This document shows positions 1-64,000 of a stretch of DNA of 64,000 nt, one piece after another. Both the position numbers and the translations under genes were made by a program. This stretch comes from Plumapathes pennacea (taxonomy: Eukaryota > Cnidaria > Anthozoa > Antipatharia > Myriopathidae): contig OZ038462.1 in assembly GCA_964036295.1 (NCBI GenBank), positions 17,985,264-18,049,263 of the forward strand, in the 5' to 3' direction. Position 1 is the stretch's first letter, and each line of letters starts with the position of its first letter. The notes under the pieces are model-generated. The model was not told the origin of the DNA and did not search any database. It saw only the letters and a list, made by a program, of their open reading frames with translations.

Positions 1-459
1 AGAGGCCATTTACATCGTGTGCGACATAGCGACAACAGGTAAACTCCAAACAACGCCGAAAAGTAGATCCACTGCTAATTTCAACGCCATACAATATTAA
101 ATTAAGGACAATTTGGTACTAGGTAATCGACCGTTGACTTTCTTTTCAGCTAGTATGCAACCAATAGTAGAAATCAGAGGCCATATTCGTAAAAAATTTG
201 AGCACAAAAAAAAATTTTGTATGACTTACATGCACATCGAAACAATGACTTACGCAAGCTATCTTGCACAAAAATAGTAGTATGCACAAGTCCTTACGAA
301 CACTTTTCTACGCACGGAAATTCTGTGACTCCCCATGCCCCCGGCGGGAGCGTTGCTTCGGTTGAGGGTCCCAGTCATGCTTGTATTTGCATATACATCC
401 AGGCATAAGATATGATCAGATAAAATCCTAATATAAATATTACTACTATCATTTTACAG
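1..459. other. Upstream intron of TMEM117
   Basis: No coding exon could be supported here. The sequence before 460 ends in a good acceptor (TTTTACAG), so it is read as the intron preceding the first visible TMEM117 exon. A GT-donor-like site near 39 follows a short open stretch, but neither its peptide nor its phase fits the known TMEM117 order. Confidence 0.5.
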
Positions 460-2348
460 GAAGACGATTACCCACAGTGGAGTCCTGGCCTCAGGAGGTT
501 CTGGAGGCGTGGTCTTAACCGCGTGTACGCCTTTTGGTTTGTCAGTTTCAGCATGTCGGCTGTCGTAGCAACCGCTATCAAAACTGACTACCTGGACTGG
601 GACCGGATCAGCCGGGACTTCATGCCCACAAACGAACTGTCAAGAGCGTTCCTGGCCTCTTTCATCCTCGTCATGGACCTCTTGATTGTCATGCAGGTAA
701 ACGAGTAGTGTATAGCAGCCGTGGAAAGCTTCATGTCTTCATACAATGGAATGTTAGTACTTGGGAGAAGTAGTTTTTAACTGCGTCAGCGCGGAGGAAT
801 GTGTATAATGAATCAACTGGGACGCCGTTAAGAAATCTGAGCTGATGTTTCGATCGTTCCCTCCGTCGGAGCAAGTAAGAAATTGTGGGTAAGGAGGGGC
901 TATATAAAGGGTCGGTTAAAGACTGAAGAGGTCACTCGCAAAATCTTACTTGAGTGCGAATTTCTGAAGCGTCGTGTTTCGGCGCGAGATTCACGGCTCA
1001 CATCAAATCGCGCGCTTCTTCACACAGCACTGTTTTGCTAATATAACTCACGCAGGGAGTGGCTGCTGCCGAACAGGCAGAATTATCACGTCAACAACCT
1101 ACAATAGCTCTTCTACAACAGTATTCATACTTATCTATTTATTCGTTTTTCTTCTGTCTCTATCCCTTTTTTATCTTGTAGGACTGGGAATTTCCTCATT
1201 TTGCGGGGGGAATGAACATCAAGCTTCCAGGCGTGAACACGGGAGACATCAAATTTCACCTGCCCGGTGGAGACGTCCACATTTCCGGAAAATGGTTTAA
1301 CTACGGCATCATCTTCATCGTCATGATCCTAGACTTGAACATGTGGAAAAACCAGATATACTACGAGCCCTTCGTCTACGGGCAATACACCGATAAAGAT
1401 GGCTATATCTACACTGTCAGTGACAGAGATTTCATTGCCAACGCCACTACAACCACGCTGAGTTACGCATGGCGATGGAGTCACACCAATCCGCTGACCA
1501 ACCAAACGTACGGACCGCTTGACCACAAGATGAATTCTAGATTCCTCGGGTTTCCATTCAGAATCAAAGGAATAGCATTCTTTCCATCGTTGCTTGGTTT
1601 TGCGATGTTTGGACTTCTCGCGAAGCTCTTTTCCAGCGAGAAGCAAACTTCGAAAATTAAACCGAACCACAGGGAGGCTTCCGATAGTGATATGGCACTG
1701 CAAAGCCTCTCTCATCTTCAAGACGAAGAAGCAACCATCGGAGATATTGTCCCGCCAGATCTGCAAGAGAACGAGGCAACTTCGAGGGGAGGTGACGCGG
1801 CAAGCACTAGTGACGTCATGTCAAGGAAAGATGACGCAACAGACAGAGTGTCTGTAGGGTTTGGAGAGGGCCTGGAGAAAGATGAGGACCACATGGAGGA
1901 TCTACTCGACTTTCAGAGGAGCATAGATGCCGACCTTGCTGACGGACGATCAGAAGCTAGTGTAAGGCATCCAAGGTCCTCTGGAAGCCTTCGAAGAAAA
2001 TCCTCTGGAAGCCTTCCAATAAATTCTTCTGGAAGCCTTCCAAGAAATTCTTCTGAAAGCCTTCAAAGAAACTCGCGAAGTTTATCGCTGCAACCACACC
2101 AGGACATCGAGCTCCGTCAAATTGCAGCTGCGAGTTGCAAGAGTAAGGAAAGTCTGCCTGCTATTCCAGATGAAGCACATCTGACTCCAGAGGAAAGAGA
2201 AAATGTTGTCAAAGTCCTGGGTTCGTCTGCCAATCAAGAGCCGCCTGTCTCTGTTCCAATCACGATACTGGCTGAGCCCTGCGACAAAGATCCGGCCAGC
2301 GGACTTCCTGTCAAAACGCAGGCGTGGAAAGAGGAATCCGATTCATGA
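460..2348 (+). CDS. TMEM117: TMEM117-like multipass membrane protein, 3' part (last two exons)
   Basis: Exon 460-696 (acceptor TTTTACAG, donor GTAAAC) joins exon 1182-2348 (acceptor TTGTAG) in phase 0. The joined protein carries the family signature: SRAFLASFILVMDLLIVMQ running into DWEFPHF, then GKWFNYGIIF and ILDLNMWKNQI, closely matching vertebrate TMEM117. Hydrophobic segments are visible around AFWFVSFSMSAVVATAI, FLASFILVMDLLIVM, GIIFIVMILDLN and FPSLLGFAMFGLLAKLF. TMEM117 is a plasma-membrane protein linked to ER-stress and ROS-dependent mitochondrial death signalling in vertebrates. After the last membrane segment there is a long hydrophilic tail of about 230 residues with five imperfect 8-residue repeats of the SSGSLPRN type (about 1975-2090). 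This tail is longer than I recall for the human protein. The N-terminal half lies left of the window. Identification is firm; function in this organism is inferred. Confidence 0.9.
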
Positions 2349-2635
2349 ATGCCCCAGCCACTAAGAATTGTCGGTGTCTGGAACTCTTTTCTTTATCTTT
2401 CAACGAATTCAAATACTGGCCATTGAAAAAACATAGGTCCGCAAAGCGTACGTGAAGCTATTTGCTAGTTGATGATAGTCTATGATAGGTAGTTCGTGTT
2501 ACAACGGGGCACGAACTATCATCGAATATTATCACCGTTTGATCGGGGTTTTACACTATGTTCTACTATGCCAGCTACGTACTATGCATGACCAAACACA
2601 AATGCACAAACATGACAGTTTATTATATGATTATT

Positions 2636-3560
2636 TTGAGCTGATCGACATAAAAGGAGGAAAGTATAGCTTGCCAAAATATTTCAAGTCGTTCCGTAAA
2701 TTTCTGCGAGGTAAGCCAGACTTTGACTCGTTCTAGTAGTTTCGTATTAACGTAACACACTCCAGCCAAACAAACCTGTTTCTCGTGCTCTTCGAACGGT
2801 GGTGAAATAGATTCACAGTAAAATTTCCTGTCGATTTTTCATTAGTGACAGAATCCGCTCGAGACAATTTTATAAACAAACAACTCAGACATACCACAGT
2901 CGATCTGCATTTGCAATTATGGCATGAAATCATGTGTCAACAAACATATCAGCGAACGCAAAAAAACTCGGAATAAGCTTTTACCTTTGCCAAAACATAT
3001 GTCATGGTCACACCATACAGCTGTGTTCCTTCTTTTGTGAGCGGAGCGTATATTCGCAAATGTGTCCAGAAATGTCGCTCTAAATGTGAATCTGTGTCGC
3101 CTGTTTGCCAGATACTACGGATATGTCAGCCGGGGCCTGAAGGGGGAGCAGATTTCCACATGCAACCAAAGAATCGGCAACGCTCACAGCCGCCATTAAA
3201 TAATGACTTCCACGTGCGAGAGAGCCAATTATATTTAGAAAACCCCTCCCCGGAGAGGTAATTTAGCTTCTGACATTCTGTCGCAAAGTTATAACATTAG
3301 CACGGAAACCCTTCACTGGAAATCTCTCTGTGCATTCTTTGTGTTAAGTAGATAATAAAAGACAAACTTTCTCACAGGACCTGTTCCACGGCGGCTTTTA
3401 TATGGATAACACTTCATGCTCCTCCCCACTCAGTAGTTTTTGCCCCCTAGAGGGGGAGCATTTTAATAACCTAATGAGATGGGCCGAACGGCGATTCAAC
3501 TATCGCCCAAACGCCGACATAGAAGCTATTTGCATATTGCAAATAGCTTCAATAAATGGG
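2636..3560 (-). repeat. Dispersed repeat, copy A (octamer/TATA-bearing, possibly Helitron-related)
   Basis: This segment is the reverse complement of about 39700-40840, with high identity over hundreds of bases including a stretch reading GTCATGGTCACACCATACAG. It contains an imperfect octamer palindrome (3522-3550, ATTTGCAT/ATGCAAAT arms) and, on the minus strand, a TATAAAAG box near 3395. Homology to copy B stops near 2636, just before the hairpin that ends copy B. Short ORFs inside are not conserved between copies, so none is called as a gene. Confidence 0.7.
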
Positions 3561-3599
3561 GGCAAAGTTGATGACATAAAATGTTTAAATACAACGATA

Positions 3600-6100
3600 A
3601 AGCATCGAGGTGCAGCTGAAAAGGCATCCATGTAAAACCCAGCCTAAATTTTGCCAAACTCAAGCGCAACAAGATGAACAGGACAGACAGCATTGACAAA
3701 CTAAAACTTGAGTATATATTCACACTTCTATATTTACACGTCTGGCTTGCTTCGACGGTTTGACCGAACTTTAGAAATATTAACTTGACCAAGAAAATCG
3801 AAGCACAAATAAACCCTAAATTTATGGAAAACTGTACCTCTTCCATGCCATAGAAATAAATAAGCTGGAAATGTACTGGAAAATAGTTATAATATACATA
3901 GTTTAGTATAATTTCATACTATGGCAATTCTTTCGTGGTAAAAAAATCATACGAAATATTAAACGAATCCTTTCTAAAATGTTGAAATAGGTCTGGTATG
4001 TTAGATTTAGTTTGGAATTTCATTTCCATAGCATAGAGAAGGTCCACCTTTTCCAGCATAAACCCTATCAACGCTCAAAAGGATTTAAAAAACTTCAATT
4101 TGAGCCGCAGGATTGTGAAGTATTTTATGGACAACTGATCGTATAGCTAGATGATCCATTATTATATATTATATTTATCCCTCCTATACGGTCTCTTCGT
4201 AAATGGTGAAGAGAATTTTGAACTTGAAGATCTGCAAAATAGAGCCTCAATGGACGAGTCACAGTTATCGTCAGAAGTAAATTATGTTCACACCTGGTCT
4301 CAAAGTGTTGGTGTTTTGTATTTTAACTGGTTGTTCGATTTCTCTGTAATAAACGCACCTTTATCCCTATTGACGCAAATGGGATGAACTTTGAATACCT
4401 CGTTCAGTCTATCATTCAGATATGTATCATACAGTAATTCATAGCTTCCAAGGGAGCCAAGCGTTTCTAGAAAAATTAACTCCCACTACACCATGTGCTC
4501 ATAAACCACTAAAAAGGCTGCGTTAATTACCACCCAATGACCCAGCAATAAAATGGCTAATTAAATAATGCTAGGCACACAGCGTGACGCGACATTACGA
4601 AATCGTATGATTCACAATACTCCAATCGTCAAGTACTCACTCCACTTAATTACAGGAGAGGTGCGATTGCTAAGCTCTGAAACTTATGTTTCTAATTTTG
4701 TCTTAACAAAGTGCGCGAAATGATTCTTACACTCACTGACTCCGTAGACATTATAAAAGGATGGTATGAATCAATGTATCTGTCAAAGCGTGTGCGCCAT
4801 GGACTGCTTTCTCACCGTGTATCTCATTTAAAATGTCGAAAACCTTTGAAATAAACGATTCAAATTTGAATCTTTGAAACGACACAAACGCAGCTTACAA
4901 ACATATCGCTTCAAAAACCGTTCAAAAGTTAACAACGCTTGCGGAGGCTATCACAGCGAGAGATGAATCCATTCCCGGAGGCTGAACATGTTTGAAAGAA
5001 AATTCATCGAAGAAAAAACATAGCCTACAACTAAAAAGATAACTGGAAAATTGATGAGTATAGTACAAGGGGCGTCATCTTGCAATTTTCTTAGCAAGTT
5101 GCTGCATCAAAAGGCGGTTGATACACAAGTTTTGCACCGCGTAACATGTTAACGCCGCGACTTGTCTTTTCGTACCGCGCAACGTTACACGAAGGAAAAC
5201 TCGAGGTTACTTTCTGCAACGATGGAAGCAGGTTTCAGTCGCCGTTACAAGTTGCCGAGCTCGCGTGTAACGAGTGTAACGCACCTTCAGCAAATTGTAT
5301 CGCAATTCTCTAGCCTGTCTCCAGTCATCTTCTCGCCCGTTGAGGAACGGAAAGACAACTGACATTTCAGGATACGCAATTTTCTTGCAGGAGTATCCAC
5401 ATATACTCAAGTACTAATACCGAAGAAAACACAGTGTAATGACTCCCTTGGAAATAACAAACTTCAATGAACTCTAATTGACTGCTACGGCCACGAAAAA
5501 CGCAAGATTATTGTTTTTCTTGTCACTTAGATATACTGGACAACTCATACTCCCTCGACCATGATGCTTTGCGCGCTGAATCCTCGCTGCCTGCCATTTT
5601 TTTGTTCAACCACCTTCTTCATTCATAATAACAGAAAATCCAGATACGATTTCTCTAGCTTTGTTTTGTTTGATTTTGTGCACGTTTGCGCAGATTTTTT
5701 TCAACTGGCATGTTCCCGGATGAAAACAAAAATACAAGAGCGCACGCAAAGCCTTGTGGTTCAGGGAGGTTGTTTCAGGCCCATACAACTTACAAATGAG
5801 GGAATTATCTGGAATGTTTCGCTTTCTCCACGCAGGTGTCCCATCAGTTGCCACGGTAGGCCTTCAGAAGCTCGACAGTTACACGTCACAGCTAGTCGTC
5901 ACTGGAATCTGAGTCTGAATCATGTTCTCGACCTGCAGTAGTACAAAGATTGCTCACTAAGGCATACTGTTTCAGTTATGATAATACTTTAAATAACCGA
6001 GTTGTCATATTACTCTACTTCTCAACACAGCCAAATGCAACAGGTGTGACCATTCAAACGAAAGCTGTCGACGAGTTGCTTCTTGTGGCATTGTGTACTT
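3600..6100. other. Intergenic DNA without recognisable genes
   Basis: AT-rich unique-looking sequence between TMEM117 and DCAF6. Open frames are short (under 130 codons), have no recognisable domains and overlap each other on both strands. Nothing is annotated. Confidence 0.5.
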
Positions 6101-6684
6101 TGAACACCGCGGAAATATGTTCTCACGTCACTTCCGTTGGTCAGCGGAAATACATACTTGACGTCATTTCCATTGGTCAGCGCTTGTCGCCATGACTATC
6201 TAACTTTTTCTAATTCGAGGTAAAATTTCACATCGTGTGCAAGCCTTGTTTTTCTTGTGCACAATTGTATAGTATTGGGTTTCTCGGCTAAGATTTTAAG
6301 TTTTACGAGCGTTACACTAAAGTAATATACAATATCTGCACTTGAATCCACAGTTTTGTGGAATGACCGCTGACTCAAAAGCAAAGCGACCGCATGGCCG
6401 AAAATGGATTTCGGCGGTGTCTTTGGAAGTTCGGTTTTCTTGTGCACGAGTTACGTTATTGAAATGTATTGAACTCATTTATACTTCAATTTCGAGTCTT
6501 AGTTTTGAATGCGCTGCACGAACACTGCACTTGGAATTGCTGGCGTTCCCACAGTTTGTGCAATGACCCCTGACTCAAACGTAAGGTGGTCGAACGGTCG
6601 AAAGACGAATTTCCGCGGTGCCTCTGCTTTGTAATTTGTTTCGGTGAAAAAATATTGCAAAAAAAAAAAAAAAAAAAAAAAAAA
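6100..6684. repeat. MITE-like repeat, two diverged tandem units, ending at a poly-A run
   Basis: The stretch around 6110-6640 contains two diverged copies of a unit with the blocks CGGAAATA...CGTCA, AAACTTGTTTTTCTTGTGC-like text and TGACTCAAA.GCAAGGT. The same blocks appear at 54810-55430, where they form an inverted pair, and in part near 43500 and 63180. A run of about 24 A residues closes it (6659-6684). No coding potential. Confidence 0.55.
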
Positions 6685-6895
6685 GAAGTCAAAATTGTAA
6701 CCTAGGGGCTTCCAGAGGAGACACGCTGCGATATTGCTCTGTCCAACAGCCATATAACTGGGTATTTTTTCGGAATCTTTGAGGCTTACTCAACTGAAAC
6801 GTATGTCTATTATTCAGTAAACGTTTAAAATTCTATTTGGCTGGAAAAACATGGCAGTAAAAGAGGGTAAGGATGAGAAATGGATGAAAAGAATC

Positions 6896-23853
<16,958 letters not shown>

Positions 23854-24050
23854 TTTCTTTGTGTCAATATGGCTTACAGAGCTATGAAAACGTTTACAGC
23901 AAAAGACATAACAAACAGACCTGAGCGGCCATCTTAGATTTTCTGGATCCTCGCATTGCGCATGACAGAATGCTTTGCGCGCTTGTGTCACGCCAACGAC
24001 GGATTTGTTTCGATTTCGTGCACTTCCGCTCAACTTCCTGACTGTTCTGC
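23854..24050. promoter_or_regulatory. Bidirectional promoter between DCAF6 (-) and KR1 (+)
   Basis: Only 197 bases separate the two start codons, which point away from each other. The interval is GC-richer than its surroundings and holds an ACTTCCGC (ETS-like) site at 24022-24029, 22 bases before the KR1 ATG, plus GCGCATGAC and TTGCGCG words. No TATA box. Divergent housekeeping promoters of this size are common in animals; shared regulation is inferred. Confidence 0.6.
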
Positions 24051-26047
24051 ATGGGAAACGCGGGTAGTCTTCCTTCTCCCATCAAAGGCGTCAAGTTCTT
24101 GGAAGTGATCGGCGAAGGAAGCTTTGGAAAAGTTTATAAAGCCGAATGGAAAGGACAAAATGTGGCTGTGAAGCAGCTGAAAAGACACCAATTCCGCCAT
24201 GAAGATATCACAAGCAGATTCCGTGTCGAATGCCAGACGCTTCGTGGACTGGAACATAGAAATATTGTCAAAATGTTTAAAGTGATCGAGCCAGGCGGTG
24301 AAATCCCTCCGATCCTGATTTTGGAGCTTCTACACTGCGATCTCGAAACGTACCTTGCCAGGAACACGAAGCCAATTCCTTTGCAAAAAGTAGTGAACAT
24401 AATGTTAGATGTCGCTGAAGCACTTCAGTATCTACAAAACAAGCGTTACCCGATTGCACACAGAGACCTGGCCAGTAAAAACATACTGCTGACAAGCAAT
24501 GAACAAGCAAAGATCGCAGACCTGGGGCTCGCCAAAGTTCTTGTTTGCGACATGGAAGCCTCTGGGACTCCTGGGCATCGTCCATACGCCGCGCCGGAAA
24601 CGTTTCCCAGCAAAACAGGACCACATGGCATTTTCTTGAAGCCGAAATACGATGCGAGAGTGGATGTATTTTCCTTTGGAGTTTTATTACTCGAAGTGAT
24701 CACCGGCAACCCTCCTAAACCATATCCACCTGATGGTCCTGTCAATTACGGTAAGTGCGGCTATGCAAATGTATGTACGCACAATGAAAATACTCACCCC
24801 AATATTAGATACACAAATATCAACACAAACAGACATATTTTAAGCACACGCACATATGGCTTTGGCTACGTGACGAGGACGAGGTGAAAATATCAAGTGT
24901 AAATAAAATTTTATAATGGCTTTCATAGTAGGAGACTACATGTGTTATTTTTATAGCCGTTATTAATCTTAGGCCCAGTTTTCATGAGCCGAACTAATAC
25001 ATTCTAATGGTGTCAAAAGACGTTCTAGTCTGCGTGCAGACGTTGAATTTAGCGGGGCAGGACGTCTGCACGCAGGCTAAAGACGTTCGTGACGTGCGGT
25101 AAAACTGCGATAGCGCGCGTTCAATACAAGTAAGCTACACGAGGCTAATGTCTTCTTGTACCTAATGAAGCCACAAAGCTAAAGTTTTGTTGATACGGCG
25201 CTTGTACACTTTTTTTCCAGAAGGAGAGTTTATCCCAGAGATCCAGCGCCGAAATAAAGACATAGATCAGATGGGAACAGGGCACCGCCTGGCAGACATC
25301 GTCCTTGATTGTCTAGAAAATGACAGAGAAAAACGGCCGACTACTCAGCGGATTGTTGAAAGACTCAACCTAGAGAAAGAGAAGATCGATCAGAAGGTGA
25401 AGATCGCCTCAAGTGGACGCGCAAAGCTGAAAGTCCTGGCGCTCGGGGCATCCGGCGTCGGGAAAACATGCATTCTGAAAAGATTTAAGTACTCTCAATT
25501 TGATGTGGATGAACCTTCTACGGTCGGAGCTGACCTACTCTGGACGGATGTTAGCTACAATGGAATCGCCTTTCATCTTGAGATGACCGACCCCAGCGGT
25601 CAGGAGCAATTTTTCAGCGTCATACCATCACAGTTAAGAGACTCAGACGCTGTTCTGTTTGTTTTTGACATAAACAAGAGCAAAACCTTAGAAAAGGATA
25701 TCCCTACATTTATCCAGCTTTATTCCCTCCAGTATGGGTGTGAACCAAGTACAGTTCTTGTTGGCAATAAAGTGGACCGATCTGGCAAAGGTGCAGGAGC
25801 AAAGCGACAAATCTACGAAGTCACAGAAAAGAGAGCTCAAGCGTTTGCCGATAAGCACCACATGCCGTACATCGAGACGAGTGCAAAAACGGGTCACAAT
25901 ATTGAATGCCTGTTTGAGATGGTAGTGCAAATGGTTTACGAGCGCCTTGAACTGGGAGACATCCAAGACTATTTGCACTCTCGGCCTGGATCAAGTAAAA
26001 TAAAGCTTATTCCGAACGAACCCAAGAAGAGTTCTTGTGCCTGCTAG
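24051..26047 (+). CDS. KR1: protein kinase-Rab-like GTPase fusion, 508 aa
   Basis: Exons 24051-24750 and 25221-26047 join in phase 1 (GTAAGT / TTTCCAG). The kinase domain (about 14-290) has G-loop GEGSFG (21-26), VAVK Lys41, C-helix Glu60, catalytic HRDLASKN (Asp139), DLG in place of DFG (Asp157), APE (181-183), DVFSFGVLLLEV, and the C-lobe arginine in ENDREKRP. The HRDLASKN loop and DVFSFG block point to TKL/TK-like kinases. The GTPase domain (about 302-475) has P-loop GASGVGKT (309-316), switch-I Thr in STVG, DPSGQE, NKVD and ETSAK, and it resembles Rab proteins. The C-terminus KKSSCAC is a Rab-type CxC geranylgeranylation signal. The N-terminus MGNAGS fits N-myristoylation. The predicted product is therefore a doubly lipidated peripheral membrane protein. 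All catalytic residues of both domains are present. Substrate and pathway are unknown. Confidence 0.9.
25018..25082. repeat. Hairpin in KR1 intron
   Basis: TAGTCTGCGTGCAGACGT at the left is mirrored by ACGTCTGCACGCAGGCTA at the right around a short loop. It is a MITE-like hairpin; a similar one lies at 59858-59950. Confidence 0.6.
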
Positions 26048-26293
26048 ATTTATCAACATTAAATCGGAAGAGGGGAAAATGTGTCAGCCAGTTTTGTTGC
26101 TTGAATCTGACTAATCATTAAAATGCTTGGCTTATCTCCCTTCTTGTGTAGTTGAAGCCGTAAGCTTCCAGTCTATTTTATTAAAGACAACTTAAAACAT
26201 CACTTAGGCGTTTAGAATTATTTTTTAGATAGTACTTTCCCTGTTTATTGAAATCACGTTTTTAGTTCCTTTACTGTTAATTTCGGGAATTTT

Positions 26294-26419
26294 GTAGGTT
26301 GGTTGTGATCGTCCGGGTTAGAGTAGTCTCCAGAAAGACTGTTGTTGGTGACTGACGTCAGTCACCAACAACAGTCTTTCTGGAGACTACTCTAACCCGG
26401 ACGATCACAACCAACCTAC
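26294..26419. repeat. Perfect 126-bp palindrome
   Basis: Two 63-base arms are exact reverse complements with no spacer, centred on TGAC|GTCA between 26356 and 26357. Each arm belongs to the repeat family also seen at 17790 and 62585. It lies about 250 bases after the KR1 stop. Confidence 0.95.
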
Positions 26420-27009
26420 TGTTCACACTCCTGGATTCAAACCATTTGCCATGTTCGGGAGTTTTTATATAGGGTCAACCTCAAAACTCCTTTTCAGGGT
26501 GCTATTTCATTTATATTGTTGATTTTATAATTTTAGCTGTGTCTTGAATAAATACGTATGGTATTTATGGTATTTTTGTATCTCAAACATAGTAACTAAG
26601 TTGTTTTGCAAGCGATGGCTCACATAAAAATAACAAAAATGTTTAGACCTAACCCAAGACCAAACTTGCTTTCAACAAGCGGGTCCCTCAGGATAGTAAA
26701 TGAGTGCATGTGCGTTCGCAGTCGACAGCAGGATGCGTTTTAGATGATTGACATGTCATCTAGTTGAGTGCATGTGTTCCCTGCACGGGAACTGGCACGA
26801 GCTTCAAAACGAGGCTGTCCTGGCATAACGTGAAGGTTTAAGCCTTGGAAATCTGTGCGTGTAACTCCCCGAACGAAAAATGTGCATTTCCTCTGTTGAC
26901 GCCTTGGTGGTGTTTTAGAGCGATAGGAAACTCTCTTGTTTTGTCTGGTGATTTTCGTACCAGGCTAGCCTCGCTTTGAACCCAACTGCTTTCGAGTTAG
27001 TCATCGATA
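26420..27009. other. KR1-KR2 spacer
   Basis: No gene seen. A possible KR1 polyadenylation signal (AATAAA) lies near 26548 in TTGAATAAATACG, about 500 bases after the stop codon. Confidence 0.4.
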
Positions 27010-27228
27010 GTCCGACCCGGGCAAACAAGCAGATTGCTCTAGGCAATGTACAATGTATTTGCTGTCTTTACGTTGAGAGAAAAGATCGTTAGTAAGTTCG
27101 AGAAATAAATGCATTATTAAAAAAGATCTCCAAAACCGAAATAAACCATAATTTACCTCGAGCACTTCGGTATATTTTTCCAGGCGAGCAGTCACCATAC
27201 ATTCGCCCCTTCAAGGTATCCGCGAGCC
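27010..27228 (-). pseudogene. Decayed copy of DCAF6 exons 1 and 2
   Basis: On the minus strand this matches the DCAF6 start region at 23640-23840. It has the exon-1 text encoding GRMYGDC and GKIYRSARG followed by the same GTAAAT donor, then a diverged exon 2 encoding SKYIVHCLEQSACL. The copy has lost the GHQGC end and the GTAAGT donor, and the Met start region is altered upstream. No downstream DCAF6 exon exists nearby, so it is a relic that travelled with the KR2 promoter when the KR1 locus was duplicated. Confidence 0.85.
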
Positions 27229-27363
27229 CCTAACACGCGGATAAGAGAGACGACTGGGGACGAGCCAGTGCTGCGCGCTGATGTCACGATACTTCGTTTC
27301 CCAGAAATCTCGCAGTGTCCGGACTTCCGGCCCGTGGTAGGCGCCAGTTAAATTGTTTGTAAC
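27229..27363 (+). promoter_or_regulatory. KR2 upstream region with ETS-like site
   Basis: ACTTCCGG at 27323-27330, 33 bases before the ATG, matches the ETS/GABP core and the equivalent site upstream of other KR genes. The region corresponds to the KR1/DCAF6 bidirectional promoter. Transcription start not determined. Confidence 0.5.
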
Positions 27364-30300
27364 ATGGCAAACAAGAGATCTCTTCCTGCTCCCATAAAAG
27401 GCATAACGTTCTTGGAAGTGATCGGCGAAGGAAGTTTTGGAGTAGTTTACAAAGCTAAGTGGAAAGGACAAACAGTGGCCGCAAAGCAGCTTAAGAAAAA
27501 GCACGCCCACCATGAGAATACCAGAATGGGATTTAACAAGGAATGTCATACGTCTCTCGGGTTGGATCACAAAAACATTGTGAAGATGTTTTCCTTAATC
27601 AAAGCAGAAGGTGAAATCCCTCCAGTCCTAATTGGAGAGTTGCTTCACTGTGATTTGGAAACGTACTTAAGCGAGAACGCGAAACCACTTCATCCGTTAA
27701 AAGTGGTAAACATAACGCTAGATGTCGCTGAAGGCCTTCAGTATTTGCATTCCTTACGTTACCCGCTAGCTCACAGAGATCTAGCTAGTAAAAATATACT
27801 GCTGGCGAAAAATGGGCAAGCTAAGATTACTGATCTGGGGCTCGCGAGACTTCTTGTTGGCGACACTACAGCATCTCCAATTCCTGGTACTCTTGCTTAC
27901 GCTGCGCCAGAGACGTTTCCTAGTAAAGCAGCGCGAAGTGGCTTCTTATTAAAACCGACATACGATGTGAGAGTGGATGTGTTTTCCTTCGGAGTTTTGC
28001 AACTTGAAGTGATTACCGGCTACCCGCCTGACCCGTATCCGCCAAGAGATATTCTCAATGAGGGTGAGTAGGGCAGTAAACTTTTGAAAAAAATAGACTG
28101 GCGTTGCCAGTGACGGCTCGTGGCGTGAGTTGCGTCGAGACCAGAATATACTAAAATGGAAGTAGGGACAAGAGCGGAACTTCCATGAGAGACTTCCAGT
28201 TTCTCACCAGAAAAATATCACACAGTATAGAGAACTTAATGGTTTTTGACATCTTGCTCAAATGAAACCTGATTAAATTATAAATTATCATTACAACACT
28301 CATACACTTGCTTCTTAAAGGTTGAGCGACTCTGCATTTTGAGCTTAGGAGCTAAAAAAGCGTCAGCCGGCAAGAGAAGCTTACAATAGAAATGCGTGAC
28401 ATTTTTTATGCACAGTCGATTTTGACAGTTTGGCTTCGAACACATATTTCTAATCAGAGGCCACGATTAAACCAGCCTTCGCTTCAATACTAATCTGTTT
28501 CTTTTATTAACTGAATGCGTTTCTTTTATCAGGCTTTCGAGTATTCGTGCTCTGTATCAAATATAAAAGTGAAAGCGAGGAATCAGTGTAACACGATATT
28601 TGTTTACAATATTATTGCGGCTTTGTTCACAGCGTGTTCAGTCCATTTGCAGACTGCAAACTCAATGCTCAGGACTATTTTTCATTGCTATACAATGACC
28701 ACTGCGAAACAAAGGCTACATAATCGAATGGAAGAAACATTTCAACAGGCATTGTGCAATAAGCAGAAGAATTTTATGAGCCAACAGATGTCATGTACCG
28801 GAGTAAAGCATAAATCGCCATTGTTTTACGGCTAAAGCTCATCGTAGCTTTGGTTTCCGTTTTCGGCCTGTTATCTTCCCAAAAGTATTTCGTGTCGCCA
28901 CAGAAAGTTTCGTCGGGACTAAATACTTAGCGGCGACAGCCGATTCCGCAGCGGTATCCATCAAACATTTGCCTACGGCTATTCTAAAGCTTCCGCCCCT
29001 AAAATCCAGTTTATCCGTGCGTGTTCCACAAAGCCAAACGGCGTTGAGTTTGGATTAAATGCACTTAACTTTTACACACAAGTAACGAGCAGTTCACTGG
29101 CCACACTCGAGTGTTTAACGAAGTCAAGGCTAATTGCCGACTGCGGCTTTTATTGTATGAACAAAAGACGATGGATTACATTTTTATAATCTCCTGTTAC
29201 TCTGTCACAAATAGGAAATTGTTACAGCCGTTTCGGTTTCAAGTTTGGTATGTAGTCTCCTGTCGAGTTTTCGACCGTTTCAGACATTGTTTTTTTTTTT
29301 TCGTTATGCATTGCCTTGCTGAAGAGGTGGACAAGCAATAAAATCACTAAGCAAAAAACAGCAAACAGGGTTGCATTGTGTGTGTGTGTGTGTGTGTGTG
29401 TGTGAGAGGGGGGGGGGGGGGGAGGGGTTGGGAATTGTGGGGGGCTGAATCGAGTTTCTCTGGAGCCATGTTATCATAAGAGTATTCAGTGTGTGTGATT
29501 GCGGGAAATCTGTTCTTTGATGCTGTTACTATAAAGAATTAATACTTTACAACACTCCGTATTGGCGCCTGGGATTGTGCTAGCTGGTTGGCTTGAGTCG
29601 ATGCCTTAAAGAAATCATTTCAATTATTTTACGGCTAGCAATCTTGCCTCCCACACAGTGGCACAATTTCCGGTTGTTTACAGCCGGCAAACTGCTTGGC
29701 TTTGTATTTGCAATCTTGTTGTAGAAAAGTCACTGCCGTCGTACTCCCATTGCTTTATACCGCAATGAATCAAAATTGAAAGCTGGCGTCTCAAAAAAGC
29801 ACGATACTACACCATTAGCGCCGTGATTGTTACCCTAGCAGAGCTCGGGATCAATAGTAGTATGCACCAATCACATTCGAGTAAATTGCTACTTGACAAG
29901 GGTGAGTTTTCTCTACGGGAAGTTATTCAAGCAGAACTTCTGGAAATATTTTGTCATATTTTATAAATTAGTCGTTTGTTATTATTATCGACTTATTTTG
30001 CAGAAGGAGAACTTATTCCAGAGTACAAGCGCCGAAAAAAGGATATCTCGAAGATGGGCCGAGAGCACTCTTTAGCGGGCCTTGTCCTTCAGTGCCTAGC
30101 AAATGACAGAACAGCACGGCTGGCCACTCAAGAGATCATTGAAAAACTCAACCAGGAGAAAGAGAAAATTGAACGGAAGGTTAAGATCGCCGCCTCGAGT
30201 CAACATTCAGATCGAAAGTTGAAGGTTATTGCGCTCGGGGCATCTGGTGTCGGGAAGACCTGCATTCTGAAACGGTTTCATAACCCCCATTTTGATTTCA

Positions 30301-30785
30301 AGCATGAGCCTAATACGGTCGGAGTTGACTTTCTCTGGAAAATGGTCACCCACAATGGAATTGCCTTTAATCTTCAGATGATTGACACTTGCGGGGAGGA
30401 GCGATTTCACAGTATGATACCATCACACTTGAGGGAGTTAGATGCTGTTCTCTTCGTTTTTGACGTCAACAAGCTCAAAACTTTAGAAAAGGATATCCCT
30501 TACTACATGCAGCTTCTCTCCAGCCACTCAAGGTCTGATGTAACCACAGTTCTGATTGGGAATAAAGTTGACAAATCTTGCAAAGTCACAGATGGAGCTA
30601 AACATAGAATCAGCAAAGCAGTGATAACCGAACGAGCTAAAGCGTTTGCCTGTACACACAGCATGCCGTACATTGAGACGAGTGCCAAGACAGGTCACAA
30701 CGTTGAGCAGCTCTTTGAGATGTTGGTAGAGCGTGTTTACGATCGACTTGCTCTGAATGACATTGAAACGTACTGTTCTAACTAG
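27364..30785 (+). CDS. KR2: kinase-Rab-like fusion with truncated, unlipidated tail, 493 aa
   Basis: Exons 27364-28063 (donor GTGAGT) and 30004-30785 (acceptor TTTTGCAG), phase 1. The kinase keeps GEGSFG, VAAK, HRDLASKN, DLG, APE and DVFSFG. The GTPase keeps GASGVGKT, NTVG, NKVD and ETSAK, but the switch-II motif is DTCGEE, with the catalytic Gln replaced by Glu. It begins MANKRS, so there is no Gly2 for myristoylation. It ends YCSN with no prenylation cysteines, because the stop codon lies in CTAG, the terminal bases of a Helitron-like insertion (see 30782-35471). It is closest to KR1 (shared SLPAPIKG / SLPSPIKG, APETFPSK and exon lengths). Probably soluble and possibly signalling-altered; expression not established. 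Confidence 0.85.
29376..29425. repeat. (TG)n plus poly-G run in KR2 intron
   Basis: About 14 TG units directly followed by a run of about 15 G residues. Simple sequence only. Confidence 0.9.
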
Positions 30786-31124
30786 AAATACGATAATCGC
30801 AGATATCCCCTCGCTCAGTAGTGGGTTTTCGGAAAGCGGGATTCTTGTTTATTTTCGGTTCGGAGATTATTTAAAATTTTTTTTGCAAACCACGGCTGTG
30901 TAGCGACGTCACCAGTCGGCCGCTAAAAAAAATCTTTTTCGCACGGCAGTCTGGTTTAGTTCAGACAACGTGCACAGTCTGCAATTTTCGTAGACACGAA
31001 GCTGAACTTCAAAATTCGCTGAGACAACATTTACACGCAACTACAGAATACTCCCGAGGCTTGAAAGCCAAGCAAAGTCGATCTTGGACACCGAATTTTT
31101 TTGTTTTCTTTTTTCTTTACTTTA

Positions 31125-32605
31125 TCCCCGAACGAAGTGAGGGAAATATTTACGACGCTAATGCAGCATAGTCGGCTCATTTGAAGACTCCAAGCGCGTC
31201 GCCATCTCGAAATCTAATGTTCGTGTGTTTGTCCGATGCGACCTTTTTAGGCCAGGTGCCTAAGGCAATGTCCAAATAAGGCAATGACGTAATCATTATC
31301 GACTAGCGTCACCGCCATATTTTTATAAGAAAGATTTGAACGAAGCAACAATTGTACGTAACTGCGTTCACGAAAATGAATTTGAAAGCTAGAAAACTTG
31401 AAACAGAACGGTCTCGCGAAGCTCGTCTTCAGAAGAGAAGCGAACAGGCACTTCAAGAGCAAAAGCGGACCGAAGAGAAGACTCCGCAAAGACAACAGCG
31501 CATGAATGCCGACCAAAAGCGACATGAACAGAAGCGGGCAACACAGACAACTCCGCAAAAAGAACAGCGCTTGAAAGCGAATCGGGACCTTCAGGAGAAA
31601 AAGCGGGCCGAAGAGAAGACTCCGCAAAGACAACAGCGCATGAATGCCGACCAAAAGCGACATGAACAGAAGCGGGTAACACAGACAACTCCGCAAAGGG
31701 AACAGCGCTTGAAAGCAAATCGGGAGCTTCAGACGCCGTTTTGTGTTAAACTCAGATACTTATTTAGAAAGGACAAGCAACAAAGGTTAGTCAGTGGAAA
31801 CCGAACAATCACCGTGACAAATATATTGTATCCCGTATAGTATGTAACTCGATCACTTCAAGAATGTATTAAAATCTGTATGCTGATCATTTTCCCTCGA
31901 AGTATTGTTTTACTACGCTTCTGTCGCCAGTTTCGGCTACCGTATTCGCTCAGAGCAATCGGAACTTGGAGTCTTGAATGATTTAGTCAGATGTCTTATT
32001 TTTCTGTAATCTGACACGCGGTGATTGCAGCGAGAATCGTTCACAAGCCCTTAGAAGTATTACTGGGTCTGAAGCCCGTGTATAATTTGAAGTAAACTGT
32101 TAAGTTTTGCTTTGATTCTGGGAGAAATCTTGCTGTTTTGAGTGGGTTCACATACAAAACAATTCGAGCCTATTAAATATGCATGTCTGAATCTGGTGCA
32201 TGCAGTCCAGAGTAAAAACAAATCGCACAGGAAGCCTATTTAATTGTACTGCCTATGAATTCAAAATTGCAAAATCAGTGTTCCTTTTTTCCCGTACTAC
32301 GACGGCCGACCAACTTCAAACTTTGAGTATTAAATTTTGAGAACGTGCTTGGCAGACTGCATGAATTAATTTGACGTGCCGACCGTGGGAAATACGTACT
32401 TCGTCACGCAATTGATTCTTTTTTCAACGCAAAAGTATAACACACACCATTCTTTTTCTCCTTCCTTTGCGTGTAGCACTTGACTTCGAAGAAAAGATCG
32501 AGTCAACATTTCGGTAAAACAAAGGCTACTCTTGTTGGGAGTTACCAAAGTAAAAGTCCCATCAATGGCAGAGTGAGGGGGTATCTGCGATTATCGTATT
32601 TCTAG
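31125..32605 (+). mobile_element. Helitron-like element, left arm of an inverted pair
   Basis: Starts A|TCCCCGAACGAAG (31125) and ends TATTTCTAG|T (32605), matching Helitron termini. It contains the STPR-like ORF 31376-31840. It is a near-identical inverted copy of 32915-34381. Confidence 0.7.
31376..31840 (+). CDS. STPR-repeat peptide encoded in Helitron-like element, 154 aa
   Basis: The product is almost entirely Lys/Arg/Gln/Glu repeats of about 23 residues with phased TPQRQQRMNADQKRHEQKR and TPQKEQRLKANR blocks. This resembles the STPR (one-score-and-three peptide) repeats that precede Helitron helicase-like proteins in animals. No helicase domain follows; the frame ends after a short hydrophobic-charged tail. 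The ATG at 31376 (MNLKARK) was preferred over the upstream in-frame non-ATG extension. A nearly identical copy lies at 33675-34139 on the other strand. Confidence 0.5.
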   Translation: MNLKARKLETERSREARLQKRSEQALQEQKRTEEKTPQRQQRMNADQKRHEQKRATQTTPQKEQRLKANRDLQEKKRAEEKTPQRQQRMNADQKRHEQKRVTQTTPQREQRLKANRELQTPFCVKLRYLFRKDKQQRLVSGNRTITVTNILYPV

Positions 32606-32607
32606 TA

Positions 32608-32912
32608 AGTTTAATACGCTTCTTCGAGTGTGACAAAATTTAGAGCCGTCAAAGCGAGTCGCTTGTTTACACGCTTTCGAAGTCTCGGGACCGTGTGAAT
32701 TTTGGCAGGTATTCAATTTTGAACACAACAACTTTTCAAACTGTGTTTGACGATTTTAAAATCTTTGACAGAAAAAAGAAATCAAGTCACTAAATAATAC
32801 AAGGTCCGATTGTATTGAGCGAGCAAACCCGGTCACTAAATAATACAAAGTTCGATTGTGTTGAGCGAGTATCTTACGGGGTCCCGCTAGTAGACAATAA
32901 TATACTAGAAAT
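32608..32912. repeat. Spacer of the Helitron inverted pair
   Basis: 305 bases between the arms, containing a tandem duplication of GTCACTAAATAATACAA and GTTCGATTGT-type text (about 32787-32870). No coding potential. Confidence 0.7.
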
Positions 32913-32914
32913 AC

Positions 32915-34381
32915 GATAATCGCAGATACCCCCTCACTCTGCCATTGATGGGACTTTTATTTTGGTAACTCCCAACAAGAGTAGCCTTTGTTTTACCGAA
33001 ATGTTAACTCAATCTTTTCTTCGAACTCAAGTGCTACACGCAAAGGAAGGAGAAAAAGAATGGTGTGTGTTATACTTTTGCGTTGAAAAAAGAATCGATT
33101 GCGTGACGAAGTACGTATTTCCCACGGTCGGCACGTCAAATTAATTCATACAGTCTGCCAAGCACGTTCTCAAAATTTAATACTCAAAGTTTGAAGTTGG
33201 TCGGCCGTCGTAGTACGGGAAAAAAGGAACACTGATTTTCCAATTTTGAATTCATAGGCAGTACAATTAAATAGGCTTCCTGTGCGATTTGTTTTTACTC
33301 TGGACTGCATGCACCAGATTCAGACATGCATATTTAATAGGCTCGAATTGTTTTGTATGTGAACCCACTCAAAACAGCAAGATTTCTCCCAGAATCAAAG
33401 CAAAACTTGAACAGTTTACTTCAAATTATACACGGGCTTCAGACCCAGTAATGCTTCTAAGGGCTTGTGAACGATTCTCGCTGCAATCACCGCGTGTCAG
33501 ATTACAGAAAAATAAGACACTGATCTGACTAAATCATTCAAGACTCCAAGTTCCGATTGCTCTGAGCGAATACGGTAGCCGAAACTGGCGACAGAAGCGT
33601 AGTAAAACAATCCTTCGAGGGAAAATGATCAGCATACAGATTTTAATACATTCTTGAAGTGATCGAGTTACATACTATACGGGATACAATATATTTGTCA
33701 CGGTGATTGTTCGGTTTCCACTGACTAACCTTTGTTGCTTGTCCTTTCTAAATAAGTATCTGAGTTTAACACAAAACGGCGTCTGAAGCTCCCGATTTGC
33801 TTTCAAGCGCTGTTCCCTTTGCGGAGTTGTCTGTGTTACCCGCTTCTGTTCATGTCGCTTTTGGTCGGCATTCATGCGCTGTTGTCTTTGCGGAGTCTTC
33901 TCTTCGGCCCGCTTTTTCTCCTGAAGGTCCCGATTTGCTTTCAAGCGCTGTTCTTTTTGCGGAGTTGTCTGTGTTGCCCGCTTCTGTTCATGTCGCTTTT
34001 GGTCGGCATTCATTCGCTGTTGTCTTTGCGGAGTCTTCTCTTCGGTCCGCTTTCGCTCTTGAAGTGCCTGTTCGCTTCTCTTTTGAAGACGAGCTTCGCG
34101 AGACCGTTCTGTTTCAAGTTTTCTAGCTTTTAAATTCATTTTCGTGAACGCAGTTACGTACAATTGTTGCTTCGTTCAAATCTTTCTTAAAAACATGGCG
34201 GTGACGCTAGTCGATAATAATTACGTCATTGCCTTATTTGGACATAAAAAGGTCGCATCGCACACACAAACACACAAACACACGAACATTAGATTTCGAG
34301 ATGGCGACGCGCTTGGAGTCTTCAAATGAGCCGACTATGCTGCATTAGCGTCGTAAATATTTCCCTCACTTCGTTCGGGGA
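32915..34381 (-). mobile_element. Helitron-like element, right arm of the inverted pair
   Basis: The minus-strand start is TCCCCGAACG at 34381 and the CTAG end is at 32915, followed by T. The 5' flank is G rather than A, so this copy probably arose by inversion or template switching, not clean insertion. It encodes the 33675-34139 ORF, with few changes relative to the left arm. Confidence 0.65.
33675..34139 (-). CDS. STPR-repeat peptide, second copy, 154 aa
   Basis: Same repeat protein as 31376-31840. The only difference I see in the repeat region is Gln to Arg in LQEQKR/LQERKR, showing recent duplication. No other domain. Confidence 0.5.
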   Translation of the reverse strand: MNLKARKLETERSREARLQKRSEQALQERKRTEEKTPQRQQRMNADQKRHEQKRATQTTPQKEQRLKANRDLQEKKRAEEKTPQRQQRMNADQKRHEQKRVTQTTPQREQRLKANRELQTPFCVKLRYLFRKDKQQRLVSGNRTITVTNILYPV

Positions 34382-35471
34382 CAATAGACTGTAATTGTTT
34401 AATTTGGAAAGCAGTTGCCGGATATTTTCTACTTTAATAGCCTTCAAAAAGCAAAAGCATTTTAACCCGGTTACATTTTATCCTTGAATACAGTGTGCCA
34501 ACAAACGCGGCGACAAACCTTCACAGCATGTGTGAGACTGTCAGTGAAATTATGCAAATATGTCAGGAATCGGATGACACAATCTTGCACGAAGGCACTC
34601 TGAAATAGCTTTGAAAACTAGCGAAAAGATCACAGTATAATCCTACTTGGCCTTCATCACAGTTCCCGGGGCATCAAACGACAAAATATACGGCAATTGT
34701 TGAAATACCATAATGATAACACGACCGTCATTTAACAAAAGCGTTGTACGTTAATTGTGTAAATTTTCAAAACTCACCGGTTCCTGAAAGCCATAGCTTT
34801 AGCTCTTTTCCAGCAAAGGAAACAAAACCCAAAACACCATTGTTTACGTCTTCAATGATTTCAAAGTACACTGTATAGAGCAGTCCTTATACAGTACGAA
34901 AATTCCACTTTCCATTGTATTGTGTCGTCATCTTGTCAAACTTGGATTCTGAAAACTACATTCCTGTTATTGTAAAAGGTGAAATTTGCCACGATGATTG
35001 TTCGATTTCCACCAACTGTATTTTGCTATTTCTTTCTGAAGAAGTGTCTGCGTTTTAACACAGTACTGGCGTCTGGGATTGTGTTCAGGTCGACCAGTTG
35101 TGCCTTTAAGAATCCGTTTCACGGCTAGTAAGCTTGTTGCCTCCCATACACCGGCAAAATATCCGGGCAAATTACAGCCGTCCGTCGAACTGCTTGGCCT
35201 TGTATCTGCATCTTATTGTACAAAATCACTTCCGTTCGTACTCTTACAGCTACCGCATGTCACTAAGAAAATGGCGGTTTACAGTTAAGCTGCCGATGTA
35301 ACCTCGCAGTGGTCGCTCGACGCGGATGGCCCTGGGGACGAGTCGTACCCCACACACACACACACACACACACGAACATTAAATTTCGAGATGGCGACAC
35401 GCTTGGAGTCTTCAAATGATACAATTTTGCTGCATTAGCGTCGTGATTATTTCCCTCACTTCGTTCGGGGA

Positions 35472-37000
35472 TGAAGAGTCAAATCAATCCCGCTTCCAAA
35501 GATGTTGCGCGTATGTATGGCCGCATGACAGTCATGCAGATACAGAACGTTTGAGAGTGACGGGTCACTAGATGATCTGTCAATCAGTCAATATTTGTTA
35601 CACAAAAAATGCCAATTTGAAATGACATAAAAACGGTTCTAAATTCACCAGTTAACTCAACAAAATATCGCACCTCGAATCAAACGATTCTTTTTTCAGG
35701 TGCGATCATTCAATACTACTTAGCACTAGTGGAATTACACAGTTTGGTTTGTTAAGAAGAAAGTGCACTAGTATATTAATTGTCAGTCAAATATTGGCAG
35801 TGTAATATTGCATGCGTTCACACTGTACAGCTGTTCTCGGATCACTGATGAAAATTCTAACCAAAGTAGTAATTATACCTCCAGCAATTAGCCAAAGTAA
35901 CTTGCGTTTGGTTTTACTTTGGAGAAGCCGAAACCAATAGGCAGCGCGAAAAAACGTCAGTTTGCTTGTTTGTGTGGGGAGATTGCAATCGGGTTTCGCG
36001 TTTTGTTTTTGATTGGCCGATAATGTTGTCAAGCTTGTTGGACTAATCCAAGAACGTTACGATTTAGCAAACGCAAAACTCAAAGTAAAAGCACAATTAT
36101 TTTCGGCATTCATCTGATTTTATTCCAAACTACCTATAGTGAGATAGTATCGCGGATCATGCATGACCACAGTACGTCTTTATTTTAAACATTGGACGCC
36201 ATCGCATATGCATCAGAATGTAGTATAAGGCCGATTCAGAACTGCTATAAATATATTATAATTGCAAAATTCCCTTAAATTATTGAACCCTTTATCAAAA
36301 CCAAAGCTCAGAGGCCATATTACTTGTGAGAGATATTATACATGTATTAATAGTTGTATAGTAACTTTGAAGAGGAAAATATAATTTCACTTCCAAGACT
36401 GAGTGGCTGATTGAGCAAATTTCAATTTTTTACCCTCAGTTTGTCACCAAAGATACATCATACAATAAAGGAGGACTTCTCTTTCTTCTCCGGGTTTGAG
36501 CATTACACACACACTACCCTTTGAATTCAGGGAAACAATCCACAATCAACATTTACACTGTCTTGTATTTTACATTCAACTTGAAACATTACCTAGCACC
36601 AATAAACGGACTTTACGAATACAAGTCTCAAATGCACATCTGCAACAGTATTTGACTGAGTGGTTTTGCGTTTTTACAACGTACAGAAGGGACATTGGTG
36701 CAACTTACTTTTAAAATACACTTGTCATTTTTTTTCTTTCCTGAAATGGATCCAAGCCGAGTTCAAAGCACATTTTTAAAGTTAAAACCAGCTTTTCACT
36801 GTTACTGAGAGTTTGTCAGCCATCAACGGGTTGTACCGGTTATTTCTGAAGTAGCTTAATCGACAGTTTAAACTGACTGATGGATCCAGGGTGCCATTTG
36901 ATTGTTTTGGCTACAAAATTCGAAATTAAATAACAGGTTTCATTTGAATGGTCACGCACCTATTTTCTTTTTGCCTATGTGTTGGAGGCTTTACGAAGAC
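35472..37000. other. Spacer; its first bases may be the displaced original end of KR2
   Basis: Bases 35473-35510 continue the KR2 reading frame if the 30782-35471 insertion is removed (see findings). The rest is AT-rich and has no recognisable gene. Confidence 0.45.
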
Positions 37001-37018
37001 TAAAACTATTATTATCAT

Positions 37019-37023
37019 CACCA

Positions 37024-37088
<65 letters not shown>

Positions 37089-37200
37089 GTTATTATTCTT
37101 ATTCTTATTCTTATTATTCTTATTATTATTATTATTAGTAGTAGTAGTAGTAGTAGGGAGAGTGATAGTGGTGGTAGTAGTAGTAGTAGTATATTTATTA
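37019..37200. repeat. (TTA)n / (TAG)n trinucleotide microsatellite
   Basis: About 40 TTA-type units grade into TAG and GTA units. It produces spurious Leu/Ile/Asn-rich frames. It abuts the left end of the TIR element at 37198. Confidence 0.95.
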
Positions 37201-38303
37201 GGGACCTTAAGATACAGGACGGGAGAGCACGACGGCGACGGCAAATCCGCGAGAGGATTGGGCAGAGGACGCGGTCGTGTCATGCTCTTAAAAGTAGTTA
37301 AGATGCAGCACGTCAGGGCTGAGCAGAACGTCGGATAACCTGATTAGTTTTGCTGTACCATTTTAAACACTGGGCGACTCTATGATCATGGCACATGAGA
37401 CATATAACTATAGAACATTCCGATGAATTTGTGGTTTTGTACGAGCCAAACGTTTCTAAAAGCCCCTTCGTGTCGAGGAATATATTGATCCTGCCGAGTG
37501 CAGACTCGGTCGACAGAAACTTGCCTACTATGTTGAATCGTTAGTAATCGAGAATAAATATTATAAGTAGCAGCAGCGAGCTTTTCGCGACATGTTAAAA
37601 TTACAGTCAACAAGCTGACTAAGCTGTCTCAATTCGTTCTGCCGTAATTTGCGAAATCGGCGTGTGCGACATTGCAATACACAGGGATTAAAACAAACAC
37701 ATTGAGCGGGCTAAACATCTATATTGAGAGCTTGTGTTGTGAAGATCAGCATTCGGACGAATACATCAAACACACGCAGTAAACAAACGATTTAATGACC
37801 GAAGACTCAAGCAAACAATACATGTTTTTCGATACTCGAATATATCAAGGAAAGAAAATGGTTCAAAAAAGACAATTCATAAAACCGTGGAAAGTTTATA
37901 CTCTGTTGATCGTACTTACGAGGTTTCAGGGCGAATAATTTGCTTTTCCTGGCCGCTTGACATATCTCGAACGAACTGCAAAATCTCCTGTGACAGCGAT
38001 GCTGGCAAATCGCGGAATACTCCGCAATAAAATGCTCAAGTATAAACTTCCATACGGCTCAAGAATATGTTCAGTGTTCCTCGTTTAGGTTTCAGGTCGT
38101 AAACATTATCTTTCTTGCCTAAATCAAGCGAAAAAGTACGACGTTGTCACCACAACGTGAGATCACTGTTTTTTCCGTCGGAGACGCGACAGGACGGGGA
38201 CATAATTTATTCCTAACATGCGCAGTGATCGTCTGAGTGGCAATTTCACTTCCGGAGACGTCGCCGTCCTCTCTCCCGTCCTGCATCTTAAGGTCCCTAT
38301 TGT
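37198..38303. mobile_element. TIR DNA transposon remnant, 1.1 kb
   Basis: Left TAGGGACCTTAAGATACAGG and right (reverse complement) TAGGGACCTTAAGATGCAGG face inward, each followed by ACGGGAGAG and a GACGGCGACG block. The interior has no transposase-like ORF. The superfamily is not assigned. Confidence 0.75.
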
Positions 38304-38580
38304 TCAGTGACAGAACCGGGTAATTTGTCACTGACATTTATTGGTAGTACTGTTAACTCCCTCTAAGATGAAAACTTCATCGGGACCATCTCCAACTCTC
38401 CGTTTTAGAGAGTGTCGTCTTAAAGAGAGTTCCGTTGAGTAACTGATTGAAGAAACTGGAGAGACCAATCCTACCAGGTGTCCGTCTTAGAAAGATGTTC
38501 GTCTTAGAGGGTGTCCGTTGAGAGTTCACTGTACAAATTCCAGCTCACGTCACTCAGTCTGTCCCTTTTGATCCGACGAG

Positions 38581-41500
38581 CTAGATTCTAAACCAGGCTG
38601 TAAACTTGTCACATAGGCTAAGAGGGACACTATGTGGAGCCTCGCCAGGAAAATAAATCTCAATATCCTCCAGATCAAGTCGATTGTAAACCATCTGCAC
38701 CAACTGCTCAAAGAGCCGTTCAATGTTCTCACCCGTCTTCGCACTCGTCTCGATGTACGGGATGTCGTAGTTTCTGGCAAGTTCTTGCGCTTCCTCTCGT
38801 TTCACTTGACGAACCTGGTCAGCTTTATTCCCAACAAGAACCATGCTAACATCAAACTTTGAGTAGTTGGTGACCGATTCGGCAGCTTCAGGAATCTTCT
38901 TAAAAGACGCAGGGTCGGAGATATCAAAAACCAACAGGACGGCGTCCAGGTCTCTAAAGAGTATTGGCGGAATGCTGTTAAAGCGCTCTTGTCCCGCCGT
39001 GTCCAGCAAGTAAAGACTAAAAGCTATTCCATTGTGGGTTACTGACGTGGAAAAACCCTCTGACCCCACTGTTGGAGACACAAATTCTGTGTCAAAGCGA
39101 GGGTTTACAAACTTTTCGAGCACGCAGGTCTTTCCAACGTGCGCTCCCCCCAGCGCAAGAAACTTGAGCTTTGCCGCTCCACTAGAAGCGATTCTGATCT
39201 TTCGATGAATTTTTTCCTGCTCTTCGTTGAGTCTTTTGACGATCTTCTGGGTAGTCGGCCGTGCTTCGCTGTCATTTTCAAGGCATTGAAGGACAATGTC
39301 TTCCAGGCGATGCCCTGTTCCCATCTGATCTATGTCTTTCTTTCGTCGCTGGAGCTCTGGGATAAGCTCTCCGGCTGCAAAAACAAAAGAAGTCCGGTTA
39401 AGATTTCTCGACTCAAACTGGACACATATAGTTGGAGTAGAACCGGTCGAGACTCGTTAATCATGGATGTCCAAACATTCGTTCAACACGGTAATCGTTT
39501 CGTGGCGTTGGCCTTACAGAACAAAACCTTACAATCTTACAAAACCTTACAAACGTCAAAGTCTTTCGTGTATTTCAACAGTCGCCGTATATTTTGAAGT
39601 TTGATACCCGGAACTGTGATGAAGGCGAAGTAGGAATGTATTGTGAGCTTTCGTTACTTTTCAAAGCTATTTCAGAGAGCTTTCGTACAAGATAACCTTT
39701 CCCGTTATTGAAGCTATTTGCATATATGCAAATAGCTTTTATGCCGGCGCCTCGGACAAACAGCCGTTTGGCCCATCTCATTAGGTCATTAGGTGGCAAA
39801 AACTATTCAGGGGGGAGGGGCATGAACTGTTATCCATATAAAAGCCGCCGTGGTGCAGGACCTGTGAGAAAGTTTGTCCTTTATTATCTACTTAACACAA
39901 AGATTGCACAGAGAGATTCCCAGTAAAGGGTTTCCGTGCTAATGTTATAACTTGGCGACAGAATGTCAGAAACTAATTACCTCTCCAGGGAGGGGTCTTC
40001 TAAATATGGCTCTCTCGCACGTGGAGAATCAAGGCACTATTTAATGGCGGCTATGAGTGTTGCCGATTCTTTGGTTGTATGTGGAAATCTGCTCCCCCTT
40101 CAGCCCCTGGCTGACATATCCGTGGTATCTGGCAAACAGGCGACACAGATTCACATTTAAAGCAACATTTCTGGACACATTTGCGAATATACGCTCCGCT
40201 CACGAAAGAAGAAATACAGCTGTATGGTGTGACCATGACATATGTTTTGGCAAAGCTTATTCCGAGATTTTTTGCGTTCGCTGATATGTTTGTGATTGAT
40301 TTCATGACATAATAGCAGATGCAGATCGACTGTGGTATGTCTGAGTTGTTTGTTTATAAAATTGTCTTGAGCGGATTCTGACGCTAATGAAAAATCGACA
40401 GGAAATTTTACTGTGAATCCTTTTCACCACCGTTTGAATAGCACGAGAAACCGGTTTGTTTGGCTGGAGTGTGTTACGTTACGAAACTATTATAACGTGT
40501 CAAAATCTGGTTTACCTCGCATGATATGTTTGATGACACATGATTTGATGACATCATTGCAGATGCAGATCGACTGTGGTATGTCTGAGTTGTTTGTTTA
40601 TAAAAGTAAAAGCGGGTTTTGTCGCTAATGAAAACTCGACAGGAAATTTTACTGTGAATCCTTTTCACCACCGTTTGAAGAGCACGAGAAACAGGTTTGT
40701 TTGGCTGGAGTGTGTTACGTTAATACGAAACTATTATAACGAGTCAAAATCTGGCTTACCTTGCAGAAATTTACAGAACGACTTGAAATATTTTGTTAAG
40801 CTATACTTTTGCTCCTTTTAATGTCAATCAGATAAAAATAATTCCCACGCCCTGCGTGGGTACTAATCTAAACCCCATATGGTTTTTTTTAATGTCTGTC
40901 GTTCACGGACCGACCTCCCCGCGTAGCGGGGCTTGCTAGGTAAAACATCTGAACAGAATCATGTCCCCGCACCGCGGGATTTGCTGGGTAAAACATCAGA
41001 ACTCCAATCTTGTTTCCAGGCTCTATCCTGTCCGAGCCCGAATTCTCGTGTTGTGATGTCTGTCTTTCACGGTCCGACCTCGGTTGATCACGTGGTGTTC
41101 TGGTAGTCCGTTGCGGAGCGACAGGACAGGAGATTGAATGAGTGACCGAGAGCATTACAATCAGAAACGAGCTCAGGAGACAACCCAGGAAAGAGAACGG
41201 CGCATTAAGGCCCGATCAAACGATGAATGATAGCTGATGATTGTTGCGATCCCGAAACTATCACCTACTATCATTAACTATCACAGAGAGCGACCAAACG
41301 CTCACGAGAGAGCTCATGATAGTCAACCGAAAATAACGCCAACCCTCCTCCCCCCCCCCCCCCCCATTGCCAGCTAGAGTAGCTTCTCAGCTATTCTGAG
41401 TATCTTTATCGAAGGCCAGTCGATCTTAAAATGAATTTTGTACTGTAGCAATTGTTAATATTTTGACAAATTTTACTCTACCAACTTTCGAGTGTTAAAG

Positions 41501-43322
41501 TGCACATAAGCCTTCAGAGGATACATTTTTATACGAAATTAGGAAGTAATCTAAGCAACTTATGCCCAAAAGAAAGCTTTTCCGAAGCGTTCTTATATTT
41601 TTTTCACGCGTTTGAAATCGGAAATATAAAATCCAGGCCGCGCAAAGTAGGAGACTGGGACCTGTGACGTCAGAGGAGTGGCGCGTTTCGGCTCGGCAGC
41701 CCTTCATAGCTCTTATTTATCAGGTTTGTTTACGTTTTTCTCGCTGTTTTCCCGTGTTTTTGGACTTGTACGGCAATGGCGAGCTCTAGAAGCGATGAAG
41801 AAAGCGTTATATCTGATATATGAATTATATTACATTGATTTCGCGTGTATACTGTACGATATCCACTATGAAGTCCAACCCGTGCGCTGACAAGAGCTTA
41901 CTTGCTCACCAAGAATGGCATGAAGCGTAACAGAAAGGAAAGGGAGGGAAAAGAACAAGAACCATAACACTACAAGATCGCTCGGAAGAAAATTTTGGAG
42001 CCAGCAGTTGGTAAGCGTAAAATATGTCCGAGTTTTGGATTTGTTTACGTGGTACATCTGTAATTGCTTCTCTGTGTTTCACTCATATTTTAGGTGTCGT
42101 GTGGGAATTGCAATGTTGATGTGCTACGGCAGCATCGTCATTCACAAGCATTGAGATTCTGCGGATTTCTCGCGATAACTCTCGCTCGGGATTTCGACCG
42201 AGAGCAGTTGCGTAATTCGTCACGGTCAGTTATATTTGACTTCGAGAGAGCGCGGCTCTTCTGAAAACTCCTGGAATGTACAGAAACAGTCATTCTAAAC
42301 TTCCCTGTACGGGTAGACAATAAAGTATTACACTTTAATTGCGGTTTATGGCGCCCTTCTTCACCGTCTGGAGGATTTTGCTTTCGCCGCGGTGGATCAA
42401 CAGCCCAGGCCCTTGATCGATCATCTTACGCGGACAAAATCTAAACCGGAAGTCAAAATGGCGCTTTTTCGCATGTTTACCGGGCGAAAAAAAGTATAAG
42501 AACGCTTCGGAAGGGCTTTCTTTTGGGCATAAGTTGCTTAGATTACTTCCTAATTTCGTATAAAAATGTATCCTCTGAAGGCTTATGTGCACTTTAAGGC
42601 TCACCTTCAGTGACAATAGTCATCAGCGGGTCTGGCCTGGGAAGGCGTCCGGTGATCACCTCGAGCAGCAAAACTCCGAAGGAAAACACGTCCACCCTCA
42701 CATCGTAGGACGGATTTAACAAGAAGCCGTTAGGCGCCGCTTTACTGGGAAATGTTTCGGGTGCGGCGTACAACGGAGTTCCAGGAACCGGGGATGCGAA
42801 CGACGGACACACAAAGACTCTAGCGAACCCCAGATCAGCGATTTTAGCTCGTCTGTCTTTCGTGAGAAGCACGTTCTTGCTCGCCAGATCCCTGTGCGCT
42901 ATCGGTAGAGGTCTATTGTGCAAAAACCTTAGTCCTTCGGCGACATCCAGTGTTATATTGACCGCTTCGTGCAACGGAATCGGGTTCGAGTTGGATGTCG
43001 AGTCAGCCTTAATGTACGTTTGTAGATCACAGTGAAGCAGTTCTGTGATTAAAATGGGAGGTATTCCACCGTCTGGTTCGACCAGTTGGTACATTTTGAC
43101 AATGTTTTTATGGTTTAGCTCACGAAGCGTGCGGCATTCCGCTCGAAATCTGTTTGTTATGTCGTCGTCACGAAGGAAGAGATGCTCCAATAGCTGCTTC
43201 GCAGCTACGGTTTCTCCGTTCCACTCGGCTTTGTAAACTTTCCCGTAGCTTCCTTCGCCGATCTTTTCCAGGAACTTTATGCCTTTGATGCCTGAGGGAA
43301 GAGAACTGTCCGTGTTTCCCAT
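38581..43322 (-). CDS. KR3: kinase-Rab-like fusion on the minus strand, 503 aa
   Basis: Exons 42605-43322 and 38581-39374, phase 1 (donor GTGAGC, acceptor TTTTGCAG); the intron is 3.2 kb. Kinase: GEGSYG, VAAK, HRDLASKN, ADLGFA, APE, DVFSFGVLLLEV all intact. A short Ser/Asn insertion (TSNSN) lies between the hinge and helix E. GTPase: GGAHVGKT, SPTVG, DTAGQE, NKAD, ETSAK all intact. It begins MGNTDSS, fitting myristoylation, and was started there rather than at the upstream in-frame MCDKI. The tail LCDKFTAWFRI has one internal Cys but no CxC, CC or CaaX end, so prenylation looks lost; the aromatic tail may be amphipathic. It is the only inverted member of the array. A polyadenylation signal (AATAAA on the minus strand) is at 38337-38342. 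Confidence 0.88.
39700..40866 (+). repeat. Dispersed repeat, copy B, ending in a Helitron-type hairpin
   Basis: Inverted relative to copy A (2636-3560). It begins with a perfect 28-bp octamer palindrome (39711-39738), then TATAAAAG near 39837. A tandem duplication of about 244 bases follows (units from 40315 and 40559). It ends with stem CCCACGC-CCT-GCGTGGG (40844-40860) followed by TACTAA|T, the CTRR|T form of a Helitron 3' end. It lies in the KR3 intron. Confidence 0.6.
40917..41230 (+). pseudogene. Second Helitron-like terminus and STPR-peptide fragment
   Basis: A hairpin CCCCGC-GTA-GCGGGG followed by CTTGCTAG lies at 40917-40939, and a related one (CCCGCACCGCGGG) lies near 40963. From 41137 a short frame encodes MSDREHYNQKRAQETTQERE then a stop, a single STPR-like repeat. 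It is read as a fragment of a different Helitron-like element from the 31-34 kb pair. Confidence 0.45.
41495..42597. mobile_element. TTAA-flanked TIR element in KR3 intron
   Basis: About 110-bp inverted repeats (41499-41610 and 42480-42593) begin AGTGCACATAAGCCTTC and are flanked by TTAA on both sides, the piggyBac-type target. The interior carries a short frame starting MASSRSDEESVISDI but no transposase. The right end lies seven bases inside the KR3 splice donor. Confidence 0.75.
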
Positions 43323-43390
43323 TATTTTGTCGCACAACTCTAGGATTATCGCAAAAACTAACCGAGCGGAGACTGAAAACTAGTTTTACC
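43323..43390 (-). promoter_or_regulatory. KR3 upstream module
   Basis: On the minus strand, AACTAGTTTTCAGTCTCCG (about 43361-43383) matches the CTAGT...TCTCC element shared by KR3-KR8. No CTTCCGG was seen between it and the ATG. Confidence 0.5.
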
Positions 43391-43583
43391 AAGGAATTGG
43401 ATACTTAGCGTATGCCATCTTTCCGTATGCCTGTACTTCAACATACAATTTTCTATAAATAACACAGAGTTCAGTACAACTGAAAAACGGGGCTTCCACA
43501 ACACGAACGCTTCCAACGGAAATGACGGAAAGAACGTGCATTTCCGCGGTGTTCTCCGGCTCTGTTATATTTCCGGTTTGCAC

Positions 43584-43926
43584 TTAGCCTGATTCTCAGA
43601 CGAGCTCGTCCGTCCGAAAATCAGGCTATTTAGCATTCGGCTTTGTAAACAATTTCCCAAAGCTTCCCTTGCCGCCGATCTTAACCAATAATTAAATTAA
43701 CTTTTGTTACCATGATTCACAAAGACATTCAACGCATTATCGAACTCAGTGGTGTGTGACCCTGAGACAAAATTAAATGTAAAATATTCTTTGTAAAACA
43801 TTGTACGATGGTGCTTGCTGCATGACTTTATGCACTAGAAAACCTGGCAGGTAACAAACGGCCATAAACACTCTCTGTTGTCTCCAAGCTGTCGCACGCA
43901 ACTCGCGCGGCGGCCCTCTTCTTCGA
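43584..43926. other. KR3-KR4 divergent spacer
   Basis: KR3 and KR4 start codons are 674 bases apart and divergent. This part has a short inverted pair (CCTGATTCTCAGACGAGC / TCCGAAAATCAGGCT, near 43590-43625) and no gene. Confidence 0.4.
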
Positions 43927-43996
43927 GACTAGTTCTCACTCTCCTCTCGGTCAATCTTCGGATTTGTTTCGATTTGGTACTTCCGGCATATTGAAC
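43927..43996 (+). promoter_or_regulatory. KR4 core promoter module
   Basis: GACTAGTTCTCACTCTCCTC (43927-43946) followed by ACTTCCGG (43979-43986), 11 bases before the ATG. Both blocks recur upstream of KR5, KR6 and KR8 at similar spacing. Confidence 0.55.
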
Positions 43997-44794
43997 ATGG
44001 GAAACGAGACTTCTTCTACTTATCAGTCTGAAGTAACTGGCTTGAAATATTTGGAACAGATCGGTCAGGGGAGTTATAGGAAAGTTTACAAAGCCGAATG
44101 GAAGGGAGAACTTGTTGCTGCAAAGCAATTACACAAACACGTTTTTATGTACATTCAAGATCAACTCAGCGCCGAGATGCTCTATACCGAATGCGAGATG
44201 CTTCGCCAGTTAAATCATCCAAATATCGTAAAAATGATCGACTTGATCGTACCAGGCGGTGAAATTCCGCCGATTTTCATCACAGAGCTGCTGCACTGTG
44301 ATCTGCGACAGTACATCAAAGACCACAACTCTGCGATACCTTTGGCAAACGTGACGACTATAATGCTGGATGTTGCCAAAGGACTTCAATATTTGCACGA
44401 CAGACCTTTACCAATAGCTCACAGGAATCTGAGCAGCAAAAACGTGCTTTTGACAGAAAATAGAACAGCAAAGATCGCCAATCTTGGGGTTGCTAGAGTT
44501 TTAGTCGGCAAAGCAGTCGCTTCGCCAGTTCCTGGTGCTATGCTGTATGCCGCACCGGAAACGTTTCAGCATCGATCAAGAGTGAGTGGTCTGTTCGTAA
44601 ACCCAGAGTACGACGTGAGAGTGGATGTGTTTTCCTTCGGCGTTTTATTACTTGAAGTCATCATTGGCCACTACCCCAAGCCAGTCCCGTGGAATCCTGT
44701 TACTGAAAGTGAGTTCAAAATCTTACTTCTTTCACCTAAAATACGCGACATACAGGGTATGTGTAGTAGAGTGTTAGTGTGGGCTTAATGGTGA

Positions 44795-44830
<36 letters not shown>

Positions 44831-46810
44831 TTGCTTGAGTGCAGGGAGAACGGTAGGAGATGGGAAGGGGGGGGGAGTTTGATACTCCATCAAAATTTTC
44901 TCTCTGTGAGTGACTCAGATACCACATATTTATTGTTAATCTCCTAGTAACATGCACACAATAATTTCTGCATTCTGATTGGCTGAGCGCACGTCAATTC
45001 ACCCCAAACAGTGTAAAAATGTGTAATTAACAGTGCAGAAATGTGAAATTAAGAGCGCAGAAATTTGAAATTAAAAATTGCCGACAGCTGGCGCGCGTAT
45101 TTGCGGCAACTCCAAACAAAACAGAAGGCATGTTTTCATTCCTCCGGACGATTCCGATTCAGCCTTATGAAAACATAAAGTTCTTGAGACACTTGATTTG
45201 CAACGAAATTGAAAAAGGTTGTGAAAAACCACAAATTGCACTCGCGCTGCGCTCGTGCAATTTTGTAGTCTTTGAAAATTTACTCGTGCTCATTTATTCC
45301 AAATTGTACTCGAAATCATGCGATTACCTATACAAACAAAACCAACAAAGTTTTTATCACTATAGTTTAAACTGTTCAGGGAAGTGTAGCTATGGTAACC
45401 ATCCTCACTCGCTTGTACTTTCGAGGATTAAGTATAGTTATTTTTACTAGCTGTTTAGTTGAGGGCAATGGCGTTCCAAACCCGCTGATTGAGAATGGTA
45501 TGCGTAGCTAATGCCCGAAAAAGGGGGGAGGGGGTACTCCCTATAACGGATTCCTTATAATGGATTCCCTATAATAGACTATATTGACTATGATACTTGC
45601 TGAAGGTATATGAAAGGGTGCCTTTTTTAATAGGTTAGAGGTACCCCCTTGAATATATGATATTGTTTTGCATCAACACCACTATGGTTAAAACTCAATG
45701 TTCTGTTGGGAACACCCTCAGTTAATTCTGTGGGCGCAGAAAAGGGATAGAGTGTTTGTATACTGCAGGTAAATGAAAAAGGTTCCATTTTCGGAAAGGT
45801 ATGTGAAAAGGATACCTTTTATTTCAAAATTGGTATATGATAAGGTAAGGGTTTGGACCTAGAGTCGGAGCCTCCCCGTATAAAACTTTACTAAGTACCC
45901 CCTCCATCCCACCACGCGTCCCCCCGGGAGTCAATGCAACCGACGTACACGGAGTGTTTATCAGTGGTTTAATAAATAGTTCACAAATCCAAACGTCGCT
46001 CCTTATTTTCTCGATTTTTCTCGATATTTTGCAGACGGAGAACTTATCCACGAACACCAACGCCGTAGAAATGACCTCATGATGATGGGGAAAGAGCATA
46101 GGCTGTCTGAACTTGTCTTTCAGTGCCTAGAAAATAACACGGAAGCACGACCGACTGCCAAGGAGATGGCTCATAAGCTCAATGACCATAAAGAGAAGAT
46201 TGACCGGAAGGTTACAATCGCTTCCAGTGGACGCCCAAAGTTGAAAATTGTTGCACTCGGTGGGATCGCTGCCGGGAAGACGTGTATCCTGGAACGCTTC
46301 GTAAACTCAAAGTTTAACTATGCAATGGTGATACCCACAATTGGAAGCAGCATTTACACCACAACGATCACCCATAATGGTATCACATTCGGTCTTCAAA
46401 TGGATGACACTGCTGGACAAGAGAGATTTGACAGTATTCCTCCAATATTACTCCGAGATTTAGACGCAGCTCTGTTGGTGTTCGATGTTTCCAATCGTAA
46501 ATCTTTTGCGAAAATCCCTTCTTGCATCCAAACGATCGCTTGTCACTCAAGGCACGAGGTGAGCATGATTCTTGTTGGCAATAAGATTGACATGTCCACA
46601 AGTCGCAAAGTCCTGACAGAGGAAGCACAAGCTTTCGCCAAAACGTACGCCATGCCTTACATTGAGACGAGTGCAAAGACTGGAGAGAACATAAACCGGC
46701 TCTTTGAACTAGCTGTGCAGATGGTTTACGATCGACTTGATTTGAGTGACATCGACATTTATTTTCCGGTCGAGGATCCCGTCACAAAACCTACAAATTG
46801 TAATTGTTGA
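43997..46810 (+). CDS. KR4: predicted pseudokinase-Rab-like GTPase fusion, 495 aa
   Basis: Exons 43997-44708 (donor GTGAGT) and 46035-46810 (acceptor TTTTGCAG), phase 1. The kinase fold is recognisable, but three key positions are changed. The glycine loop is GQGSYR (last Gly to Arg). The catalytic loop is HRNLSSKN (Asp to Asn, codon 44426-44428). The metal-binding DLG is NLG (Asp to Asn, codon 44480-44482). VAAK, APE and DVFSFGVLLLEV are kept. The GTPase is intact: GGIAAGKT, PTIG, DTAGQE, NKID, ETSAK. MGNETSS at the start fits myristoylation and TNCNC at the end is a CxC prenylation signal. It may act as a membrane-bound GTPase with a scaffold or allosteric kinase domain. No frameshift or stop is present, so it appears to be maintained. 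Confidence 0.88.
44798..44830. repeat. (GT)n microsatellite in KR4 intron
   Basis: About 16 GT units followed 40 bases later by a short G-run. Simple sequence. Confidence 0.9.
45523..45905. mobile_element. MITE with GGGGGTACT / AAGTACCCCC ends in KR4 intron
   Basis: The left end AGGGGGTACTCCCTATA and the right end ACTAAGTACCCCCTCC are inverted. The interior has GGTATATGAAAGGGTG and GGAGCCTCCCCGTATA. A related element sits at the equivalent place in the KR5 intron (49432-49765). Confidence 0.6.
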
Positions 46811-47012
46811 AGAATCTACTTTATCGCTCGGGAACATATTGTGCTCTGGCCATTCGTCTTGGTACTGTGTACACTTGCCAGTGATCCTGCGATTTATAGC
46901 TGGCTTGCGAGAGGTTTTGTTGGAAATAGTTTTGAGTCAAATGCCGTCGGGATCGTTTCTGTCTGTTTACGCTTTATAAAGCAGTAACTTAGACAAGCAA
47001 ATATTGAAATTG

Positions 47013-47018
47013 AATAAA
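47013..47018 (+). other. Polyadenylation signal of KR4
   Basis: AATAAA in TTGAATAAACCC, about 200 bases after the KR4 stop codon. Confidence 0.5.
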
Positions 47019-48155
47019 CCCATTCACAGATTCAGTGAATGCATGATGGTAATCAGGGCAAATAAACAGCATATACATTCGTTTTTCTGATTAGTGGAAC
47101 TTCGGAGTACTCGAAATTTGCAAGCTTTCAGTGGTTACAAATTGTGAGCGATTTCACTCTAACGCGAGACTTCTCGCACACGTCGCTGCCATGTTTTTTG
47201 TTCTAGCCTTGATTACCCATCATGCATTCAAATCCGTGAAGGGGTATATTTCTAGTTACAGACAGTACTATATATAATATGTTCGCAGGCCTAACAGAAG
47301 CCTACTTACGAGTCCTTTAATATCAACTGCAATCACTGTGTTTCTTTATTTAAATCAAACTTTCTTAACAGCAACGTGAACATTACAGTTTACATATACT
47401 CATGGGGAGTACATTTGAGTGGTCACACTTATAGCTGGTTTCACTTGGCATTTCAGGCCTACTCAGACGAATTTAAATTGGTTCAAATTAGTTTGGCAGT
47501 GAGATTGTCCCTATTGCTAAAAAAGATAATTTAAATAGAATAGGATGGGCAAAAGTGATTGTGCTACAGATTATACGTAGCCACGTTAAAAAGTTAAAGA
47601 TATTTTATATCTACATTTAAGAAAAAATAGCTCTGATTTTCACTGAGGGGTGCGATGCCTGGCACCTAACCTACATATTATAAATTGTACCCTTTCTTTA
47701 TTTGAGCTAATATGGCTTACAGCGTGTTTCGCATTTGTTGCCGGTATCGATTACATACAATCAGTCATGTATTGGCTAAATGAATTTCGTTGTGAATCTG
47801 TCACGTGTTCTCATTTGCAGTTTTCCTGATCAAAGAAATATAATAAATTTATCTTCATGTACTGAAGATGAGTTACTATTTCGACGCCGAGCGATATTTT
47901 ACTAGAAAGGGAAGGGCAGATCAAAAGTCTGGGTGGATTCTCCCGGTACAAAATTCAGCTAAGATATCTTTGGCTATAAAATTACATGACAAAATTAAAC
48001 TCCGTTGTTAATCAAGAACCAGATCATTCTTACACCCTGCTTCAGCCTGTTTTATCGGTTAAAATCGTATAATCCAATCAACTTCCTCATAACGGGCACA
48101 TCTCTAAGACAGACATCATTATGCACTATAGCCCGCGCGCTACTTTTCAAGATAA
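47019..48155. other. KR4-KR5 spacer
   Basis: AT-rich sequence with no recognisable gene or repeat boundary. Confidence 0.4.
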
Positions 48156-48159
48156 GACT

Positions 48160-48304
48160 AGTTTTCATTCTCTTCCGTCGTTTCCACGTGGAAACACGCA
48201 ACTCGCGCGGCCGCCGTCTTATTGAGACTAGTCCTCACTCTCCTACCGGTTAGTGTAAATAAGTTTGTTTCGCTTTTGGTCATCGAACTTCCGGCATAGT
48301 AAAC
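48160..48304 (+). promoter_or_regulatory. KR5 promoter module, partly duplicated
   Basis: The CTAGT element occurs twice, at 48162-48185 (GACTAGTTTTCATTCTCTTC) and 48226-48249 (GACTAGTCCTCACTCTCC). They are separated by CGCAACTCGCGCGGCCGCC, a block also found upstream of KR4. ACTTCCGG is at 48287-48294, 11 bases before the ATG. Confidence 0.55.
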
Positions 48305-50329
48305 ATGGGAGTCGGTAGTTCTCATCTGTATGAATACAATGGCTTGAAACTCTTGAAACAGATAGGACAAGGAGGTTACGCGAAAGTTTACAAAGCCGAA
48401 TGGAAGGGAGAAATCGTAGCCGCAAAGCAGTTGCTGGAAGATGTATACTATCAAGTTGAACTCACCGAGAAATTCTACGATGAATGTAGGATACTTCGCA
48501 AGTTAGATCATCAAAACATTGTGAAAATGATTGATTTACACGAACCAGGCGGTGAAATCCCGCCTTTTCTAATTACAGAACTAATGAACAGCGAACTAGC
48601 GGAACACATTCACAAACGACGGATTCCGTTGCTAGATGTGCTAAACTTAATGCTAGACGTTGCCGAAGGACTTCATTATTTGCACAACAGCTCCCCTCCA
48701 ATAGCTCACAGAGATCTTTCCAGCAGAAACATACTGATGACCAAAGATGGAAGAGCTAAGATCGCCGATCTTGGGCTCGCAAAATATTTTGTGCGCAAAG
48801 CATTTACTACTCCAAGTCCTGGAGCTCCGCTCTATGCTGCACCGGAAACGTTTTGTCATAATCCCGTCTATGATATGAGAGTGGATGTGTTTTCCTTCGG
48901 AGTTTTGCTGCTTGAGGTAATCAACGGCCACTACCCCAAGCCAGTTCCATTGATGAGTCCTGTCACTCAATGTAAGTAATATCTTTCAGGCAGGGAAATC
49001 CATCTCTCCCTCAATTAGTGCTTCTTTTCGTACCCTCAACTTTAGTATTATAGCATAAATAGGCTGTATTCCCAGGACAGTGGGCCCGCGCATTTACTTC
49101 ACATGGTAAGGCAAACTTTCTCGAGGCACGAGAAATATATCTTGTTTATATATCGATAGAGAGGCGAGAAAGAAGGGAAGTGAATTCGGCTCTGGTGCCA
49201 AGAATGTGACAACAGTTCTGTTTGAAAGGCCCAACTCTGAAGCTCAGTTAAACTAACTGTTTTCTCAGTGGTATGCCCCTGGACCTCTTTCCAAAGTTCT
49301 ACCTTTCGCATCCCATTGGTTCACCCCAATCTATCAAAAATTGCATTTTTAAATCGCTATAAAGCTTTCTCTGGATTTCTGTGGAAAGTTTAGCTACAAT
49401 CAAGGAGAAAACCTTGGAACACATACGGAGGGAGTGGGGGGGGGGGGGGGGGGGCACTTCCTTCGATCGACTATATGGGGAAGCTCCGTCCGAAAGAAAA
49501 AGGGTATAAAAAAACGACGATTTTTGGTATTTGAAAGGGTCTGTAAAAGGGCTGGCCAGAGAAAAATCGTATCACAAAGGTTCTAAACTGGCTTGTCCCT
49601 CGGCCGAAAAATTTGCGTTCCCGAGCAAGTTTGCATTGGACTTTTTCTGTTCAAAGGCATAAAAAGGATGTAAATGTTTACTACAGGTATTTGAAAGGGT
49701 AAGGGGTTGAAAGCCTCGTCGGAGCCTTCCTGTATAGAATTTCTTCAAGTGTCACCTCGCCCTATCCCTCTCCCTACCACCCCCCCCCCCCTCCACCCAT
49801 CCTTTGCACATACCAATCGCTACCGCGTACCACTCCCTGTCCAATGTTGCTTGAACATGTAGCTCGAACATTACTTGCGATCCACACAACATTGAATTGA
49901 GTGGAGGGGAGGTCTGAAAAACGGCATAAGTTAATGAAATCGATCGGTCAATAGATTGCCCCGAGAATTTTGTCTTCCACGGCAGGTCCTGTTATAAAAC
50001 TGTGCGCTTACGTTGCAGCTGGAGAACTTACCCCAGAACACGAGCGACGCAGGAACGACCTTATGGAGATGGGAGCAGAGCACAGACTGGCGGGCCTTGT
50101 CCGTCAATGCCTAGAAAATGACAGAGAAGCACGGCCAACTATCAGTGAAATCATTGATAAGCTCAACGAGGAGAAAAAGAAACTTAAGAGATCGTGCAAT
50201 AACAATCCCGCACCATTGATCAGGAGCGTCACGAACGGCCGGACGAGTATTTTAAGTCGTCGTCTTGTAATTGCTATTATTTTAATATCTTTTTATCTAA
50301 TTTTGTTTGTTTTCTTGATACATTTTTGA
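48305..50329 (+). CDS. KR5: kinase with C-terminal tail anchor, GTPase lost, 325 aa
   Basis: Exons 48305-48971 (donor GTAAGT) and 50019-50329 (acceptor GTTGCAG), phase 1. Kinase: GQGGYA (last Gly to Ala), VAAK, HRDLSSRN, ADLGLA, APE, DVFSFGVLLLEV, and C-lobe ENDREARPT, so catalytic Asp and Lys are present. Exon 2 starts as in all paralogues (GELTPEHERRRNDLMEMG) but leaves the family pattern after KLNEEKKKL. Instead of a GTPase it has about 30 residues (NGRTSILSRR may be a P-loop relic) and then a very hydrophobic segment LVIAIILISFYLILFVFLI ending HF, followed by the stop. This predicts a single C-terminal transmembrane anchor. The N-terminus MGVGSS still fits myristoylation. Membrane attachment seems kept by a new means while the GTPase was discarded. 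Confidence 0.83.
49432..49765. mobile_element. MITE-like element in KR5 intron
   Basis: Begins with a run of about 19 G, then GCACTTCC...CGACTATATGGGG. It contains GGTATTTGAAAGGGT twice and GTCGGAGCCTTCCTGTATAG near the right end. It is the same family as 45523-45905. Confidence 0.5.
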
Positions 50330-51294
50330 ATAATAGTTTTCAAATACACACTTTGCTGATAATATTGGAGGTAGTAAACTAGAGGGGAAAACTATATCAA
50401 TTTAATTTAATTGATATAAAGCGTTCTATTTACGCGCCGTGACATTTACGTGCAAGTAGACATAAAGTATTTCAGAGTACGTGAGCTGGAGTGTTACTGA
50501 AAATTTGTGTTTAACCCTTTGCTTTTACTTTGCAAACAGTGTGTATTTTTCTCATAATACTTACTAATAAGACGCGTAGAGTATTCGCTGTACAAACTCA
50601 CCCAGTGTTTTAAAATATATTTCTAATCATGTTCTACATTCTAACCCACAAACGCCATTTTGTTGGTGTAAACGAGCATTGCATCGGAATTATGCTGTGG
50701 GTTATTGTATACTATATTCACTGATCGACTTACAATATAAAATGATTTTAAAAGTAGCAATATTTTTACGGCCGCAGCAACCATTGTTGTTTTATAAAAA
50801 GAGAATAATACAAAGTTTGAATATAGAGGTATGGTTTTGCACACAACAATGATAGTCTTGGATTACATTCTGGCTGATGTCAGTTTGTCGGTCTGGTAGT
50901 GATTAAGGCAAAATACACTTCCAAGGAAATTATTCCAAAGGATGTACCCCATTTGGCGACAAACTTTGAAACCACTTTATAAAAAGAGTCAGTATCATCA
51001 ATCGGAAGTGCGTGCAGCCGAACTCACAAAGGGGAATCCCCAAATGCTGTGACCCTGAACTTCAGCAGCGTCATCACGTGATTTTAAACTGTGAGACCAT
51101 CTGCAACAGGAGCCTGCCTGCAATTAGTTTGCCCCTCTCTTGTAAATGTTGCCAAGAAAGCGACCCTGCATCCGCACCGTACACAGTCATACATTTTTGA
51201 AAACGCAACAAGAACTCGGTACTTGACAATTATCTCACTGAGGGTGTATGAGTGTACACAAAATCATTAGACATGAATAAGCCGGTATGATAAA
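50330..51294. other. KR5-KR6 spacer
   Basis: No gene or clear mobile element. A short frame near 51012-51200 resembles a reverse-transcriptase-type C-terminus (HHVILNCETICNRS) but is too short to call. Confidence 0.35.
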
Positions 51295-51435
51295 CACTAG
51301 TTTTCTTTCTCCTCTCTGTCGCCTCCCACGCAACGAGCGAGCGCGTTCGAGACCACAGTTCTCTGGGTCAGCGTTAACGTACTTTTCAATTTTCGATTTC
51401 GGTTGTCGTACTTCCGGAATATACATGTAGTAAAC
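51295..51435 (+). promoter_or_regulatory. KR6 promoter module
   Basis: CACTAGTTTTCTTTCTCCTC (51295-51314) and ACTTCCGG (51410-51417), 19 bases before the ATG. The spacing between the two blocks is longer than in KR4, KR5 and KR8. Confidence 0.5.
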
Positions 51436-53341
51436 ATGGTAAAACTGCCTAACATTAAAGGTTTGAAACGCTTAGAAGAGATCGGGGAGGGAAGTTTCGG
51501 GAATGTCTACAAAGCGAAGTGGAATGGAGAAGATGTAGCTGCAAAACAGTTGAAGAAACGCGTATACTTTCAAGAAAGATTCGCCGAGAGATTCAGTGCC
51601 GAGTGCATGACGCTTCGCGGGTTGGATCACAAAAACATCGTGAAAATGATCGACGTCATTCCAGGAGATAACGAAGTTCCTCCTATTCTAATCACAGAAC
51701 TGCTACACTGTGATCTAGAAAAGTACATCAAGGACCAAACCTCGATTCCTTTGAAAGATGTGGTGAACATGATGCTGGATGTCGCCGAAGGACTTCAGTA
51801 CTTACACAACAGACGACTGCCGATAGCTCACAGAGACCTGGCAAGCAAGAACGTATTGTTGACGAAAGATAGAACAGCTAAGATCGCCGATCTTGGGCTC
51901 GCTAGAGTGTTTGTTAGCGCAGGTATTGCATCTGCAGATGTTGGAACTCCGCTCTATGCCGCGCCGGAAACGTTTTGTCATAAAGCAGCGGACAGTGGTC
52001 AGTTTGTAAAACCAGAGTACGATGTGGGAGTGGATGTGTTTTCCTTCGGAGTTTTGTTGCTCGAAGTGATTAACTGTCGCACTCCCAGGCCAGACCCGCG
52101 TGGTAGTCCTGTCACTGAAAGTAAGTTCAACCATTGATTTTATTTCACCTCATATTCTGGCTATCCTACTTTAAAATAATGTGAAACAGTCGAACATAAG
52201 GTATTTAATAATAATATGACTTACTGGCATAGTAAAATGTGACTGAGCTTTCTACCAGACAGCTTTCTGATCTACCGTAGGAAGGCACTAACTTAGGCAA
52301 CATACAGAAGCCTTACACACACCTTCCACGTCTACATGTAAGCCATAAATTTCTGCCTCTTAGCTATACAATCAATCACGCTACTAGTATTATTAACACT
52401 CAAAAAGACGTTACAATGGAAACTGGCAACAAATAGGTGACTGCTCAAACCAGACTGCATCTGTCTTACTGACTTTTCACTTTTCTACTTTGCAAGTATT
52501 GATCAAGATTTTCCGTCTACGTTGCTGTGTAACGCATATTATTCGATACTTCGCAGCTGGGGAACTTATTCCAGAACACAAGCGCCGAAGGGAGGACATC
52601 TCGAAGATGGGTAAAGAGCACTGTCTGGCGAGCCTTGTCCTTCGGTGTCTAGAAAACGACAAGAAAGGGCGACCGATTGCCAGGGAAATCGTTGATGAGC
52701 TCAAAGAACAGAAAGAGAATATTGACCGGAAGGTTAAAATTGCTTCCAGTGGACGCGCAAAGTTGAAAATTGTGGCACTCGGTGGGGTGAATGCTGGGAA
52801 GACGTGTATCCTGGAACGCTTCGTAAACTCAAAGTTTAACTATGCAATGGTGATACCCACAATTGGAAGCAGCATTTACACCACCACGATCACCCATAAT
52901 GGCATTACGCTTTGTCTTCAAATGGATGACACGGCTGGGCAAGAGAGATTTAAAAGTATTCCTCCACAACTACTCCGAGAGGCAGACGCAGCTCTGTTGG
53001 TGTTTGACATTTCCCGACGCAAATCCTTTGCGGAAATCCCTTCTTACATCCAAATGATCGCTAGTCACTCAAGATTCGAGGTGAGCATGATTCTTGTTGG
53101 GAGTAAAGTTGACATGTCCGAGAGTCGCAAAGTCTCTAAAGAGGAAGCACAAGCTTTTGCCAAAACTCACGCCATGCCTTACATCGAGACGAGTGCGAAA
53201 ACGGATGAAAACATTGAGCGCACCTTTGAACTGGCAGTCCAGATGATTTACAATCGACTTGATTTGAGCGACATTGAACTATATGTTCCTCTCAAGAATG
53301 CTGATTCCCCCAATGAAACCAGTGGATGCAGTTGCTGTTAA
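51436..53341 (+). CDS. KR6: kinase-Rab-like fusion with CC tail, 489 aa
   Basis: Exons 51436-52120 (donor GTAAGT) and 52557-53341 (acceptor CTTCGCAG), phase 1. Kinase: GEGSFG, VAAK, HRDLASKN, ADLGLA, APE, DVFSFGVLLLEV, all intact. GTPase: GGVNAGKT, PTIG, DTAGQE and ETSAK are intact, but the guanine-specificity motif NKxD is SKVD (Asn to Ser), expected to weaken guanine binding. The start MVKLPNIKG lacks Gly2, so no myristoylation. The end GCSCC is a CC-type Rab prenylation signal. A 107-base stretch of the GTPase (52796-52902) is identical to KR4 except for one base. Confidence 0.9.
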
Positions 53342-54734
53342 CGACCTTACCTCGATGCTTTGCACCCTTTCATCACATGATATTCCATAACGGACCACTC
53401 TAACGGAAGCTCTGATCTACGTTAAGTAAATTAATGATAGTTGTGGTCAATGATAGTTGCTGTGGCAAAGCACCACTGTTATCTTGAGCTATGGTCCATC
53501 AGATATTTGATCAGTTAAAGTAGGCTCGACAGATTTTCATGGAACATGAATTGGAAATTTATTTCCGGTGACAATACCGCTTATAAAATCGTTACTTTGG
53601 TAGTTTTTCAATATTACTGTAAGAAAAGCAAAGACAACAAGAAAGCCTGGCTTGCTAGCCAGGAACATTTCTCCCTAAAAATGGAAAGGCGAGTATCTCT
53701 CAGCTACATTTTAAGCGACAGGAAGGCCTTAAATACAACACAAAGACTCTGGGTGGAAAACAAAGAAAAAGGTCAGGGACTGAGCCTGAAATTCAAGAAG
53801 CAGTGAAAATTTAGTTGGTTTTTTCATTCAGATGTATAAATGGTCAGGAGTACTACATCAACTACATCAGTAAAGAGTTTGAACACCAGATAAAAGCACA
53901 AGCTACCTTATTGTTTATAGGACGTGATACATGTAACTTAGTGAATGACATTAGGCAAAAATGTAGCCAAGGAAGTTGCTATATATAAAATTTATTGCAA
54001 AATATGTCTTGTTTGTAATATCTGAAACGAGTACTGGGACAAAAACTGGACGCGCTAAATCAATCATTATAGGGTGCTGGTGTATATTTTGAAAGTAAAC
54101 AGCTGGGACTGACCGATGCATTAAATTCCCATATCTACTTTGCATGACTTAAATGTTTGGAATCAGTGGACCTGCACGGACTGGAACAGCATATTAAGCA
54201 TAGATATGTCTATATTAATGCAAACCCAAATGTCTGTTGAGCCGCTCGTTTGCCTCGAACTTTCAGAATTTCCTTGTTATCTTGTTCTTCTTCGGCGTGG
54301 GGACACATCTCAGACGATTGATGAATCTTGAACGTTCAAGGTGTCCTGTTCGTCCTCAAACTCGGGTCCAAAACGGGTTTTTTGTATCGCTCCCAGTCAC
54401 GCGCGGGTAGAGGGCGGGTGTACGTAGTTTCTTGATGTATTCTATAGTTGTAACAGACTGAGTCGTTCCACAGTCACTATCGACCGCTGTGCGTACACCG
54501 AAATTTCATAGACCAACGTTGGCGCATACGTTTATTCGCGGGGTTGATTCACGCAACTCACGCAGCAGCTGTATTCAAGACTAGATTTCGTGTCAGGCCA
54601 TGCGCGGTCAACTGATCGATACGGGACGAACACGCCACACAAAAGGGCCTTTTTTAGCAGACTAGGAGAGAAGTTTTAATGTACTGTGAATCGGAGCTAA
54701 ATCAGCAATTACCTAATGCTCTTTACAATCAGAT
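53342..54734. other. KR6-KR7 spacer
   Basis: No recognisable gene. Near 54550-54600 there is a diverged copy of promoter text (CGCAACTCACGCAGCAGC ... CAAGACTAGATTTCG) resembling the KR4/KR5 upstream region but with no kinase exon after it. Confidence 0.4.
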
Positions 54735-55430
54735 CTACCGATCGACACTAGTTTTCATTCCCCTGTCAGTCTTCACATTTATTCAAGCAATCCGCGTTCG
54801 CGCGCCAGCGACACTGCGGAAATACGTTCTTGCCGTCACTTCCTTCGTCAGAGTTCTTCACCATGGCTGTCTAATTTCTCAGAATTCGTGGTGAAACATC
54901 GCGTACAAGCCTCGTTCTTCTCTTGCACAGCATATGTAAAAAGAAATGCATTAAACTAACTTATAGTTGAGTAACGAGTCCTAATATTTAATTTCTTGGC
55001 TAATTCTTGAGGTCCTACGAGCATTACATTTAACTACAAAATCTGCACCTGAATCCACACGGTTTTCTGCAATAACCCCTTACTGACACGCGGGAAATGT
55101 TTTTTGACCGTGCGGTCACCTTACTTTTGAGTCAGCGGTTGTTGCACAAAACCTTGGATTCAAGTGCAGATTTTGTAGTTAAATGTAACGCTCGTAAAAC
55201 CTCTAGGCTTAGCCAAGAAACTCAATACTAGAACTCGATAATCGACTATAAGTTAGTTTAATGCATTTCTTATAACATAAGTTGTCCACAAGAAAAACCA
55301 AACTTGCACACAATGTGAAATTTTACCTCGAATTATGAGAAGTTAGATATTCATGGCGACAATCGCTGACCAACGGAAGTGACGTCAAGAACGTAATTCT
55401 GCGGTGTCCTCCTGACTCAAAAGCAAGGTA
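54735..55430. repeat. Orphan KR-type promoter text plus inverted MITE pair
   Basis: CACTAGTTTTCATTCCCCTG (near 54748) resembles the KR promoter element but leads to ACCATGGCTGTCTAA, an immediate stop. From 54810 the MITE family of 6100-6640 appears forward, then inverted from about 55120 to 55400, with AAATCTGCACCTGAATCCA and TGGATTCAAGTGCAGATTTT as matching arms. Confidence 0.55.
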
Positions 55431-55435
55431 TCGAA

Positions 55436-55497
55436 ACTAGTACCCAACTCTCTGTGTTCAATGTGCATATCAAGTTTCGAGAAGTTCCGGTATAAAC
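55436..55497 (+). promoter_or_regulatory. KR7 promoter module
   Basis: ACTAGTACCCAACTCTCTG (55437-55455) is a diverged CTAGT element. AGTTCCGG (55483-55490) is a one-base variant of the ETS-like site, 8 bases before the ATG. Confidence 0.45.
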
Positions 55498-58400
55498 ATG
55501 GGAGTCGTGTGTTCTCAACCGTTTGAAATTAATGGCTTGAAATTGTTAGAAAAGATTGGTGAAGGAGGTTATGCGAAAGTTTACAAAGCCGAATGGAAGG
55601 GACAAGTCGTTGCTGCAAAGCAGTTGATGGAACACATATACTTCCAAGACGAACTTAAGGAGAGATTTTATGCTGAATGCGAGACGCTTCGCGGGCTGGA
55701 TCATCGAAACATTGTGAAAATGATCGACTTACTCGTACCAGACGGTGAAATCCCACCGATTCTAATCACAGAATTGCTACATTGCGACCTAGCAGCGCAC
55801 ATAAGAAGGCAGACCTCGCGGATTCCAACTCCAGAAGTGGTGAACATAATGCTGGATGTCGCCAATGGACTGCGATATTTGCACAACAGACCACTGCCGA
55901 TAGCTCACAGAGACCTGACCAGCAAGAACGTGTTGTTGACGGAAAATGGAACAGCTAAGATAGCCGATATTGGGCTGGCGAAAACTTTCATCGCCCAGGC
56001 AGTCGCCTCCCCAAATCCTGGAGTTCTACTGTATGCTGCACCGAAAACATTTTGTCAGCAACCCGTCTATGATGTGAAAGTGGATGTGTTTTCCTTCGGA
56101 GTTTTGTTGCTTGAAGTGATAAACGGCCACTACCCCAAGCCAGTTCCATGTAGGGGTCCTTTCACTCAAAGTAAGTTTATATGTCGGAAAAAAAATATTT
56201 GAGGGAAGCAGCTTCCCTGATTTGAGTTTGAATTGTGTCACGGGTATTTTGACCCCTGTGTTATTTTATTACGATTAATGGTGGATAAGTTATATGAGTT
56301 TAAGGGAGTGATCGAGTGGCGAAGTGAAGTATAAATTAAAATGATGTGCGTTAGTACGTGATTATATGCTGCAGCGCTAAAATGGGGTCCGTGTCAGGGC
56401 TTGTATTTGTGTAGGGAACATTTTCGGTAGGGAGACATGTAGTTGGGGTCGGTAGTTAACACGTGTGTTGGGTAACAAAGGGGACGGGAGCGAAGAGCGA
56501 ATAAAACCGAGAATACAATAAACAGAGAACTGAAAAACGAAGGGATTAGTGAAGACGCTAACACAATAACAGTAATTAATAAAAGTGGAAGTTAAACGGG
56601 TGGTGTAGGAAAGAGCGCTCTAAAAAGTGTGTTGAACTAATGACCATCATTTGAGGTTTGTCCGTCGAAGCAACCGCGCTATTCTCATCAGGGGCATAGT
56701 AACGCGGTTGCTCTATGAAGGTGAAAGTTCCTTCAATAGTACGTGTTTCGAAATGGTAGGCGCGCGCCATCCATGCCCTACACGATCAACGGTTACAAAC
56801 TTTTGGCCCTGGCCGAGTTGAGAGTGAAGGGAGAAAGGCGGGGAAGATGGTCAAGACTTCGATACAAGGAGGGGAGGGAAAAAATAAGGTGGAAGGAATT
56901 GACTTACCTCGATAGATTTCCGAAGATCGATGCCGTAGGACTGCATCCAAACGCTAAGTAAAATACTGGGTTGCAATACGACAGGCAGTTGTAAACGAAG
57001 TTGAATCGTGGCCACGTGAAATGTAAAGTGACCTTTGGTTTGTGGGGGCGTACCTTTCGCTGGCCAATAGGAGGCGGGTATAGAGAATTATTAACAAGGA
57101 AAACGGTGACTGGGAGGGGCGGGTCGAAGGGGAAATAGTTTGTGAAACACATTTGTTTTTGGAGACAGGAAAAGGAGTTTCGTAGTACTTGTTTCTGTTG
57201 GGTGGGGGAGGAGGGAATTGTTTGAGGCCTGGGGATCGGGGGGGGGGTGTGTTGTGGGTTGTAGAAAGTTGTTAGAGGGGGAAATTGTTTGTAAAACACA
57301 TTTGTTTTTGGAGACAGGAAAAGGAGTTTCGTAGTACTTGTTTCTGTTGGGTGGGGGAGGAGGGAATTGTTTGAGGCCTGGGGGTCGGGGGGGGGGTGTG
57401 TTGTGGGTTGTAGAAAGTTGTTAGAGGGGGAAATTGTTTGTAAAACACATTTGTTTTTGGAGACAGGAAAAGGAGTTTCGTAGTACTTGTTTCTGTTGGG
57501 TGGGGGAGGAGGGAATTGTTTGAGGCCTGGGGATCGGGGGGGGGGGGGTGTGTTGTGGGTTGTAGAAAGTTGTTAGAGGGGGAAATTGTTTGTAAAACAC
57601 ATTTGTTTTTGGAAACAGGGAAAGGAGTTTCGTCGTAGTTGCTTCTGTTGGGTGGGGGAGGGGGGAATTGTTTGTGAAACACATTTGTATTTGGAAACGG
57701 GAAAGGGAGTTTCGTAGTTGTTGTTTCTGTAGGGTGGGGGAGGGGGAATTGCTTGAGGCCTGGGGATCGGGGGGGGGGGGGGGTTGCTGGTTATAGAAAG
57801 TTGTTTGAGGGGGAAATTGTTTGTGAAACACATTTGTATTTGGAAACGGGAAAGGGAGTTTCGTAGTTGTTGTTTCTGTAGGGTGGGGGAGGGGGAAATT
57901 TGTTTGAGGCCTGGGGAGCGGGGTAGGGGAAATGGAAAGTTGTTAGGGAAAAAAAACAATTGTTTTGTAAACACATTTGTATTTGGAAACAGGAAAAGGA
58001 GTTTCGTAGTTGTTGTTTCTGTTGGGTGGGGGAGGGGGAATTGTTTGGGGCCTGGGGATCGGGAGGGGGGTGTGTTGGTTGTAGAAAGTTGTTTGAGGGG
58101 GAAATTGTTTGTGAAACACCTTTGTATTTGGAAACGGGAAAGGGAGTTTCGTAGTTGTTGTTTCTGTAGGATGGGGGAGGGGGAATTGTTTGAGGCTTGG
58201 GGATCGGGGGGAGGGGGGAATGAAAAGTAGTTGAAAGGGAAATTGTTTGTAAAACACATTTGTATTTTGAAACGGGAAAATGAGTTTAGTAGTTATTGTT
58301 TCTGTTGGGTGGGTCGCTCGTGCTGCATAAATTGTTTAATTGGATTAAAATGACGTTACGGTAAACATTAAGATGTAATTGGAACGGAAATGTGAATTAA

Positions 58401-60920
58401 TAAGTAAGCGGGGACGGTTTGTTGTGAAATAATAAACACAAGGGGATCCTTGGTTAGGATCGCTCTTTTCCCCGGTAAATCAGGACATAGTTTGAATTGT
58501 GTCACGGGTATTTTGACCCCTGTGCTATTTTATTAAGATTAGTGGTGGATGAGTTATATGAGGTTAAGGGAGTGATCGAGTGGCGAAGTGAAGTATAAAT
58601 TAAAATGATGTGCGTTAGTACGTGATTATATGCTGCAGCGCTAAAATGGGGTCCGTGTCAGGGCTTGTATTTGTGTAGGGAACATTTTCGGTAGGGAGAC
58701 ATGTAGTTGGGGTCGGTAGTTAACACGTGTGTTGGGTAACAAAGGGGACGGGAGCGAAGAGCGAATAAAACCGAGAATACAATAAACAGAGAACTGAAAA
58801 ACGAAGGGATTAGTGAAGACGCTAACACAATAACAGTAATTAATAAAAGTGGAAGTTAAACGGGTGGTGTAGGAAAGAGCGCTCTAAAAAGTGTGTCGAA
58901 CTAATGACCATCATTTGAGGTTTGTCCGTCGAAGCAACCGCGCTATTCTCATCACGGGCATAGTAACGCGGTTGCTCTATGAAGGTTTTATTCGCTCTTC
59001 GCTCCCGTCCCCTTTGTTACCCAACACACGTGTTAACTACCGACCCCAACTACATGTCTCCCTACCGAAAATGTTCCCTACACAAATACAAGCCCTGACA
59101 CGGACCCCATTTTAGCGCTGCAGCATATAATCACGTACTAACGCACATCATTTTAATTTATACTTCACTTCGCCACTCGATCACTCCCTTAACCTCATAT
59201 GACTCATCCACCATTAATCGTAATAAAATAGCACAGGGGTCAAAATACCCGTGACACAATTCAAACTGCTTCCCTGATTGACCTTTGCTACCACGCAAAC
59301 TCAAACTGCAGATTCTCCTTTCAAGAAGCCAAAATATATGAGTGATGGTGTGAGAATTTGTGTGCACCTGAATCCGGGCCGTGGGAGGGTGGGGGACACT
59401 ATGAAGGGCCATACGAAGAGATTTCGCCTGAACGGGCTTCCGTTCTACGCTTCATGTACAGGCATAGGGACATGTATAGAAAAAAAAATGTTTCTTTTTG
59501 CATTCTAAAGGGTCAGTAAGACAAGGCTGAAGAGAGTAAAATTGTATTATATTTTATAAAAATTCCTGTCGCGGTTGTGGTCTTTTAAACAAATCCCTGG
59601 ATGAAGTCAGCGATAGTCAGACGAAACGCGTTGGAGAAGTAAGCATGTTTTACAACTGAAGTTCGCACCGAGTGCTGCTCACTAATTTAGCTTTTAAAAA
59701 AATGTCACGTGCCGTTTTTTTTGCCACTTTGTTATGGGCTTGTTACTTTTTTCTATATTTAAAGGTACATGGAGGGGGTACATTTAACTAGAAGACGCAG
59801 AATTGAAAGGGTCAAGATTATCCTTGTTTTCCAATTTTGAGTCTGACACTGCTGATCCTAGCCTCGTGCGCAGATGCTCTGAACTCGTCACACAAAGATG
59901 GGAGGAATCTTTGTGTGAAGAACTCAGAGCGTCTGCGCACAGGAGGCTATACTGATCCACGACAAAAAAGTTTGGAACAACATCAGCCGTATTGCGCGTC
60001 TCACATGACAGTCACATTCGCCCTTTCTTCTCCCATTTCAACGGGTATTCGAGTCGAGTACTTACATAGAATATTGTGGTGGCGAAGGGGGGTTTCATAT
60101 GCGTCGAATCTGTGAGTTGGGATCCGCTCAAGATTGGTGGCCTAATATTTCAACTGTGCGTGTATCTTGCTTTGCAGATGGGGATGTGGTTCTAGAACTC
60201 CAGCGCCGTGAGAGAGACATCTCCGATATGGGAGCAGGGCACTGTTTGTCGGGTCTTGTCCACCAGTGTTTAAGAAATGAAAGCGAAGCACGGCCGACCG
60301 CCAAAAAGATTGTTACAATACTATCCAGACAAAAAGAGAAGATTAAGTGCAAAACAAGGCAACCACTGTCTTATAGATTCCAGTGCAGTGATCATCCAAG
60401 ATTGAAGGTATTTGTGATCGGGAACAGCAAAACTGGCAGGACGAGTATTATACGTCGGCACCAGAACTCCCTCTTTCATTGCGACGAAGCCTCATGTAAC
60501 ATTACAGGAGAAAACTATTATATGACGAGGGTACATTCTGATGGAATCAACTACAGTCTTATGTTGGTTGACACCGTTGGGGTTGAGCTCGTGTACCGCT
60601 ATGGCACGCGATGGGATTTTAGATTTGCAGACGCCGTTCTGTTTGTTTTTGATATTTCGAGACGCGAGACCTTTGATGAAGGAGTCCATGATTGCATCCA
60701 AATGGTTGGCGACAGCTTAAAGTATGAGGTTAACATGATTCTCGTTGGGAATAAAGTTGATTCCCCGCTTCGCGAAGTATCAGCAGAGGAGGCGCATGCA
60801 CTTGCAGATAAGTACACCATGTGGTACATCGAGACGAGTGCAAAGACGGGTCAGAACATTGAGGATCTCTTTGAGCGTGTGGTGCAGATGGTTGTCAACC
60901 GACGTTATCTGCATGGTTGA
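55498..60920 (+). CDS. KR7: kinase fused to a degenerate Rab-like GTPase, 471 aa
   Basis: Exons 55498-56170 (donor GTAAGT) and 60178-60920 (acceptor TTTGCAG), phase 1; the 4-kb intron is filled by a composite element. Kinase: GEGGYA, VAAK, HRDLTSKN and DIG keep the catalytic Lys and both Asp, but APE is APK. The GTPase is visibly altered. The P-loop is GNSKTGRT (invariant Lys to Arg) and switch II is DTVGVE (Gln to Val). The switch-I region has no TIG/TVG motif. NKVD and ETSAK remain. The tail stops at RRYLHG with no cysteines. The start MGVVCS fits myristoylation plus palmitoylation of Cys5. Likely a kinase with a GTPase-like module that binds nucleotide poorly or not at all. Pairing the exons across the long intron rests on phase, order and the absence of other candidates. 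Confidence 0.8.
56223..59267. mobile_element. Composite inverted-end element in KR7 intron
   Basis: A block of about 500 bases starting TTTGAATTGTGTCACGGG occurs at 56227-56726 and again directly at 58490-58986. Part of it recurs inverted at 58985-59267. The outer ends are inverted copies (AGTTTGAATTGTGTCAC) and both are flanked by GCTTCCCTGATT (56211-56222, 59268-59279), which looks like a 12-base target duplication. The G-rich minisatellite lies inside. No transposase or polymerase domain. Confidence 0.65.
57120..58310. repeat. G-rich minisatellite, about 150-bp units
   Basis: About eight units of roughly 150 bases (some shortened) each contain GAAACACATTTGT, GGAGTTTCGTAGT, TTCTGTTGGGTGGGGGAG and a run of 7-13 G after GGGGATC. 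The antisense strand reads as proline-rich open frames up to 228 codons, which are an artefact of the repeat. Confidence 0.9.
59858..59950. repeat. MITE-like hairpin before KR7 exon 2
   Basis: Arms CTCGTGCGCAGATGCTCTGA and TCAGAGCGTCTGCGCACAGG, with inner CACACAAAGAT / ATCTTTGTGTG, fold back on each other. Confidence 0.75.
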
Positions 60921-61800
60921 CGCTGCAAATCATGATTTATACTGCTCAAGAAGCTGTGCAGTTACATCACGGTATATCGTGATAGCTTTTTCGCAATATT
61001 GTCGCGGGCAAGCTCAGAAAGTAAATACACTGGTTTATATCATTCTCGAGGTAAGGTCCAGCCATGCATGAGGAAAACGTTAAGCTGCTAGCTGGTGGGG
61101 AGGTCTGATTTGAGGCCAGAAAATAACTATGTTGTTACGGCTGAAAATGCAGGAGTAGCAAACAAAAAAACTTGATACCTGATATGAAATGAGCCAAACG
61201 CAGCCAGGAGCAAGCTGTTGGGATCCATGTGGGAAAATGTCCGGCTGAACTTTTGCCTACTCTATTCATCATTGGCTGGTATTAATCTGTAAAATAATTC
61301 TAGGCCCGACTGTTGTGTCTGTTATGACGTCTGTACGCAACACCACTGACCATGTTGACTGCATCAGAAGCTCAGTTTTCTTGACTTTGCAAGGCGCGCC
61401 TTTGTCGTCCAAGATGGCGGACAAGCATTATAATCACGTGATAAATGACGTAGGCTTGCTAAGACTTCATAATTTGTCTAGAATGGTATATTTGGTGAAT
61501 GAATAAAAGGTATTGTTGCAGAAAAAGTATAAAATGGGAGACTGACCGTATTTTTGGTTGAATGAGCAATAAAATCCGATAAGTGTGTTTGGTTTAAATA
61601 TAGTGGTACTGTTTCAAGTTTTTGTTGTTGCTGTAGTTTTCTTGTTATTGTTATTGTTATTTTTTTCTTTTCATGCTAGTGATATATTATTTACACGAGC
61701 AGTTAACGAATTTTCTGCGACTTTTCACGCAGAAAGTAAACAGGGAGCAGAGGACACCACAACACTAGTGTTCATGCCCATCACAATCATCTTATCTCAA
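60921..61800. other. KR7-KR8 spacer
   Basis: No gene seen. AATAAA in GAATGAATAAAAGG near 61502 could end the KR7 transcript. Confidence 0.4.
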
Positions 61801-61842
61801 GACTAGTTCCAACTCTCCTCGTTCAGCTTCCGGCTTGTCAAC
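61801..61842 (+). promoter_or_regulatory. KR8 promoter module
   Basis: GACTAGTTCCAACTCTCCTC (61801-61820) and GCTTCCGG (61826-61833), 9 bases before the ATG. This is the most compact version of the shared module. Confidence 0.55.
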
Positions 61843-62539
61843 ATGGGAATCGGGAGTTCTTATCTGTTCGAAGTAAATGGTTTGAAATGTCTTGAAAAGA
61901 TCGGCGAAGGGTCTTTCGGGAAAGTTTACAAAGCCGAGTGGAAGGGAGAAATCGTGGCTGCAAAGCAATTGCTGAAAAGCGTATACTTTCAAGATGCAGC
62001 TGCCGAGAGATTCTTTGCCGAGTGCGAGACGCTTCGCGGGTTGAAACATCCAAACATTGTGAAAATGATCGACTTGGTCATGCCTGGGGGAGATGTGCCC
62101 CCGGTATTAATAACGGAGCTGCTAGACTGTGACCTTGGACAGCATATTAAGAATCGAATCTCGATTCCTTTACCAGAAGTGGTTAATATCTCATTAGATA
62201 TCGCCCAAGGTCTTCGATATTTGCACAACAGATCACTGCCGATAGCTCACAGAGATCTGGCCAGTAAAAACGTTTTGCTGACTAAAGATGGAACAGCGAA
62301 GATCGCCGATCTTGGTCTCGCAAGAGTTTTTGTTTGCCAAGCAATCGCCTCTCCACGTCCTGGAACTCCGTTGTATGCCGCACCGGAAACTTTTTTTCAC
62401 AAATCACCGAGCAGCGGCGAGTTCGTAAATCCAGCGTACGACGTGAGAGTGGATGTGTTTTCCTTTGGGGTTTTGCTTCTTGAAGTGATTACCGGCCACC
62501 AGCCCAGACCAGATTCATTGATAAGTCCTGTCTGTCAAG
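61843..62539 (+). CDS. KR8: kinase exon of a KR fusion, 3' exon outside window
   Basis: Exon 1 ends at the family phase-1 donor (CAAG|GTAAAT) at 62539, after 232 codons plus one base, matching the other members. Kinase motifs are intact: GEGSFG, VAAK, HRDLASKN, ADLGLA, APE, DVFSFGVLLLEV. The start MGIGSS fits myristoylation. No exon carrying the GELIPE-type start, C-lobe end or GTPase was found between 62540 and 64000, so it lies beyond the window or is lost. Reading through the donor would stop 12 codons later. Confidence 0.8.
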
Positions 62540-62584
62540 GTAAATCCTTTATGGCAAGTAATTTGAACCCAGGAGTGTGAACAG

Positions 62585-62760
62585 TAAGTTGGTTGTGATC
62601 GTCCGGATTAGAGTAGACTCCAGGAAGACTCTGTTGTTAATGACTGACGTTTCCACTCCCTGGCGAAGTCATCTTGAGAATGAGGTGATAGAGATTTCGG
62701 TCAGATGGCGGTATTTGACATATTTGTGTCTCTGGTCGTTCATTAGATTGGTCAATCACA
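62585..62760. repeat. Copy of the GTCAGTCATTAACAACAG repeat family (inverted)
   Basis: Carries GGTTGTGATCGTCCGGATTA, AGAGTAGACTCCAGGAAGAC and TGACTGACGTTTCCACTCCC, one arm of the family that forms the palindrome at 26294-26419. It lies in the KR8 intron. Confidence 0.75.
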
Positions 62761-64000
62761 ACCAACTTACTGAAATTCCTACTTGTTTGATTCGTTCATT
62801 TTTTGACCCTTTTATAGAAATATACCGGAATATTTTTTGCTCATGCATTACCCTGAGTCATAAACTACAGAAGATGAGGACGTACGCGTCGAATTGAGAA
62901 CAGAGCCTAGAGAGAAAGCTAGAATGGGGAACCTTCGGCGCTCCCTTGCACTCATTTACTATGTGTCTTCCGTGACTTATTTTTGCCGCGTTTCGAGTTA
63001 CCCGTTCGAGCAAAATTACTTTGAGGTCAAGTCCTGTCCTTTCTCTGTCAGTGCACTGACACAAGGGATGTTTTTCGTATGCCTCAGTAGATACCAAATC
63101 AAGGATAAATTGATAAAACAATAACTCCACAGCTTTAACAAACTGAGCAATCAAACAGCTCACGCAGACACTCGTGCGGTCACCTTGCTTTTGAGTCAGC
63201 GGTTATGGAACAAAACTTTTGTAACAAGACAGGACCGTGGCCAGTGCGCTTGTGACGTCATTAGTACAATGAATAGAGACACGCGGGGTCCCGGGGGAGG
63301 AACTTTTGTCGTGCGTTTATATGCAAAAGATATTATAGTCGAGTCAGTTTTTGCACATGACGGATCCAAGAGCTCCCTTTACTTTTCTTGTCCTCTTTTC
63401 TTCTAATTTCGGTCAAACAGATATTCACGAAAAAGTGTATTATAATAATTGAGAGAAAACAATTCTCGAAGGCCCCGTAGGAATATTCTTCGTTTGCAAC
63501 AACCCAGTTTTCATAGCTCCCGACTCATGCCGGGTATGATGTTTCATACGGAATAATATTTTCAATGAGTGATTTGCTTTTGCCTTGAGTGATCGTTTTT
63601 GCCGGGAGCATTTTGAACTTGCTTTCCGATGCACGTGACAGTACTTGTGTGATGCTTGCTATACAACCTGGCAACCTTGTTGAGTAAATTTTCAAGCTGA
63701 CATGTTTTGTGGAGGAACTGTGTTGTCATTTTGTAATGGGATTGACTGGGGAATACCCGACATCTTAAGTAGCTGTAAGACAGCGTAATAGCCTTATCTC
63801 ATCTTCCCAGCGTGTGCATCATGTTCAAGTAGCTGTAATTGAAAGCTTTTAGACTTATCTCTGTAGCACATTAAAGCATGACACTTCCCATGATGAAATA
63901 ACTTCGTATGAAAAAGCCATCTCAGACGTTACGCATCCTACATGTACAAGTCTTATCACTAATATGTTCAAGACTGCTATGCATTAAGCTTTAACGCAAA
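62761..64000. other. KR8 intron or 3' flank to window edge
   Basis: No GTPase exon recognised. A fragment near 63180-63220 (TTGCTTTTGAGTCAGCGGTT) belongs to the MITE family of 6100 and 54810. Confidence 0.45.

Follow-up and report, generated by a model that had tools for sequence, protein, structure and literature searches.

Can a protein kinase and a Rab GTPase form a single gene product in corals, and if so, what might such a protein do? The question is raised by a locus of Plumapathes pennacea within the window analysed here, by which we mean the whole stretch of 64,000 nucleotides: eight copies of a kinase-encoding first exon lie at 24051..62539, from the ATG of gene 1 to the last first-exon base of gene 8. 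Seven of the eight genes have a second exon, and in six of these seven it encodes, in a single frame, the rest of the kinase followed by a Rab-like GTPase. Pfam detects a kinase domain in all eight first exons and Ras in all six second exons scanned (E 2e-28 to 3e-47); Rfam gave 0 matches within the window. All seven exon pairs are separated by introns with GT..AG ends, in phase 1 and at a homologous codon. Since exon 2 holds the end of the kinase and the linker (68-74 residues), followed without interruption by the whole Rab, the joint between the two domains lies inside a single exon. Pfam, exon pairing and splice sites confirm the count made in an earlier, sequence-only reading, namely eight kinase genes, seven of them complete and six of the seven continuing into a Rab-like GTPase. 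Its "tandem array" stands as a cluster of copies within these limits, but not as a strictly head-to-tail arrangement, since gene 3 is inverted. Gene 8 has its kinase exon, and no second exon was seen up to base 64000, where the window ends.

Genes 1, 2 and 4 to 8 lie on the plus strand. Gene 1 (508 aa) combines a kinase exon with the myristoylation-type N-terminus MGNAGS (24051..24750) and an exon for kinase tail and Rab that ends in CAC (25221..26047). In gene 2 (493 aa), whose kinase exon (27364..28063) has no MGxxxS, the kinase tail is followed by a Rab with Glu for the switch-II Gln (30004..30785). Gene 3 (503 aa, minus strand) starts its kinase exon with MGNTDS (42605..43322), and its kinase tail and Rab (38581..39374) finish with a short aromatic/basic tail in place of a Cys motif. 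The gene 4 product (495 aa) has HRN for HRD and NLG for DLG in its kinase domain (43997..44708) and is a predicted pseudokinase, two catalytic residues being absent; its second exon, with kinase tail and Rab (46035..46810), keeps intact GTP-binding motifs and a C-terminal CNC. Gene 5 (325 aa) starts with MGVGSS in the kinase exon (48305..48971) and has no Rab: in its second exon (50019..50329) the GTPase is lost after the kinase tail and a P-loop remnant, and a hydrophobic C-terminal segment stands in its place. Gene 6 (489 aa), again without MGxxxS in the kinase exon (51436..52120), continues into kinase tail and Rab with a C-terminal CSCC (52557..53341). Gene 7 (471 aa), its exons paired across a 4.0 kb repeat-rich intron, has a kinase exon with an MGVVCS start and APK for APE (55498..56170) and a second exon with kinase tail and Rab (60178..60920); in this Rab GK has become GR and the switch-I Thr and switch-II Gln are lost, making it a predicted pseudo-GTPase. 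The kinase exon of gene 8 (61843..62539) starts with MGIGSS. The residues lost from the gene 4 kinase and the gene 7 GTPase agree with the divergence of catalytic motifs that had been noted from the letters of the window.

The kinase-Rab fusion is real and common to corals and anemones. Three protein searches, seeded with 5-residue words and counted on the best 120 of 366, 603 and 758 proteins passing E 0.001, yielded among the matches listed at least 33 further clusters with both domains in one ORF. Thirteen of the 33 carry a species name and come, among these matches, from nine species, all hexacoral; Actinia tenebrosa has three fusions. The other 20 clusters lie on contigs of 1.9-3.2 kb, the size expected of spliced transcripts. 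The ORFs of other species cross the exon 1/exon 2 junction unbroken, which supports reading the two exons as one gene and not as separate ones. Eight of the 33 clusters were left out of trees and counts: P0126-P0131 as near-duplicates of P0125, and P0272 and P0273 as fragments; P0002 and P0133 are incomplete isoforms. P0237, from Pocillopora damicornis, is an annotated kinase that stops shortly past a P-loop, either a truncated model or a real loss.

Both domains tell the same history. In trees made by a quick method, with G7 and P0252 as long branches, five identical subfamilies appear for kinase and Rab (SH-aLRT 97-100), and two of the five contain anemone as well as stony coral members. Because both trees share these subfamilies, two of them with anemone and stony corals, the fusion is judged from the sequences to be old and inherited as a unit. 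The kinase and Rab distance matrices are also correlated (r 0.90; 0 of 5000 permutations as high). In the kinase tree an Actinia protein with a hydrophobic C-terminus and no Rab (P0010) groups weakly (82), together with the ORF P0019, with subfamily C, a placement that may reflect Rab loss or a separate origin.

What kind of GTPase is the second half? In PDB sequence searches with gene 3 and P0008, the GTPase rows listed (best 60 each) were all Rab, Ypt or Sec4. Since the VIA-align matches fell mostly on the kinase half, AlphaFold2 was applied to exon 2 of gene 6 by itself (pLDDT 87), and 49 of the 50 PDB matches that Foldseek listed for it name Rab, Ypt or Sec4, one row among the 50 having an incomplete title. 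In the model of P0239 (pLDDT 85, pTM 0.79) a helix at 271-292 reaches just before Rab strand 1. The viral structure library gave kinase and a few Ras-type matches, none convincingly spanning both domains, with an rmsd of 16-24 in the long alignments. The Trp of the Rab signature WDTAGQE is absent before DTAGQ in 29 of 29 rows of alignment A3, and we therefore call the GTPase Rab-like.

Most members retain the residues that each half would need. The kinase, which has a canonical kinase fold with catalytic residues and is closest to TKL/TK kinases, keeps its Lys in 33 of 33 proteins and the Asp of HRD and of DxG in 32 of 33 each. On the GTPase side DxxG is found in 31 of 31 and GK(S/T) in 29 of 31, and N, K and D of NKxD are each kept in 30 of 31; the exceptions are GR in gene 7, S for N in gene 6, Q for K in P0252 and, in P0002, a P-loop gap together with E for the D of NKxD. 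As the catalytic Gln is absent in 11 of 31 fusions, the nucleotide cycle of many members may differ from that of a standard Rab. Against 98 other proteins, a loose control composed mostly of plant kinases, the termini stand out: CC or CxC occurs among the last seven residues of 20 of the 31 fusions versus 3 of 98 (four more fusions have only CxxC, seven neither), and an MGxxx(S/T) start in 13 versus 0 of 98, the strict pattern being absent in 18 fusions. Ten fusions have both the CC/CxC end and the MGxxx(S/T) start.

We put at about even the chance that this is an old hexacoral family in which a membrane-docked TKL-like kinase is addressed by its own C-terminal Rab, a proposal directly supported in its gene structure, conserved fusion, conserved motifs, domain co-inheritance and confident predicted folds. 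The N-terminal kinase would run through a long helix into the Rab, and the Rab half, through its nucleotide state, its GEF, GAP and GDI partners and its effector binding, would set the endomembrane on which the kinase acts and the timing. Lipid anchors would dock the kinase, by an N-myristoyl-type start in many members and, in most, by C-terminal prenyl cysteines of the Rab type. Once docked, it could phosphorylate local proteins and, in some members, possibly the Rab of the same molecule or of a sister protein. What we infer here is that the proteins carry lipids, that GTP governs their targeting, that the kinase is active, and which substrates it has. The paralogs would then have diversified, some with a single working half and gene 5 with a hydrophobic tail replacing its Rab.

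The closest analogues are the large Rabs (Rab44, Rab45 and Rab46) and LRRK. Like Rab44, Rab45/RASEF and Rab46/CRACR2A-L, the coral proteins place a Rab at the C-terminus behind an N-terminal signalling module, and Rab45 has a C-terminal prenylation site; large Rabs, however, are defined by an EF-hand and a coiled coil, both according to PMC8303950. The coral family instead has a protein kinase domain and, in many members, the myristoylation-type start, and Pfam found in it only kinase and Ras-type families and no EF-hand. With LRRK1, LRRK2 and other Roco proteins it shares a kinase and a GTPase on a single polypeptide, and LRRK kinases act on Rabs (PMC8469595). The order differs: Roc-COR then kinase in Roco/LRRK, kinase then Rab-type GTPase here, as the sequence-only reading had proposed and as the domain order in one protein bears out. 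Pfam scans reported no COR, LRR or WD40 (COR none at E 0.01 in 30 proteins), and Roc scores on the coral GTPase half too, below Ras. Nor is this order unique among kinase-GTPase proteins, as DAPK1 also has an N-terminal kinase with a GTPase-type domain downstream; DAPK1 carries ankyrin repeats, a later Roc-COR and a death domain but is not known to have a lipid tail, whereas the coral proteins consist of a kinase and a Rab alone. Unfused invertebrate TKL-type kinases (P0303 of Geodia barretti; P0134, P0145, P0146) have an alignable kinase and the ERR.. C-lobe segment but no Rab, and some, such as P0134, have two kinase domains. The open-access journal literature searched gave no published description of a kinase-Rab family, in keeping with the earlier remark that no described animal family of this layout was known to its author.

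Might the kinase act chiefly on the Rab to which it is fused? In an LRRK-like phospho-switch, operating in cis or between sisters, it would phosphorylate the switch-II Ser, locking the Rab on the membrane and altering its effectors. PMC8469595 describes phosphorylation of the corresponding Rab residue (Rab7A Ser72, the Rab8/10 switch-II site) by TBK1 and by LRRK1 and LRRK2, which themselves join a kinase to a GTPase; the modification weakens GDI binding or changes effectors. Within subfamilies A-C, 14 of the 15 fusions have a Ser five residues after the catalytic Gln, but 12 of all 31 fusions, among them 6 of 8 in subfamily D and 5 of 8 in subfamily E, have neither Ser nor Thr there, so switch-II phosphorylation cannot be the general function and was rejected as such. 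Ser/Thr at this site is, moreover, common in ordinary Rabs, and we consider the phospho-switch unlikely.

Just as unlikely, in our estimate, is an immune role, with a diversifying family whose Rab or pseudokinase would be the bait or sensor by which microbes that disturb host trafficking are noticed. Diverged, clustered paralogs with one predicted pseudokinase, one predicted pseudo-GTPase and one Rab loss would suit it, as would exon-wise homogenisation of genes 4 and 6 (dS 0.39 for the Rab exons versus 0.81 for the kinase part). Yet dN/dS is 0.14-0.57 in 41 of 43 pair-by-domain comparisons, those with unsaturated dS, a gene-wide figure insensitive to selection at single sites. Such values, together with 36-78% protein identity among the copies, argue that the cluster is not a product of chance; well below 1 throughout, they give no sign of gene-wide positive or diversifying selection wherever computable. 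Catalytic and binding motifs are mostly kept in both domains, neither an immune domain nor an immune linkage was seen, and the "expanding signalling or defence family" of the first reading finds nothing to link it to defence.

A hexacoral-specific regulator of traffic at the algal symbiosome or phagosome membrane is less probable again: the named hits are hexacoral only, among the matches listed, but three fusions occur in Actinia tenebrosa, which is not known as a symbiotic species. It would draw on the dependence of anemone symbiosome persistence on which Rabs are present, as described in PMC3750612. That adjacent kinase and Rab genes were misread as one, or that the cluster is a set of decaying pseudogenes, is very improbable, for although gene 5 has lost its Rab and genes 4 and 7 catalytic residues, the Rab shares its exon with kinase tail and linker, the junction is open in other species, and the frames are open with dN/dS < 0.6.

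If a Rab-addressed, membrane-docked kinase is the right reading, what might it become in its boldest form? We can only speculate, with little confidence, that hexacorals possess a doubly lipid-anchored kinase-Rab circuit in which, for subfamilies A-C, the switch-II Ser of the attached Rab or of a sister Rab is under the control of the kinase, the copies are separate membrane addresses and the pseudo-members are regulators; if true, a single protein would take over a task that LRRK and Rab perform as a pair. In humans, LRRK-type kinases and Rab GTPases are distinct proteins that regulate one another, a matter of relevance to Parkinson's disease, and a natural covalent fusion of the two in stony corals and a sea anemone would offer a ready system for kinase-Rab crosstalk. 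The layout is a new architecture among the few multi-domain Rabs. Database names such as GTP-binding protein YPT1, PBL1, PBL3, TMK4 and DDB_G0271682 are misleading for members of this family, so that any part they might play in the membrane traffic, symbiosis or immunity of corals could easily be missed.

The cluster at 24051-62539 contains eight first exons, each encoding a protein kinase domain from the ATG to the F-helix region and matched as such by Pfam in all eight cases, and seven second exons, with a Ras match in each of the six that were scanned. The seven introns (0.4-4 kb) all have GT..AG ends, lie in phase 1 and interrupt the same codon. Exon 2 contributes the kinase tail and linker, together 68-74 residues long, ahead of the Rab, and no intron separates kinase tail from Rab; the joined exons of genes 1-7 encode proteins of 508, 493, 503, 495, 325, 489 and 471 residues. 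Re-examination of exons and Pfam domains bore out the coordinates, counts and kinase-then-Rab order of the sequence-only reading. Its tandem array stands as eight clustered copies, but gene 3 (38581-43322) lies on the opposite strand.

Flanking genes are the last part of TMEM117 (1182-2348, + strand; Pfam E 2e-65) and a gene with WD40-type exons, DCAF6-like by eye (8519-11314, - strand). Between genes 2 and 3, 31319-34196 is a foldback-type mobile element built from a pair of near-perfect inverted repeats, one nested in the other (arms of 674 and 506 bases, 99%), with a 166-residue charged, repeat-rich ORF in each outer arm. In the intron of gene 7, at 56225-59267, a ~284-base repeat occurs three times at 99%, twice in direct and once in inverted orientation, around a 145-149-base tandem array; G skew is strong (+0.35) across 56-60 kb.

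Among the matches listed by three protein searches, at least 33 protein clusters carry kinase and Rab in a single ORF, 13 of them from nine named species, all Hexacorallia: Actinia tenebrosa (three), Montipora foliosa and Stylophora pistillata (two each), and Pocillopora verrucosa, Porites harrisoni, Porites lutea, Acropora millepora, Acropora palmata and Oculina patagonica (one each). The longest source sequences of the other 20 are 1,896 to 3,219 bases, and the relatives' ORFs read unbroken through the point where the window genes hold their 0.4-4 kb introns, so these 20, judged by size, look like spliced transcripts. Genomic ORFs (clusters P0004, P0005 and P0012-P0017) start or stop near that point, which suggests that the intron is conserved.

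A search of literature outside subscription papers found no published description of the family. According to a wide survey of how Rabs evolved, Nematostella included, three Rabs have an extra domain, Rab44 and Rab45 among them; kinases go unmentioned in the available main text (PMC3425129). The accessible text of a large-Rab review covers EF-hand proteins only (PMC8303950), and the available portions of coral genome papers yielded no description of kinase-Rab proteins; in an Acropora digitifera catalogue the entry 'Rab family, other' has 27 copies and might include members.

Did the two domains descend together? Quick IQ-TREE trees of the kinase and Rab parts (25 relatives plus the window's genes) give the same five subfamilies, A-E, each with SH-aLRT 97-100 in each tree. 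Distance matrices of the two parts correlate at r 0.90 (maximum of 5000 permutations, 0.21), which demonstrates joint inheritance rather than physical contact. The anemone Actinia and stony corals occur together in subfamily D and again in E; from these trees, the subfamily split, and most simply the fusion itself, predates the divergence of the two orders. In the kinase tree, P0010 and the ORF P0019, neither with a Rab seen, are weakly placed beside subfamily C. P0010 is a related Actinia tenebrosa kinase with a hydrophobic, glycine-rich C-terminus in place of the Rab, ApoL-like by eye only, and with no Pfam family besides kinase; the kinase may have joined other membrane modules too. P0237, an annotated Pocillopora damicornis kinase, stops soon past a P-loop and is either a truncated gene model or a second Rab loss.

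Within the window, dN/dS is 0.14-0.57 in 41 of 43 comparisons (NG86), the other two being saturated. Kinase motifs are intact in genes 1, 3 and 6, as are GTP-binding residues, apart from Asn to Ser in the NKxD of gene 6; in the Rab of gene 2, Glu replaces the catalytic Gln. Changes of HRD to HRN and DLG to NLG make gene 4 a predicted pseudokinase; its Rab looks normal. Gene 7 is a predicted pseudo-GTPase, since GK is GR and the switch-I Thr and Gln are absent; its kinase has APK for APE. Genes 4 and 6 differ at dS 0.39 in their Rab exons (46035-46810 and 52557-53341) versus 0.81 in their kinase parts, which suggests gene conversion of one exon. Gene 5 keeps its kinase, and its exon 2 aligns with the others up to the kinase end; beyond lie a 43-base match to the gene 7 P-loop region (E 7e-5) and, on the C-terminal side, a run of 19 residues averaging 3.3 in hydropathy (best stretch in the other seven proteins, 1.1-1.6). 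We take this for loss of the Rab, perhaps with gain of a tail anchor; alternatively, the second exon may be decaying.

What might the fusions do? Motifs were counted in 31 (25 relatives and six window genes). CC or CxC falls within the last seven residues of 20, CxxC only in four and neither in seven; 13 start with MGxxx(S/T), 10 of these also having the CC/CxC end. Among 98 other proteins of the same search, mostly plant kinases, the counts are three for that end and zero for that start. The GTP-binding motifs are far better conserved than the catalytic Gln (20/31), so nucleotide binding seems to matter more than hydrolysis. LRRK-type kinases phosphorylate a switch-II residue of Rabs (PMC8469595), and this residue is Ser in 19/31 fusions. 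With that precedent and Ser in 14/15 of subfamilies A-C, a kinase acting in cis on its fused Rab would be an attractive switch there by analogy; as a general function it is excluded by Ser in just 5/16 of D and E. The best reading starts from the observed fusion, its conservation, its motifs and its folds; we infer lipidation, a GTP cycle, kinase activity and substrates, with which each protein would be a kinase with lipid anchors and a built-in Rab address.
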